Positions 1 to 64,000 of a DNA stretch of 64,000 nt are shown piece by piece. Source of the DNA: Polytrichum commune (lineage: Eukaryota > Streptophyta > Polytrichopsida > Polytrichales > Polytrichaceae); contig OX485805.1 of NCBI GenBank assembly GCA_950295325.1, positions 10,726,501 through 10,790,500 on the forward strand. The letters are read 5' to 3'. The notes beneath the pieces were generated by a model that did no database searches, was not told where the DNA came from, and saw nothing but the letters and a program-made list of their open reading frames with translations. The position numbers and the translations under genes were made by a program. Positions within the stretch are counted from its first letter, which is position 1. Each line of letters begins with the position of its first letter.

Positions 1-489
1 CCATGTTTGGCAAGCTTGAGGTGTATGCGTCCGATAAGGTTAAGATTCTAAGAACCATGAAGGCTAAGTAATTTAGGGAAAGTTCCGTTCACAAGGCCGA
101 TTAGGGTTTTGAGCCGCTCTAAGCATCCAAGGACACTCTGTCACGAGTATAAGGAGCTGGAGTCCTTTCTACAGAGTATCTCATTCCTCCATGGGGATTT
201 CTCTCTGTGCCGGCACTGCCGAGTGCTCTCTCTATTGCTCTTCCGCTTTTTCTCTTCCGCTTCTGCTACATTCATCTTGATTTGCTATCTACATTTGGGT
301 GCGAAGAGGAGTTTCTGCTTGATGTGGGACAGTGGGTGCTGCTAGCCTGCGAGGAGGTCGGTTTCGGCGGAGCGCGCACGGATCGCTCACCTACTTGCTG
401 CGTGCTGCTACCAGTTTGAACTTCGAAGGTCACTCCGTAATCGTCTACAGATCGCTCTTTAGCTTCCGGACTCGCCACAGGGTATGTCA
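1..489. other. Gene-poor stretch, no supported gene
   Basis: No gene is convincing here. A short open stretch from an ATG at 3 to TAA at 69-71 (22 codons) could be the 3' end of a coding exon running in from the left, but it is too short to support. The remaining open frames overlap each other in different phases and have no recognisable domain. The stretch runs directly into the minisatellite. Confidence 0.5.
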
Positions 490-1250
490 CCGATTCGATT
501 TTGTGTCGAATCTGTTCAAAGTTCAAAGTTCAAAGTTCAAAGTTCACAAAAGTTGATATTTTGAGTCAAATTTGTTCAGAGTTCAGAGTTCAGAGTCATC
601 GAGTTCATGAAAGTTTTGATTTTGAGTCGAATCTGAGTTCAAAGTTCAGAGTTCACGAAAGTTGATAGGGTGTATCGAATCTGTTCAGAGTTCAGAGTTC
701 AGAGTTAAAATTTTGAGTCGAATTTGAGTTCAGAGTTGATATTTTGAGTCGACTCTGAGTTCAGAGTTCAAAGTTGATGTTTTGAATCGAATATGAGTTC
801 ACGAAAGTTGATATTTTGTCGAATCTGAGTTCAGAGTTCACGAAAGTTGATAGGGTGTCGAATCTTTTCAGAGTTCAGAGTTCACAAAAGTTGATATTTT
901 GAGTCGATTCTATTCAGAGTTCAGAGTTCAGATTCATCGAGTTCACGAAAGTTGATAGGGTGTGTCGAATCTGTTCAGAGTTCAGAGTTCAGAGTTAAAA
1001 TTTTGAGTCGAATCTGAGTTCAGAGTTCAGAGTTGATATTTTGAGTCGAATTTGAGTTCAAAGTTGATATTTTGAATCGACTCTGAGTTCTGAGTTCTGA
1101 GTTGATGTTTTGAGTCGAATCTGAGTTCAGAGTTCACGAAAGTTGATAGGGTGTCGAATCTGTTCAGAGTTCAGAGTTCACGAAAGTTGATATTTTGAGT
1201 CAAATCTGATGTAGAATTTCATTATCGCCAACCTGATCAGAGTGCAGAGT
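490..1250. repeat. Degenerate minisatellite (GTTCAGA-rich)
   Basis: Imperfect tandem repeat. Its units combine the heptamer-like phrase GTTCAGAGTTCAGA, CACGAAAGTTGATA and TTTTGAGTCGAATCTG, with a period of roughly 45-60 bp and frequent internal 7-bp duplications. The array ends just before the hAT transposase frame at 1293. It may be the subterminal or 5' part of that element or unrelated satellite DNA; the sequence does not decide. Confidence 0.85.
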
Positions 1251-1292
1251 TCATGAAATTTTCTTACATGAAATGTGGGCTAGGAATTAGGA

Positions 1293-3522
1293 ATGGCAAA
1301 ACGACAAAGATCCTTAAAGGAGCATTTTGTGACCACTCCTCGAAATATTGACATAGATGATTTAGCATCTGAAACATGTGCATTGGATGATTTACCCTCT
1401 TCTCAACTTCCAAATGCACAAGGTATATGGAAAGACCAATGGTATAGCCAATTTGATTGGCTAGATTTTTCTCCCAATTCGGGAAGAGTGTGTTGTAAAA
1501 TCTGCAAGGAGAAGGGTGGACGTTCGGTATATGCCAAGGAGGGATCCAAAAATCTAAAGGTAAGTGCATTTCATGATCATGCATGTTCTAGTGAACATAA
1601 AAAACTTTGTTGGGCTTTACAAAGTGGTGGTAAAGTGTTGGAGAAGGCGATCAAACAAGGGCAACGTGCATGTGATGAATCATTGTCATCATTGTTTTAT
1701 GCTGCCTATTTTATAGGTAAGTAATCTCTCCCTTATGCAAAATTTCTTTCTTTGTGTTCATTGCTTGCTAGTGTAAAGGCTCCTATCACTGCATCTTTGT
1801 ATCATGATGAAAAATCATGTGCTGATTTAATTACATGTATGTCTAATGTCATAAAAAAAAATCATATGTAGGGTTCAAAATTCTCCTTTCTATAGTATCA
1901 TGATTGATGAATCTACGGACATAAGTGTTACCGGTCATCTTGTTGTATTTGCTACAATTATAGAGGAAGGTGTGCCTTTGACTATCTTTTTAGGTTTGTT
2001 AGAGATTGAGGGTGGAAAAAAAGATACTAGTATTATTTTTGAATGTTTAGTCAATCATTTAAAGATTTGGGAACTTGATGTATGCAAGTGTGTAGCATTT
2101 GGTAATGATGGTGCAAGCACCATGATGGGATCTCATGGTGGAGTAGCAACAAGATTGAAAAACAACCTAAACCCATTCATTTTGTCTTGTCATTGTGTTG
2201 CTCATAGGACTAATCTAGCTTCACTTGATGCATCTAAAGCACCAGATTGCAAGGTAATATCCAATGAGGTTGACACGATTTTGAATGCAATTGCTTCTTT
2301 CTTTAATATGTCATGTAAACGTAAACATGCACTCACAACCTTGCAAACAATATTTTTTTATGCTAAAAAAATAATGAAACGGCATCATAAGATACGATGG
2401 CTTAGTAGGTGCCAGGCTGTGACTACCTTATGTGATTCATTAGAATCCATTTTGTCTTTTTTTCCTGATGACAAAAAAAACCTTGGTCAAATGAAGTTTG
2501 TTTTAGCCAAGTTAAAACAATTTAAATACATCTACATTTTGTATTTTCTAGCTGATATCTTATATTCCTTAGCATTGTTATCAAAGATTTTTCAAAACAA
2601 ATTTGTGGATGTCACAACTATTGGTAGTATTATCAGAACCGAAATAGCACAAATTAGAATGTTGTTTATTGTTGAGCAAACTGATTTGAATGCTTCTACA
2701 TTTAACGAAAACACTGGCTATCATGTTATTCCCGAATATGGCCCTCTTGGGGGTCATCTCCAAAAGCTTTCAAGTGAAATTCATGGAAAAATGTATCATG
2801 ATTTTGAAATGGACCGGTCTAGATTAGGAGATGACCTTGAGGAAGCACTTAAATTCCAACATGCCTTTGCGGAAGCTGTTTGTGCAGGCTTGGATGCTAG
2901 ATTTGTAGATAATGATCTTATTTCATGTTTTAAAATCTTAAATCCTACTAATATGCCTTCAAAGCAGATAGGCCTCCAAAATTGGGGGGTGGTTGAGTTG
3001 AAGAAATTACTAGCACACTATGGGCATGATCGCTCCCAAGAAGGTTCAAAATTTCCCCCCTTCATTGATGTGATGGCTTGCAAGCGTGAATTTCTAGCTT
3101 TCAAATTGCAAGCCACCACTGAATGGGAAGATAAGACTTGTAGAGATTTATGGGGCATGATCACATGGAATCATTCTTTGCAAACCCGATATCCTAATTT
3201 GCTTGTCCTTGTTGATTTGGCTAGAGTACAATGTGTATCGACATCCACTTGTGAAAGGGCGTTTAGTGTCCAAAATTTAATAAAAACACGAGTGAGAAAT
3301 AGACTTGGAAGTAAAAATTTAAAAGCTATGCTTAGAATTGCTTTAGAGGGACCAAATGAGAACATTGATAATATTATTGAAGAGGCAATTCCTTTGTGGA
3401 AAAGTGGAACTAAATACCGGTTTTTATATGCTAATCCTTCATTTTATGTGTCTTCGGGAAGTGATGCATCTTGTTCAGTAAGTTCAACTATGTTTTCTAA
3501 TTCTGAGGATACGAATATCTAA
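1293..3522 (+). pseudogene. hAT-superfamily transposase (zinc-finger/ZNF862-like type), broken
   Basis: Nearly full-length hAT transposase reading frame. The N-terminal part (1293-1721) has a TTF/BED-like zinc finger with CxxC (VCCKICKEKGG) and a downstream HDHACSSEHKK histidine region. The body from 1900 has the RNase H-fold signature MIDESTDIS and the CHCVAHRTNLA motif. The C-terminal hATC dimerisation region reads STCERAFSVQNLIKTRVRN near 3240-3300. An in-frame TAA at 1722 interrupts the protein, and homologous reading continues past it (SLPYAKFLSLCSLLASVKAP). A second lesion, a frame change at the A-run around 1853-1862, shifts into the frame that reads IICRVQNSPFYSIMIDESTD. An intron covering 1722-1899 is less likely because that stretch still reads as transposase. 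Termini and target duplication were not identified. It would have cut and pasted the element in the nucleus but is now probably inactive. Confidence 0.88.
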
Positions 3523-3755
3523 GAGATGAATGTATTGTTGTACTAACTAGCCTCTTAATAATGTATGAACCCTTTTTGGATTTATACATTTTTTCAAGGC
3601 TAAATCCTTGGCCCCAAGTTGGTGGGGGCTTGGCAAGGTTCAAATCCTTCCAAGGATACTTGGATTTTATATCAACACAAATATACCCATTTAAAAGCAT
3701 AATACCAATTTTTTTTAATATTACAAAAAACAAATCCGACATACAATACAAATCG

Positions 3756-3913
3756 TCGGAAATATACCGAATTGAAATTCACAAAATCGGAAAATTACCG
3801 AATGAGAAAGTTAAATATCGGAATTTAACCGACAAAAAAAATTGGATTTAGGTAGCTTCCGATCAAAAAAATAAAAATTCGAATCTTTTCATAAAAGATC
3901 GGAAATCTACCGA
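3756..3913. repeat. Cluster of four TCGGAAWNNNACCGA near-palindromes
   Basis: Four copies of a 15-bp imperfect dyad with TCGG and ACCGA ends lie at 3756-3770, 3787-3801, 3818-3832 and 3899-3913, with half-sites nearby (TTCCGA near 3857). Spacing of the first three is 31 bp. hAT transposases bind short subterminal repeats, and this cluster lies 230-390 bp downstream of the hAT reading frame. It is therefore a candidate transposase-binding region. That role is inferred, not shown. Confidence 0.5.
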
Positions 3914-4750
3914 TTTTTTCAAAAAACTCCCCGGACTCTGATTAGGAGATGTAGGAACTTGGTAGAGTAACATGAGTAACTAGGTACTAAAGTAACAATG
4001 TTCCTAGAAATGCCTACAAAGTTGAATAATTTATGAGTTGAATCAATGCTAAATGTTGACTTTGCAAACCTTGAAGGGTATGTGTATCTACCAAGTTTCA
4101 CTTGCCCACAAACGCTAGCCAAAGGGCCTTGACATTTGTCACCTTCTGCTGAGTATCTAGGCTGAGGCTTAGATGACACCACTGGTGAAAGTGGTACATC
4201 TACCAAAATCCCAAATATTAGGACACATGTGACTGTGAAAGTCACTTGTGTTTGATCAGGGATCTACAATGGACGACAGAGGATGCCCATGGTGATTCTA
4301 CTGTGGGTAAATTAAGGAAGACATGCCTAATTTAGTTACTTGTCTTAATCAAATACCTATATTTGAGTGGTATGTGTGGTTTGGTGCAGCTCCGAGAACG
4401 GATACTGAAAAAACATGTTCTTAACTGACATAAATTTGAGACTACATGTGCTTCAAATATGATAACCATTTTAGGTTCAATAGTGAACATAATTTCATGG
4501 ACCTATATACGACCATTTAATGAACATGAAAATCTTCACGTTGATCTAATGAGTAAGATATTCAAATGGAATAGAGAGGCGATGAACTTTAGGGTGTATC
4601 GGATAGCCTCTCATTACATCTCACAAAATAACCCATGAAACATTATTATGGCCGGTTTAGACTACAATGAAGAAGTGCACTGGTCAGTGAAGAATTTCTA
4701 CCCAAGCCGAGATTGTTTGAAGCAATGGTTGGTACAACGGACAATATGAA
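3914..4750. other. Intergenic, nothing recognised
   Basis: AT-rich sequence with only short, unsupported open frames on either strand. No domain, RNA gene or clear repeat structure was seen. Confidence 0.4.
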
Positions 4751-4756
4751 AAAACC

Positions 4757-5540
4757 TCATGTTGGAGTTCTCGGTAGGTCAAGTGTCTTGTCCGAGGGTT
4801 TGAAGTTGCCCAATATGTTTGACCTCCGGAGAACTCGCCTAGCCAAAAGTGTTGTCATATTGATAATCATGTCATTTCTCATATATGTTTGAAATTTTCC
4901 ACTAAAAAAGTCTTGACCCATCTCGTAGCCGATCATAATGCTCCACTCCCCTAAATTTTGTGACCGGTGCACTTGTTCGTTGTCGTCTAAACCAAACTTA
5001 GTCCGGGTGATGGTTTTGAGACTCACATGTGTCACACCAAAAGTAGCAACATAAGATATAAGTCCCATCTCAATGAACCCCCAACTTCTTTTAAGTCATG
5101 ATGTTTTATTAATGCAATTTTCTTGAGTGAGCATAGCATTGGCCGCCTCAAGGGTCCATCCCACGGCCTTAGCCACACATGCTCTTAAGGACTTCCCTCT
5201 TGAAACCTTAGTTATGGCCGTTGATTCTTCACTAGTGCTCGTCACCTCGCTGAAGTTGTGACTTGTTGACTCCATGTGATGAGTACACAAGTGTTAAAAA
5301 ACACTCATTACTCTCATCACTTAGCGTTACATCATCTTCCGTAATTCTTTGCCATTCACTCCCAAGTTCATTCATTCTTCGCCATGGCACCCTTAAGTGC
5401 TTGATTACAATCCCAACAACTTAACTACAAGTCCCCCCCCCTTGATATCACCTTATGATGCCTTGTAGTCAACCCCCTAGCTAAATGCTCATTACCTAAT
5501 TAGCATTAGGTAATATTCTTATTAACAAACTATGACCCAA
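4757..5540. repeat. Dispersed repeat family A, copy 1
   Basis: Shares an ordered set of blocks with 19165-19540: a GTGTCACACC/GTGACACCACC block, a TTTATTAATG block, a CTCAAGGGTCCA/CTCAAGAGTCCA block, CTTAGCCACACATGC followed by CTTAAGGAC, and GTGTTAAAAAACACT. This co-linear similarity marks an interspersed repeat, possibly a retrotransposon terminal fragment. No coding domain is visible. Confidence 0.5.
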
Positions 5541-6929
5541 TCTAATGTCCCAGCTGTCCCATCTTATGATAGGGGGGTCGGGCGGGAAGGAGTGCTACTC
5601 TCAGTTTTTGAGTAGAGTCGCCGAGAGGCTGCCGGACGATCACCAAGAGGCTGCCGGAGGTCAGGCCGGGGATGGATAGGTTGAAGTAGCATGACTGTTG
5701 CTCCCTCATCCACCCCTCCCTCTCCACCCACCTCCTCGATGATCTGAAAGGCCAACCTCCCCCCGCATCCGCCCACAACACCACCATATAAGTTGTACCC
5801 ACTGCACTTCTTAGTTCACTCCTACTGAGAGCTTTGTTCTTGCAACCAACACTTCCCCTGAGAGCTTTGTCTTGCGACCATCACTTCTCCTGAGAGCTTT
5901 TCTTGCGATCAGCACTTCTTTTGAGAACTTTTCCCCTGCGACCAGCAACGACTCCGGAGCGCCAGTAGTCTAGGAGAGATCTTGTGCAGGGATTAGAGAG
6001 TGATAGCTAGTTCGTCGAAAGCACACATCTCGCAGCACAAGCAGATCGTGAAAAGAATGTTAACAGATTGAGAGATAGCCACCACTTGATCACATCAGAG
6101 ATAGCCTTGGCAACACAGATTTCGTGATAAACAATAGAAACAGATCTTTAGGGAAGACAGTAGATGAGATATTGACACAAGCAGATCACACCAGAGATAG
6201 GTCGAACAACTTAGGATGAGTCAGAATAGAGAATGATCTTAGCATATGAGGGATGGAGACATAGAAATGAGGTTATAGATCTGTAGTGTGGATCTCGCTG
6301 CCAACCGGCCATATCTCAAACTCAATCGGTCCATCTATTAGCACCTGCCAGGGAGTATCGAGAGACAATCACCAAAGGAACCACTGCTTGAACTGCAACC
6401 GGCTATTTCTCAAACTCAATCGATCCATATGTAAGCACCTGCCGGGAGTACCGAGGGAAATCGCCGAAGGAACCACGGTCTAGAACTGCAACTTGCCGCC
6501 GATCTGCTGCCGAAGTTACCACCGATCCGCCACCAAAGTTGCCGCCGATCCGCCGCCGAAGTTGCCGCGAACTGCCGCCGCCGCAAACTGCCGCCGGAGT
6601 CGCTGCCGCCGCCAGCACCTATACCAAGGTAATAATTCTAACTCCCACAAAACACAGTAGCTTTCCACTTAGCCACATAGTGCACACACAAACACACATA
6701 ATTTCACAAATAAAAATCTCATTCTAGATTATATTAGTTCTTCACTTAGATTGCACACATACAATAGCCCATTAGGCACATAGTGCACACACAAACACAC
6801 ATAATTTCACAAATAAAAATCTCATTCTAGATCATATTAGTTCTTCACTTAGATTGCACACACATAATAGCCCATTAGGCACATAGCATTTTTCAATTTC
6901 TAGTAGTAGAAGTAGGTTAGTTAGGAAAA
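5541..6929. repeat. Tandem duplications upstream of LINE ORF1
   Basis: No gene is supported, but several local duplications are clear. About four 30-bp units around CTGAGAGCTTTGTCTTGCGA lie at 5826-5945. A 90-bp duplication starting near AACTGCAACCGGC lies at about 6298-6385 and 6388-6480. A GCCGCCGAAGTTGCC-rich stretch lies at about 6490-6612. A 105-bp direct duplication (CACATAGTGCACACACAAAC...) lies at about 6675-6777 and 6778-6880. Part of this may be the LINE 5' untranslated region, but its 5' boundary cannot be placed. Confidence 0.6.
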
Positions 6930-8796
6930 ATGAAGGTTGCTCATGCAACCTACATTACTCTTGTTTTTTGGCTCACAGCCACCTCATATTGGATAAACTC
7001 TCATGGTGCACACTCTCACACATTATATGCATGCTTTTTCCCTACAATCAACATCCAAACAGGCCCACAACTTAATTTGTGGAATGGAGTTGAAATAGGG
7101 GTAATAAACTTTACTCTCTCTCCACAACAACTTTGCCACTTACTTAAAAATTGTACTTGTAACCATATGTCTTCATCCGCCAATGTTGCCGCCACTACTA
7201 GGAAACTTTTTGGGCAAGAAAATGATAATATGGATATTGTGGCGAATGGTCAAAAACGGCAAGTCGGGGTAATGATTGTGTCAAGTCAAAAGAAGGCTAA
7301 GGGGAAAGAAATCGCCCCCCAATGCCCCCCCTTTTGACTTGGATACCATGCACTCAATGCACTAGCATATGACAATGGTGAAACATTAGAACCTACTCTC
7401 TCAGTTAGTCAACTTGTGAAATTTGGGATGGAACAGAATGAGGCATTAGAACACTTAGAGGCTGTCCCTTCATTTCCATACATTCCCCAAGAAGCTTGGC
7501 CTTCTAAGAGAATGGATGGAAAAGAGGGCAGGCATTTCAACCTTACTCAAGTTCCGTTTGATGTTGAGGTTGATGAAAATGGATTTGCTCTAGATTACCA
7601 AATTGCCATAGCATTTGAACTATGTGATCGAAATCTAACAAAAGATGAAATCTATGCAAAAACGGAGGCTAGACTGGAAAAAATGAACATTCAACTAGGT
7701 GAAATGCTAGGTGAACCGATTGCTATCCTTTGTTTTCACGGCTCTAAAAGGTGGAGTGGAACAATCAAGCTCCACCTCAAGAATCCATTAAAAGATGCTA
7801 ATGACCTTCTACAAGGGACAAGATCATTTATCCTCAAATTGGACAACATTACCTATTGTGAGGAAAGGCCTTTAAGTCATTTGATTCAATAGCAATAGCA
7901 AGTTTACTCTCGGTGAAAATTTCTAGTCCAACACTCAAGGACAAGAAATGGTTCCAACTACATGAGAAGATAGTAAAAGATAGCTTCAAACGAGGATATG
8001 AGTTTGAAGTTACCAACGTACAAAAGAATGATAATGTAGAATTCGCTTGGATTAAAACCCCATCCCCGGACCAAACTAAGAAAATTAAAACTTACAAGAT
8101 TTCATTCTTTAATGAAATCATGGAAGTTAACTTTGCTAGTACTGAGAAACTTTCCGAGGATGACAAAGCTAGGAAAACTGCGGTGGTTTTAATTGCAAAG
8201 AACCTCAACAAAACCAAACAACCACTGCCTTAGAGGAGGGAATAAAGAAACTCTTTGGGGAGGAAAATGTAGCGGGTATTTTCTTCCGATTAGAAAAAGG
8301 GAAACATGTGGGATCATGCAATGTGCAATGTCTAAACGCAGCGGTTTACAAGAAATATGTGAAGCAAAATCACCTAATTTTTGGCAAATACATAGAATTT
8401 TCACCCCACCCCAAAAGCCTAGATGGAATTGACGCCCCCTCCCCAATAGAACTTACTAGACTAGGGTTTTCTGATGTGAACACCGCACTTGCCAACACAA
8501 TCCAAGCAATGGAGAACGTACCCTCAAAATGATACACAAAAGCGGACTTAAGCAAAATGGTGGAAGAGGCGGTAAATAAAGGGGTAGTAGTAATTCGGAA
8601 AGAAATGAGCCTCCTTAAAGAGGAAATTGTAGAAGAAGCAAGAATGTATGCAGATAAAGTCCAAGCAGAATCAAACCGCAACTCAAGAATTCAAATTGCA
8701 CTCCTCCAAAAACAAATGCGCATCACCCTCGAATCTCTCCAAGCCGATCACCCCGACACACCCGAAATTGAAGGCAATATGGACACGTCAAACTAG
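6930..8796 (+). pseudogene. LINE ORF1-like nucleic-acid-binding protein, broken
   Basis: About 620 codons of ORF1-like coding sequence, fragmented by a TGA at 7335-7337, a frame change near 7880-7912, another near 8230, and a TGA just after 8526. Past the first stop the same frame stays open (from LGYHALNALAYDNGE). The middle part (about 7416-8233) alternates basic strands and helices, as in RRM-like or L1-type ORF1 proteins, but no motif is diagnostic. The last 80 residues (8557-8796) form a probable coiled coil (EEAVNKGVVVIRKEMSLLKE). The call rests mainly on position immediately upstream of a LINE ORF2 on the same strand. In life it would package element RNA. Confidence 0.55.
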
Positions 8797-9250
8797 TTTT
8801 GACATTCGTAGCGTCAAGAAAAAATAAAATAAAAGTATATTTTTATACAAAAGTCAACGAAAACAAATTCAAATATTGTATAGTATTATTAAATACTATA
8901 AGTAAAAAATGTGTTTTTACACACGTAACATCAAGAATACATAAAATATAAGTATATTTATATACAAAATATAAAAACAAATACCGGATAGTATTACTAA
9001 ATACTATACGTATAAAACTAAATTTTACATACAAAACATCAAGTAAAAATAAAATAAAAATATACTTATATATAAAATACAATAAAAAACAATACAAAGA
9101 CCACATAGTATTCCTCAATACTATACGGACAAAACTAGTTCTGACATACGTAATATCAAAAACATATAATATAGGAATATATTCATATACAAAATACAAC
9201 AAACACCTATACAAATACCGTATAGTACTATCAAAGGATATATGTAAAAT
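8790..9250. repeat. Four ~113-bp tandem units, each with a hairpin, between LINE ORF1 and ORF2
   Basis: Units begin near 8790, 8906, 9013 and 9131 with versions of AAAACTAGTTTTGACATACG. Each of the first three carries an inverted repeat of the form ATAGTATT-N4-AATACTAT; the fourth is degenerate. The spacing and conserved hairpin suggest a regulatory or RNA-structural role, such as monomer-type promoter units or an inter-ORF translation element. Function is not shown. Confidence 0.7.
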
Positions 9251-9341
9251 ACACATAACACCCATTCTAAACCCAAACAAAACTAACATAGTACTTACCA
9301 ATACCTCTCTAAGAATATAAACAAATAAAATTAAAACAAAG

Positions 9342-12300
9342 ATGCCAATTAAACACACAATAAACAATACACAAACAAATAAACAACCGGTAACACACAA
9401 TAAAAAGACATTCACACAAATAAAAAGGCTACTCACAACTAATACAAAAATAATAACATCCACCAATCACCTTATAAAACACCAAACAAAACACCAAGTG
9501 GCCTCGGCCTACCGGCCTCGCCACAAAACAAAACAAATAATACACTCACACAAATCTCACTACAATCATTATATACACATTAAATGTAAATTTCATTCTA
9601 AATATAAACCTCAATCGATACATCGCATTCAACATAAAACGGCCTCGGCCTCCCGGCCTCGCCACAAAAATAAAAACAAATACCAAATCGCAAACAGCTG
9701 GACATCTAAGACAATAACAGACCACACACCTAGAGACAACACAAATACACACTTCTCAACCAAACAAATATCAAATAAAATACCCGCCTTACCTAACATT
9801 TTTACCACAACCAGATTCATACTTATCAAATATCTAAAAACAAACAAGAAAAAGCCAAAAACAATACAACTTCATGGGTACTACTTCATTAACAAACTAA
9901 CACTATTAAAATGTGGAGATATAGAACCCAACCCCGGACCAATGCCTGATATTTTACACACACATCCCGCTTCACACAAAAGAAGAGCCAAAGAATATTT
10001 TATTCCTAATACGATAAAACTGCAACCCGAATATCAACACATAGCTACCACATTTGCACCCATACTAAAACATAATCATCCACTACATCACCAAGCAACC
10101 ACTATGTATACATACTTACATCAATACATCCAAACACAAAGCCATTCCCCATCATCTCACATACTATACGCCTTAATCATTACTATAAGCCCCTCAATAA
10201 ACACATGTAACAATATTCTAGCCCAACCACACATTCACCATTTTAACGATATATGGACCAACACGCTTATCATTAGGCTAGCCAACCTTAACAACCCCCC
10301 CGGACGGCATATTCTAACACAACACCCATACACTACATTTGTAGAAAATAACCAAGACATAATACTCCCCAAAAATACTATTCATACTGAGCTATATGAA
10401 TTCATCCACAGCCAAGAAACCCCACCTACTCCAGCCACACTCCAAAGAAAATTCCCCTATCTTCCAGAAAAATTAATAACCGAATCCCTCCGTTGCTTAG
10501 AAAACATAAACGAATACTCACACCCGCCTCCACTCCCAAACATCCCTACACTAACCCTAAGAAACATCATAAATACCAACCATGAAACAAACATGATAAC
10601 TTGGAATGCCTCATCGCTTAACACAGCCTTACCAAATCTACAAAGCCTAATAAATTACTCCTTCAGAAACATTGCAATTATCAATATCCAAGAAACTAAA
10701 CTGACAGCTACTAAATCAACAAAATACATACAAAACTTATTCCCTGAATACAAACTTATTTTTAACAACACGCACGCCCTCACAAGATGTATACAACAAA
10801 GAATGCCTTACACCCCCGGAAGAGGTGGCCTACTCACACTTATTCATAATAAATACGCATTTACCGGAAACGTCACCAAGATCCCCTCACCAGCAAACAT
10901 CTCCCCATATTTACAACTAATAAAAATAAACAATCACCCACTCCTACCATGGCTAATCATACACATGTATATGCCCACACACTTAGAAGATATCCACCTC
11001 ATTCCCTACCTCAAAACCGCAATCACTAATCAAATCACTGCACACCCAAACCACACGCACATTCTATGTGGTGATTTTAACCGAGATATTGCACTCACTG
11101 GTAGGCAAAACTATAACAACAATACTCCACCACAAGAAGAAGATATACAATGGAAAAACTTCACCACAACCCTCAATCTAGAATATATTCCTACTGACAC
11201 TATCCTCTCTAGACAAGAAGGCTATAATTATACATCAACCAGCCTTATAGACGGCTTCTATATCAACTCACCAGACAATAGCAGATTCACCTCCACAACA
11301 AACACAAACATGAATCTAAACTCAGACCATTACCCAGTCACTCTACACATATCCCTAAACACACTTATAGCTAGACCCCTACTCCCCACGACTATCACAC
11401 CAACTAGAATACTAAATCCGATCCCCCCGGAAAACTTAGAAAAATTTAATATAGAATTTTTCGAAACATACTCCACGCAACTAAACGAATTAACCAAATT
11501 ACTAGCGGACCATAACTACCTCAACCCTGATCAATGGCAAGAAGCTTGTACAACACTAGACAATATTGCAGAAAAAATATCTGAAACCATTGAAAAACCT
11601 GCAAAGCAGCCCCAATACCATCCCTCACGAACAATACTGCACAGCAAGGTGGCTTCCTGCCACGAAAGCTATCAAAAAATGGAAAAAACACCTTGAAACA
11701 TATCACCTTATTAGAAAAACTATATACATTGCAAAAAACAACCCACACTGGCAAACCCACCCTATCCTAAATGAAATTCAAAACCACCAAAACGTGCAAA
11801 TTCCACACCCACCCACAATTGTCATCCCTCCTAATGAATGGATAGACATCATAGCTGCCATCGCAAAAACTGCTAATAAGGAAGCCAGAAAAATTACCAC
11901 AAAATATACCAAAGACTGTATTCTAAAAGCTGTATCAAAATACCGACAAATGTATGAAAAAAACCCCAAAAAAATAATTAGGAAAGTCTTCAAACACTCT
12001 GAAACTTCCCCCCTTGATTCAATCACGGATAGACAAAACAATATCCTAACCAACCCTGAAGATATTGCAAAAGAAATACACATCCAACAATCCATCAGTA
12101 ACCGCCCAACAGTACCCACATATCACTATCATAACACTCACCCACCATACTGCACATGTGGTGTTAGGCAATACCCATGGCACGACCTAGAAGGATTTAC
12201 AATTGATCAACGTGGTGAACCTCAAATTCCCCTGCACACATACTTTGACAAAGAAACATACGATTTCTGCCTTAAAAATCTAGGTAACAACAAAGCCCCG

Positions 12301-15300
12301 GGCCCAGACAAAATCTCTAATTCAATATTAAAAAATATGCCCCCATGATTTCACAAACTACTCTATTTATTCTTCAAACACTGCTACAAACAAAAGTAAA
12401 TTCCCGCATCATGGAAAACTAGTTTAACAGTTTTATTATATAAGAAAGGTGACCCGTCAAAACTTACCAACCACAGACCTATCGCACTAGCTAACATCAT
12501 ATATAAATTATACACAAGCACACTAACCTCTATCCTTTCAGCTTATGGAGAAAGATACCTAATACTGCATGACAGTCAAGAAGGATTCAGAGCCGAAAGA
12601 GGAACATCTAGGCAACTCCAACTTCTCATTGCAGCATTAGAAGATGCTAGACTTACGAACCAAGATATATACATCCTCTACATTGGTTTCAAAAATGCTT
12701 TCGGTTCCATTGACCATGCAAGACTTTTAGCCATAATGAAGGACCTTGGTTATCCAACTGACGTCATAAACCTCATCGGAAACATATATTCACAAGCATC
12801 TACCATATTTACTGGAGAACACTTTGGTAAAACCCTACCTATCCCCATTCAAAGAGGTACAATACAAGGAGACACTCTTAACCCATATTTATTTATAATA
12901 TTCTTAGAACCCCTCCTTAGATGGCTACAACAAGGCGATGATGGATACACCTTCGGAACATCTAAAGTAAAAATTACATCCGCAGCATATACAGATGACT
13001 TAGCAGCTATTGCTAACAAACTAAAATCATTACAAGTACAACTCAACAAATTAGACAAATTCTGCGAATGGAGAGGAATGGACCTCAATATACCCAAATG
13101 TGCAGTGACCGGATGCCCTAATAAATAAAAAATGAACCCTATAACATTCAAAGCCTTGATCCAATCTACTAATATAAATTATAGAAACCAGCCAATTCCA
13201 GTTTTAAATCAACACGAACCATACACTTATCTAGGAATAAACCTCGTACCTTCACTTAAATGGAAAACACAAATAAACACCACTACAGCAAAAATCATCA
13301 AACAATGTCAAGCCCTCGTAGCCTGCCCAGCCACCATGAAGCAAAAAATCAACATGGCAGACACAGTCATACGTGTTGGAATAGCCTACAGCTTTTACAC
13401 AGTACCATACTCTATTCCGGCCATCAAAAAACTCGACAAAAAGATTATAGCACTCCACAAAACAATATACGGACTACCGAAATGTACATCTAATATTGCT
13501 ATACAACTTCCACATGATCTATTCGGAATTGAAGCATTCTCACTATAAAATGCCTACCTGCGCTGTATTGGAGAACAACTACAAAACGCCCTTAATGACA
13601 AAGGTAGACATGGCAAAATCTATTATGGATTGACACAATTCATACTCGCTAAATTTGGAGGCTCCAAAGAAATAGCCCGCATTAAATACCATCACTGTGT
13701 TAGATCACCTATCACTAGAACGTTATTCCTACTCAAACATGAAGCTGGAGTCCACCTAAAAAGCACAATAGATACATTTCTAATAAACCCGTCCCCACTT
13801 GAAACCGCATGGTTGAAAGAAGCACAAAATCTACAAGGCCTAAATCCCAATACTTCACTTAAGCTATTACAAAAACTTCTACTGCATAATATAATAAAAT
13901 TATAACAAATAACCATGCCCAATGGTACCACCTTAATGAATCCAAACGACTTTAAAATATACTACTCCAACCCTACAAAATTCATAAAGAGTGCATTAAA
14001 CATCGCAAACCAACTATTTTGCCACCCTTCCTGTCACCAAAAATGTCCACTCCCATGCCCACACCACTACCCTCCACGAACCCTAAAAAATGAGTACACA
14101 ATAATCAACCACAACATCCTCCCTCAACATCCAACCCCCCCTATACACCCCCCGAACCCCCCGAACCCCCCGGTCTCCCACCTACCCCCACCTCCCAATA
14201 ATATGCTTAAAAACCCCCATCAATTCCCCATACATACAATACTTGACCACAAACAACGACAACTCACAGATTCTAATGGTATAAAAAGAAAAGACACATC
14301 ATATTTTTGCCAATGGATTACCCCAAATAATAACACATACAACAAATGGCGTACCCAAAGAGATTTATTCCCTTATTGTGACGCATATACTAGTCATCAC
14401 AACACCGAACTACTTACCCAATATTATACGAAAAGACAACACAAACACTTCTCTAACATCATCAATGCATACTTCTCCATAGAACAACAACGAGACACTA
14501 GATACGTTATCCCTGCCACAATTACCCCATTAGCACATATCTCCATCAATGAATGCAACCCAGAGAGTGATATCGAAACAAATACCAACACTATCCAAAC
14601 ACAATTCGACGTCGCTCACATATATGAAGACAACGGTCGGCACCTCATTACCATCCCAAAAACTAGATTACTGTGGCTATGGAAACAATACCATCAAGCT
14701 AAAGATACCCCACATAGTCTAGAACCACCTACCCAATCATTTGAAACAGAAATCGTGTGGCTATATCAAAGGTATAAATACCGTATTCCAAAAAACGACC
14801 CACTTAAACGTGCCCAATATATAATACCAACTCCAATACTAGATTTCCTAATAACATCATTCAAGATCAACCATTCATACTTCTCATCCCCAGTTACTTG
14901 TCCCACACAATTCACCCAATTCCACTCACCATTCAACAGGGATAGAATCTTTGGATCCTTAGGAAAAACGTTTGACCAAAAATGGAAGGGAATTAGTTAC
15001 GCCCACCCCCATAATGCAACAGACTTACAACAAGCCATCCATTGGGCCCGCATTGCGGCCAAAAATGATCCAAATACAATCACCATACTTATTTCAAAAG
15101 ATGCGGATTGGTAACAAAATTTTAACCCATACACTGGCCCATTCTTGGACACACACATCATTGCCCACTTCGCAGCAAACAACATCATATACGAAGAACC
15201 TACAATTCCCCCCGAACTTAATATCATGAGAAAAGAATTATCAACATTAAGAATATTCTGTATCCACCACCAAAACAATCACATCGGTACCCACGAACAA

Positions 15301-16974
15301 ATGAATCAACTTACCAACATAGCAAATAACCTCCAAATATTACAAATTCTCACACAAATTGCACCACCCACCCCCGTAAATACCGCCGTTAACTCTAGCA
15401 AAAAATGGGCTAAATCTAACTACCCAAGCACACCCGTAAATAATAACACACCTATTCCACAACTCCCAAATTACCAAACTAACTTACCACTAAAATTCCA
15501 CCCTCAATTCAGCTATTACACAGACGGCTCCTTTATGAAACCCAAAGAAATTAACCCTGGAGTATGGAGAAGAGAAAGAGCCGGCTATGGAATCTATAGC
15601 CCCAAAGGCCTTAACATCTCCAAAAGACTACATGGACACCAAAACATACTACGAGCAGAAATGATAGCAATACATGAAACACTAACAACCATTAATACAC
15701 TATATCCAAATGAACCCGCATACATATTTACCGACAGTCTAAATGTATTATACTTACTCAACACACAAATTAAACACCCCACACTTCACAATAGCCACCC
15801 CGACCAAATTACCCTCGCCACCATGGTGCAACTACTTCAAAACCGGACACAACCAACCACACTATACAAAGTTAGAGCACACGTCAACATTGACGGCAAT
15901 GAACAAGCAGACAAATTGGCAAAAGAAGGGCTAGAATTAGAACACATAATTGCCACTCACCCATATGAGTATGCCCATGCCACCCCATACTACTACCAAA
16001 AGGACGTTTGGGCCTCTATGACGGACGTTCCTAATAAAGGCCCCGTTCGATTCTTAGAAAAACAAATTATTAAATACGACAGGGAAACCAACTTGGAAAA
16101 CATGGCCACACAAACCCCCAACACTTACAAATGGACTGGAAATGCAGATATAGATAAAGAACTTTCTAACGAATTTTGGGACAACCCCGAAATCATGGAT
16201 AAACAAAAATCATGCCTCATCAAATTCCGAACAGGAACCTATATGGGCAATGCTCGAAAACAACTGTTTTTCGGTAGACAAACATATCCCTCTATTACAT
16301 GCCCCATTTGCACCTCATACGAACCGGACACGTGGTTACATGTACTACTTACGTGTAAACAACAACATATACATTCACTCCACGTCAAAAGACACAACAA
16401 AGCAGTATGGGAAATTAGGAAACTATTAATCTCATCTGAAAAATCTCGATGTTATATTCTCATGAACGCTGGCACCTTCAATAATACACCCCAGGAAAAC
16501 ACCGTTCCCAACTGGCTACTCCCTTGCACATGCGGTACACAAAGATGCCATTGTAACTCCAGATTTAGACCTGACATCCTCTGTGTTAGAGGATTACCAT
16601 ACCAAAATGACCCCCCCACAAACCTGGACCCCAACCTCACCATACAATTCATCGAATTTACATACTGTAATGATAGATTCTCTCCTGAAACACTCGAAGC
16701 AAAAAATAACAAATACAAACCATTAATCGATAGTATTGCTGCTAGAGGATGGAAAATTGACCCCCTTATTATAATCACCGCTGGCGCTAAAGCCACTACA
16801 CATATTCCCTCAATGAAATCACTCGAAAATAAATTTAAAATACCTATGCCTACCATTAAAAATACCTTTAAAAACATCAATACTATCACTATAAAATATG
16901 CTATGGCTATCCTCCTACACAAAAGAAGAATAGAAAACCACCAACCACTGCCCCAAACACTAGACCCCCCATAG
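9342..16974 (+). pseudogene. LINE ORF2 polyprotein: 2A - APE - RT - RNase H - zinc knuckle - PD-(D/E)XK-like
   Basis: Runs as one frame from 9342 to about 11690, then shifts once and continues in a single frame to 16974. Domains in order: a 2A-like motif (GDIEPNPGP, residues 192-200); an APE-type endonuclease (10590-11340) with TWNASSLN, QETKL, GDFNRD and SDHYPV all present; RT (12300-13050) with FRAERGTSRQLQLL, GTIQGDTLNPYLF and YTDD at 12988-12999; RNase H (about 15510-15930) with YTDGS, RAEMIAI, FTDSLNV and RAHVNIDGNEQADKLAKE; CPIC...HVLLTC; then RPDIL...FIEFTY. Motif A of RT reads YIGFKNAF, so the catalytic Asp is Gly (12685-12687). In-frame stops lie at 12346 (TGA), 12397, 13126, 13546, 13903 and 15112 (all TAA). 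About 500 residues between RT and RNase H are unrecognised. It is a decayed copy that can no longer reverse-transcribe. Confidence 0.85.
9903..9941 (+). other. 2A-like ribosome-skipping peptide in LINE ORF2
   Basis: Encodes LLKCGDIEPNPGP, a complete match to the 2A consensus D(V/I)ExNPGP, preceded by the usual hydrophobic run. The predicted break is between the final Gly and Pro, releasing an N-terminal 199-residue basic, low-complexity leader from the APE-RT protein. Functional 2A peptides are known near the N-terminus of some non-LTR retrotransposons (trypanosome L1Tc/ingi, sea-urchin elements). The motif is intact although the ORF is not. Confidence 0.8.
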
Positions 16975-17304
16975 ATAAAGCCATAAAACCTTAACAACTA
17001 AGCCACTCCACACCACCCACTAACAATGCACTTGAGACCTGGCGACCCAAATCATAATAACAACCCCCCCCCCCTAATTACAAACCATTTTGGTTCTTGT
17101 TACTAGTGACTGGTGACTATAGTGTCTACTCTCGAAAGGGAGGAGTAGATCTTTACCTCCATACCTTTGTCCTGTGGGCATTGGATTGGAGGAGGATCGA
17201 ACAGACACTCCATTCACGTCGGTCTCCTCCGGAGACCGAAGTTTTTTTCTCTCTCTCTCCCAGCTGTCTAACTTCTAAACCCAATGATGTATTTCCAGTA
17301 GCCT
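16975..17304. other. LINE 3' flank and a small hairpin
   Basis: AC-rich sequence with C-runs follows the ORF2 stop and probably includes the LINE 3' untranslated region. At 17221-17237 there is a short perfect hairpin (GGTCTCC-TCC-GGAGACC), followed a few bases later by a T-run. No gene is seen. The T-run could resemble an RNA polymerase III end, but no A or B box pairs with it. Confidence 0.4.
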
Positions 17305-17622
17305 AACCTGACTAAATACTGTATTTCCAACAACCTACCCTCTAGCTAAATACTGTATTTCCAGCAACCTACCCTCTGACTAAATACTATATTTCCAGCA
17401 ACCTACCCTCTGACTAAACACTGTATTTCCATCAACTAAATACTGTATTTCCAACAACCTATCCTTTGACTAAACACTGTATTTCCAGCAGCATAACCCT
17501 GACTAAATACTGTATTTCCAGCAACCTACCCTCTGACTAAACACTGTATTTCCAGCAACTAAATATTGTATTTCCAACAACCTAAATATTATAGTTCCAG
17601 CAACTAAATACTGTATTTCCCA
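17305..17622. repeat. ~34-bp minisatellite
   Basis: About nine imperfect units of ACTAAATACTGTATTTCCAG followed by CAACCTACCCTCTG, some lacking the second half. It is tandem and head-to-tail, with no coding content. Confidence 0.85.
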
Positions 17623-17639
17623 AAGCTCTAAGAGCTCAA

Positions 17640-18360
17640 CTTCTTAGAGGAGAGAGAGCTTTAAATTCAACATGAATGTGGATGCTACAATTCTAAATGT
17701 CATGTTTCCAAACACTATAAATCTAAATATCATGAATCTAAATTCTATAAGTCACATACAACAAGCTAAGCTCTAAATGTCTCAACCAAAGACTACTCCT
17801 ACAAATGTCAAATTAACTTCGAGGTGAATTAGTCTCGGTTCTTCACCTTGAGACCTTGCACGCACATGTGCTCCGTTCTTGCTTCCCACACCCACACTTA
17901 TAACACGTGGGGTGCCAATGAGCACGAAGGAAAGAGGATGAGAGAGGGAAGAGTGAGGGTTTATATAGTGAGTTGAGAGGGAGTAGGTGAGCACCCCCAA
18001 GGCTCAAGATAAGCCTTTTGATCGTCTTTTGATCCTTTGTTACTTTGTAGGCTCTTATCCTATCCTCTAAGCCTTCAACTCTTAAACCAACAACTTAGGT
18101 CCTAATTCAAACATTTAAATCAAGGAGCTACCCTTGGTTCACCATACACTACGCTCACCTAACTAAGGAATTTTCTTCACATCCCTAAACTTTTAATCAA
18201 CTATTCCACTTGAGCCTAAGGTCTAAACATAACTTCATTCAAACTTCATTCAAACTTCACTCTTTTTATATTTTTGTGAATAATCATAAAACATAAAAAC
18301 ATAACTTCTAATGGTTTCGAAGAATTAAGAACACATGTGAGTACCATTTTGGGCTCACAT
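17640..18360. repeat. Dispersed repeat family B, copy 1
   Basis: Its ordered blocks recur at about 20165-20640: a GAGAGAGGGAAG block, a block of short sentences ending GTGAGCACC/TTAGCACC, CTTTTTATATTTTTGTGAA, AATCATAA and CACATGTG...ACCATTTTGGGCTCACA. Such co-linear similarity 2.5 kb apart indicates an interspersed element. No coding domain is present. Confidence 0.55.
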
Positions 18361-19130
18361 TATGTCACAAAATCTCTTGATTGCTTGCTTAGACTTTAGC
18401 TTGTTGAATCTACCTCAAGTCTTGTGCTTGTGGTTCGTTTTTCTTCACAGTTTGGCCAATGGTCTTTGTGGTATTGGATTTGTTTTGAATTTTTCGGCTA
18501 CATTTTGAAGCCTTGAACTTGAATTGAATTTAGTTCAGGGTTGCTTTGACTTTGGTTTCTTTTGCATTCATTAATCTTACCCTTCTTGTTGATTGCTTTA
18601 GGCCTTGCACTTGAGGTTTTTTTTTTTAATTATGATCTTTAAGCTAATTTCCTTTATTTTGCATGAAATAAAGACAGTCACAAACAAGATCACTAAGAGG
18701 TCTTATCTTGCTTTAGCGACACACTTAGTTCATATCAATTTGGAAAATCATAATCCAATATTTATGAATATGATAGCATTTATGAGAGATCCATTGGTAT
18801 CTATCGTCTCGTCAATATCATGAGTATAATATTTGAAATTGGAAGTAAATTTTTTATAAAATACATCATTTTTGTGATATTCAAATTATGGTTATTGTTA
18901 TGTACATCGCATCTTGTGAGCCATCCAAATTGCTCATGGTTTTAATTAAGGCTTACTTTCTAGTTAGGAAATAAAGTTAACTCTTAGGAGTTAGATTAAT
19001 ATCAATTGGTTAGCATTGTTAGATAATGAGGTAATTCAAGAAGACATGGGACGACGTTGTGTGAATGAAGGCGGGTGTGGATGAAGGCATATGAAAAATA
19101 CATGAATGTAGAGGTAGTTTGCAGATCCTC
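18361..19130. other. Intergenic, nothing recognised
   Basis: AT-rich sequence with one 72-codon open frame (18605-18823) that has no recognisable motif and no supporting context. Confidence 0.4.
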
Positions 19131-19164
19131 TAATTAGCCATTCATGAACCAAATGCAAACGTTG

Positions 19165-19540
19165 GTGTCATGTGTATTTTGATGAACTATGTGACACCAC
19201 CCTTAAGCGTCCTAGTCCAGGTGATGGCTTTGAGAATCACATGTATCTCTTACAACCTTGAACCATGTGCAAGGCCATTTTCATGTTCAAAGGAACACAT
19301 ATTGTTTCACTCAGTGTACTTTATTAATGTTAGCCTCTTGGCTTGTGGTAGAATTGGCTTTCTCAAGAGTCCAACCCGCGGCTTAGCCATACATGCCCTT
19401 AAGGACACTCCCCTCACTCTTTTAATCTTCACTTTCTTTTTCTTGCCATTGCAAGAATCCTCCACATTCTCCATTAACTATGCACTTGATTTATGGTGAC
19501 TTGAGAGTGTGCAAGTGTTAAGAAACACTTTACTCCATAG
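19165..19540. repeat. Dispersed repeat family A, copy 2
   Basis: Second copy of the repeat at 4757-5540, with the same order of blocks through GTGTTAAGAAACACT. Together with the family B copies on either side it suggests a fragmented, older retroelement or nested repeats between 17.6 and 20.6 kb. Confidence 0.5.
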
Positions 19541-19769
19541 TCAATGTTACATGCAATCACATGTGACTTCCACACACACATCGCCTATCCTATTGAGCTT
19601 AACACTTGTCTAGGAACTATTTTAATCTACAAATGGTCTAACACCCTTATGGCTAGTTTAGTGGCACCCTCTACTTAATCTTAGCCTTAGCTTGCTAAAC
19701 CAGCCAACCGGCTAATTAACCTATCGGTCCAAATCCGGCCTATTTACCGGCAGTCCCTTGGTTAACCTG

Positions 19770-19985
19770 GAAGCAGCAACTAAGTTTGGTGCAGCTCAGC
19801 TGCCCAGCAGTAACTAAGTTTGGTTCAGTTCGGCTGCCTAGCAGCAACTAAGTTGGTTCAGTCTCAGCTGCCCAGCAGCAACTAAGCTTGGTTCATTTCG
19901 GCTGCCCAGCAGCAACTAAGTTGGTGCAATCTCAGCTGCCCAGCATCAACTAAGTTGGGTGCAGTCTCAGCTCCCCAGCAGCCTA
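19770..19985. repeat. ~41-bp minisatellite
   Basis: Five to six tandem units built on GCAGCAACTAAGTTTGGT followed by a CAGTCTCAGCTGCCCA-type segment. Units alternate slightly in length. No coding content is indicated. Confidence 0.85.
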
Positions 19986-20164
19986 ATACCACAGAGTTCC
20001 AATATCTGAACAGGCAACCCAGCTACTAGTTGCACCTTAATACAAACCCTCTCATCCACTAATCAAATGTTTTCTAGGTTCTTTTTCTTCTTTTTCTTTT
20101 CTTTGCTCCTAAGTCATGAACTAATCTAACACACTAATTTCACTAACTACTACCTAATCACCAC

Positions 20165-20640
20165 GTGCAATCTTAAGCTCTAAGAGTTCACTCACTTGGG
20201 AGTCATTGAGAGAGAGAAAAAAAATGAGAGAGGGAAGCCTTAATTAAGTAGCAAAGAGAGAGAGAGGTCATGAGGTAAGGATAGGGTGAGAGGATTAGCA
20301 CCTCCAATCACAACCCCTTAATCCCTTCCTCCTGAGTAGGGACTCATCCCATCCACAAAGCTCTTACATTCCTAAATCAACAAGGTGGATCCTAATGTGG
20401 GCATTTAACCCGCGGAGCTCACCTTGCCTAACCTTACTCCATACTCACCTAGTCAAGGCATCCCTTATTGAACTTAAACCTTGAAACAATCACACAACAC
20501 CACCTAATGTCTAAACTTAAATCCACACCACACTTCATTCTTTTTATATTTTTGTGAACAATCATAACACATCCAAGTCTAACTAAAATTGGTTTCAAAG
20601 AGTTAATCACCACATGTGGGCACCATTTTGGGCTCACAAA
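20165..20640. repeat. Dispersed repeat family B, copy 2
   Basis: Co-linear with 17640-18360, ending in the shared CACATGTG...ACCATTTTGGGCTCACA block. Non-coding. Confidence 0.5.
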
Positions 20641-22700
20641 CTAGTGAATTCTATAGGATCTAGGAAATTTGATCTCATTCATTGTGGACTCAAATTTGTG
20701 CCTAGACCTTTACAATATGAAATTTCTCTACCTTCCAATAGAGGTTGGATTCTAATCCTTTGTGAGTCATGAAATTTTTTCTCAAGTTATTAAAACAAAT
20801 ATTACAAAATATTTGCAAGTGTGCTTGCAACTGATTTGTAATTGGAGTCACACTTGGCAAACAAATTGCTAAATGTATAATATGTACAAAATATGGTCAC
20901 CATCAACCATGCAACATAAAATTCTTAATATCAAACTTCTTAGTAGCAATTACATACATGCCATATTTAAGTAAATCTTGACATATTTTTAAAATTTGGA
21001 CTTTTTGGTTGCTTCAATTCTTATGGGTAGATCCATAGTTACGCTTCTGATATACTCAAATTTTATGTGAGATATGTGGATCTATAGTGAGTACTTGCAT
21101 GTTATGCTACTAACATATATTGGAAAATATCAAATATCAAATTCTTGATGTTAGATATATAAAAATAAATGTTCAATAGTAAAAACACGCTCAAACAAAT
21201 TGTTATTAAACTTTTATAATCAACAATGCACATTTTATCAAAGGATCTTACCAAACAATCCTATCGTAGGATCCTATATGCATGTTATAATTCTAGGATT
21301 GGCCCTAGTTTAGTTTAACTTACATATCAGATACATCTACGTTCTTCAGATTGTCAAGGTGTTATGCAAAGGAGTGCATTTGTGGGTTGAGTTCAAATGC
21401 ATGTGTGGGTTTTGTTTGCAAGGTGTAATAAGAGAAATGTGACAAAAAGGACTAAGATAGGGATTTAGGATAGAGGAGAAAGAATGACATTAAGAAGGTT
21501 GATATTACAAAGTTTAGAGTGTAATGGCCGGGGTTTCATGGCACTCGGGTAAAGTCATCCGATAACCAAAATCAGATGAGTCCAACAAGAGGCTTGGGTG
21601 GAGCTTAGTTTAATAAGCACCTTCGACTTGGCCCGCAAGACCCCTTGTCCCCTCTTCGTCATTAATATGAAGCACTTTTTATTCAGTAAATAGCAAATAG
21701 GTGGCAAGGGACCATGATGTGGCTTTAACTACTCTACGCTTCTTTTCTAACCTCCCACAAGTTGTCACCAAGACAATGATGTGACATTAAATTGTGGACA
21801 ATTTTAGCTCCATCAAAATTTGGATTGTTGGATCGATTCATGTGATGTCTCATCTATTTAGCAACAGGATTCATGATTTAGTAAGGTCCTTGCGATTATT
21901 GAAAGCTCGAAAGAAAAATTTCATTGTGACTTTGTTTTTGAACTTAGCAGGTTGAATATATTTTGGGTATATTATTGGCCAATTTCATTGTGACACGTGT
22001 TTTTGTTGCAAAAAATTGGTAACTATGAATGTTGCCATGTACTACTCAAATATAGCTGTCCACTACATATCGGAATTGAAGTGCACTGCATCAATTGGTG
22101 AAAATGCACTTGGCTCTGACAATGTGAGCATATGCGGGTCGCAGCCTCACTTGAATGAAACTTTGGACGTGATCAGGCAAGATGATGCATGGAGAGAGTT
22201 CATAATGACAAAAGCTTGTTGACTTGCTCATGGACATCATCCTGAGTAAATTATTTTCCATCATGTATGGCTTTTTAGGGGTGAAAACTTTCAATTGTCA
22301 AACCCCTACGTGCTCAAAGAGCTTGTAGTCAGTAGCCATGTTGTGCTTTCCAAACACTCCACAGTAGAATCAGATCAAGCACAAATAGCGGCAGCTCAGT
22401 AGCGGAATTTCCCGATCAAGGTTTTTTTTGGCGATGGAGCTGGAATTGCCCATGAGAGGGCCACACGCCTCATGAGAACATGCTGAAGTGCATGGCAGAG
22501 TTGAATTATCCCATGCAAAAGATATTGTGTGTTGTGGTGTAATTAAGAAAAGAAGCATTGCAGCACATCGTTCAATCAATGTCTGCCTCCAGCCACCATG
22601 ATCATAAAGGTGGAGGATGCGTAAAGTGGAGATGCAGGCAAGGTGACATGATTTATTTTGTTAATGGAGATGAAAGTTATGTGAACGGATCCACCCAGAA
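20641..22700. other. Intergenic, upstream of the secreted-protein gene
   Basis: AT-rich, with no recognised gene, domain or strong repeat. The last part would contain upstream regulatory DNA for the gene at 22816, but I cannot assign specific elements beyond the TATA box. A 68-codon open frame at 22016-22222 has no recognisable features. Confidence 0.4.
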
Positions 22701-22706
22701 GCAACG

Positions 22707-22714
22707 TATATAAG
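22707..22714 (+). promoter_or_regulatory. TATA box of the secreted-protein gene
   Basis: TATATAAG stands 102 bp before the ATG at 22816. A start site about 30 bp downstream would leave a 5' leader of about 75 nt with no upstream ATG in the expected leader. Position and sequence fit a standard plant core promoter. Confidence 0.65.
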
Positions 22715-22815
22715 ATGTAGTGCTCTTGGAGTTCATCATCCATTGCAATCAGTTCTCCACAGCTCTCAAACTTGCCACCGCAGTTGCTTACTACTTCCAA
22801 CACTCACTCGATCCA

Positions 22816-23208
22816 ATGGCTTCCAGTGTCAAGCCTACTCTCATGTTCATGCTCCTTGTAGCCATGGCCATGGCCATGGCCGCCCAAGTGAGCGGTCACA
22901 ATGTGTCTTGCAAGAACGAGTATTGCAAGCCTATCACAGTGAACGGCATCACGATAGGTGTGAACGCCACCGTGATTGTCGTTGTTGACGATGTTCTCAA
23001 AACACTCACGTGCAAAGTGCCCACCTTATTGGGTGGTACGTCCACATACGTCGTCAATTGTCCATCGGCGGTGACCGCGATTGTACTTGTTGAAGTGAAT
23101 TTGTGTCTCGTAGTGAAGGTGGTTGGTAGCACCTTGGGTGCGTTGTTGAACATAATCCTCGGCATCCTTGGATGTCTTAAAGTCAGCCTTCCACTGTGTT
23201 TATTATAA
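22816..23208 (+). CDS. Small secreted hydrophobic Cys-rich protein, 130 aa, unknown family
   Basis: I do not recognise the family. The ATG at 22816 was chosen because it is the first Met downstream of the TATA box and opens a textbook signal peptide: MASSVKP, then a hydrophobic core (LMFMLLVAMAMAMAAQ), with likely cleavage after VSG near residue 27. The mature chain of about 103 residues has seven cysteines (32, 37, 66, 82, 97, 120, 128) and two potential N-glycosylation sites (N29 in NVS, N50 in NAT). It is unusually rich in Val, Leu and Ile, including a long hydrophobic C-terminal third ending SLPLCLL. It resembles amphipathic surface or cell-wall proteins in composition only. There is one exon, no frameshift or stop, and codon use unlike the AT-rich surroundings, so a real host gene is likely. 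Confidence 0.7.
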   Translation: MASSVKPTLMFMLLVAMAMAMAAQVSGHNVSCKNEYCKPITVNGITIGVNATVIVVVDDVLKTLTCKVPTLLGGTSTYVVNCPSAVTAIVLVEVNLCLVVKVVGSTLGALLNIILGILGCLKVSLPLCLL

Positions 23209-23663
23209 ACGTCTTCCACAAACTAATCCTCAGGTTATCTTCATGTACAACTCTTCATTTTGACTCCTCTTAGTGTTCCACTAGAATTGTTGTCCTTCTT
23301 TCACTCGCGATCACAAGTCCAAAGCTTACATTTGGTTTGTCAACAAGTATGATCAAATTTGTCTCTAGAAGCACAATGATGTTTTGAAATGTGGTGTGCA
23401 ACATCTTTGTGCGGTCATGGAGGTGGTGGTTATCCCATCCTAGTGTAGGTTGCACAATACAACGTAGGTTAGGAATGACAATCACGGCAACTACATTATG
23501 ATTTCTTTACGGTGTGGTTTTTGTGTTTACAGGTGTCACCAACTCCAATGTTGGTCTTGAAAGGGGTGCTAAATATTTCTCCTCCACTTGACCGCTTGAG
23601 GATTGCAATCTCTAGAGAGAGAGAGCTGAAGTGCAATCATCCACATCATGTGGCCAACCTTCC

Positions 23664-23666
<3 letters not shown>

Positions 23667-23706
<40 letters not shown>
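23667..23706. repeat. (AT)20 microsatellite
   Basis: Forty bases of uninterrupted AT dinucleotides, 460 bp downstream of the secreted-protein gene. Confidence 0.95.
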
Positions 23707-23709
<3 letters not shown>

Positions 23710-23739
23710 TTCTATTTTGCAACCCTTTTTCATAAGAAT

Positions 23740-25267
23740 TAGTATCCCAATTCCATATTATTGAAATCCTAGAAATTGATCTATTCTAGGGGAGCTTTTG
23801 ATGGATAGGGGTACTAAGAGATGCATATGTATTAGTGCATACCTTCTATACAACATGTAGAGGTATAAGCCACAAACTTATGTGTCAACACACTTCCAAA
23901 AATCATGTATGTTTTGAATATTATAATGTCATCCCAAATCTCATGTTGAAGTCTTGAACACTTGAAGTGCATTGAAGATTTTGCATATCAATTGTATAGT
24001 ACTCATGGGTGTGGATGACATGTTGTGTTCATCTATGTCAAGTTTTTGAGATTATTGTTGCTTTGAGCAGTAATACAATGGAACTTTTTGTTAACCTATC
24101 TTAGGATTTGAAGACATATTTAGCATGAAAAACTTTGGCTTTGCAATTCATTGAATGTGTTTGTCCCATATTTCGAATGTTTGACCAAATGCTAGTAGTT
24201 TCATGCCTTTTGACCTATAGACGTCATGATAGAATGTAGTTGCAATTGAGAAGCTCTTGAAGTAGTATCTGCAAAGGAGGTCTTCTCAAAGATGTCATGA
24301 CAATTAACACCATGATAATAAAGATGTGATATCCTACATTAGCTTATTTAATGGAGCAGAGAAACTTGAATTATTTGCCCCTTGTAAGTGAGAATGAAGA
24401 TTGAAGAAGATGTTGAGTAAGTTGATAGCAATGTATCTCTAAATCACTAGGTTGGAAGGTTTGTGGTTGGTGGAAAGATCTTTCATTATCATGATACAAT
24501 ATAGTTGAACACTAACATGAACCTAGTATCCTGGAAAAATAATAAGTTGAAGCCCACAAACTTGGCCGGTGAGAGCTTAGTCATGCAATCTTTTCACAAA
24601 TAATTCAGCTTCAATAGATCATAGCATTCATTTTGTCTAGAAATAAATCATAGCAATGAATGACTCCATGAACCTCTTTGCTTGGATTCCTGACTTCTAA
24701 AATGTTATGGAGAAATCTGCCTATCAGAAGTTAGAGTTAGACGTATTCCATGGTTCCAATCTATAGCTTAGTATGGAGGAACATGTTTTTCATCTCTCAG
24801 TTGGTTTCATTGAACATGTTACTATTGACCTGCACAAGATAGGATTCTACGCAATCCAAAAAGAACATAAATATGTGTAGATTGGATGTCTGAAATGGAG
24901 CTATGTAAACTTGAATTTATTGTGCACCAAAGAAATTTGGGTGAGCGTTCTAATTGTGCCAGCATAAGTGTATGTGCTACTAAAGGTCCTAGGGTGGCAA
25001 CAGTTGTATAATAAGTAGATTATTCAAAAAATAAGGTTTTGAAATAATAAGCATGAAAGTGTTATTATAAAGTATCAATTTTTTTAATTAGAATAAGATG
25101 TGTTACTGTCAAAAAAATACAAGCACCATAAATTGCATGGGAACATTCCATGAAGCTCATGAGCTTCATAAGATGTGGTGAGAGCACCTCTGCAAACCTC
25201 CACGTGAACCACCCCATGAACATCCACCCCCATTATTGTAAATTTTTCCAAGCTTAGACCGTCTCAT
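23740..25267. other. Intergenic, nothing recognised
   Basis: AT-rich with no supported gene. A perfect 20-bp palindrome (ATGAAGCTCATGAGCTTCAT) lies at 25150-25169; a single copy, no role assigned. Confidence 0.4.
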
Positions 25268-26054
25268 ATGCCTTATTGTAACAATCTCAACTCTCTCTCC
25301 TTCACACATGCTCCTCCACACCTACTATTTTGGATGTTTTCATTCTACAATACAATCTCAATCTCAATGCAATATGTATCTGCGACAATATCTTATCATC
25401 CTTCTAAAATGTATGCTAATAAAAAGAATGCCTATACAAAACCACATCAACATAACAATACAAAAAAATACATACACCTAACCCCCATCCCAAACCCCAT
25501 ACAGTCCTCTACAAAGATATCCTCAATACATACTACACACCTTCACACTAATAAGTATTATTCTCGCATCACACAAACATCCAACAACCACAAAGATCCT
25601 CAACACCAACACCACACAATGGGAAACACACAACATGATGGAAATAAAGGCAAACTCCATATACATACAAAGCACACCCAACACCCTCACATACAACCCC
25701 CCCAACATGCATACAACAACAACTTGACCACCCCCATAGTAAACATAAATTTTATCGGAACCCTCTATATTTCTTACACACACATTAAAAAACCAATCAC
25801 AAAATTGTTCACTACTACATATTATGGAACTCCTCTACCCTTATTCTACTCACCAGAGATAACTTCCTGAACCTAGGACCTACATACCATATCCTTAAAT
25901 CTATCCAACCAAAACATTCTTAACATTACCAGAAAAAATTCCACGACACTAAAACTTGAATATATTACCACATTGTTCGACATTTTCCTTTTATTAACCT
26001 CGACAATGAGCTCCCACATCTAGCCAAACATGCCCAATTCCTCTGACTATACCA
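25268..26054. other. A/C-rich stretch without a supported gene
   Basis: Strand-biased A/C-rich DNA, compositionally like the LINE coding strand. It contains a 200-codon open frame (25268-25870) rich in Thr, His, Asn and Pro but without recognisable domains; low complexity explains its openness. It could be remains of an old retroelement. Confidence 0.35.
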
Positions 26055-26062
26055 CACCCCAC

Positions 26063-26468
26063 CACGGGTAGATCACTCCATTGTCAAGTTGAACACCACG
26101 TGCGACCAAAAAAAATCTTCGTTTGGTAAGTTGCACCACCAAAATGGGTCAAAATTTTATCAAATGTTTTTCATGAGTAGATATACACAGTACCTATGAC
26201 ATAGTTAAAAGTGGTAACTAAATTTGATGATTTGTTTTTTTCATAAAACATACTGTTTCTAACTAGAATGACACAGAATTGAACTAAAAAAATTACTAAA
26301 AAAAACATGACTAAAAATTTCAAAAAAATATACAAAAGATACTATCAATGGTTATGTATATGTAGAAAAAATATCATAAATTTTAAAATTATATATGGCA
26401 TGTAATATAGGGGTAGCAAACTTTGTCCGCACGTGGTGTCAACTTGACAATGAAGTGACCTCCCCATG
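26063..26468. mobile_element. hAT-type MITE, copy 1 (406 bp)
   Basis: Non-coding element with terminal inverted repeats of about 38 bp: the left end begins CACGGGTAGATCACTCC and the right end is ...TGACCTCCCCATG. The inner parts CATTGTCAAGTTGA and CACCACGTGCG match between the arms with few differences. It is flanked by near-identical 8-bp duplications (CACCCCAC at 26055-26062, CCCCCCAC at 26469-26476). The 8-bp duplication and CA-GGG ends indicate a hAT-mobilised MITE. A close relative lies at 33426-33834. Confidence 0.85.
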
Positions 26469-27236
26469 CCCCCCACACACAACATACATCCTAATAGTCT
26501 CCATAAATCCCATACCAACACAATGCAACACCACTCTTCACAATTTGATTCCATGCACATAGTCTCACTATACTAAGAAGACTACATAATGTTCCACCCC
26601 ATTTGACCCCCCCCCCCCCCGTACTATTTGCACCATCAACCAATTGTTCACCACAGCCCATGCACCAAGACAACTCGCACAAAAGCTACATGAACATCAT
26701 ACTCAACATTTCACATATCATTACCCCATCACAATCTTCACTCCAGCAACTATTCCCGGCCTACCCCATATACCTTGTAAAAGAAATCCCTCAAAATTCT
26801 ACAACCAATACATAGGTCCTCATATAAATCACGCCAGGCCCCTAGCTCATCAATAACATCAACAAACAACCAACATACAAACATATGCCTAGACTCCATC
26901 ACATGCAGGGTTGTCTATCCCGACGTCATGACGTGTCGTGTCGTGACGTCGTGACGGACCCCTCCGTCACGACACAATTGGGTCCACATAGGGTCAACCT
27001 AGGGGGCAACTAGTAGGGTGGGTAAAATACTTACCTTCTTGCCAAGGTGGCGTCCTACGTGGCAGAAAAGGCCGACGTGGACGTGGATATGCCTAGCGCT
27101 AGGTAAACCATTTTGCCATTCTGTTATCATTCTGTTAAAATCAAAGTAGTAAAATATGACTAAGGAGTGTGTGGGGCGGATGGGGACGGACGGGGGAGGG
27201 CGGAGGGGCGGATGGGGGGGGGGGGGGGGGGGGGAT

Positions 27237-27616
27237 TTTCACTTTTTTTTTGAAATTGAAGACATAGTCTCGGTTTTTTGGCTCTCAAAAAATCATATGA
27301 ATTCCAAAAAATGAGTTCTTGGTGTCCACGGATAGGCAATGAAGTCCTCTATACAAATATGAAATAACATTTGTACTGCAAGAGAATGTGCGACCGCAAT
27401 TCTACGCTGTTCGCTGGAATCAGCACCCTTTCACTTTTTTTTGGAAATTTTAAGACATAGTCTCGGTTTTTTGGCTCTCAAAAAATCATATGAATTCCAA
27501 AAAATGAGTTCTTGGTGTCCACGGATAGGTAATGAAGTCCTCTATACAAATATGAAATAACTTTTGTACTGCAAGAGAATGTGCGACCGCAATTCTACGC
27601 TGTTCGCTGGAATCCG
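27237..27616. repeat. ~183-bp direct duplication inside the hAT element
   Basis: Two nearly identical copies (about 27237-27420 and 27432-27616), sharing GACATAGTCTCGGTTTTTTG through CAATTCTACGCTGTTCGCTG, separated by about a dozen bases. Non-coding. Confidence 0.85.
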
Positions 27617-28968
27617 AGTTCCATGTAACTATTACATAAAAACAAATAATCATGTGATTATTTTACTACAATTGAACTGTAACCCTTAAATGATACCAAA
27701 ATAATGTTTTAAATATTTTATGAATATTTCTTTTGATTTTTTCCTCTATATATAAATATGTTACTTATGCCCCCTCCCCATTTGACATTAGCTAAGCCTA
27801 AAAATGGGTCCTTAAAACTGAGCGTTCACACCATCGACATTATCTAGTGCCGAGCCTAGTTGGCAAAGGATGTGGCATGGCTTAAAAGTGGAGGTTTTAA
27901 GCTAAAACTACCGACCCTCCCATCGGTACCTAGACATGAGGCAAGAATGTAGGACCTCTAAAAGTGTTGCCTCCCGCTCTTGTGATTGGTTGCTTTTAGT
28001 CTTAGCTATGAGGGCACGAGGAGCTCCATTAACAAAAACCGAGGGTAAGGATTAAGGCATTTGGGGATGGGACAAAAACTATCCAACATTCATTGGTTGG
28101 TAGATAAAACAATGACCATGTGTGAAAGCTACTTAACTAAAACCTACTTGGAAATCTCCGGAGCAAGTTCTTGTAGGTGCATTGGGATAGCCGGACGTGT
28201 CCGCTATAACCGAGGGAGTTTTACCCGGGTTTTAGGGAAGTCCTTGGGTGAGAGGGATGGGCACATGGCACCACCCTCTTTTCACCGGCCCACCCATTTA
28301 TTTCAAAATAAACGGATCGGGACCGGTACATGGAACTTGGCCCTTATGCCCGATTGATAGTTTTTTGTTACAAATCAAGATTGTATTTTATTATTATTTA
28401 AAATATTAGTTTTTCTAAAATATTGTGTAACCCAAAATTGAGGTGACATTTTAGAATTAAATGTATATGTCATTTTGACATTCATTTTTTTTTAAATGTC
28501 ACATGACACTTTGTATTTGGAGTTGAACGTCAAATGAAATTTGTCAAACTTACACACTGTACGGGAGCATAGGGGGGGAAGGCTGGGAGATGGGGGGAAG
28601 CAGTTTGTATGTTTGACAAAGATTTTGTAAGTTATTTACTTTTGACATGCAAAAACTCGCAAAAAAAAATGCATGTCAATTGACATGCACAATTGAGAAG
28701 TTGATACGTACTGTGACTTGTGAAGAAAAAACCACACGTCAATTGACATGCTAGTGATGTTTTGGTTGGTTAAATATTGGATTAATTATGAGGCATCTTA
28801 GCTTGACACTGGGATGATTTGAGGTAGACTTTGCAAAATGCAGAGATCCCCTTCAATTTGAGTGTAATGTACAATGTACAATTCACAATGCCTTAATTGA
28901 AGATAGATTGGAAGCAATATTGTTGTTGGGTTTGTGATTTGAAAGGGTTTAGGATTTAGGATTTAGGA
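27617..28968. other. hAT element interior, no gene recognised
   Basis: Contains a 98-codon open frame (28061-28357) without recognisable domains. The rest is AT-rich sequence with no clear structure. Confidence 0.35.
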
Positions 28969-29355
28969 TTGTGAAACCATATAAACTACTATAGTTGAAG
29001 CACATATATGTGATTTGTTGAATAAAAGTGGCCTTCGTATGCGTATGGGTTGTGAAACCATATGAACCACTAAGGTTGAAGCACCAATATATGATTTGTT
29101 GAATGAAAGTGGCCTTCGATTGCGTGACATGGGTTATGAAACCATATGAACTACTATGGTTGAAGCACATATATGTGACTTGTTGAATGAAAGTGGCCTT
29201 CATATGCGTGTGGGTTGTGAAACCATATGAACCACTAAGGTTGAAGCACCAATATGTGATTTGTTGAATGAAAGTAACCTTCGGATGCGTGACATGGGTT
29301 GTGAAACCATATGAACCACTAAGGTTGAAGCACAAATTTGTGATTTGTTGAATGA
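28969..29355. repeat. ~80-bp tandem repeat inside the hAT element
   Basis: Five imperfect units of GTGAAACCATATGAACCACT followed by AAGGTTGAAGCAC and TGTGATTTGTTGAATGAAAG. One strand stays open because of the repeat period and translates to a repetitive peptide, which I regard as fortuitous. Confidence 0.85.
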
Positions 29356-29632
29356 ATGGATAACATATTAAATATAGAAGCTTCAAAGAGGTATCAAAGA
29401 GGTTTCCAATGCGGATGTCGAAAGACTTTTCCAAAAAGTGCAACTACCTTTTTGACCTCACCTACCTTTTTTTTTATTCTAATTGTGTTGTCTTTATGTC
29501 ACCAACGAGAATTGGATCCTCTACATCTTAGATTACATCAATTATTGTATATTTTATGAAGTTATTTGAGCTCAATATATAAGTAGAGCATTTAGACTCA
29601 TACATATGACGAGGTAGAGTATCATAGATAGA

Positions 29633-30085
29633 ATGGGAGAGGAGAGAAATATGTTTGAGGATCTAGGACGGGATGAGGAGATAGAGAATTTAGGGAATTC
29701 TCATATTCCATTCAATCCATCATCTGAGCGTGAGAGAAATAAGAGAAGTGCTAGAAATCGATCTCGTGATGAGTATGTCATGACCCCCTTCTCACAATCT
29801 ATACAAGCATGGAAATTGAGGGCGGAGGAGAACCAACGGCGATATGCGGACAAATTGGAGATCGATGCGGTAGAGAAGAACTTACCAAAATGCGTGGGTG
29901 GAGATCCAAATGATGTGGTTGATTTGAGTGCGCATATGGAACGGAAGCCCGATGATGTGGATATGGAGGACAATTCAATTGACATTGAAGAAGTCCAGAT
30001 AGCGGGAGAATCTTCAAGGACTTTGCCTTTTCGTAAGAAGATGGGAGGATGTCTCACAATGTTGAAAGGAATGGTAGCTTCATAA
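29633..30085 (+). pseudogene. Hydrophilic ORF, possible hAT transposase C-terminal tail
   Basis: 150 codons, very acidic and basic (ERERNKRSARNRSRDEY; MEDNSIDIEEVQIAGESS), with no catalytic motif. Sequence just upstream (about 29495-29570) reads loosely like the end of an hATC domain (a LHLRLHQLLYIL-type segment), which would make this the acidic tail after hATC. It faces the N-terminal transposase piece on the other strand, so the element seems internally rearranged. The assignment is tentative. Confidence 0.3.
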
Positions 30086-30558
30086 AAAGCCGTTGTCCAT
30101 GCTCTATCAAGAAGTTGTTTTGTTGACATATTGAACCCCTCCGTTATGTTGAGTTGACATAGTTCACGAGGAGGTGTGTTATGTGCCACAACAGCAGAAT
30201 GCTGTGTGGATTGGGACATAAGCAAAGGCTTTGTTTCACTATCTACGGAGTCCGTTATAATATGCTCCAGAGGTACATTATCTCGCACCGGAGGGTCCTC
30301 ATTTACAATGCCTACATGTAAGGACACAGCGCCTCCGCAATATTCAAACAAGACCCTAATATGCGGGGGTACCATCCTACATGTGGAAACATCACTAGGA
30401 CCCCCTCAAGGAGGTTTATAACCAAGGTGGGCCAACTATCTATTTCCTCGGTAAGATATGACGAACGGGCAAAACCTACATTTAATCTGCTTTTGTGATT
30501 TACCGGGAACCATCCCCTTAACCTCGTACCAATGATCCCATGCATCATTTCGGCGTGG
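29990..30558 (-). pseudogene. hAT transposase N-terminal fragment (BED-type zinc finger)
   Basis: Read on the minus strand from near 30558: MPRRNDAWDHWYEVKGM, then CRFCPFVIS (BED-like CxxC with an aromatic WDHW start), later LDRAWTTAFYEATIPFNIVR, typical of the N-terminal region of plant hAT transposases. Two stops interrupt the finger region (TAG after GNR, TGA after KPP), both explainable as C-to-T changes. Homology ends near 30000, where unrelated sequence begins, so the catalytic core is missing. Confidence 0.65.
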
Positions 30559-30992
30559 CATGACTTCAACAAAACCTGCAAATACAAACAAGGTAGAGCA
30601 AGTAACTTTGATCGCATACTATGTCTTGTTGAAGAGTGCCACAATGAACCCTCAATTTATAGAGGACGGGGGCGGACCCGGGGGGGGGGGTGGGAACGGG
30701 GCGGGAACGGGGGTGGGAAAGAGGGGTAGGGCGGGAATGAGGCGGATCGGGGGCAAGTAATTTTTCCCCCACTTTACTTCTACTTTGCTGACATGTCATC
30801 ACACGTAGACATCTTACATCCTACGTGTCCGAAATGGGGTAATGTAATTACACATAGAATTCGGTAAATTCAAGTCCGTCAGGATAAAGACAGCATCCGG
30901 CATAATATCGTGACGGATACGTGTTGTGACGACACGACATTAGGCCCGAGATTAGCCTCCATCACGACACAATAGACAACCCTGATCACATG

Positions 30993-31494
30993 CCACACAT
31001 GGAATTGTGGGCACCTGAGCACAAGCCTTCAAGACATTCACCAACTCACTAGCATAAATGGTGTCCATTTCTACTTCTATTCATATATGAAACAAATGTC
31101 CTTAAAATAAATCCACAAGATACATATGCAATTTTCATCATATAAAATTATATACAAAACACATTAGATGGACTCACATGCATATGTCACCTTTACATAC
31201 AATACGCCCCAACAAGAAGAGGACTAATCACTATCATGATACACAAATTACTCGCCTTCTCCAGTAACATCACCAAAAATAACAACTTCTAACAAACTCA
31301 CCTCTTACCTACAAATCACTACAATAGCCAATAAACCTTTCACCCTCATAGTACTAATCCACTCATATATGTCAACACATAAAGAAGACACACATATAAT
31401 CTTTGATATCCAAAAAACAATTAAATAAACCCTAATTATAAGCTAAGCCAAATTGGGGCCATTACTCCCAATTGAGACTCTTGAATGTTTGACC
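30993..31494. other. Flank between the hAT element and element 2, nothing recognised
   Basis: A/C-rich DNA like that at 25.3-26.9 kb, so the hAT insertion split one such stretch. The phrase AATTGAGACT occurs twice near the junction with element 2 (about 31470 and 31495). Confidence 0.4.
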
Positions 31495-32009
31495 AATTGA
31501 GACTTTCTCTAGTCTCAAATTAATATATGGATCAAAGAACTTGAAGAGGCCCGAAACTATATTGTCAACAATCTCAAATATATTATATGGTCTAATATCC
31601 CAAATCTATGATGTGCGGACATAAGCACATATGGTAGAGCACTCGACACCAACTTCATCAACGAAAACATATTAGGTAGAGCACTCCAAACAAGTTTCAC
31701 CCAAAAAACATATAAAATGATTTCTATTATTAGCATACTCAATAGAATATAGATATTGCAACATACAAAGTGCATGTAATAAATGCATATTTCTTCAATC
31801 GACAATATAGTCCCAAACATAATAATAAGATGAACTTCATATTTTTTTTGAAATATAGTAAATGGATATTCATCCAACTCCAAACAATATAGTATTCGTA
31901 AGTTCTACCCAAACTCTGCCCCAATTTTGAAGAGCACACGTATGAGTAATTTATATTGCTATAATTACGTATTAAACTATAATCATGCTAACACAATCCT
32001 ACCAACTTC

Positions 32010-35000
32010 TCATTCAACGTGGGTTGGTTCTTCTGCAATCCGAGCAAGGTTGTCTTTTGCAAAAGTTATGTACTTTTGAGGGATGGACACTGATCCACTA
32101 TGATTTTTCCGTGGTTTCCATGCTATGAATATGGAATCTGTATCTACCCAAGATGGACCGTGCTCAGAATCCACCTTCCACCGAAAGTTAGGGTTTGTAT
32201 CCCAGCCTGTATAATGCCGAATCACATCTTCATTCCTTGTTGTCGGTCGGTAGTACTCCACTTGTATTTGTCGAAAATGAGGACTGCAAGTTGTAAAATT
32301 TGGTTTGGACAAAGCTCTTGCCACCCACACTGGCTTCGCATATGTCTCGTCTCTAGGACGCAAAATGAGCATATAACCTTCATGACAATCCACTGCAATG
32401 TGGAAAGATGGTGGGGGACGTTGACTAGCAGGCCCAACGTAATGGTCGTCCACATCAAACTCCTCTCGAATCTCTCCATTTTCCAGAAGACAAGCCTCCA
32501 TAGCTTGTACATGGACACGAGTTTGTGGCCAAAATCATTGCCTCAAAGTATGAGGGCTATCTTGGTGTAGGTCTGCCAAGGAGGCACGAACACGTGTCCA
32601 ATAATGAATCCAACTCCCATATCGATGCCAACATGATCCGCCAACATCCGCTATCTTCAAACTCTCTCAATATTGTATGAAGCCTGATATACCTTTCAAA
32701 ATATCCTCCAAATTCTTCATGGGTATTGGCTTGCAAGGCCTAGGCTCTCCATCCGGTAACATGGTGTTCCCATCCGCATCCACGCGCCACACAAGGAGAC
32801 CCTCCGGCGGGCTCCAGTCTTGTGTCGTACACAACAACTTGTATTGCATGGCCGGAATACCATCGTCATGCATGTAGAACCGGAATTGTTGTGCCTTCGT
32901 ATGCCCGATCAATCGGTGAGCTCCACTTCGAATATAAGGTTCTATAAATGCCTTTGAAGTCTGGCACCTCCTCGATCATATGGGGGATGACGGGAACGTT
33001 CTCCAAATCCATGTACGACTTCATCAATACTGGGATTGTAGGAAAATCCTCCTCCCGCAACTTCATGCTCCACCGCCCAAAAGATGCATCAATATCATCG
33101 TGCGTGTGGCCTACCAATAGGAAGGACACAAAAACCTCTTTGAAAATGCCTTTCGCAACCAACAACGACCAATATGCAAATATATATCTACTTTTATTGT
33201 CCTTGGCACAATTGTCCAATTGGACACGCAAAGTAGGGGGCAACTTCTTTGCAATCACAGGTTCACTGGGTGGCTCGGGCAACGAATGCAAGCATACATC
33301 TTTTCCATCCAACACCGCTTCATATAAAGGTGTTGAACCCGTGTTTTCAAATAACAATCTTGAAGAATAGGTTGGCGGTTTCTCTAAATCACGTAAAAGC
33401 CTTACAAATGACCCTATCGTGTGGTCATGGGTAGATCACTCCATTGTCAAGTTGAACACCACGTGCGACCAAAAAAAATCTTCTTTTGGTAAGTTACACC
33501 ACCAAAATGGGTCAAAATTTTATCAAAATTTTATCATGAGTAGATATACACAGTACCTATGACATAGTCAAAAGTGGTAATTAAATTTGATGATTTGTTT
33601 TTTTCATAAAACATACCATTTCTAACTAGAATGACACAGAATTGAACTAAAATAATTACTAAAAAAAATAAAAATGACTAAAGAATTCAAAAAAGTATAC
33701 AAAAGATACTATCGATGGTTATGTATATGTAAAAAAATATCATAAATTTTAAAATTATATATGGCATGTAATATAGGGGTAGCAAACTTTGTCCGCACAT
33801 GGTGTCAACTTGACAATGAAGTGACCTCCCCGTGCGTGTGGTTTGAATCTGCTGGATACAAATCAAGAGCATAATGAGCATACTTGACATCACCGTGTCC
33901 ATGTGCAATCATTCTTGCAATGCCAACCGAACGTGATTAGTATCTATGTATATCTAAATCATTTTGAATGAATCCATGTTGCCAAGTACATCACGGAATA
34001 GAAGACCAGAACATTTAGGGTATGTCATGACATTGTTTCGATGTTCACCTGTAACCGATACAAGCAACTTAAAAAACCCATCTGTGGCCTTGATACAATT
34101 TGCAAAACATGGGGAGGCTGTTTTGGCATGGTCCATTTTGTCATGGATGACCGTAAAAACCTCTAAGGGCCTAGAGATGGACAAAGCCCTATTTGTGTAG
34201 TAATCATTACGGTGTGCCTCTTGCATGTTTACGTGCTTGAAATAGTTCAATTGATGCGCCACATATGACTCGGTACCCATCGTGTGTGCATCCCGAAGTC
34301 GCTTCAACTTCTCGCAATTAAAGCACATGGCAAATTTGTCCCCTCGTCTTTTTGTAATGTATTCACTAAAGTTTGCTTTCTTGATTGTACTCAATTTTGA
34401 CAATGAAATTGGCTCCAACCCAATCTTCTCGCCAACTGCATTCACGTCCAACAGTATGTCTTTCCATTTTGTGCCTGTGGGAAGAACTTTCTCCACAACC
34501 TTTTCACCGGTTGTGAGTGTGCGTGTTTTGTGCGGCATTGCATCGGCAAGGGGGACAATGATGGTTGCTAGAGTGGCCGTTGCTTGCCTTGTTGCTTCCC
34601 TAGGCTTCTTTAAACCCACATTCCCATGGTGACGGGATCGGCGGCCTTCCTTGGCATAAGCGGCTTGTCTATAAAAGTCCGCTTTCGACACACCGTGAAT
34701 GGTGTACCATGCCTTACAACACACGTCTATGCTTTCAAGCGTGATGACATTACGACCCGTCCCGTTCACATGTATTGCCCTATGGACATCAAGTTTTTTT
34801 GTGGATCTTAGACGGAAATCTCAAGCCACATTTCCTCACGGATGGCCTTCAATTTGTCCCTTGGAAACAATTGGCAACAACGATGCACACAACAATCCTT
34901 TGTGGCAACTTCTCTAATGGACTCCTCACCGAGCAACCTTTGATGTTTACAATCAGTTGCAGACGGAGCAGGACGTGCCAATGTATCGTACTTTCTTTAA

Positions 35001-35491
35001 TCCTTACGTGGCCGCATGTTCAATTGCAGCTCTTTTTCGATTTGCATGTGTCGTTGCTCATGTTCACGCAAGCTAACTCCATCAATCATGACAATCCTCA
35101 ATGGCCACCTACGGAGGGAGAACCTATGAGTGGGATCCACCTCGGAATGAACGAGCGACTCCTATATGACAACCCCAACGTCCTCGGTGCCAAGCGGGTG
35201 TTCATCAATGCAATCTTGTGGATGGGTGTTACGACAAATACCCTCTGCCACACCAACTCCATTGTCATTAAGAAGTACCACCTCCAAATTCACCCACGAA
35301 GCTCTTGAAAGCCCTGCACACTCTACAATCGGACACTGTGGAACGGACGGCGAGGGTAAATCCAAATGATCTTCATCTGTAATGTCATCCATAGTAGCCT
35401 CCCCGACAATGTCAAACTCGTCCTCAGAAGCAGATGGCCAAGTGGCCATGTCTTCAGCTGACGAATATCTTATTCCACTGTACCCATACAT
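32010..35491 (-). pseudogene. Element 2 gene T: DUF7869-type putative transposase, broken
   Basis: Homologous along its length to the intact gene at 51246-54314. The start ATG (35491) follows a conserved splice acceptor (GTGTGTAG). Exon 1 runs to 34049 with an intact GT donor and exon 2 from about 33914. Lesions: a TAG at 35162-35164 where the other copy has Leu; further disruption before 34769; the exon 2 acceptor changed from CAG to CAA (33915); a 409-bp MITE in exon 2 (33426-33834); a frameshift near 32940; and stops before 32667 and 32501. Motifs that still read well include HDKMDHAKTASP, LDNCAKDNKS and GHTHDDIDASFG. Exonic sequence matches the other copy closely while leader and array spacers do not, so the two T genes belong to distinct lineages. 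Confidence 0.85.
33426..33834. mobile_element. hAT-type MITE, copy 2 (409 bp), inside element 2 gene T
   Basis: Relative of 26063-26468, with ends CATGGGTAGATCACTCC and ...TGACCTCCCCGTG. Perfect 8-bp target duplications CGTGTGGT lie at 33418-33425 and 33835-33842. The uninterrupted site is visible in element 1 gene T (reverse complement near 52900-52915), where a single copy of the octamer stands in coding sequence. This fixes the insertion boundaries exactly and shows it postdates the split of the two T lineages. Confidence 0.93.
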
Positions 35492-35699
35492 TGTGCCTAC
35501 ACACATGAACACGACACCTTGTAAAGAATGACAAAAGCTATAGGGTCTATTATAAAAACACAGAATACATATCATATAATGACACTTGTTAATTCTCAGT
35601 CGTAACACATGTTGATATGAATATTATGCCATTGGGTTCGAAAAGGTTGGGGCCTACAATAGTGTGTTTAAAATCACAATATGTACATCCCCACTGTGG

Positions 35700-36485
35700 G
35701 CAATGAGTTTGGGTCGAGCAACCCAATCCTGTTGTCAGGATGCGGCATAGACATAGGGTCATGGACCCACAAGACCTCCAAAATGGGTTCGGGTCGACCG
35801 ACCCAAACCTCGTGACAGGATGGGCCCCGGTCGTCTAACCCAGCCCACACTGTGTGGATGGGTTTGGGTCGAGCGACCCAAACCTCTTGTTAGGATGGGC
35901 CTTGCTTGTCAAACCTAGCCCACACTTTGTGGATGGATTTGGGTCGAGCGACCCAAACATCTTGTTAGGATGGGCCTTGCTTGTCTAACCCAACCCAAAC
36001 TGTCTGGATGGGTTTGGGTCGAGCGACCCAAACCTCTTGTTAGGATGGGTCTTGCTTGTCTAACCCAGCCCACACTGTGTGGATGGGTTTGGGTCGATCG
36101 ACCCAAATCTCTTGTTAGGATAGGCCTTGCTTGTCTAACCCAAGGCACACTGTGTGGATGGGTTTCGGTCAAGCGACCCAAACCTCTTATTAGGATGGGC
36201 CTTGTTTGTCTAACCCAGCCCACACTGTGTGGATGGGTTTCGGTCGAGCGACCCAAACCTCTTGTTAGGATGGGCCTTGCTTGTCTAACCCAACCCACAT
36301 TGTCTAGATGGGTTTAGGTCGACCGACCCAAACCTCGTGATATGATGGGCCCCATTTGTCTAACCCAGCACACACTGCGTGGATGGGTTTGGGTCGACCG
36401 ACCCAAACCTCTTGTTAGGATGGGCCTTGCTTGTCCAACCCAGCCCACACTGTGTGTATGGGTTTGGGTCGTTCGACCCAAATCT
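35700..36485. repeat. 75-bp tandem array with one 20-bp palindrome per unit (element 2 T leader)
   Basis: About ten to eleven units, period 75 bp. Palindromes start at about 35788, 35863, 35938, 36013, 36088, 36163, 36238, 36312, 36388 and 36463, plus a degenerate one near 35707. The core is TTTGGGTCGNNCGACCCAAA; the 55-bp spacer includes CCTCTTGTTAGGATGGGCC. The array lies between the T promoter (36.7 kb) and the acceptor before the T start codon, so it would sit in a 5' leader intron. The array in element 1 has the same palindrome but unrelated spacers. Confidence 0.9.
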
Positions 36486-36696
36486 TCCGCAATTTACGCC
36501 TGATAATGCGGCATACTTCCATTTCGCCTAAATAGAAACTACTTGGATGAATTCAGGCCGTGCATGGCTATTCTATTTAGCTACTCATGAACGGAGGTGT
36601 ACACAAACCTTGTACTCCACCTCTAACTGAGAGAGCTTGCAATGATTTCAGAATGGGGAGATGAGGAAAAAGGACCGAATTCCGGGGGGTTTGGGA

Positions 36697-36797
36697 CTTT
36701 ATACTACCCGCCTCCACCTTGGCCTTCCTCTTTGGATGCCTTTCCCGCCGGAATTTCATTTGACCCTTAATTCAAACCTTCTGACAGACTTTCCCGC
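36697..36797 (-). promoter_or_regulatory. Element 2 T promoter: TATA box and E2F-type sites
   Basis: On the minus strand, TATAAAG (36703-36697) is preceded by GGCGGGAAA (36741-36749) and a second GCGGGAAA (36790-36797). Both match the plant E2F site TTTCCCGC in reverse. The block from TCTGTCAG through GGCGGGAAAGGCATCCAA to TAGTATAAAG is shared with element 1 at 49720-49795, while flanking non-coding DNA is not. Promoter function is inferred from position and conservation. Confidence 0.55.
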
Positions 36798-36934
36798 TTC
36801 ATGCTCGTAATAGATAATCCATATTTAGCATGGCTCTTCGTCGCCCCAACCATCAAATGACCTTGCTAATTCCGCTATTAAATAACTACACAAAATATGA
36901 GGTGTGTGTTTCATTATATTTAGTGTTGCTACCA

Positions 36935-37640
36935 CCCTACCATGCTCAACATTAATTTTCAATTTTTTGACAATTAGTGTTAGACATAAATGTGTTGCTA
37001 CCTTCTACTCTCACATATATTTCTTCTTCTCACATCCTTACTAACATCCACTAAATCCAAACATGAACATTCCACATATTACCATAGATGATATTTATTG
37101 TTCGAGTTTACATTTAATGTTACTTACTTTCATATGGTTATTGATATTTAGTGTATGCGTTATAGTTAGTGTATCAAACACTAAATATCATATTTTTTGT
37201 AATTGTGTTTTGTAACTAAAGTTTTTGGCGATTTGCCCTGCCAAAAAATGTAGTGAACTTTATTTGTTTAAAACAAATGTTTGACGAAAAATCTAATCAA
37301 ATGTAGTTGTACCTAGTCAATGAAAGTTGAACAGAACATGTCCACGACTTCATGTTATTGTGTTGTAGTGTCACTACACTAAATGAAATATTTAGAGTTT
37401 GATACACTAAATACGAACGCATCTACTCAATACTAATACCACTATGAAAGTAAGTCACATCAAATGTAAACTCAAACACTTAATATTATATATGGTAATA
37501 TGTTGAAGTTACACGTTTGAATATAGTGTTAGTAAGGGTATGAAAAAAACAATGATAAAGGAAGATCTCCAATATATCTTCCAATATCCTCTAACACTCT
37601 TTGTCAAAAAATTCAAAATTAGTGTTGATGGGGTTAGAGT
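36935..37640. repeat. Long inverted repeat (fold-back) in element 2 intergenic region
   Basis: Left arm about 36935-37190, right arm about 37385-37640, separated by about 190 bp. Matching landmarks include AATTTTTTGACAA, CATATTACCATA, GAGTTTACATTTAATGTTAC versus its complement, and TTAGTGTATCAAAC. A transcript would form a long hairpin. It is absent from the corresponding region of element 1, so it is probably a fold-back MITE inserted in element 2. Confidence 0.7.
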
Positions 37641-38609
37641 GTTTTATTTTATGTGCCTATGACATGCACTATTGGGAGGAAAATGGTATTTGATAAGTGA
37701 TTTTGAAAACCCATCCTCCACAACTTCACATCAATGCATTGCATACAGAAAAAATTATGTAATTCTAGGATATTACTCTACTTGGACTCAAATATTATGG
37801 TTTATTTCAAACAATATATTGACAATAGATGTGGCAACATTATGAAACTTTATATAGTATAAGCCACCAAATACAATTACAGTTTAGTATGTAGTTATGA
37901 CGACTTTCACATGAGGACTTATACATTGAAAAGAAGAATTCATGTCATGACAAATTTGAATAATTTGGCCAACTTTCAATTTGCGACAATAAAAATGAGA
38001 AAAACTTGAAAAGAACATATGGCGTTTGTAATGTGTGCACACAACGTGCTCCATTGTCAAGCATGCATGTGTGGCAATGAATAACGTATGTGGAAGGCAT
38101 TAATGGGAATTCCATCATGAATGGGACTTTATAGTTTAGGGTTTCAAGGATGTTTGAAACTATCATGAAGTCCACTTGAAATCTAGTATAAAGATCATAT
38201 CTACTATAACCAAGTTATTATACTCTTCATGACAATATACATTTGTATTGAAAACTACAAGCACCAAGGCTTGTAGTTCATGTTACCTATGTGCCATTCA
38301 TTTGTGGCTTGCGGTGTTTAGGGTTTAGGGTTTAGGGTTTAGGTTGGAGGGATCATCAAACATCAAACTTAATGCTTAAATGGCTTCATATGATTTTGAA
38401 CTCCATGGGGTTCCAGTAGATAAATTTGTAATCTTTGTGCATCTCCCATGTACTTCAAATGTCAACTTCTATGTACTGATATAAATGATTAGGGCAATGC
38501 TACTTGGGTGGCTATCCATTGTAGGCTAGAGCCTTGTCTTCTACCAACTTGGGTTATGAAAATTACAATAGAGAGCCCTAAACCCTTGACCATGTTAATG
38601 GTTAGCATA
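37641..38609. other. Element 2 intergenic DNA with telomere-type repeat
   Basis: AT-rich, with no gene. It contains about four TTTAGGG heptamers (near 38312-38340), as does the matching region of element 1. It is interrupted at 38614 by element 1. Confidence 0.5.
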
Positions 38610-38754
38610 TTTAAACACTATATTCGTTAAATTGAGACTTTTTGGGCATTTTGAGATAATCACATAAATAAGAACAAGGATAAATGGAACACATATTGGA
38701 GAAAGTTGTAAGATGCGAACACTTTGAAGCGGGTGTTTAGAACAAGAACCCCAT

Positions 38755-39020
38755 TAATAACTCATATTTGGGATTGTTTAGGGTGGGCAATCCAAACCTT
38801 AGGCCAAGTTGAAGGGGAAATCTTAAAACATTTATATTATCGCACAAAAACTTGTATGAATATGGTTTAGGTAGCGCAATCCAAACCATAGATCATATTG
38901 AAGGGGAAATATGTGAACCAATATAATATAACATACAAAATATTCCAAACTCATATTTGTGATGGTTTAGGTAGGGCAATCCAAACCTTAGACCATATTG
39001 AAGGGGAAATCATGTGACAC
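38755..39020. repeat. Subterminal ~95-bp repeats at the P end of element 1
   Basis: Three copies of GGTTTAGGTAGGGCAATCC followed by AAACCTTAGACCATATTGAA and GGGGAAAT, spaced about 90-100 bp. The same set occurs inverted at 63565-63835 in element 2. Repeated, conserved and next to the terminus, they are candidate binding sites for transposition proteins. The T end lacks them. Confidence 0.7.
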
Positions 39021-39151
39021 TTATATTATTGCAAAAAAAACATACAAATTATGGCATGTAAAATGCATAGCATGCTAACACCACACATCCATTGGATAGT
39101 GCGACCCAAAATGTTCTTGCCTATGGCTCACAACCCTACGCCTACTATGGC

Positions 39152-39972
39152 CTATCTAGCCTCGGAGACTACCTCTTTTTCTTTTGCTTCATTTTCTTTT
39201 GCTTTTTTTTCTTTTGCCTCTTTTTCTTTTGCCTCTTTTTCTTTTGCTGCGGCTTCTTTTGCTCGCATTGCTTCAACATTCCTGAAAATCTCCGCCCCGC
39301 GACTATAGCCATTCTTGGGGTGACCGCCATCAATAACACATTTTGGATTCCGTCGGCCGCCCGAATTATACGACGAAGAATTCGAATACGATGAAGTGGA
39401 CTGTCTTGCATTTCTGGTCATGGAGTAGAAACGCTCCAACTCGACGGACGCACTAGCCCGCATAGGTCTACGGGTGGGAGCAACCTGCAACGCGTGAATG
39501 CAAGAACACACGTGTTAGTTTAGGGAGGAAGACCCAAACGTGTCACACGTTCATTTTTTAAGTGCCGGATGATTGTAATGCGCAGTTAACCATGTTTTGG
39601 GGGGGGGGGGGGGTTCACCTTGTCACCGGGGGCGTTCCCGTCGGAGTCGGCGAGGAGGGGCAATGCATCCCGCAAAGGAATAGGAAGGGTGCCACTCTTC
39701 GTAGGCCGAGCGTCCATCCGCAGCCGCCGTTGAGGTGTACTACTGCCGCCGGGCCGAGACGGGGACGTCCGGACGCATTTGCGATTTATGCCCTTGAGCG
39801 GCGACAGGGACGGAGATGGCCGGAAGATTTGCTTGGGTGGGGGGCTATCGACGACGCCGGCGTCAATAGGCTCCTTGGAGTAGTCGATGGTGGACGCGGC
39901 ATCGTAGACGGTCTCGTAGAAGAAGCTCCCCAAGTTTGATTCGCTGACGATGTCAATCGAGGGCTCCAAACG
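39152..39972 (-). CDS. Element 1 downstream exons (two), Lys/Glu-rich C-terminus, unknown
   Basis: Exon a (39972-39619, 118 codons, after acceptor CCCATCAG, before donor AAG|GTGAAC) begins RLEPSIDIVSESNLGSFFYE. Exon b (39484-39152, after GCGTTGCAG) reads VAPTRRPMRASASVELERFY and ends in an A/K/E repeat (KEKEAKEKEAKEKKAKENE) likely to form a helix. Both keep phase 0. The same two exons with the same splice sites exist at 62642-63435, and exon a is exactly 354 nt in both, so coding constraint is likely. Exon a has no ATG. It must join an upstream exon, either by alternative splicing from P exon 4, whose stop is conserved, or from an unseen exon. Function unknown. Confidence 0.5.
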
Positions 39973-40091
39973 CTGATGGGAAAATTAAAACAAACAAAAC
40001 CCAAGGGGAGGGGGGCAGGGGGGGAGCATGAGAAAATCGATATACAATTGAGGCATACTATATCACACACAATGGCACACCATGTAGTATC

Positions 40092-40904
40092 TCAAATGAG
40101 TTTATTATATTTCGCGTGAGCGTACAACTCTCTGTACATATAGTCCTTCGGATCCATGTATCTTTCGCCTATCGGATTACAACTAAGGAACCGGGGCACG
40201 GGTAGTCCGCTCCCCACGAGCGTTTGAATGTACTTAAGTAGGTCTAACAAAAAGCGGTCTCGGACCTTCTCGACCGTCCACGTGGGGCAAACTATGAAGT
40301 TCGAGGTCGGGTTCAAAATGTTCTTGGAAGCGCTGTCGTCCACCATCAACGTGTTGTCACGGGTGGGGCGAACGTTGTAGGGACAGCCGACCATGGTCGG
40401 ACGCTGATCCCATACGACTGGCTTCAAGACCTTAAGAAATTGGTTTACGGCGGGGTTGTTGGGCTTCTTCACAACCCTGCCCTCGGGGGTGTACAATGTT
40501 TTACAAGAATCCTGTCCTAGGACCAAGCACGGGGGTTGGAGTCCCTTGAAGATGAACTCCACGACGGCCTGGGTGTTCTCGGACTTCATGGAGCTCCACA
40601 CGATCACCCACCATTTGGATAGGGTGACCTGCAGGAAGCGCCGAAGCCACGGGCGGAGGTACACTAGCTTGCTTTTGATGTACGCGGGGGGACCATCGTA
40701 GTTCCCGTCCTCGGGCTTGCAGAAAGGCACCGTGGGGACCTTGGGACAGTGCACGCACTGGACGAGGACCCCGTTGAGGTCTAGCACCAGGAACCGTGTC
40801 TTGGGCGGCGGAGACGGGGAGGGCAAAATCGGGGGGACCACCGCGCTGTCCTCCACGCTCCTCGGGGAGGACCGGTGGGGAGCCACGACGCTATGCTCCG
40901 ATCC
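40092..40904 (-). CDS. Gene P exon 4 (element 1): FCP1/NLI-type phosphatase-fold domain
   Basis: 270 codons, then TGA. No ATG starts this frame; it opens at splice acceptor CCGCAG|GG in phase 0 with exon 3, which supports fusion to the rest of P. HAD-superfamily FCP1/SCP signatures in order: FLVLDLNGVLVQC (family DxDx(T/V); the nucleophile Asp is present, at about residue 1423 of the spliced protein, but the second Asp is Asn), then WWVIVWSSMKSENTQ, then the distal acidic motif NTLMVDDSASKNILNP (about residue 1570). FCP1-type domains dephosphorylate proteins such as the RNA polymerase II C-terminal tail. The D-to-N change, also Asn in element 2 (DMNG), may weaken catalysis or leave a binding role. 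The exon is GC-rich. No lesion is seen in this copy. Confidence 0.75.
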   Translation of the reverse strand, partial: GSEHSVVAPHRSSPRSVEDSAVVPPILPSPSPPPKTRFLVLDLNGVLVQCVHCPKVPTVPFCKPEDGNYDGPPAYIKSKLVYLRPWLRRFLQVTLSKWWVIVWSSMKSENTQAVVEFIFKGLQPPCLVLGQDSCKTLYTPEGRVVKKPNNPAVNQFLKVLKPVVWDQRPTMVGCPYNVRPTRDNTLMVDDSASKNILNPTSNFIVCPTWTVEKVRDRFLLDLLKYIQTLVGSGLPVPRFLSCNPIGERYMDPKDYMYRELYAHAKYNKLI

Positions 40905-41323
40905 CTGCGGCGACGAGCGAGAGAAGGCGACGAGGACTATGTTATGCTATGTTTAATTCAAGCAGAACGGAAATTTTGTGCAAACACAAGAAGAATTGGA
41001 CCATTGGTGGCAACAAAAACATACAAGGGGAACAACATACATTGGGACACGGATGCTAACATATGGGCGCCAAAAATAGTAATTTTATTGTTACAAATCT
41101 CTATGTACAATTTGAGGGGGGGGGGCGCGGTGAACGAGGGCATTCACACTATCCTAATTGTACATCTACAAAATTGGTTGCGCACCGCCAAGGTTGAGCG
41201 TAGTCGAGTGAGGTGAGACGAAGGGGATCGCGGGGGGAGCACGTTGTTGGGTGCGTCGGGGGGGTGTAGTTCCTTATAGCTAGGGGGGACAAGACCACGC
41301 CAACAAGACAATGACCAAGGAGG

Positions 41324-41343
41324 TTTGGGTCGGTCGACCCAAA
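41324..41343. repeat. 20-bp palindrome in P intron 3 (element 1)
   Basis: One exact copy, TTTGGGTCGGTCGACCCAAA, 20 bp inside the 5' end of intron 3 (donor at 41365). Element 2 intron 3 has one copy at the equivalent place (61193-61212). Confidence 0.95.
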
Positions 41344-41365
41344 CTGGGAAGGCTCAGTGTGTTAC

Positions 41366-42850
41366 CTCGCCCTGGTCATGTCTCGACGATGTGGATGCCT
41401 CCACCGTCCCCGATGCCCCACCTCTCTCGCCACCGCCTTCTCCGCCTACGTCAGGGACCTTGTCCTGCAAAGGTTGAGCATCAGGCCCTTGTCCTAAACC
41501 AATCTCCGCATATGCATCATGCATGGGTTCATCGATTTGGTTAGGATTAGAGGTATCACCAGGCCCTTGGAGGCCTTCAACATCTAACATGGTTGTGTCT
41601 CTTTGAGACACAAGTTCGTCAAGGGAGGACTGAGCTGCTCCGGGGTTTGGGTCAGGCGACCCAAACTGTCCTGCATCGGGGGAGGCGCCTTGGGGCACTA
41701 CAGTCGAGGGTGGGTTTGGGTCGGTCGACCCAAACATCCTGGGATCGTCCGGCTGGTGAGGGGGCGCCATCACTATGGGGGGTCGTAGTGGTGGAGGGCC
41801 CAACGGGGAGGAGGCTCCAGATACGCGCCAGATGTTGGGATCGTCCACTTGTTGGACTGGCGCGTACGGAACATGGGGCGGCCGCATCATGTGCTGGAAG
41901 CTGAATGACCCTTGCGACACTGGGTGCTGAGGGATGCTCTGCGCTAGGAAACCGGGGGGCAAGTGCGGAAACGAGCTGGATGGAGCCACCACCAATCCTT
42001 GCGCCCACATCCCTTGTATGACTTGCGATATCAAGTCGGCGCTGGATGGAGGTTGGGCCATCGCCCTTAGTCTTTCTTGTTCCAAGAGGAGAGCCCTCAG
42101 CTCTGCGACCTCGTTCCGCACGGAGGGTTCTTCCGCGGTAGCCCTCTGCAGGCGGACGCGCTGCTCCTCGTCTCTACGCATCTTCTCGTTGGCTTCCTCC
42201 ACAGTGAGGACTTCGGGTTTCACCCTAACCATGCCTGCGAACGCTGTCGGGGAGGGGGGATCCGATCTGAGCCGTTTGGCGAGCTCAATGTCGTCGTCGT
42301 CCTCGCTGCTAATGGCAATGGTCTCCTCCAATGCGTAATCGCCATAGAGCTTCTTTCCCTTTAACTTCCTCCTCTCCCGGAACGTGGCAGTCGCGTCCCT
42401 GGAGTACATGTCCCTCGCATCGTCCACCGTAAGGACGGGCATCATCTTACTCTGCGGGGTTGCCACACGCATAGCCTTCTTCCTCTGAGGGGCTTCAGAT
42501 TCTTGCGTGAATCCCGTTGCCCCTTCCTCCACATCCCCCTCCTTTTCCTCCTCTCCGTGTTCTTCTTCTTCCTCCTCCTCTTCCACCTCTCCACCTCCTG
42601 TACGGGACGGATTGCCCGGATGCAACCCGACTAGAGGTTCGGGTAATTGGGTTGTTGCCCTCATCGCAATTTCTTCCGGGTTGATCCGCCTCGCCCTATC
42701 AAGAGGGTTCTCACCCCCCTCAACAACCTCGTCCACGTAGCTTCCCGGGATCCAATCGAGGATATCCATCTTCTTTGCCAGCGATTTCTGCGTCCTGTAA
42801 AATTGCAGATCGCTATCCTCTATGTACGAGTAGATGTTCAACCCCAACAT
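41366..42850 (-). CDS. Gene P exon 3 (element 1): acidic, coiled-coil, FGSxDPN region
   Basis: 495 codons in phase 0 between acceptor TGTGTAG|ATG and donor GAG|GTAACA. The first ~25 residues (MLGLNIYSYIEDSDLQFYR) probably complete the AdoMet-type fold begun in exon 2. Then follow a poly-Glu acidic stretch (near residue 90), a KLKGKKLYGDYALEETIAI segment leading into SSEDDDD (a plausible SUMO-interaction motif, conserved in element 2), and a charged coiled coil (EEANEKMRRDEEQRVRLQ...VAELRALLLEQERL). A Pro/Gly-rich tail contains two in-frame copies of the element palindrome, at 41715-41734 (FGSTDPN, exact) and 41646-41665 (FGSPDPN, variant). Likely a disordered and dimerising linker between the enzymatic-type domains. 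Unknown as a family. Confidence 0.7.
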
Positions 42851-42919
42851 CTACACAATCCAAGTTATATAGAAATTAGAATTTGCAAGACAAAAAACAA
42901 GACCAAAAACAATATCTAG

Positions 42920-42975
42920 TTTGGGTCGACCGACCCAAACCAAGAGAGAGACTAGTTTGGGTCGACCGACCCAAA
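42920..42975. repeat. Two palindromes in P intron 2 (element 1)
   Basis: Exact copies at 42920-42939 and 42956-42975, both with centre AC, start to start 36 bp. They lie in the 154-bp intron between the GT at 43004 and the AG before 42850. Element 2 intron 2 has one (59620-59639). Confidence 0.95.
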
Positions 42976-43004
42976 CTGCGCAAGAGCTAAAGAATGTAAC
43001 TTAC

Positions 43005-44336
43005 CATGGCAGCATAGAGGGGTTTCGAGCCCCCGAACACGTTGAAGATACAGTCCCCTCTCCTAGTCAGCGTCCTCAGCATCCGCATGTAGAATTCCAT
43101 CCGCAGCTCATCTGCAGGATAGTTTGCGTATTTGGCCTCGTCGTATAGGCATTTGCTGGAACCTAACCCATCTGGAACTTGGAAGAGCTTGTCCATCCGG
43201 GATATAGGGTGGTTCGGCACCTTCAACAACTCCGCTTTGTACACGAAGTACAAACACAGGACGTTGACGACCTTGGTCTTCTTGTCCTTCAACGACGTGT
43301 AGGCCCCCTCCGCCGGTGCGGCGATGTAGTGAGACTTGGAGACTGCATACTCCGGCTGCAATTTCCGGACAAGGTCGTACACCTGCTCCGCCCTCCTATC
43401 CTCGACTATCCATAGCCAGACATCAACCTCCCTGAACTTAGGACTCGCATAATCGACGAACTTAGATAGGAAGGGGTCGTAAAACAGTGTGCTCATCGTA
43501 CCCTCAAATGAGCTTCCAGGAATGTTCCTGAAATCTATCATTCCGAATGGGAAACGCCCCCCTGCTTTCGTCCTTATCGCCATTCTGGCGTCTTGACCTG
43601 GCCAGCCCTGAATTTTCAAAGGCTCGAAGGTGACAAGGTTGAAGTAAGCGTCCCCTTCAAACTGGACAATCTTCTTCTCCTTGATGAAGTTCGAGAACGC
43701 ACGCGCTGTGTGATCCGGAAGCGCCCGGTTCTTCCCACCCTTCACCATCTTGGCCCGCAAGAAGTCATCCCCCGCTTCCCTTATTAGAGCCGCCATGGAG
43801 GCACTGGTGAACTTATATTCAGCTTTGAATGCTCTCCAGTTAGCCTCATGAACCTCGCCGTCCACGACAATATTCCTCTCCGGCACCAATTTATGCAGCT
43901 CCTGCACTATAGTTGTCTTCTTTTTCCTATTCTCAGTCCATTCCTTCATGGTGTAGCATGAAGGGACGAAGGATTTGGGCTTTAAGAAGACAATCTTCGG
44001 GTGCACCCAGCACCTTTTCGCCGTGGGCGTGAAATGCAGGATGTGCGCCGCCGCCTTCTCCATCTCCGTCTCGGAAAGGCCTTGAAGAGTTCTAAAGAAC
44101 TCTCTCACGAGAGGCTTCATTTGTTTGAAGCGCGTGGTTTGGTTGAAGAAAATTCATGTGTCCGGGTCGATGAGCTCACCCGTCTCATGCTTCTCAAATA
44201 CACTCTTCCACTTCATCCAAACGGAGTCGGATGCTGTTATTAAATAAATCTCCCCTCTAAGCTCGTTGTATTTCTTCTGTTTGTGACTAGCATTATCAAT
44301 GGAGGAGAATTTATTTATCATTTGGTATTTGAAGTC
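43005..44336 (-). CDS. Gene P exon 2 (element 1): methyltransferase-like region
   Basis: 444 codons in phase 0 (acceptor TGCAG|GACTTC, donor ATG|GTAAGT). A TGA at 44154-44156 (codon 61; Gly in element 2) is the only visible lesion of P in this element. The end of the exon reads GDCIFNVFGGSKPLYAAM and continues in exon 3 as GLNIYSYIEDSD. This resembles the motif I/II layout of the C-terminal AdoMet-binding half of permuted (beta-class) N6A/N4C DNA methyltransferases (gD.vlD.F.GSG...aA...g..y..iE.D). A segment EVDVWLWIVEDRRAEQVYDL would be the preceding core strand and helix. A clear catalytic (D/N/S)PP(Y/F/W) is not visible, so the domain may be catalytically dead or only analogous. ParB-plus-methyltransferase fusions are known in phages, which makes the order plausible. 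Confidence 0.55.
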
Positions 44337-44426
44337 CTGCATGTGATCAAAACAATCATTTGAATGCATGTTAGATATGAACATGTGATTTCCAAAACAT
44401 ATCATGACCAGTGTCTGCACCAAGAG

Positions 44427-44675
44427 TTTGGGTCGATCGACCCAAACTAAAAAAACATGACTGCAACAAGAGTTTGGGTCGATCGACCCAAACTAAAAAA
44501 ACATGACTGCAACAAGAGTTTGGGTCGATCGACCCAAACTAAAAAAACATGACTGCAACAAGACTTTGGGTCGAGCGATCCAAACTAAAAAACATGACTG
44601 CAACAAGACTTTGGATCGAGCGACCCAAAGTACACAAATAAAGCTGCAAAAGGAGTTTGGGTCGATCGACCCAAA
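44427..44675. repeat. 46-bp array of six palindromes in P intron 1 (element 1)
   Basis: Copies start at 44427, 44473, 44519, 44565, 44610 and 44656. Four are exact with centre AT; 44565 and 44610 each carry one substitution and centre AG. The units are spaced by AACTAAAAAAACATGACTGC-type sequence, giving a 45-46 bp period. The array fills most of the 349-bp intron 1. The equivalent element 2 intron has three copies at 57-58 bp spacing with different spacer DNA. Confidence 0.95.
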
Positions 44676-44685
44676 CAATACTCAC

Positions 44686-46011
44686 CTCCCACTTGGGATT
44701 CTTGTCCTTTGCATTCTCCCTCTCCTTGGGAGGCCTACCATAGAACTCCCACACCTCCCGCGAGGCCATGATATTCCTTATCCAGGAAGCTTGGTAGGCC
44801 CTTTTCTTATTCCCCATGTTAAAGTAACGGGAGATGTCGCTCAGTCGGGTCTCATCGTCAGACCACACCACCAGTGCCTTCCACACCTTCAACTTCTCCT
44901 TCTGATGGTTGGGATCGTCCCACTCAGTCATCAGTTGGATTTTCTTGGAAGCCTCAACGCTGTGTTGGCCGTCTATGAGCCAAAAATCGCCTTTCTGAAT
45001 TGTCGCCCACATTTCAGGGGTAGGCATTTTCTTCAGTCCCTGGGGCATCACTACAATGGTTTGCCTGTCGTCTTTGAATTGTTCGCTAACGATCTGCGCG
45101 ATTATCCAATCGACGTAGGCGTCTTCTTTTGCCCGGACACATTTTTCTGGTGGCGCGAGATGACATTGACTGATGTTCACGTCGAATTTGAAATCCCTGC
45201 CCATGAAAAAGCAATGGGAGCACTTGGTCGTGAAATTGTTCACGATTTTTTGGATCTCCCCTGCATCCACTTCCTGCCCTGGCTTCGGCATGCGCAATTC
45301 TGGAGAGACTGGCTCGTCAGTCATCACAGATGACTCTCTCGCCCTCTTGGAGGAAGTTGTTTGGCGGCTGCCAGAAGGCGTAGGCGTCTGGCTATCCGCC
45401 GGTGTCTCCGATGGAGTGGTTCGTCTTGAGCTAGCCGGGACTGGTTGCGGCATCCTCACTGATTGAGGCCTTGACGACCCTGCACCTTCCTCAGTGGGTA
45501 CCTTCCGCCTGACGGCTTGCTGAGACTTCGTTTTGCTCTGCAGGGCTTTGTTGAGCACGCTGATTGCATGCTTTAGTTTCGTAAACCGGCTCGAGACCTT
45601 TGTGTTCGATGTACTGGCATCGATGAAAATTGTCTCGGGTTTGATTACATCAGGTTCGACACATGACTCCCTTGCATATGTAGCGTCAAAGGGTTCGACG
45701 AACTGGTGCAGAAACATATGAGCATTCTGCACAGCGTTGTTCTCAAGGATGACGTCTGCGTAGTCTCCAAAAGACTGGACCGACGCCACCTCCCATCCCG
45801 TAAGAGTCGCCCAGGTATGTTTTTCCACGGTCCCTACTTTGACAACGAATATCAGTTTGTAAATGGAGGTTTTTACTACTTGAATTGACCAGGCGAGGAC
45901 AAGCCCGTCCTTAGGGACATATGAGTCATCCTGAGGTGTTTCGTGCTCCTGCCATAACACGTCTGGCGCAAGCATGAACCACCTTTCTCCTGGTCTTTTC
46001 TTTGGGGCCAT
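44686..46011 (-). CDS. Gene P exon 1 (element 1): ParB/DGQHR-like domain protein
   Basis: 442 codons, starting MAPKKRPGERWFMLAPD. The ATG directly follows acceptor TTTGCAG in both elements, so a non-coding leader exon is spliced on. Residues 1-150 are an unrecognised conserved domain, 150-230 a Ser/Thr/Pro-rich linker, and 235-442 a second conserved domain. The second domain contains a Cys/His cluster (KCSHCFFMGRDF...QCHLAPPEKC) and FWLIDGQHSVEASKKIQ (residues 343-359), matching the DGxHRxxA core of ParB/sulfiredoxin-superfamily domains and the DGQHR domain of DndB-like proteins, then WKALVVWSDDETRLSDISRY. ParB-type domains bind DNA or use nucleotide; here nuclear DNA binding is inferred. Donor GAG|GTGAGT leads phase 0 into exon 2. 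The spliced P protein would be about 1,651 aa. Confidence 0.7.
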
Positions 46012-46038
46012 CTGCAAAGAAAGAAGCAAGGATGTTAG

Positions 46039-46402
46039 TTTTGGTCGTTCGACCCAAACTTCTTCACAATAGATTAGATGTCACGTGATGGAAGGGAAAT
46101 GTAATGCATCAACGCATTTATTTTTGGATTGTGTCTTGTTATTTTAGAACTTCATTTATATGTTTATATGGTATTTCGTTATCTTGGGTGGATTTGCGTT
46201 TTATATTGTCATCAAGGATTTCTTGAAAAGTTTATACTGTAGAGGTTGCGTTTGGGTCGACCGACCCAAACAGCAGGATGTGCTTTGGGTCGATCGACCC
46301 AAACTATAGGCTGTGTTTAGGGTTTACGGACCCAAAGCACATCGTGCTGTTTGGGTCGATCGACCCAAAGCACATCCTGCTGTTTGGGTCGATCGACCCA
46401 AA
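46039..46402. repeat. Palindromes in the P 5' leader (element 1)
   Basis: Exact copies start at 46251, 46284, 46350 and 46383 (33 bp or a multiple apart); variants lie at 46039, near 46314 and near 46415. They precede the acceptor at 46012-46013, so they probably lie in a leader intron. Element 2 has matching copies at 56286, 56318, 56598 and 56675. Confidence 0.9.
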
Positions 46403-46473
46403 CTATAGGCTGTGTTTGGGTCGTCTCCCCAAACTGTTCTATTTTAATATAGCTTTTTAAACTTGGCATGTAG

Positions 46474-46501
46474 CATATACAATGCTTATGCATTGTGTAT
46501 G
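46474..46501. promoter_or_regulatory. Conserved 28-bp dyad in the P leader (element 1)
   Basis: Two 12-bp arms (CATATACAATGC and GCATTGTGTATG, one mismatch) around TTAT. The same dyad with perfect arms and complementary centre (ATAA) is at 56143-56170 in element 2, although surrounding DNA has diverged. It may be a protein-binding site or RNA hairpin in the P leader; its role is inferred only from conservation. Confidence 0.7.
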
Positions 46502-46892
46502 CTACAACACTGTCAATTAAGAAACACATATTGAAACCCCTTGAAAAACAATACCTTTGCTAAGGGTTTCTGTTGTAGTCGTTGCAGATGGTTGCTTTTG
46601 AACAAGTGCTCTTCTTCGACTAAGACAGAATCAGTGAATTCCTATTCGCAGACACGCTAAAACTCACAAACAACTACCAAAGATTTCAAACCTTTCTTGA
46701 ATCTCTCAATAAACCCACAATCTCTCACACAACTCCTGAGTCTCTTCAGAATCACTCAAACAACAATTGTAACTCTCAAACAACAACTGAGTCTGTTAAA
46801 ACAACAACTGAATCTCTCAAAACAATAACTAAATCTCTGAAAGCACTTTTGTATCACTTTTGTATCTCTTATAGAACTTCCTAATCTGACAA

Positions 46893-47068
46893 CCACTCAC
46901 AAGCACTCACATGCACTCATAAGCACTCACATGCACTCACAAGCCCTCACATGCACTCACAAGCACTCACATGCACTTACAAGCACTCACATGTACTCAC
47001 AAGCACTCACATGCACTCACAAGCACTCACATGCACTCACAAGCACTCACATGCACTCACAAGCACTT
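46893..47068. repeat. 20-bp minisatellite (CACTCACAAG/CACTCACATG)
   Basis: About eight to nine units of alternating decamers CACTCACAAG and CACTCACATG in the P upstream region of element 1. It leaves several frames open and is not coding. Confidence 0.95.
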
Positions 47069-47530
47069 CGAACTCTCGCAAGCACTGCCTAAAGCTCACA
47101 CAGAATGTTGGAAAACCCTTCAACAATCTGGAAAACACTTCAACAATGCTATATATTGCAACACTAGTGCAATCTCCCGCTACAGCAAGAGAAGGGAGGG
47201 AAGGAGAAGAAAAAAGGGTGGAGAAGGAATGTAAAGAAAAGCGCCACCCTGAATCGCCACGGCGCTTCAGGAGAGGCGGCGCTTCCACAAGAGGCGCGGA
47301 GCGAAAGGTTGGCGGGAGAGAGAGAGAGAAAGGAGGAGAATGCTTGGCGGCTGGGGTTTTGTTACCCTCGGGAATTGGCCCCCAACCGCGCGAATAGGGT
47401 GCCAACGTGATTAGGGCAGCAACGGGAATAGGGTTACGGGGAACCCTAACTCCCATCCCTCTAAGGAGTAAACCCTTAGCGGGTAGTACAATTTTGAATA
47501 GACTTTGGAGTAGCCTAAGGTATACATCAA
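47069..47530 (-). promoter_or_regulatory. Probable P promoter and leader region (element 1)
   Basis: Read on the minus strand: AATACCTTAGGCTAC (about 47512-47526), a GC-rich block, CT-rich runs and a TATA-like GCAATATATAG near 47150-47160. Element 2 keeps AATACCTTAGGCTA and a CT-rich tract in the same order at 55065-55410. The exact start site is not evident. Confidence 0.4.
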
Positions 47531-49740
47531 ATGAGGTATTCTAAAAAACTAAACCATTTATACAACTAATACATCTTTACAACGCAACTTTATGCTAACA
47601 CTAATACTTAATTCCTACTTACATGACACCATTAACTAAATTTTCCAAACAAGTTGAAGTCATTGGTTTCTCGTTTGTTTGAGCACGTTATAAAAAAAAT
47701 ACAATTACGTGCCAAATACAATAGACTTTACCATTGATGCCAACAAGTCACACAATATGCAATGAATAAAAAAGACAATCCCCACCCCCCAACATGAAAT
47801 TCGGAAATTGAGGATATTTGAATGTGGAGCCTAAATGAATACCTTCCCCAAGTGCATATTGTGAGGGTTTGGAATTGCATGATCTTTATTTCAAAATGCT
47901 AACATGCTCAAGTTTTATAGGGTATCCCCTAGATATTCACTTTGATGAATCACATAGTCGCCAATAAACCATGGATCGTGATATATGTACTTGGAATGTG
48001 ATATAAAAGCAAATCGGAGAACCACAACATCATATGAAGCCCTTCAAGCAATCATGTTGTTATTGAAGGTTCGCTCCAAGTATATTAGATAATGGCGCAA
48101 GACAAACTTGATGTTGTTTGTATATGGAGGTAGCACTGAACAACTACAAGATTTGGGGTTTAGGGTTTAGGGTTTAGGGTTTAGGAGTCATGGTTATAAC
48201 ATATTAATCTATCCAATATTAACGTACAACATTGACTTACTGGTGAGAAGAGTCTTATAGGAAGGTTATAGTAAAGATGATGTTGAGTATGTTAAGTTGT
48301 TATTTGGGACGTTTAAACGTGATATACTAATTGGTCTTGTGTTTATTCAAATAGCATTTCATGTTGTGGATGTTATTAGGACTTAGGGGTCTAACTTTGG
48401 ATGTTTTGCTCCCTTTGATGAATCACATAGTCGCCAATAAACTATGGTTCGTGATGTATTTAATATATGGAATGTGATATAAACGTAAATCGGTTAAGCA
48501 CAACATCAAATGAAGCCATGCAAGCAATCGTGTTGTTGTTCATTGTTCCCTCCACGTATATTAGATAATGGAGAAAGATATAAGAAATGTTGTTTATATA
48601 TTAAGAAGAATCTAATAGGAAGGTTATAGTGACCACAATCTTGATCATGTGAATATGTTATTTGGAACGTCTAAACATGATATACTAATTGGTGTATGGT
48701 TTAGTCAATACGTATAATTTCATGTTGTGGATGTTATAAGGGTTTAGGGTTCAACTTTGGATGTTTTGTTCACACACATTAGTAAGCTTGAAGTGAACTT
48801 GAGGATGGATTCAATTAGCATGGAAATATTGAACTAAAAAGCGACATTGGTAGTTAGTATCCCCTTATCGACGTCCACATACATTCGTCATTGCCACACT
48901 TGCATGCGAGAGAAGAGGACAATATTGTAGGATTTAGGGTTTAGGGATGACAACATATTATATATAAAAGCTCTTGTCACTTGCATTGTTGCAAATTCAG
49001 ATTTGGAACAATAAATGAACTTTGTCATGACATAATTTGATTTCAAAATGAATAATTCCCCTTGCGAGGATCTTCATAACCACTTTAACTATTGTATTTA
49101 GTGACTCTTACCATAAGGCGTTACACAATGTTTAGACTTCTTTTGTCTACATATTGGTTAATGCCATACCGTAATGTTTGAATTAAAGTAGATCAATATC
49201 ATCATTTAATATGTATATGATGCATTAGGGTGACATTGTAGAAGTTTTTGTTTGATCCATATATTAATTTGAGATTAGAGAAAGTCTGAATTTAACGAAT
49301 ATAGTGTTACATATGTTTATCATTGCCACACTTCCATGCGAGATAATAGAGCAATGTTCTAGGGTTTAGGGTTTAGGGGAGACAAATAAATAATTTTATT
49401 CATCATGACAATGGCCTCAAGCCTTGGAAACTCTCTCATAATTGCAGCCTCCAAATGGCCCCAACCCCACCGAAATAGGTTTGCACTTGAAAGCATTGAA
49501 TGGAGTTGTGGTTGGGTATACATATTGGTTAAAATATACCGTTGTGACACTTGAAAAAATTAATGTGGCCGCCACCCTTCCTCCCAATGTCGTATGTCAT
49601 ATACACACAAAACCAAAAAAAGATTAAATATCATAGACTAAATCATATGACGGCTGGGGTATGAGAGGGGCATTGAAAGATGCGCATTTTCTACAATAAA
49701 CAGAAAACGGGGAATTCTGTCAGGAGGTTTGAAATAACAA
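47531..49740. other. Element 1 intergenic region with ~480-bp duplication and telomere-type repeats
   Basis: Between the divergent P and T promoters. A direct duplication (about 47935-48412 and 48413-48770) starts CTTTGATGAATCACATAGTC. A further degenerate pair lies at about 48890-48960 and 49310-49385 (CATTGCCACACTTGCATGCG). TTTAGGG runs occur at about 48155-48183, 48940 and 49362-49378. No gene is seen. Confidence 0.6.
49245..49308. repeat. Orphan terminal-repeat copy inside element 1
   Basis: About 60 bp nearly identical to the T-side end of both elements (GATCCATATATTAATTTGAG then ATTAGAGAAAGTCTGAATTT and AACGAATATAGTGTT). No partner terminus in the opposite orientation is seen nearby, so it is a remnant of another insertion or an ancestral internal end. 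Confidence 0.75.
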
Positions 49741-49795
49741 GGCGGGAAAGGCATCCAATGAGGAAGTCGGGCAAGTGGAGGTGGATAGTATAAAG
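49741..49795 (+). promoter_or_regulatory. Element 1 T promoter: E2F-type site, CCAAT, TATA box
   Basis: GGCGGGAAAG (49741-49750), CCAAT (49755-49759) and TATAAAG (49789-49795), about 1.45 kb before the T start codon. The block is shared with element 2 (36697-36797, minus). The TTTCCCGCC complement matches plant E2F sites, suggesting S-phase-linked expression. The long gap to the ATG would be a leader intron holding the palindrome array. Confidence 0.6.
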
Positions 49796-50064
49796 GGGCG
49801 CACCCCCCAAAAGTTGGTTTTTTTTTGCTCTTCTCCCACTCCTGAATTCGTAGAGAGAACTCTTAGTCGGAGCTGTACTTCGAGGTTCGTTCACGCTGCT
49901 GTTCATGAGGACCTATCCACAGCATGCAAGTCCGCAGTGAACTTTGCAATGAGCTGAAATTCCACACACCTCTCAATATCCGCTGCATTATACGCCGCAT
50001 TATACGCTGTATTATACGTCGGTCGACACTAGTGTTGGCGGGTTCCAGTCTGACCCTTGTGAGG

Positions 50065-51045
50065 TTTGGGTCGGTCGACCCAAACCCCTCTAGTAGTGTG
50101 GGCGGGTTCTAGTCTCACCCTTGTGAGGTTTGGGTCGGTCGACCCAAACCCCTTCACTAGTGTTGGGGGGAGTCTACTCTGACCCTTGTGAGGTTTGGGT
50201 CGGTCGACCCAAACCCCTTCACTAGTGTTGGGGGGGGGGTCTACTCTGACCCTTGTGAGGTTTGGGTCGGTCGACCCAAACCCCTTCACTAGTGTTGGGG
50301 GGGTCTACTCTGACCCTTGTGAGGTTTGGGTCGGTCGACCCAAACCCCTTCACTAGTGTTGGGGGGGGGTCTACTCTGACCCTTGTGAGGTTTGGGTCGG
50401 TCGACCCAAACCCCTTCACTAGTGTTGGGGGGGGGTCTACTCTGACCCTTGTGAGGTTTGGGTCGGTCGACCCAAACCCCTACCCCACTGTGGGCGTTTA
50501 TCGTAAAACCTTTTAGAAGGTTTGGGTCGGTCGACCCAAACTTTTTCGCACATCGTGAACGAATTGTTAATGGCCCTTACCCAAGGTACTCAGAAGGTTT
50601 GGACGGACAGAGTAGGAACCTTATCCCATCATATGTAATGTTTGGGTCGAGCGACCCAAACCTCATCCCAGTGTGGGTGGATTTACACTGTGAAAGTTTG
50701 GGTCGACCGACCCAAACCCTTTCCCGGTGTGGGTGGACTTACCCTGTGAAAGTTTGGGTCGACCGACCCAAACCCCTTCTGAGTGTGGGTGGGTTTACCC
50801 TGTGAAAGTTTGGGTCGGTCGACCCAAACCCCTTCCCCAGTTTCGGCGGTTGTAGTTGACCATGACAAGGATTGGGTCGATCGACCCAAAGTTTTCCCCA
50901 CAGTGTGATGGAATTCTAAATGGCCCTCAACCCATCATTGTACAAGGTTTGAGTCGGTCGACCGGAACCCGACCCTATCCCACGGGCAAGGTGGGGATGG
51001 CCCTCAATCCCTGGTGCCACAGGGTTTAGGTCGGCCGACCCAAAC
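50065..51045. repeat. Tandem array of 15 palindromes in the T leader (element 1)
   Basis: Twelve exact copies start at 50065, 50129, 50194, 50261, 50325, 50391, 50457, 50521, 50641, 50697, 50753 and 50809; three variants start near 50871, 50948 and 51026. Early units have period 64-67 bp with spacer CCCCTTCACTAGTGTTGGGG and ACTCTGACCCTTGTGAGG; later ones are at 56 bp. Centres are GT, with AG and AC later. The array ends about 200 bp before the acceptor at 51240. Confidence 0.95.
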
Positions 51046-51245
51046 TCCCACCCAAAATATTTTGTGGAACATTTTGTGGACTGGCGCACAGTATTGGGAG
51101 CTCACATTGCATTTGTGTTGCAAATGTCTTGATCCTCAGTGTCCCCATTCATCGTGATGTTTTGCATTTTCCAATATTTGATTTTTTTGGACCCTTACGT
51201 TGTGTCCATGTTTGTTGAGGTTTCATGTGCATATGTGTAGGCGTA

Positions 51246-52689
51246 ATGGAGGGAGTTGGTGGAAGAGGGGATTCCTTCTCTGAAGACATGGGCAGCACCC
51301 AATCTCTGTCTGGGGATGAGCTAGACATTGTCGGGGAGGATAGTTTTGATGACAGTGCAGATGAAGGTCATTTGGGGAGTCCTTCGCCATCTGACCCTTT
51401 TTGCCCCATTGTGGAATGTGCGGGGCTTTCACGAGCTTCATGGGTGAATTTGGATGTGGTACTTGTTAATGACAGTGGAGTTGCTGTGGCGGAGGGTATT
51501 TGTCGTAACACACATCCACAAGATTGCATTGATGAACACCCCCTTGGCACCGAGGACGTTGGAGTTGTTATATTAGAATCACTCGTACATTCGGAAGTCA
51601 ATCCAACTCATAGGTTCTCGTTGCGAAGGTGGCCGTTGAGGAATGTGACAATTGAGGGGGTTAGCTTGCGCGACCATGAGCGACGACACGTCCAAATCCA
51701 ACAGGAGCTCCAAGCAAACATTCGGCCACGCAAAGGCCTTCGGAAGTACGAAACATTGACACGTCCTACTCCGTCTACAAATAAGTGTAAACGTCAAAGG
51801 TTGCTCTGTGAGGAGTCTATTAGAGAAGTTGCTACGAAGGATTGTTGTGTACATCGTTGTTGCCAATTGTTCCCAAGAGATAAATTGAAGGCCATCCGTG
51901 AAGAAATGTGGCTTGGAGATTTCCGTCTAAGATCCACCAAAAAACTTGATGTCCATAGGGCGATACATGTGAACGGAGCGGGTCGCAAGGTCATCACCCA
52001 TGAGAGCATAGACGTGTGTTGTACGGCATGGTACACCATTCATGGTGTGTCGAAAGCGGAATTTTATAGACAAGCCGCGTATGCCAATGAAGGCCGCCGT
52101 GCCCGTCACCATGGGAACATGGGCTTAAAGAAACCAAGAGAAGCAACGAGACAAGCAACAGCCACTTTGGCAACCATCATTGTCCCCCTTGCCGATGCAA
52201 TGCCGCACAAAACACGCACACTCGCAACCGGTGAAAAGGTTGTGGAGAAGGTTCTTCCTACAGGCACGAAATGGAAAGACATATTGTTGGACGTAAACGC
52301 AGTTGGCGAGAAGGCCGGGTTGGACCCAATTTCGTTGTCGAAACTGAGTGCTATCAAAAAATCTCACTTTAGCGAATACATCACAAAAAGACGAGGCGAC
52401 AAATTTGCCCGTTGTTCCAAATGCGAGAAGTTGAAACGCCTTCGAGATGCACACACGATGGGGACAGAGTCCTATGCCGCACATCAAATGAACTATTTCA
52501 AGCATGTGAACATGCAAGAGGCACACCGTAATGATTACTACACAAATAGAGCTTTGTCCATCTCCAGGCCTTTGGAAGTCCTTACAATCATCCATGACAA
52601 GATGGACCATGCCAAAACAGCCTCACCATGTTTTGCAAATCGAATCAAAGCCACGGACGGCCTTTTTAAGCTTCCTGTTTCGGTTACAG
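51246..52689 (+). CDS. Gene T exon 1 (element 1): DUF7869-type putative transposase, N-terminal half
   Basis: Exon 1 of an intact two-exon gene (976 aa in all). The ATG at 51246 was chosen because acceptor TGTGTAG ends at 51240, and element 2 has the same acceptor-ATG arrangement. Residues 1-60 are acidic. A Cys-rich segment (DCCVHRCCQLF) precedes DVCCTAWYTIHGVSKAEFYR, then GLKKPREATRQATA, MPHKTRTLATGEKVVEK and KRRGDKFARCSKCEKLK (CxxC). HDKMDHAKTASP (Asp at residues 451 and 454) is the probable first acidic residue of an RNase H-type triad. Donor ACAG|GTGATT splits a Gly codon. The family, called DUF7869-like from memory, is widespread in plant and algal repeats. The copy is free of lesions, unlike the one at 32010-35491. 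Confidence 0.78.
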
Positions 52690-52827
52690 GTGATTTTGAT
52701 AACAATTGCATTGCATTACCTAAACACAAATTTGTGCGTTTAGGTTTGTACTTGGGGCCATACATGTACACCATGTGAATTTTTTGGTGTTATAGTTGAA
52801 TATTAAACCATTGGGTTGCCTTTGCAG

Positions 52828-54314
52828 GAATGATTGCACATGGGCATGGTGATGTCAAATATGCTCATTATGCTCTTGATTTGTATCCGGCGGATTCAAA
52901 CCACACGATAGGGTCATTTGCAAAGCTTTTACGTGATTTGGAGAAACCGCTGTCCTATTCATCAAGATTGCTATTTGAAAACTCGGGATCAACACCTCTA
53001 TATGAAGCGGTCTTGGATGGAAGAGATGTATGCGTGCACTCATTGCCGGAGCCACCAAGTGAAGATGTGATTGCCAAGAAGTTGCCCCCAACTCTGCGTG
53101 TCCAATTGGACAATTGTGCGAAGGACAATAAAAGTAGATATGTTTTTGCATATTGGTCGTTGTTGGTTGCGAAAGGCATTTTCAAGGAGGTTTTTGTGTC
53201 CTTTCTATTGGTAGGCCATATGCACGATGATATTGATGCGTCCTTTGGGCGGTGGAGCATGAAGTTGCGCGAGGAGGATTTTCCAACAATCCCATTGTTG
53301 ATGAAGTCGTACATGAATTTGGAGAACATTCCCGTCATCCCCCATATGATCGAGGAGGTTCCAGACTTCAAGGCATTTATAGAACCGTATATTCGAAGCG
53401 GAGCTCACCGATTGATCGGGCATACGAAGGCACAACAATTTCGGTTCTACGTGCGTGACGATGGTGTCCCCGCCATGCAATACAAGTTGTTGTGCACATC
53501 ACAAGACTGGAGCCCGCCGGAGGGTCTCCTTGTATGGCGTGTTGATGGGGAAGGAAGGACGATGTTGCCTGACGGAGAGCCTAAGCCTTGCAAACCAATA
53601 CCCATGAAGAATTTGGAGGACATTTGTAAAGGCATATCAGGCTTCATACAATATTGGGAGAGTTTGAGGGTAGCGGATGTTGGTGGATCGTGTTGGCTTC
53701 GTTACGGAAGTTGGATACAATATTGGACACGTGTTCGTGGCGCTTTGGCAAACCTTCATCAAGATACACCCCTTACTTTAAGGCATGGGTTTTGGCCACA
53801 AACACGTGTCAATGTACAAGCTTCGGAGGCTAGTCTTTTGGGAAATGGAGAGGTTCGAGAGGAGTTTGATGTGGACGACCATTACGTGGGGCCTGCTAGT
53901 AGTCGTCCGCCACCATCTTTCCGCATTGCAGTGGATTGTCATGAAGGTTATATGTTCATTTTGCGTCCTGGAGATGAGACATATGCAAAGCCAGTGTGGG
54001 TGGCAAGAGCTTTGTCCAAACCAAATTTTGTAACTTCCAGCCCTCATTTTCGACAAATACAAGTAGAGTACTACCGATCGACAGCACGGAATGAAGATGT
54101 TGTTCGACATTATACAGGCTGGGATACAAACCCTAACTTTCGGTGGAAGGTGGATTCTGAGCATGGTCCATCTTGGGTAGATACAGATTCCATATTCATA
54201 GCATGGAAACCACGGAAAAATCATAGTGGATCAGTGTCCATCCCTCAAAAGTACATAACTTTTGCAAAAGACAACCTTGCTCGGATCGCAGAAGAAGCAA
54301 CCCACGTTGAATGA
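52828..54314 (+). CDS. Gene T exon 2 (element 1): catalytic core and C-terminal domain
   Basis: Joins exon 1 in phase 1 (TTTGCAG|GAATG). It carries HGHGDVKYAHYALDLYPADS, then VQLDNCAKDNKSRYVFAYW (Asp at residue 576) and LLVGHMHDDIDASFGRWSMK (Asp at 615, 616 and 618). With HDKMDH in exon 1 these give a D...D...D pattern expected of an RNase H-fold (DDE/D) transposase; the third residue choice is inference. The C-terminal 200 residues (ILRPGDETYAKPVWVARAL ... FRWKVDSEHGPSWVDTDS) look like a small beta-barrel reader of BAH or SH3 type, low confidence. It ends IAEEATHVE, 534 bp before the terminal repeat. As the only intact T gene here, it could mobilise both elements if expressed. Confidence 0.78.
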
Positions 54315-54784
54315 GAAGTTGGTAGGATTGTGTTAGCATGATTATAGTGTAAACTGTAATTCGACGAATATATATTACTCATATGTGTGCTCCTCAAACT
54401 TGGGGCAAAGTTTGGGTAGAACTTGCGAATGCTATATTGTTTGGGGTTGGATGAATATCCATTTACTATATTTCAATACAGTTGTGAAGTTCATTTTTTT
54501 TATTAAGTTTGGGACTAAATTTTCCATTGAAGAAAAATGCATTTATTGCATGCACTTTGTATGTTGCAATGTCTATATTTTATTGACCATGCTAATAATA
54601 GAAATTATTTTATATGTTTCTTGGGTGAAACTAGTTTGGAGTGCTCTATCCAAAGTGTTTTTGTAGATGAAGTTGGTGTTGAGTGCTCTACCACATGTGC
54701 TTATGTCCACACATAATAGATTTGGGATATTAGAACATATAATATATTTGAGATCGTTCTCAATATAGTTTCGGAACACGGAAT

Positions 54785-54846
54785 GTTGTTTGATCCATAT
54801 ATTAATTTGAGACTAGAGAAAGTCTCAATTTAACGAATATAGTGTT
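54785..54846. repeat. Right terminal inverted repeat of element 1 (T side)
   Basis: GATCCATATATTAATTTGAG, ACTAGAGAAAGTCTCAATTT and AACGAATATAGTGTT run to 54846. The outer ~27 bp mirror 38614-38641. Inner sequence also matches the left end of element 2 (31495-31535, reversed), as expected for T-side ends. Confidence 0.85.
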
Positions 54847-55064
54847 TTTATATTGTTGCACCGTGTAATTGCATTTGAGGATTGGAATATAATAATGACA
54901 TACTCCTCTTAGACTTTGTATCACTCTCATCTCACTCTATATGACTACATTATTGAAATTGTAAAACAAATAATGGATTCATTCTACGATGTTAGCAATT
55001 CCAACGCGGGACCATTGAATTGAACACCATTAAAATCAAAGTTCGCGATGGTGTTAATTTTGTG

Positions 55065-56721
55065 GAATACCTTAGGCTATGTAGCTTTTCGAATTTTTTC
55101 TAATGGCCGCTATAGATAGCGGCTTAGAATGCCGGGACCGAGCGGCCAAGAGAGGCGCTGGCCCTCCTATGTCGTGCTGCTAGGGGCGGCAGGTGTGCAC
55201 CCCACAAGCCTCGGGTAGCCACCATCACCAAGAGGGTGTTGACACATGGCAGGGTGGCTGCCTGCGAGGCTTGTGAACCGTTGATGGGCTCGGCCGCTCC
55301 AATGGCCCAGATTGGGTCCCAAGGCTAGCCCTATCTCTCTCTCTCTCTCTCCCTCCGCGATTTCTTTTTCTCTCCCTCCGCGCCAAGCTCCCTCCTTTCT
55401 CTCCCTCCTTTCTCTCCTTCTTGTCGTGAAGCGGCGGCACCTCCCCCGAAGCGACAGCTCCGCCTAGCGCCGCATTTTCTTATTCTCTTACTCCTTTCCA
55501 CCTCTGACATTCTTCTAACCTTCTTCTCGGATTCTCTCTTCTTTTTGTAAGGGTTTAGGAGCAATTTCAGTGTGTGTTTATTGTAGAGGAGTGTGTTTTT
55601 GTTTAGGGGGACTTGCATTGAATGATTTCAGAGTCTGTTTGTTGTTTATGAGTGTGTTTTTGTTTATTGAGTGATTTCAGAGTGTGGTTGACGTTTAGGA
55701 GAGTGTTTTTGTTTAAACAGACGCGCATTGAGTGATTTCAGAGTGTGGTTGTTGTTTAGTGTTTAGGGTTTTTGTTTAAAGATACGCGCATTAAGTGAAT
55801 TCAGATTGTGTTTGTTGTCTAGGAGTGAATTTTTGTTTGAAAGTATGCGCATGGAGTGTTTTCGGAGTACGCTTGTTGTTTAGGAGAGTGTTTTTGTTCT
55901 AGAGTGCGCGCTTTGAGTGATTTCAGAGTGTTTTTGATGTTTTGAAACTGGCTTTTGTTCTTAAAGTGCAAGACAGAGTGATTACAACTTATTGCCTCAG
56001 TGATACAGAAACTTTGGCCTGAGTGTTAGTGAGATTTGAGTGTTCAGGTGTGATTACAGACTGATTACAGCTTATTGCAGCTTGAATCAAGGTATTATCT
56101 TTACTCAACATAATATGCTTCAATTTCTTTAGGGTCTTGATGCATATACAATGCATAAGCATTGTATATGTTGTGTCCAAAAATTACATATGAATCTTGA
56201 AACACAATAGTTTTGGGCGACGCCCCAAATCTCTATATAAAACCCCAACCCCATAAAAACTTAACAATGTAAATGTTGCAGGTGGTTTGGGTCGCTCGAC
56301 CCAAACCCTGCTGATGGTTTGGGTCGCTCGACCCAAAACCTACAACGAACCAAGCCAATATCTCAAACTAAACAACCTTCTAAACATTAATAACCATTTT
56401 TTTGATGCCCATAATGTGGAATCTCCTGAGACTAGTTGGCATGTCCACATATGTCCAGCGCGGATTAACCAAAACATCAAAAATTGCTGAGAGAACGGAT
56501 AATTTGAACACTACTTGGTGCTAATCAATATACTCAGCGTCATAAGACTCGAAATCCACCAACAATTCTTGTATAATTGAGCTACTCCAGGCTTGGGTTT
56601 GGGTCGCTCGACCGAAACCTGTCATTCATGGTGACCAAAAGAATATCGTTCTCCCATTCCACCAAATAGAATGCTTTGGGTCAATCGACCAAAACTAACA
56701 GTGTCGTTTCTAGAATTACAG
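55065..56721 (+). promoter_or_regulatory. Element 2 P promoter/leader region
   Basis: Contains AATACCTTAGGCTA (about 55065), a CT-rich tract (about 55330-55410), six or so ~70-bp units of GAGTGATTTCAGAGTGTGGT with TGTTTAGGAGTG (about 55560-55990), the 28-bp dyad at 56143-56170 with perfect 12-bp arms, and palindromes at 56286-56305, 56318-56337, 56598 and 56675 (the last two are variants). Acceptor ATTACAG abuts the P start codon at 56722. The order parallels the minus-strand region 47530 to 46012 in element 1. Confidence 0.55.
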
Positions 56722-58047
56722 ATGGCCCCCAAGAAGAGACCTGGAGAAAGGTGGTTTATGCTCGCGCCAGACGAACTATGGCAGGAGTACGAAACTCCCC
56801 AGGACGACACATACGTGCCCAAGGATGGGCTCGTTCTTGCGTGGTCCGTCCAGGTTGTGAAGTCCTCCCACTTCAAGCTGCTATTCGTGGTGAAGGTGGG
56901 GACCCACGAGCAGCACACATGGGCAACACTGACGGGATGGGAGGTTGCGTCCGTCCAAGCTCTCGGGGACTACGTTGACGTTATTCTGGAGAACTCCGCC
57001 GTGCAGAACGTTCATATGTTCATGCACCAATTCTCCGAGGCTTTCGACCCCTTCTACGCCAAGGAGACGTGCATTGAACCGGAGACAATAAAACAGGAGG
57101 CCATCTTCATAGATGGCAGTGTAACAAACACTAAGATTGCTAGCAGGTTCACAAAATTGAAACATGCTATCACGGTTCACAACAAGGCGCTGCAAAACAA
57201 ACCCAAAACGCAGCAACCGTTGAGGCGGAAGGCCACGACAGAAGAAGGCGCGGGGTCCTCAAGACCCCAAACTGTGAGAAAGCCGCGGCCGGTGCCTGCA
57301 GACTCTCGAAGGACGAGTACTACCTCGACGCCGGCTGACAGCTCTACGCCAACGCCGTCCGCAAGCTGGCAGACGACACCGTCCAAGAGGGGAAGAGAGT
57401 CATCAATGATGACTGACGAGCCAGCTTCACCAGAGCTGCGGATGCCGAAGCCTGGCCAAGAGGTGGATGCAGGGGAAATACAAAAGATCAACGACAACTT
57501 CGAAACAAAATGCATCCACTGCTTCTTCATGGGCAGGGGCTTCAAGTTCGACGTTAACATCGCCCAGTGCCACCTTGCGCCACCAGAAAAGTGTGTCCGA
57601 GCCAAGGATGACGCCTACGTTGACTGGATGGTCGCTCAGATATTGGGCGGTCAGTTCAAAGATGACAGGCAGACGATTGTGGTCATGCCCCAAGGCCTAA
57701 AAAAAATGCCGACGCCTGATATGTGGCCGGCAATTTCAAAGGGAGATTTCTGGCTGATTGACGGCCAACACAGTGTGGAGGCCTCCAAAAAAATTTAGCT
57801 GATGACTGAATGGGACGACCCCCACAAGCAGAAGGAGAAGCTCAAGGTGTGGAAGGCATTGGTGGTCTGATGTGACAACGAGACCGTTCTTACTGACATC
57901 TCCCGCTTCTTCAATATGGGAAACAAGAAGAGGGCATATCAGGCATCATGGATTAGGAATATCATGGCCTCGAGGGAGGTGTGGGAGTTTTATGGAAGGC
58001 CTCCCAAGGAAAGGGAGAATGCGAAAGACAAGAACCCGAAATGGGAG
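56722..58047 (+). pseudogene. Gene P exon 1 (element 2): ParB/DGQHR-like domain, broken
   Basis: Exactly 1,326 nt, as in element 1, with the same acceptor-ATG and donor (GAG|GTGAGC). Interrupted by TAG at 57796-57798 (CAG, Gln, in element 1) and TGA at 57868-57870 (TGG, Trp, in element 1), both consistent with cytosine deamination. The FWLIDGQHSVEASKKI core is intact just before the first stop. Confidence 0.8.
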
Positions 58048-58056
58048 GTGAGCAAG

Positions 58057-58191
58057 TTTGGGTCGTTCGACCCAAACTCTTGTATTCTTTCATTGTCTTT
58101 GTCAGGCTTATAGTTTGGGTCGATCGACCCAAACTCTTGTATTTTTTTTATTGTCTTCGCCAGGTTTTTAGTTTGGGTCGACCGACCCAAA
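58057..58191. repeat. Three palindromes in P intron 1 (element 2)
   Basis: Exact copies at 58057-58076 (centre TT), 58114-58133 (AT) and 58172-58191 (AC), spaced 57-58 bp. Spacers share AGTTTGGG...CCCAAACT flanks and TTGTATT but differ from the 46-bp spacers of element 1. Confidence 0.95.
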
Positions 58192-58254
58192 CTGCTGATG
58201 CATTTCTTGTTTCATGACGTGTTGTCTAACGTGTGTTGTTTACTTCATTTGCAG

Positions 58255-59585
58255 GATTTCAAATACCAGATGATTAATAAATTCTCCTCGATTGACAACG
58301 CAAGCCACAAGCAGAAGAAGTACAACGAGCTACGAGGAGAAATTTATTTAATCACTGCTTCTGACTCTGTGTGGGGAAAATGGAAGTGTGTTTTCGAGAA
58401 ACACGAGACGGGGGACCTCACGGACCCCGACACCGGCATGCTCTTCAACCAGATTGCGCGCTTCAAGAAAATGGAGCCTCTGGTGAGGGAGTTCTTCAGA
58501 GCTCTTCAAGGGCTTTCGGAGACAAAGATGAGAAAGGCGGCTTCCCACATCCTTCACGTACAGCCCACGTACGACGAAGAGATACTGGGTCCACCCGAAG
58601 ATCGTCTTCACCAAGCCTAAAAGCTTCGTCCCTTCATGCTACACAATGAAGGAATGGACGGAGAACAGGAAGAAGAAGACGACCATCGTCCAGGAGCTGC
58701 ACAAGCTTGTGCCGGAGAAGAAGCTCCTTGTGGATGGAGAGGTCGACGAGGCGCACTGGAGGGCCTTCAAATCCGAGTACAAGTTTACCAGTGCGTCGAT
58801 GGCGGCACTCATGAGGGAGGCGGGAGACGAATTCCTCAGGTCCAAGCTCGTGAAAGGGGGGAAGAACCGGGCGCTTCCCGAACACTCCGCGCGTGCCTTC
58901 TCCAACTTCATAAAGGAGAAGGAGATCGTTAGTTTCGAAGGGGACGCACATTTCAACTTGGTCACCCTCGACCCGCTCAAGATCCAAGGCTGGCCAGGGT
59001 CCGATTCCAGGAAGGCGATCAGGACAAAAGCCGGGGATCGCTTCCCCTTCGCATTGATAGACTTCAGAAACATCCCTGGAGCTTCATTCGAGGGGACAAT
59101 GAGCACCTCGTTTTACGAGCCATTCTTCTCCAAGTTCGTCGACTAGTCCCAAATTCAAGGAGGTGGATATCTGGTTGTGGATTGTCGAGGACAGGAGGGC
59201 GGAGCAAGTCTACGAGATTGTGCGGAAATTGCAGCCAGAGTACGCCGTCTCGAAATCCCACTACGTTGCTGCACCGGCGGAGGGGGCGTACAACACTTTG
59301 AAAGACAAGAAGACGAAGATCGTCAATGTGTTGTGCTTGTACTTCGTGTACAAAGCTGAGCTGCTGAAGGTGCCAAACCATCCTATAGCCCGGATGGAAA
59401 AGCTTTTCCAGGTCCCAGACGTGTTGGGTACCAGCAGGAGTTTGTACAATGAGGCGAAATACGCCAACTACCCCGCGGATGAGCTGCGGATGGATTTCTA
59501 CCTGCGGATGATGAGGACCCTCACGAAGAGGGGGGACTGCATCTTCAACGTCTTCGGGGGCTCGAAACCGGTCTTCGCTGCAATG
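58255..59585 (+). pseudogene. Gene P exon 2 (element 2): methyltransferase-like region, broken
   Basis: Same splice sites as element 1 (TTTGCAG|GATTTC; ATG|GTAAGC). A net 4-nt insertion near 58565-58590 and a 5-nt deletion near 59142-59147 (creating a TAG) break the frame. Glycine is present where element 1 has its TGA, so each element is damaged at different places. The end keeps GDCIFNVFGGSKPVFAAM. Confidence 0.75.
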
Positions 59586-59619
59586 GTAAGCAACTACCCT
59601 GAAGTTTTAATGTGTTTGG

Positions 59620-59639
59620 TTTGGGTCGAGCGACCCAAA
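59620..59639. repeat. Palindrome in P intron 2 (element 2)
   Basis: One exact copy with centre AG in the 128-bp intron between donor 59586 and the acceptor before 59714. Confidence 0.95.
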
Positions 59640-59713
59640 CTAGTTTTGTATTGGTTGTCATTTTTCTCTATTCTTCATTGGTGATACTAACGCTATTGAT
59701 ATGGATTGTGCAG

Positions 59714-61170
59714 ATGTCTGGGTTGAACATCTACTCCTATGTGGAGGATGCCGATGTTCAATTCTACAGGACCCAAAAGTCTCTGGCTAAGAGGATGGAC
59801 ATCCTCGACTGGATACCGGGATCCTACATTGGCGAGATCCTCCAGGGGGGTGAGAATCCGCTTGATATGGCGAGGCGAATCAACCCGGAAGAATTTACCA
59901 TGCGGCCCTCCGTTGAATTGCCAGAACCACTCATCGGGTTGCATCCGGGCAATCCGTCAATGGGAGCAGGTGGCGAGGTTGCGGAGGAGGGGGAGGAGGA
60001 GGAGGAAGCAGAAAAAATGGAGGGGGAGGTGGAGGAAGGGGCAACATGATTCACTCAAGAATCCGAAGCCCCTCAGCGGAAGAAGGCCATGCGGGCTGCC
60101 ACGCCGCAGAGCAGGCTGGTGCATGTGCTCACGGTGGACGACGCGAAGGAGATGTACTCGAGGGACGCGATGGCCACCTTCAGGGATCGGCGAAGGCTGA
60201 AGGGGAAAAAATTGTACAGCGACTATGCGGTGGAGGAGACGATCGCCATAAGCTCCGAGGATGAGGACGACATGGAGCTCGCGAAGAGGCTAAGGTCGGA
60301 TCATGCCTCCCCCACAGCGTTCGCCGGGAATGTGAGGGTGAAACCGGAAGTCCTCATCGTGGAGGAGGCCAACGCGAAAATGCTCTGGGACGAGGAGCAG
60401 CGCGTCCGATTGGAGAAAGCTGCCGCGGATGAGCCCTCGGTCCGCAACGAAGTCGCGGAGTTGAGGGCTCTCCTTTTGGAGTAGGAGCGGCAAAGGGCGA
60501 TGGCCCAACCTCCCTCCCAAGCGGAACTGATCACGCAAGTGATTCAGGGCATGCTGGCGCAGGGATTGGTGATGGCTCCCCCGAGTGCATTCCCTCATTT
60601 GCCCGCCGGCTTCCCTCCCCAAGATATCGGCCCGCGCGTCAGCAGTCATTCAGCTTCGGGCATTTGCTACAGCCGCACGCCCGCCCTTACGCGCCCGTCC
60701 AGCAGGTGGACGACCCCAACCTTTGGCGCGTCCCCGGAGCGTCCATCTCGTTGGCACCCCCGCCGCTCCGGCCTCCCATCCTCTTGCCCCCACACCACCA
60801 GCGGGACGACCCCCACATGTTTGGGTCGTCCGACCCAAACAGTGCCGACGTTGGAGCGTCCCAGAGCGACCCTCGCCAAGCAGTAGGGTTTGGGTCGGCC
60901 GACCCAAACCCCGTCCCCGATCAGACCCCCGTTGACGAGCCCATGCTAGATGTTGAAGGCCCTCAAGGGCCTGATGATACCTCTATTCCTAACCCAGTCG
61001 ATGAACCAATGCATGATGCGCATGCGGAGGTTGGGTTGGGACAAAGGCCTGACAGTCAACCTTTGCAGGAGTAGGTTGCGGCTGACGTCGTCGTCGGAGG
61101 CGGCGGTGACAGAGGTGGGGCAACGCACGCGATGCCGGCATCAACGGCGTCAAGGCACGACCAAGGCGAG
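59714..61170 (+). pseudogene. Gene P exon 3 (element 2): acidic/coiled-coil/FGSxDPN region, broken
   Basis: Matches element 1 exon 3 from MSGLNIYSYVEDADVQFYR to the donor GAG|GTAATG. Stops: TGA at 60047 (Gly in element 1), TAG at 60482 (CAG in element 1) and TAG at 61072 (AAG in element 1); the frame also shifts around 60640. Two exact palindromes at 60820-60839 and 60889-60908 read FGSSDPN and FGSADPN in the protein frame. The TIAISSEDEDD motif is kept. Confidence 0.75.
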
Positions 61171-61192
61171 GTAATGCACTGACCCCACTCAG

Positions 61193-61212
61193 TTTGGGTC
61201 GGTCGACCCAAA
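61193..61212. repeat. Palindrome in P intron 3 (element 2)
   Basis: One exact copy with centre GT, 23 bp after the donor at 61171, the same relative place and centre as in element 1. Confidence 0.95.
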
Positions 61213-61684
61213 CTCCCCGGGTCTTTGTCTTCTTGCCTTGGTCGTGTCCCCTAGCTAGGACGAACTTACGCGCCCGTCACCCTCCCCCCCGGCACTCGCG
61301 CCCTTCGTCACCCCCGAGCGACCATCCGTTCGTCCACCTACCCCGGCTTGCGACGAAGTCTTCATCACGGCGGCGCGTCTCCTCAAATTTTGTTAGATGT
61401 AGATCTAGACTAGTTTGAACGCATCGTTCAACGCGGCTCCCCCCCATCAAGATGTACATAGAGCATTATATATAATATAATCACCATTTTTTACTCCTAT
61501 ATACTTGTATCTTGTGGTTGAATGTATATTGTATGCTTTTGCCTCTCTTGTGTCCCTTGTTGCACCCCCTCCAAGATGAATCAAATGGTTTTGTGTTTGC
61601 ACCGAGAACACTCGTTTCCTTAATGCTTCGTTTGGACATAGCATGACATAAGTCGCCCCCGTTTTCTCTCGCTCGTATCCGCAG

Positions 61685-62498
61685 GGCTCGGAGCATAGCG
61701 TAGCGGCTCCCCGACGCTCTTCTCCAAGGAGCGGAGAGGGCAGCACGGCGCCCCCCCCCCGGTTTTACCCGCCCCGCCCCCGCTGCCGAAGAAACGATTC
61801 CTGGTGTTAGACATGAACGGTGTCCTCGTGCACTGCGTTCATTGCCCTAGGGCCCCCACAGTGCCCTTTTGCAAGCCCGAGGACGCTAATTACGACGGGC
61901 CGCCCACGTTCATAAAGAGCAAGCTAGTTCACCTCCGCCCGTGGCTTCGGACCTTCCTGCAGATCGCCCAACAACGATGGTGGGTGGTCGTGTGGAGCTC
62001 CATGAAGGCCGAGAACACCAATGCCGTCGTGGAGTTCATCTTCAAGGGCATCGAGCCCCCCTGCATGGTCCTAGCACAGGAAGCATGTAGAATATTGTAC
62101 ACATCGGACGGCAAAGTCGTCAAAAAACCAAACAACGCCGCTTCCCCCCAATATCTCAAGGTCTTGAAGCCCATTTTTTGGGACCAGCGACCGTCCTTGA
62201 TAGGCGTCTCCTACGATGTCCGTCCCACCCGCGAGAACACGCTCATGGTGGACGACAGCGCCGCCAAGAACATGTTGAACCCGACGGCCAACTTCATAGT
62301 TTGCCTACGTGGACGGTCGAGAAGGTCCGGGACCGATTTTTGTTAGACCTTAGTAAATACCTCCAGGTGCTCTGGGGTAGCGGACTACCCGTAAACAATT
62401 TTGTTAGGAATAATCCCATAGGCGAGAGATACTTGGATCCACGAGACCATTTGTACAGAGAGTTGTTCTCACACGCGAAATTTAACAAGCTCATTTGA
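61685..62498 (+). pseudogene. Gene P exon 4 (element 2): FCP1/NLI-type phosphatase-fold domain, broken
   Basis: Begins at acceptor TCCGCAG|GG, as in element 1. Indels around a C-run near 61748 and near 62310 shift the frame; after the second, the correct frame ends YRELFSHAKFNKLI then TGA, the conserved terminus. Motifs retained: FLVLDMNGVLVHC, WWVVVWSSMKAENTN and NTLMVDDSAAKNMLNP. As in element 1, the second Asp of the DxD motif is Asn. Confidence 0.75.
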
Positions 62499-62641
62499 GG
62501 CACTACGTGTGTTTGTATGTGTGTGTGTGTGTGCCCGCCCACTTTGTGTAATACATGCTTCATATGTATCTTGATTTTCACGCTCTATCTCCCCCCTTTC
62601 CCTTTCCCTTGGGTTTTGTTTTGTTTCAATTTTGGCGCCAG

Positions 62642-63435
62642 CGTTTGGAGCCCTCGATTGACATCGTCAGCGAGTCAGACTTGGGGAGCTTCTTCTACGA
62701 GACCGTTTACGACGCCGCGTCGACCATTGACTACTCCAAGGAGCCTATTGACGCCGGCGGCGTCAATAGCCCCCCACCCAAGCAAATCTTCCGGCGCTCT
62801 GCGTCCCCGTCGCCGCTCAAGGACATAGATCGCAAATGCGTCCGGACGTCCCCCTCCCGGCCCGGCGGCAGCATTACACCTCAACGGCGGCTGCGGATGG
62901 ACGCTCAGCCTACGAAGAGTGGCACCCTTCCTATTCCTTTGCGGGATGCCTTGCCCCTCCTCGCCAACTCCAACAGGAACGCCCCCGGTGACAAGGTGAA
63001 CCCCCCCCCCCAACATGGTTAACCGCGCATTACAATCATTTTTCACTAAACAAAGGAACGTGTGACACGTTTGGGTCTTCCTCCCTAAACTAACACATGT
63101 GTTCTTGCATTCACGCGTTGCAGGTTGCTCCCACCCGTAAACCTATGCGGTCTAGTGCGTCCATCGAGTTGGAGCGTTTCTACTCCATGACCAGAAATGC
63201 AAGACAGTCCACTTCATCGTATTCGAATTCTTCGTCGTATAATTCGGGCGGCCGACGGAATCCAAAATGTGTTATTGATGGCGGTCACCCCAAGAATGGC
63301 TATAGTCGCGGGGCGGAGATTTTCAGGAATGTTGAAGCAATGCGAGCAAAAGAAGCCGCAACAAAAGAAAAAGATGCAAAAGAAAAAAAAAAACAAAAGA
63401 AAAAGAGGCAGTCTCCGAGGCTAGATAGGCCATAG
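62642..63435 (+). pseudogene. Element 2 downstream exons, partly degraded
   Basis: Exon a (62642-62995, 354 nt, identical length to element 1) reads RLEPSIDIVSESDLGSFFYE. Exon b (63124-63435) reads VAPTRKPMRSSASIELERFY and ends in a lysine-rich tract where a small indel in an A-run changes the final residues. Splice sites match element 1. The upstream junction is unresolved in both elements. Confidence 0.5.
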
Positions 63436-63564
63436 TAGGCGTAGGGTTTTGGGCCATAGGCAACATCATTTTGGGTCGCACTATCCAATGGATGTGTGGT
63501 GTTAGCATGCTATGCATTTTACATGCCATACTTTGTATGTTTTATTTGCAATAATATAATTGTC

Positions 63565-63835
63565 ACATGATTTCCCCTTCCATATGGTCCAAGGTTTGGA
63601 TTGCCCTACCTAAACCATCACAAATATGAGTTTGGAATATTTTGTATGCAATATTATATTGGTTAACATATTTACCCTTCAATAAGATCTATGGTTTGGA
63701 TTGCCCTACCTAAACCATATTCATACAAGCTCTAATATTTTGTGTGCAATAATATGAATGTTTTAAGGTTTCCCCTTTAGTTTGGTCTAAGGTTTGGATT
63801 GCCCACCCTAAACCATCACAAATATGAGTTATTTA
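63565..63835. repeat. Subterminal ~95-bp repeats at the P end of element 2
   Basis: Three copies of the same unit as 38755-39020, in reverse orientation (TTCCCCTT...GGTTTGGATTGCCC...TAAACCAT), confirming that this is the P-side end. Confidence 0.7.
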
Positions 63836-63944
63836 TGGGGTTCTTGGTCTAAACACCCGCTTCAAAGTGTTCGCATCTTACAACTTTCTCCAATATGTGT
63901 TCCATATATCCTTGTTCTTATTTATGTGAATGTCTCAAAATGCC

Positions 63945-63975
63945 CAAAAAGTCTCAATTTAACGAATATAGTGTT
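63945..63975. repeat. Right terminal repeat of element 2 (P side)
   Basis: Reads CCCAAAAAGTCTCAATTT then AACGAATATAGTGTT, the mirror of the left end of element 1 (38614-38645) over more than 30 bp. 25 bp of flank remain in the window. Confidence 0.85.
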
Positions 63976-64000
63976 ATATGTGAAAAACAACCTTGCTTGC

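What the first reader, a model, noticed from the sequence alone, without database searches (positions are those of the whole stretch)
31495..63975. Two nested ~16.2-kb two-gene transposons of an apparently undescribed type
Seen: the gene order T(-) P(-) T(+) P(+) is explained most simply by element 1 (38614-54846) inserted into element 2. After removing element 1, element 2 has the same length (about 16.24 against 16.23 kb) and the same head-to-head gene layout. Termini match (AACACTATATTCG / CGAATATAGTGTT), and a possible TTTA duplication flanks the insert. Known: CACTA/EnSpm elements also carry a transposase plus a second DNA-binding protein gene and begin CACTA. Inference: this is a separate or divergent lineage, because the transposase is DUF7869-like and the partner is a ParB-like/FCP1-like fusion.
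Basis: partly seen in the sequence, partly recalled or inferred. Interest (0 to 1): 0.95.

Follow-up and report, generated by a model that had tools for sequence, protein, structure and literature searches.

The report
Giant two-gene transposon with palindrome arrays
A 16-kb jumping gene, present in what looks like hundreds of copies in one eukaryotic genome, carries a transposase, a second protein with ParB-like and FCP1-like parts, and about two dozen copies of one short palindrome that look like landing sites for a protein that may help it escape silencing.

Summary
The nested observation holds. Element 1 (38614-54846, 16,233 bp) is a TIR transposon inside an older relative: 26-bp inverted repeats, 4-bp target duplications (16 of 19 independent copies), and the uninterrupted target exists elsewhere in the genome. 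T and P lie between the same termini in 22 of 40 top-scoring places (20 independent; a lower bound) and in all four further full copies I read. dN/dS is below 1 in every exon block of both genes. Correction: element 2's left end has lost its terminal 16 bp.

GTTTGGGTCG-NN-CGACCCAAAC occurs 22 times exactly in element 1, 9,231 times in the genome, and in no prokaryotic or viral contig scanned. It sits upstream of both genes and in P introns, in arrays with different repeat units; degenerate versions of the same geometry lie near both ends. A second two-gene element (ParB-like plus methyltransferase-like partner) carries the same palindrome.

Best reading: an autonomous cut-and-paste element whose accessory protein P, or a shared factor, binds these sites to keep the element active, like VANC in VANDAL elements. 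Binding and anti-silencing are inferred, not shown. ParB-like accessory genes in algal transposons are already published: a new variant of a known kind.

The parts
38614..54846 (.). Element 1, two-gene TIR transposon with both ends, 16,233 bp
   Evidence: TIRs, TSD, empty site, same-structure copies
38610..38613 (.). 4-bp target site duplication, left copy (TTTA)
54847..54850 (.). 4-bp target site duplication, right copy (TTTA)
38614..38639 (+). Left 26-bp terminal inverted repeat AACACTATATTCGTTAAATTGAGACT
54821..54846 (-). Right 26-bp terminal inverted repeat
51225..54314 (+). T gene of element 1: exon 1 51225-52689, 138-bp GT-AG intron, exon 2 52828-54314; 983 aa, DUF7869; D458 (HDKMD), D583 (QLDN), GHxHDDID at 618
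   Evidence: junction matched by the intron-less 692-aa relative
39589..46011 (-). P gene of element 1, five exon blocks: 46011-44686 (ParB-like motif IDGQH), about 44213-43005, 42850-41354, 40892-40095 (NIF/FCP1-like), 39975-39589. Exon limits by eye from GT-AG and reading frame. Block 2 carries a TGA where the four other full copies are open
50064..51045 (.). Palindrome array upstream of T (12 exact plus 3 near sites; 64-67-bp and 56-bp units)
46038..46403 (.). Palindrome array upstream of P (33-bp units)
44426..44676 (.). Palindrome array in P intron 1 (46-bp units)
42919..42976 (.). Two exact palindromes in P intron 2
41323..41735 (.). Palindromes in and just after the end of P block 3 (two exact, one with 1 mismatch)
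38777..38985 (.). Three left subterminal TTTAG-N10-CCAAA motifs (38777, 38866, 38966)
54635..54654 (.). Right subterminal TTTGGAGTGCTCTATCCAAA (same TTTGG-N10-CCAAA geometry), starting 212 bp from the end
31495..38613 (.). Element 2, T side (older relative; left terminal ~16 bp lost)
54851..63975 (.). Element 2, P side, ending in an intact right TIR (63950-63975)
32010..35520 (-). T of element 2, broken into several ORFs
56671..63022 (+). P of element 2, about 80% DNA identity to element 1, broken into several ORFs
35707..36483 (.). Palindrome array upstream of element 2's T (75-bp units)
56285..61213 (.). Palindromes upstream of and inside element 2's P

Best explanation
Element 1 belongs to a family of autonomous 16-kb cut-and-paste DNA transposons. 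The DUF7869 protein T is an RNase H-fold-type transposase (inferred from the D...DN...GHTHxDID motifs). It cuts at AACACTATATTCG and inserts with a 4-bp staggered break (duplication shown). P is an element-encoded accessory protein under purifying selection (dN/dS shown). It, or a closely linked factor, binds the 22-bp palindrome and its weaker subterminal versions as a dimer (inferred from symmetry, fixed geometry and conservation). By loading on arrays upstream of both genes and in P introns it keeps the element expressed or unmethylated, and through the subterminal sites it helps to assemble the ends. This would work like VANC in VANDAL elements or TNPA in Spm (inferred; TNPA recalled). The FCP1-like domain may act on transcription or chromatin proteins; its first HAD motif reads DLN/DMN instead of DxD, so it may be a non-catalytic binding module (inferred).
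For: Mobility: 4-bp TSD flush with the TIR in 16 of 19 independent copies; empty site; T, P and left end in the same order in 22 of 40 top T places, three of them copies of one segmental triplication, so 20 independent; 11 (9 independent) are 15.9-16.2 kb long; four further full copies. Selection: dN/dS between subfamilies 0.06-0.09 (P block 1), 0.12-0.17 (block 2), 0.14-0.23 (block 3), 0.14-0.24 (block 4), 0.37-0.47 (block 5, few changes), 0.25-0.31 (T1), 0.15-0.19 (T2); no significance test. Sites: 34 matches with <=4 mismatches in element 1 (including 3 degenerate ones near the left end), 25 in element 2, 0 in window 1-31494, 0 in 5 Markov controls; 9,231 exact in the genome, reversed control 0. 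Arms vary less than the rest of a 75-bp array (0.072 against 0.139 mismatches per column; centre 0.319). Subterminal TTTAG/TTTGG-N10-CCAAA in 5 of 5 copies at both ends. Parallel: VANC21 motifs lie upstream of VANA and in introns of VANB/VANC and change by tandem repetition (PMC5735166 sections 8 and 9).
Against: No binding, expression or methylation data. The ParB-like call is weak: no Pfam or NCBIfam ParB hit, one PHROG hit at E 0.098. No DNA-binding domain was identified in P; P block 5 was not scanned. The second palindrome-bearing family has no T or P homolog by tblastn, so the binding factor could be host-encoded or another protein. 15 of 40 top T places had no P among the 40 scored P places, and 13 of 40 P places had no T among the scored T places; at least one of the 15 (C1:2127922) does carry P, the others were not read. 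A third DUF7869 locus has a DGQH-type ORF about 7 kb away but no exact palindrome. Element 1 itself has a stop in P block 2, so this copy may not make a full P.
Confidence: 0.5

Rival explanations
1. The palindrome is the site of a host DNA-binding protein (or of a protein of the second transposon family). Several transposons have captured it as a promoter or boundary element, and P does something else.
For: The same palindrome occurs in a second, unrelated ~12.2-kb two-gene family (12 sites by the 20-bp core in each of two copies) that has no P or T homolog at tblastn E<=1e-3. Of the first 100 listed genomic sites, 77 lie within three TIR-marked T/P copies (one of them, with 25 sites, read in full) and 23 elsewhere: 11 in or beside two copies of the second family matched, 9 in L049 beside a gene-B-like ORF, and 3 at C1:462875-462992 not read. 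Diverged proteins rarely keep an identical 20-base target (general expectation).
Against: The subterminal versions sit at fixed places in 5 of 5 T/P copies. Both families that carry the palindrome encode a protein with a DG[NQ]H ParB-like motif, while the 692-aa DUF7869 family, with no P homolog found, has none. No site among those read lay in an evident host gene, but only a few loci were read.
Confidence: 0.25
2. The palindrome is the binding site of the transposase T itself, as internal enhancer and subterminal sites, and P is only a passenger or an enzyme.
For: Subterminal motifs of the same geometry near both ends; many transposases bind subterminal repeats (recalled).
Against: A T relative 34-51% identical over three segments in the 692-aa family has no such sites. 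The second family has the sites but no T homolog. Most sites cluster at promoters and introns, not at the ends.
Confidence: 0.15
3. T belongs to a superfamily already catalogued in Repbase (for example Sola, Chapaev or an unnamed plant lineage), so only the accessory gene and palindromes are unusual. (This is about classification and can be true together with the best explanation.)
For: 4-bp duplications are recalled for Sola and Chapaev; the CMCT group makes 2-5-bp TSDs (PMC12730594, passages); an H(4)H pattern lies after the second D (residue 682). A Sola1 element of Ectocarpus also carries an opposite-strand ParB-like gene (PMC12477816, passages).
Against: [quoted passage not shown] termini AA..TT, not CA..TG; no Pfam transposase family besides DUF7869 at E<=1; DUF7869 appears in 0 papers held. 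Repbase was not available, so this stays open.
Confidence: 0.4
4. Assembly artefact: the nested order comes from misjoined repeats.
For: The window lies in a near-identical ~84-kb triplication (C3 10.60, 10.68 and 10.77 Mb; the 40 flanking bases compared on each side are identical), where misassembly is possible.
Against: The flank join equals an intact empty site elsewhere with one TTTA; element 1 copies elsewhere have their own, different TSDs.
Confidence: 0.03

Closest known systems
Sola1-1_Ec32 of Ectocarpus and ParB-like/methyltransferase accessory genes of algal transposons (PMC12477816, passages read; its sources Iyer 2011 and Petroll 2025 seen only in its reference list)
   Same: Giant DNA transposon with a transposase and an opposite-strand accessory gene holding a ParB-like domain; proposed there to bind and modify the element's own DNA
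   Different: Here the partner ends in an NIF/FCP1-like domain instead of a methyltransferase and the transposase is DUF7869. Palindrome arrays were not mentioned in the passages I read. The second family of this genome (L050 with L055 and L056) fits that published kind better
VANDAL21 (MULE) with VANC anti-silencing protein (PMC5735166, abstract and sections 8-9 read)
   Same: Accessory protein encoded by the element; short motif arrays in introns of accessory genes and upstream of the transposase, evolving by tandem repetition
   Different: The motif here is a 22-bp palindrome, not YAGTATTAY; no DUF1985 hit in P blocks 1-4; TSD 4 bp (VANDAL TSD length recalled as 9-10)
CACTA/EnSpm (TNPD + TNPA; gene names recalled)
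   Same: Two genes, subterminal repeats, CACTA letters near the ends
   Different: 4-bp TSD adjacent to AACACTA; no C(2)C in the expected place; no EnSpm Pfam hit
VirB-type ParB anti-silencers of bacteria (PMC10653881, start of abstract in search listing only)
   Same: A ParB-family protein that offsets silencing after binding a short site (partly recalled)
   Different: Bacterial, acts against H-NS; no sequence link tested

Membership tests
Class II TIR DNA transposon | Terminal inverted repeats at both ends | tested here: met
   26-bp TIR, 395 + 407 genomic matches, reversed control 0
Class II TIR DNA transposon | Target site duplication of constant length | tested here: met
   4 bp in 16 of 19 independent copies; 2 of the other 3 are reciprocal swaps
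Class II TIR DNA transposon | RNase H-fold DDE/D transposase | tested here: inconclusive
   D458, D583 and GHxHDDID conserved in motif, except that the second D is replaced in the distant relative v588; fold prediction failed, pLDDT 31.7
CACTA/EnSpm (CMCT) | Ends CAC..GTG with 3-bp TSD (group: CA..TG in most cases, 2-5 bp TSD) | tested here: not met
   4-bp TSD flush with AACACTA..TAGTGTT; definition from PMC12730594 passages. The 4-bp length alone would fit the wider group
CACTA/EnSpm (CMCT) | C(2)C and H(3-4)H between second D and last E | tested here: not met
   The only C..C in T is at residue 397, before the first D (458); an H(4)H pattern exists at 682
Sola | 4-bp TSD (recalled) | tested here: met
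Sola | Sequence relation to Sola transposases | not testable with these tools
   No Repbase or Dfam; no Sola paper found with the terms used (0 papers)
KDZ (Zisupton, Kyakuja) | TSD of 8 bp (Zisupton) or 7 bp (Kyakuja) | tested here: not met
   4 bp; lengths from PMC12730594 passages; Dileera not covered
ParB/DGQHR-like proteins (P block 1) | Profile match to ParB family | tested here: inconclusive
   No Pfam or NCBIfam ParB hit; PHROG 1033 ParB-like, E 0.098, over the IDGQH stretch
ParB/DGQHR-like proteins (P block 1) | IDGxH motif conserved | tested here: met
   WLIDGQHSVEASKKI in 6 of 6 copies examined
NIF/FCP1-like phosphatase (P block 4) | Pfam NIF profile | tested here: met
   PF03031 E 1.8e-13
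NIF/FCP1-like phosphatase (P block 4) | Catalytic DxDx motif I (recalled) | tested here: not met
   LDLNGVLV in 5 of 6 copies and LDMNGVLV in element 2; MVDDS present in 6 of 6
Published ParB-like + DNA methyltransferase transposon accessory class | Methyltransferase domain fused to ParB-like domain | tested here: not met
   P has NIF instead; the other family in this genome has a methyltransferase-like domain (PHROG 3008 E 5e-05)
VANDAL/VANC | Accessory protein shown to bind the motif and remove methylation | not testable with these tools
   needs bench data

The most novel reading that the evidence does not exclude
A eukaryotic ParB-like/parS-like system: the transposon-encoded ParB-like protein P recognises a 22-bp palindrome in about two dozen copies per element and protects the element from silencing. 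Unrelated transposons in the same genome share the identical site, so one TE family's anti-silencing factor (or two converged ones) serves, or is pirated by, another. T would be the founding member of a DUF7869 transposase superfamily.
Probability: 0.25. Interest if true: 0.9.

Novelty: new variant of a known kind. Interest (0 to 1): 0.72.

Why it matters
It links an orphan domain (DUF7869, 0 papers in the held library) to a mobile element with defined ends and target duplication, and it supplies a specific, cheaply testable DNA-binding site. If P binds the palindrome, it would be another anti-silencing system besides VANC, built from a different protein, with the site shared across unrelated transposons. 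How selfish DNA in eukaryotes escapes silencing is an open question, and here candidate protein, site and thousands of natural sites are all in one genome.

Tried and rejected
Tried without result: AlphaFold of P block 1 and of T exon 2 without an alignment (pLDDT 32.7 and 31.7), so no fold search was run. PDB sequence searches found only chance-level hits. Relatives of T exon 2 and of P block 1 in viral contigs: none confirmed. Palindrome, exact, in viral contigs and genome contigs: 0 and 0. Rfam on the window: 0. Ends of the uninterrupted element-2-type copies at C3:10.14 and 33.94 Mb were not found where expected; the pieces fetched did not fit an undisturbed copy. The 692-aa DUF7869 family is at least 15.4 kb long; its left end was not reached, so its TSD is unknown. 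The ends of the second palindrome family were bounded at about 12.2 kb but no TIR or TSD was assigned. PMC8969392 (one passage) gave nothing on 4-bp TSDs.

A weak argument I tested: outside intact palindromes CpG is depleted in the T-upstream arrays (o/e 0.34 and 0.32), while 20 of 22 palindrome CpGs in element 2's array are kept (sites, counted by eye). The sites were chosen by likeness to the consensus, so this is partly circular.

Rejected: plain CACTA/EnSpm and Zisupton/Kyakuja membership (TSD length, motif test); P being a chance neighbour of T (order and spacing repeated in 22 places; dN/dS below 1 in all blocks); palindromes being chance (reversed control 0 against 9,231).

Dropped or limited: counts cover only the 40 best-scored places each. 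The TIR spacing list used the 90 C1 ends that one search printed, of 802 in all. Codons with gaps or stops were skipped, and copy cB was left out of the T comparison. Two copies (L001, L003) were dropped from the TSD count as segmental duplicates of the window. P block 5 was not scanned against profile libraries. The three palindromes at C1:462875-462992 were not read.
Full report
Setting. The window is C3:10726501-10790500 of an unnamed 408-Mb genome in 64 contigs. Interstitial TTTAGGG repeats suggest a plant lineage; I did not establish the host.

Element 1 is real and complete at its ends. It runs from 38614 to 54846, 16,233 bp. Both ends carry AACACTATATTCGTTAAATTGAGACT. Genome-wide the 26-mer occurs 395 times forward and 407 times reverse with at most one mismatch, and its reversed control never. 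Of the 90 ends listed on C1, 70 form 35 converging pairs and 20 stay unpaired. One pair is 4.8 kb apart, 21 are 14.4-18.5 kb and 13 are 22.8-146 kb, the last group presumably interrupted copies or neighbours. Short deleted derivatives with good ends are therefore scarce in this sample. About 800 ends imply roughly 400 copies, or 6 Mb (inference).

Target duplications. Of 21 copies whose two ends I read, two (L001, L003) share the window copy's flanks base for base over the 40 flanking bases on each side and belong to an 84-kb triplication. Of the 19 independent ones, 16 have an exact 4-bp duplication directly next to AACACT: TTTA, TCAT, ATAT, TATT, TGTT, AAAT, ATGT, TTGG, TAAG, ACTA, CAAT, TGAT, ACAT, ACAT, ATGT, ATAT. 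Three do not. L017 has unrelated flanks. L019 and L021, at C3:32.27 and 32.03 Mb in opposite orientation, have exchanged 4-mers (ATAT/GATA against GATA/ATAT), as expected if the two copies recombined and inverted the segment between them.

Nesting. The joined flanks of element 1, with one TTTA, match 40 of 40 scored places (183 candidates) without interruption, one at 100% over 300 bases. Element 1 therefore inserted into the intergenic part of an element-2-type copy. Element 2's right end is intact (63975) but its left end has lost the outer 16 bp. Its T and P are broken into several frames.

T and P travel together. T, P and left-end searches (40 scored places each) joined give P upstream of T on the same strand in 25 of 40 T places, and P plus the left end in 22 of 40. 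Conversely 27 of 40 P places have a scored T downstream. Three of the 22 are the triplicated copies, so 20 are independent. Eleven of the 22 (9 independent) are 15,896-16,233 bp long; the rest are longer and presumably interrupted. Four further copies read in full (C1:2.11 Mb, C3:52.99 Mb, C3:17.44 Mb, C6:30.08 Mb; the last is also among the 22) all have left TIR, P, intergenic, T, right TIR.

Genes. T is 983 aa over two exons with a 138-bp GT-AG intron; a 692-aa ORF in another family (34-51% identical over three segments) runs through the same junction without an intron and supports the splice. T has PF25273 DUF7869 and aligned motifs HDKMD, QxDN and GHTHxDxD; in the more distant v588 locus the second D reads S. 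Element 1 reads GHMH where the four other full copies and element 2 read GHTH. P has five exon blocks on the opposite strand. Block 1 holds WLIDGQHSVEASKKI (6 of 6 copies) with one weak ParB-like PHROG match (E 0.098). Block 4 is NIF/FCP1-like, with DLN or DMN in place of DxD. Block 2 of element 1 contains a TGA; the four other full copies are open there, though several have breaks elsewhere. Exon limits are by eye and no transcript was available.

Selection. Between subfamilies (el1, cA, cB for P; el1, cA, cC for T) dN/dS is 0.06-0.09 for P block 1, 0.12-0.17, 0.14-0.23, 0.14-0.24 and 0.37-0.47 for blocks 2-5, and 0.25-0.31 and 0.15-0.19 for T exons 1 and 2. No significance test was made, and block 5 rests on few changes. 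dS is uneven along the element (0.5-0.7 in P block 1, 0.07-0.14 in blocks 4-5 and T), so copies are mosaics.

Palindromes. GTTTGGGTCGNNCGACCCAAAC occurs exactly 22 times in element 1 and 11 times in element 2, and not at all (even with 4 mismatches) in window 1-31494; five Markov controls gave 0. In the genome there are 9,231 exact sites against 0 for the reversed control. No exact match was found in IMG/VR contigs or in the held contigs of one genome for each of 84,980 prokaryotic species. The central two bases are free (11 dinucleotides among 139 exact sites). Sites lie upstream of T, upstream of P and in P introns, with three in or just after P block 3. Units of 75, 64-67, 56, 46 and 33 bp show that arrays arose repeatedly in different contexts. 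Within the 75-bp array the arms vary half as much as the rest (0.072 against 0.139).

Subterminal sites. In 5 of 5 full copies there are two or three TTTAG-N10-CCAAA motifs within 380 bp of the left end, and one TTTGGAGTGCTCTAYCCAAA starting 190-212 bp from the right end. The geometry equals that of the palindrome (TTTGG-N10-CCAAA). This ties the palindrome to the mobile unit's ends and suggests one dimeric protein with strong internal and weaker terminal sites (inference).

The second family. Of the first 100 listed genomic palindromes, 77 fall within three copies marked by TIRs (one of them, with 25 sites, read in full) and 23 elsewhere: 11 in or beside two copies of a second family, 9 in L049, which has an ORF like that family's gene B, and 3 unread. 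The second family is a repeat of about 12.2 kb, shared by two loci with different flanks. It holds a transposase-like gene with a weak SWIM match (E 0.03, under Pfam's cut-off) on one strand. On the other strand are ORFs with FFIWDGNHRFFAWKNY (ParB-like by motif only; no Pfam or NCBIfam ParB hit) and, further on, a DNA-methyltransferase-like stretch (PHROG 3008, E 5e-05); that they form one gene is inferred. It has no T or P homolog at tblastn E<=1e-3. Its palindromes again lie upstream of the ParB-like ORF and between exons of the other gene. Forty scored places (of 1,093 candidates) match its first gene at 97-100%. The 692-aa DUF7869 family has neither a P homolog nor the palindrome over the stretch read. 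A third DUF7869 locus (L053/L054) has a DGQH-type ORF about 7 kb away and no exact palindrome, so the link between ParB-like genes and this palindrome is suggestive, not strict.

Mechanism. Shown: mobility, ends, duplication, two-gene unit, dN/dS below 1 in both genes, conserved site arrays. Inferred: T is the transposase; P (or a shared factor) binds the sites; binding keeps the element active. VANDAL21 offers the closest functional parallel. VANC21 binds YAGTATTAY arrays found in introns of VANB and VANC and upstream of VANA, and these arrays change by tandem repetition (PMC5735166, sections 8 and 9 read). [quoted passage not shown] P replaces the methyltransferase with an FCP1-like module.

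Novelty. The kind (giant DNA transposon with a ParB-like accessory gene) is known. The combination DUF7869 + ParB-like/FCP1-like + palindrome arrays did not appear in the listings of nine literature searches, which cover open-licence PMC papers only. Repbase and Dfam could not be consulted, so a superfamily claim is not made.

Noticed in passing
G000 C3:32030303-32053541 (+) and C3:32274479-32290573 (-); L019-L022: Two oppositely oriented copies carry each other's 4-bp duplications (ATAT/GATA swapped), the footprint of an inversion of about 0.24 Mb by recombination between them.
   Followed up: partly
G000 C3 about 10.60, 10.68 and 10.77 Mb (the window is the third): Three near-identical copies of element 1 whose 40 compared flanking bases on each side are identical, 83.8 kb apart: a segmental triplication or an assembly effect.
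   Followed up: partly
L050 with L055 and L056 (G000 C1:2145500-2167500); L049; L065/L066: A second two-gene element of about 12.2 kb, at least 40 places at 97-100%, with ParB-like and methyltransferase-like ORFs and the same 22-bp palindrome.
   Followed up: partly
window 49248-49308: A solo copy of the right end (97% identical to the true end, 61 bp) sits in the intergenic part of element 1, and one is also seen in copy cD; a degenerate one lies at 37518 in element 2.
   Followed up: no
window 1293-3522: ORFs resembling a BED-finger hAT transposase (by eye, no profile run).
   Followed up: no
window 9342-16974: ORFs resembling a non-LTR retrotransposon: endonuclease, reverse transcriptase, RNase H (by eye).
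   Followed up: no
L051/L052, L061-L064 (G000 C2:3.67 Mb, C7:37.23 Mb): A separate DUF7869 family with a 692-aa uninterrupted ORF, at least 15.4 kb at over 99% between two copies, with no P homolog or palindrome found.
   Followed up: partly
element copies el1, cA, cB, cC: Synonymous divergence is about 5-10 times higher in P block 1 than in P blocks 4-5 and T exon 2: subfamilies are mosaics or undergo gene conversion near the ends.
   Followed up: no
L053/L054 (G000 C3:1625000-1643000): A third, more distant DUF7869 locus near an ORF with GRDFSFIVDMNHVRPP...VDGQHVEHA, which resembles P block 1 (GRDFKFDVNISQCHLAPP...IDGQH).
   Followed up: no

Follow-up and report, generated by a model that had tools for sequence, protein, structure and literature searches.

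A 64,000-nucleotide stretch of Polytrichum commune DNA (the window) carries a 20-bp palindrome that is repeated many times within transposons, in and around two genes designated T and P.

Nested transposons and the distribution of the palindrome

The first-pass annotation had divided the window into two elements in a way that turned out to be wrong: one complete element is nested inside an older one (Table 1). The inner element has exact terminal inverted repeats (TIRs; AACACTATATTCGTTAAATTGAGACT on the left), it is bracketed by a TTTA target duplication (38610-38613 and 54847-54850), and its flanks, once joined, align unbroken to the spacer of another copy (731 bp, 82%). These findings rule out the earlier pairing of genes into elements, and nesting took the place of a circular permutation or tandem order of T and P. 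The right terminus of the outer element is intact and the left one is truncated at 31495. All four complete elements of the window family are flanked by 4-bp duplications (TTTA, AAGT, CCTT, and ATAA).

The inner T is an open frame of 976 aa with the domain DUF7869 (PF25273); a literature search on 'DUF7869' found no paper. Neither window element has an intact P, and exon 44336-43005 of the inner copy has one in-frame stop. Stop-free frames of P exon 1 and exon 2 occur elsewhere, at C1:621464-622789 and C1:623053-624384 (C1 being a contig of the genome). The inner exon 40904-40092 encodes an NIF/FCP1-like phosphatase domain.

The consensus of the palindrome is GTTTGGGTCG-NN-CGACCCAAAC. A flanking G was present in 47/52 and a flanking C in 46/52 copies, indicating that the true site is about 22 bp rather than 20 bp. 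In what follows, the TTTGGGTCG palindrome is the word of the window elements' family and the TTTACGAACG palindrome that of a related family. The number of repeats, previously put at about 40-55, was confirmed: we counted 52 palindromes with ≤2 mismatches, including 39 exact ones, and 55 with ≤3 (besides the exact ones, 10 carry one mismatch, 3 carry two, and 3 carry three), as compared with a mean of 0.06 at ≤3 mismatches in shuffled sequence. The T leaders, credited with about 11 and 15 copies, hold 11 and 14 (≤2 mismatches), the second reaching 15 at ≤3. The copies ascribed to the leader, the three introns, and exon 3 of both P genes were all located, with 16 sites in the inner (left) and 11 in the outer (right) gene. 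As had been noted earlier, no palindrome lies beyond the elements in the window (0/52 at ≤2 mismatches); the degenerate copies at 39091 and 63470, with three mismatches each, occupy homologous places, both within elements. An Rfam search gave no match, and no match was confirmed in viral contigs searched with the palindrome and the proteins.

Table 1. Transposons, genes, and palindrome sites of the window (sites in the P genes counted at ≤2 mismatches)
Feature	Position	Strand	Details
Outer older transposon	31495..63975	T on -, P on +	interrupted by inner transposon
Outer T gene	32010..35491	-	broken by 410-bp insertion at 33426-33835
Outer T-leader array	35708..36482		11 sites, period 75
Inner complete transposon	38614..54846	P on -, T on +, divergent	16.2 kb
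Inner left TIR	38614..38639	+	exact, 26 bp
Inner P gene	40092..46011	-	exons 46011-44686, 44336-43005, 42850-41366, 40904-40092; splice sites inferred
Inner P intron 3	41324..41343		1 palindrome
Inner P exon 3	41646..41734		2 palindromes, in-frame FGSxDPN
Inner P intron 2	42920..42975		2 palindromes
Inner P intron 1 array	44427..44675		6 sites, period 45-46; nearest starts after 10 intron bases
Inner P leader	46039..46402		5 palindromes
Inner T-leader arrays	50065..51044		14 sites, or 15 at ≤3 mismatches; periods of 64-67 and 56
Inner T gene	51246..54314	+	exons 51246-52689, 52828-54314; splice sites inferred
Inner right TIR	54821..54846	-	exact, 26 bp
Outer P leader	56286..56694		4 palindromes
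Outer P gene	56722..62497	+	degraded: stops, frameshifts
Outer P intron 1 array	58057..58191		3 sites; first starts after 9 intron bases
Outer P intron 2	59620..59639		1 palindrome
Outer P exon 3	60820..60908		2 palindromes, in-frame FGSxDPN
Outer P intron 3	61193..61212		1 palindrome
Outer right TIR	63950..63975	-	

Conservation of the arms against their surroundings

It had been proposed that the arms of the palindrome are held while the spacers are unrelated between the elements. The first part stood; the second did not, as the two T-leader arrays, counting their motifs, can be aligned at about 65%, and the intron flanks are homologous. When three tandem arrays were compared with their consensus, the arms differed at 5/162, 2/108, and 0/72 positions and the spacers of the same arrays at 48/495, 25/156, and 27/144, corresponding to a divergence of 0-3% versus 10-19%. 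The copies of an array descend from one another by tandem duplication, so far fewer than 52 of the conserved sites are independent.

When the two window P genes were aligned, 124/126 arm positions in introns 1-3 and exon 3 were identical; the corresponding values for non-arm positions are 421/658 in the introns (61 gapped positions set aside) and 1057/1400 in exon 3. In the P leaders, which align poorly, 60/71 arm positions are identical versus 165/350 others. Within the coding motif of exon 3, all 4-fold synonymous sites (6/6) are kept between these two genes, versus 85/153 outside it, and the amino acid at NN is not constant, being T, P, S, A, or G depending on the copy. Copies A, B, D, and E give five further pairings, each of which retains every motif site; the four pairings that involve copy C were not counted, because the piece of C had been read out of frame.

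The spacers of five T-leader arrays have a CpG o/e of 0.03-0.28, and each motif site retains about 2 CpG. We dropped CpG retention as a sign of protection from methylation, because GpC is depleted as well in the spacers of three of the five arrays (o/e 0.05-0.35) and the arrays consist of tandem copies.

A dyad can also be kept for the sake of RNA. The palindrome might form a transcript hairpin in leaders and in introns near the P splice donors, steering splicing or RNA fate; its sites do lie in probably transcribed stretches (leaders below TATA-like boxes, as judged by eye, introns, and exon 3), and in intron 1 one begins 5-10 bases in, both in P and in the P relative described below. However, among 224 sites (≤4 mismatches) in the loci read, 135 base-pair positions had changed in a single arm, 42 of these to G-T, and only 2 of the 16 base-pair positions changed on both sides still pair. 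The scarcity of pairing-restoring changes suggests that the sequence is kept, rather than the pairing. We rejected the hairpin as the main explanation and consider the RNA reading unlikely.

Linkage to transposons and a P relative with another palindrome

The 408-Mb genome contains 9,731 exact palindromes, whereas the reversed control gave 0. By the first-pass annotation, its proposal would be undermined if copies were spread over the genome independently of the elements. This was not seen in the sample taken: all 100 exact sites among the matches listed, sampled for location in the first 2.16 Mb of contig C1, fall inside five transposons.

A second transposon type, represented by two elements, bears the identical palindrome together with another transposase-like protein, which has no detectable similarity to T; its target duplication is 10 bp (one copy read). 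Conversely, an element with a near-identical terminal repeat (3 mismatches in 26) has a different palindrome. The word thus follows neither the transposase nor the terminal repeat. In 11 kb of the latter element (C1:639070 on) there is no P exon 1 and only a phosphatase-domain fragment, and at C1:2130-2142 kb, close to a third relative, no palindrome array was found. These results bear on the idea that the transposase T itself binds the palindrome as an internal site. The TnpA motifs of CACTA elements would be a model for this, and the clusters in the T leader would fit such a role. The sites are internal, however, not subterminal, which together with the independence from terminal repeat and transposase type led us to reject transposase binding as the main explanation and makes it very improbable.

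The palindrome of the related family is TTTACGAACG-NN-CGTTCGTAAA, with 2,909 exact copies in the genome. All three fetched gaps (1.33-1.47 kb) between such palindromes encode a relative of P exon 1 (E 9e-71, 8e-72, and 1e-73; 35-36% identity to P), one of them at C1:2464806-2466101. The TTTACGAACG palindrome sits upstream of the ATG of the P relative and again in intron 1, where it is preceded by 5 intron bases. The 1.4-1.5 kb read around the P relatives contain no copy of the window-family palindrome, and no TTTACGAACG palindrome was found in five window-family elements (≤2 mismatches). Exon 1 of P and of a relative are 26% identical in the N-terminal half and 44% in the ParB-like half. The three relatives are close to one another and count as one evolutionary event in one subfamily. 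The occurrence of a P relative with another palindrome at matching gene positions indicates that P and the palindrome diverge together. As the distant cousin of P has a differently spelled word at the same places, the palindrome is probably a docking site for a transposon-encoded protein.

P had been put forward as the protein that binds the dyad. The pairing of its relative with a different palindrome (3/3 places) argues for this; the second transposon family argues against it, as there the palindrome occurs with a protein, P', whose homology to P was searched for and not demonstrated. The proposal that P is the binder would not have predicted this, and the palindrome may be read by a shared or captured protein or by one of the host. 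A host transcription factor, whose sites the transposons would have gathered for expression, agrees with one palindrome being common to two families with different transposase-like proteins, but with 0/100 sampled exact sites outside transposons and a different palindrome where P differs, we regard it as improbable.

P as the candidate reader and comparison with known systems

The ParB-like trace in P is a short DGQHS[VL]EA motif, kept in the relative at 35% identity, and it is from this one motif that we tentatively take the ParB label. Searches with P exons 1-3 against Pfam and NCBIfam gave sub-threshold matches to unrelated families only and no ParB profile match, and a PDB search gave nothing credible. 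The best sub-threshold match (growth-hormone-receptor family, E 0.0013) was read as composition, because the matched stretch takes in low-complexity sequence of exon 1. AlphaFold models were poor, with a mean pLDDT of 32.6 for P exon 2 and 36.0 for the ParB-like region. By eye, P gives the impression of a methylase-like end.

The computed support comprises the sampled linkage, the conservation of the arms, the separation from the transposase, and the co-divergence of P and the palindrome at matching positions. With moderate confidence, we propose that the palindrome is a putative recognition site of an element-encoded DNA-binding protein, most likely P, and that it forms a self-address, likely for anti-silencing or self-regulation. 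P would bind the dyad as a dimer or via two equivalent half-sites. The sites in the T and P leaders and the P introns would turn the gene bodies of the element into a P-recruiting address, the likely purpose being to maintain or establish how P's own copies are expressed, whether through VANC-like anti-silencing, with a presumed effect on chromatin, or plain self-regulation. Specificity would shift as P and the palindrome co-diverge. If this is true, the accessory genes of ParB type described from algal transposons would gain a target. The diverged natural pairs of reader protein and palindrome, present in high copy, make own-family recognition testable via two defined sites. A broader reading, which we offer tentatively, is that unrelated transposon types of one eukaryotic genome carry readers with a ParB-like motif and dense family-specific palindrome arrays, set at constant places within the gene for the reader. 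Reader and palindrome would change together, each family thereby marking and controlling its own copies only.

P or P' might instead be of a ParB-methyltransferase type and methylate the palindrome (N4-methylcytosine or N6-methyladenine). P' matches the N6_N4 methylase profile PF01555 below the cutoff (E 7e-4; 20.1 versus 26.7 bits) and phage methylases weakly (best E 0.01), whereas P has no methylase match in profile searches. DPPY is the usual catalytic motif of methylases, and neither P' (LQFPDG) nor the family at C1:463-473 kb (ADIPES) shows an evident motif of this type. In the available part of a paper on the Ectocarpus transposon Sola1-1, a gene for ParB plus methyltransferase lies opposite the transposase, and such proteins are proposed to bind and modify their own transposon (PMC12477816). 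Among the hits of literature searches on ParB proteins in transposons, it alone was judged relevant. The likeness extends to a giant transposon in which accessory gene and transposase lie on opposite strands, as with P and T; the differences are that this part of the paper mentions no target palindrome for Ectocarpus, and that P has an NIF-type phosphatase domain and no detectable methylase, P' alone being weakly methylase-like. Self-modification of this kind appears unlikely.

The reading of P as the binder has a close parallel in the VANDAL elements of Arabidopsis and their VANC proteins. The parts of two papers available to us (PMC5735166, PMC10398659) describe an element protein apart from the transposase, together with short motifs that recur tandemly in noncoding parts of the element, motif and protein being proposed to co-evolve, with different repeats and motifs in related elements. 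Here too the motif is tandemly repeated in noncoding DNA and co-diverges with the accessory protein (3/3 places, one subfamily). It is, however, a 20-22 bp dyad that also occurs in introns and an exon, whereas the VANC21 motif is YAGTATTAY (9 bases), and the word 'palindrome' is absent from both main texts. The window family further differs in having a DUF7869 protein and a 4-bp duplication, and is not Mutator-type. Mutator-type elements make a duplication of about 9-10 bp. Sequence-specific anti-silencing is already known from VANDAL, and the present case would add a different type of transposon and a different kind of protein. CACTA/EnSpm elements have a 3-bp duplication and subterminal motif repeats, unlike the 4-bp duplication and internal motifs of the window family.

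VirB, as outlined in part of one paper, is a bacterial anti-silencing regulator of the ParB family that has a palindromic parS-like site and counters H-NS (PMC10653881); it shares with P the palindromic site and the proposed relief of silencing, but VirB is bacterial and P is ParB-like by motif only. TET/JBP genes in fungal DNA transposons have passed between several lineages (PMC12730594) and are likewise epigenetic accessory genes in several transposon lineages, with the difference that they encode an enzyme and that the abstract mentions no self-address. The 4-bp target duplication is given for Sola2 in the available text (PMC3627910) and is also that of the window family.

Conservation of the palindrome in the window

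A mismatch scan of the window for the 20-bp dyad TTTGGGTCGNNCGACCCAAA (the first palindrome) found 55 copies at ≤3 mismatches, 52 at ≤2 and 39 exact ones, against a mean of 0.06 in shuffled sequence. This agrees with the first-pass annotation, which had estimated about 40–55 copies and held that the dyad is kept while its surroundings change. In three arrays, positions in the arms (the two halves of the dyad) departed from the array consensus in 5/162, 2/108 and 0/72 cases versus 48/495, 25/156 and 27/144 for spacer positions, the spacer figure of the 46-bp array being inflated by a 1-base length change. Since a flanking G (47/52 sites) and C (46/52) were nearly fixed, the full site is about GTTTGGGTCG-NN-CGACCCAAAC, where NN is the centre.

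When the two P genes (the accessory gene) of the window were compared, 124/126 homologous arm positions in introns 1–3 and exon 3 were identical, as were 421/658 non-arm intron positions (61 gapped positions excluded) and 1057/1400 non-arm positions of exon 3. The leader, ahead of the coding start, aligned poorly, with identity at 60/71 arm and 165/350 other positions.

In a set of 224 sites, which admits sites with four mismatches and hence some chance ones, 135 changed pair positions were one-sided and 16 two-sided, 2 of the latter still pairing; thus, conservation is not explained by base pairing alone. In exon 3 the palindrome is read in frame as FGSxDPN, with a variable residue at NN. At 4-fold sites of this exon, the window P genes agreed in 6/6 arm positions versus 85/153 elsewhere, and the remaining pairs among element copies A, B, D and E, which are mutually non-independent, agreed in 7/7, 7/7, 6/6, 6/6 and 8/8. 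Four pairs with copy C (0 of 7) were excluded because the reading of C's piece crossed a change in length, which put its motif, identical in DNA, out of frame.

Genes and architecture of the elements

The two elements described in the first-pass annotation stand, but its pairing of the genes does not: P and T are divergent in one element, which is nested in an older one. T contains a DUF7869 domain (E 6e-41), and we infer that it is a transposase. P has four exons in a transcript-free gene model based on frame, splice sites and conservation; the motif DGQHSVEA lies in exon 1, and a NIF/FCP1-like phosphatase domain (E 2e-13) is encoded by exon 4.

In three other genomic copies T and P are likewise divergent, with site arrays in both leaders and a stretch of 3.2–4.4 kb between the arrays holding 0, 1 and 1 sites. 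Their terminal inverted repeat is AACACTATATTCGTTAAATTGAGACT, with 3 mismatches in one of six ends, and they are flanked by target duplications AAGT, CCTT and ATAA. The inner element lies within the spacer of the older one; its flanks, when joined, gave an unbroken alignment (731 bp, 82%) to the spacer of the copy at C1:602001 (contig C1 of the genome).

The 410-bp sequence that interrupts outer T is a small mobile element. The stretches downstream of P match at 91–94% between the two elements and may contain another gene, whereas P itself is about 75–80% identical, a sign of recombination between copies. The spacers of both elements contain TTTAGGG runs, which are plant telomere-like.

Features of the window and of contig C1
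Feature	Position	Remarks
Inner element	38614-54846	same ends as other copies; TTTA both sides; P minus strand, T plus strand
Outer T	32010-35491	broken by 410-bp insertion
Outer P	56722-62497	stops and frameshifts
410-bp insertion	33426-33835	94% copy at 26063-26469
Copy of T-side terminus	49248-49308	61 bp; inside inner spacer, directly before diverged repeat
Stretch downstream of P	62591-63975; 38614-40023	outer; inner
TTTAGGG runs	38316-38343; 48152-48185; 49360-49380	short
LINE-like element	9321-16974	strand strongly A- and C-rich
555-aa frame	1855-3522	
139-bp tandem repeats	C1:468471-471929	18 hold GGTGTCTCGGTACCGAGACACC-type palindrome

The same palindrome in a second kind of transposon

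The genome (408 Mb, 64 contigs) contains 9,731 exact copies of the first palindrome, and none of the reversed control. The first-pass annotation had proposed counting the motif inside and outside the elements, and we fetched each of the first 100 exact sites listed, which fall within the first 2.16 Mb of C1. At this start of one contig, 81 sites lay in three elements of the T/P family, 19 in two elements of a second kind, and none outside transposons.

The second-kind elements, one of which has been lengthened to 49.6 kb by an insertion of other sequence, encode T', a transposase-like protein that weakly matches a SWIM zinc finger (E 0.08, under the Pfam cutoff), and a divergent gene, P'. T and P had no match in these two elements, nor T' and P' in those of the T/P family. 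A 10-bp duplication, AGTTGGCATG, was readable at both ends of the one copy read; target duplications of this length occur in Mutator-like elements. Arrays of the first palindrome (period about 32 bp) lie in a T' intron and the P' leader. P' carries the motif FFIWDGNHRFFAW, and matched the N6_N4 methylase profile over a segment (E 7e-4, below cutoff) and phage methylases weakly by tblastn (best E 0.01). As for kinship between P and P', shuffled alignments matched their alignment score, and the best profile alignment covered the DGxH motif alone and was not significant.

Relatives of P with another palindrome

At C1:639070, adjoining one copy, an element begins whose terminal repeat is nearly the same (3 mismatches in 26, one end read). 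It holds 46 copies of a second palindrome, TTTACGAACG-NN-CGTTCGTAAA, at ≤4 mismatches, and a fragment resembling P exon 4 (38%, E 3e-9); P exon 1 was not found in the 11 kb read. Genome-wide, 2,909 exact copies of the second palindrome were counted (controls 0), and gaps of 1.33–1.47 kb occur among the listed sites, P exon 1 being about 1.33 kb. We fetched one gap, and two more after the first proved right; all three encode a relative of P exon 1 (E 9e-71, 8e-72 and 1e-73; 35–36% identity), one with a single stop and two with none. These relatives form one subfamily and represent one evolutionary event, not three.

In all three, the second palindrome stands upstream of the ATG and again 5 bases into intron 1; the T/P family likewise carries the first palindrome 9 or 10 bases into this intron. 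The 1.4–1.5 kb read at each gap contained no first palindrome, and the second was absent from five T/P-family elements (≤2 mismatches). The ParB-like half of exon 1 was 44% identical to the relative (97/218), the N-terminal half 26% (53/201).

The palindrome follows neither the transposase, since one word is common to two transposase-like proteins, nor the terminal repeat, since nearly the same repeat is found with two words. Where this could be tested, in one subfamily, it does follow P. The simplest account would be that an element-encoded protein recognizes the palindrome as duplex DNA. Among systems that have been worked out, VANC of VANDAL elements (PMC5735166, PMC10398659) comes closest; in gene content the closest is the ParB-methyltransferase gene of Ectocarpus Sola1-1, whose authors already suggest that proteins of this type may bind the transposon that encodes them and modify it (PMC12477816). 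To these the present analysis adds a target word that is specific and abundant and that changes along with the protein.

A further family lies at C1:463-473 kb, where 139-bp repeats contain the palindrome GGTGTCTCGGTACCGAGACACC and have methylase-like and T'-like remnants nearby; this is a possible third pair of palindrome and reader. Elsewhere in the window, the LINE-like element contains frames that look by eye like reverse transcriptase and RNase H, and a 2A-like GDIEPNPGP stretch. The 555-aa frame resembles a hAT-type transposase.
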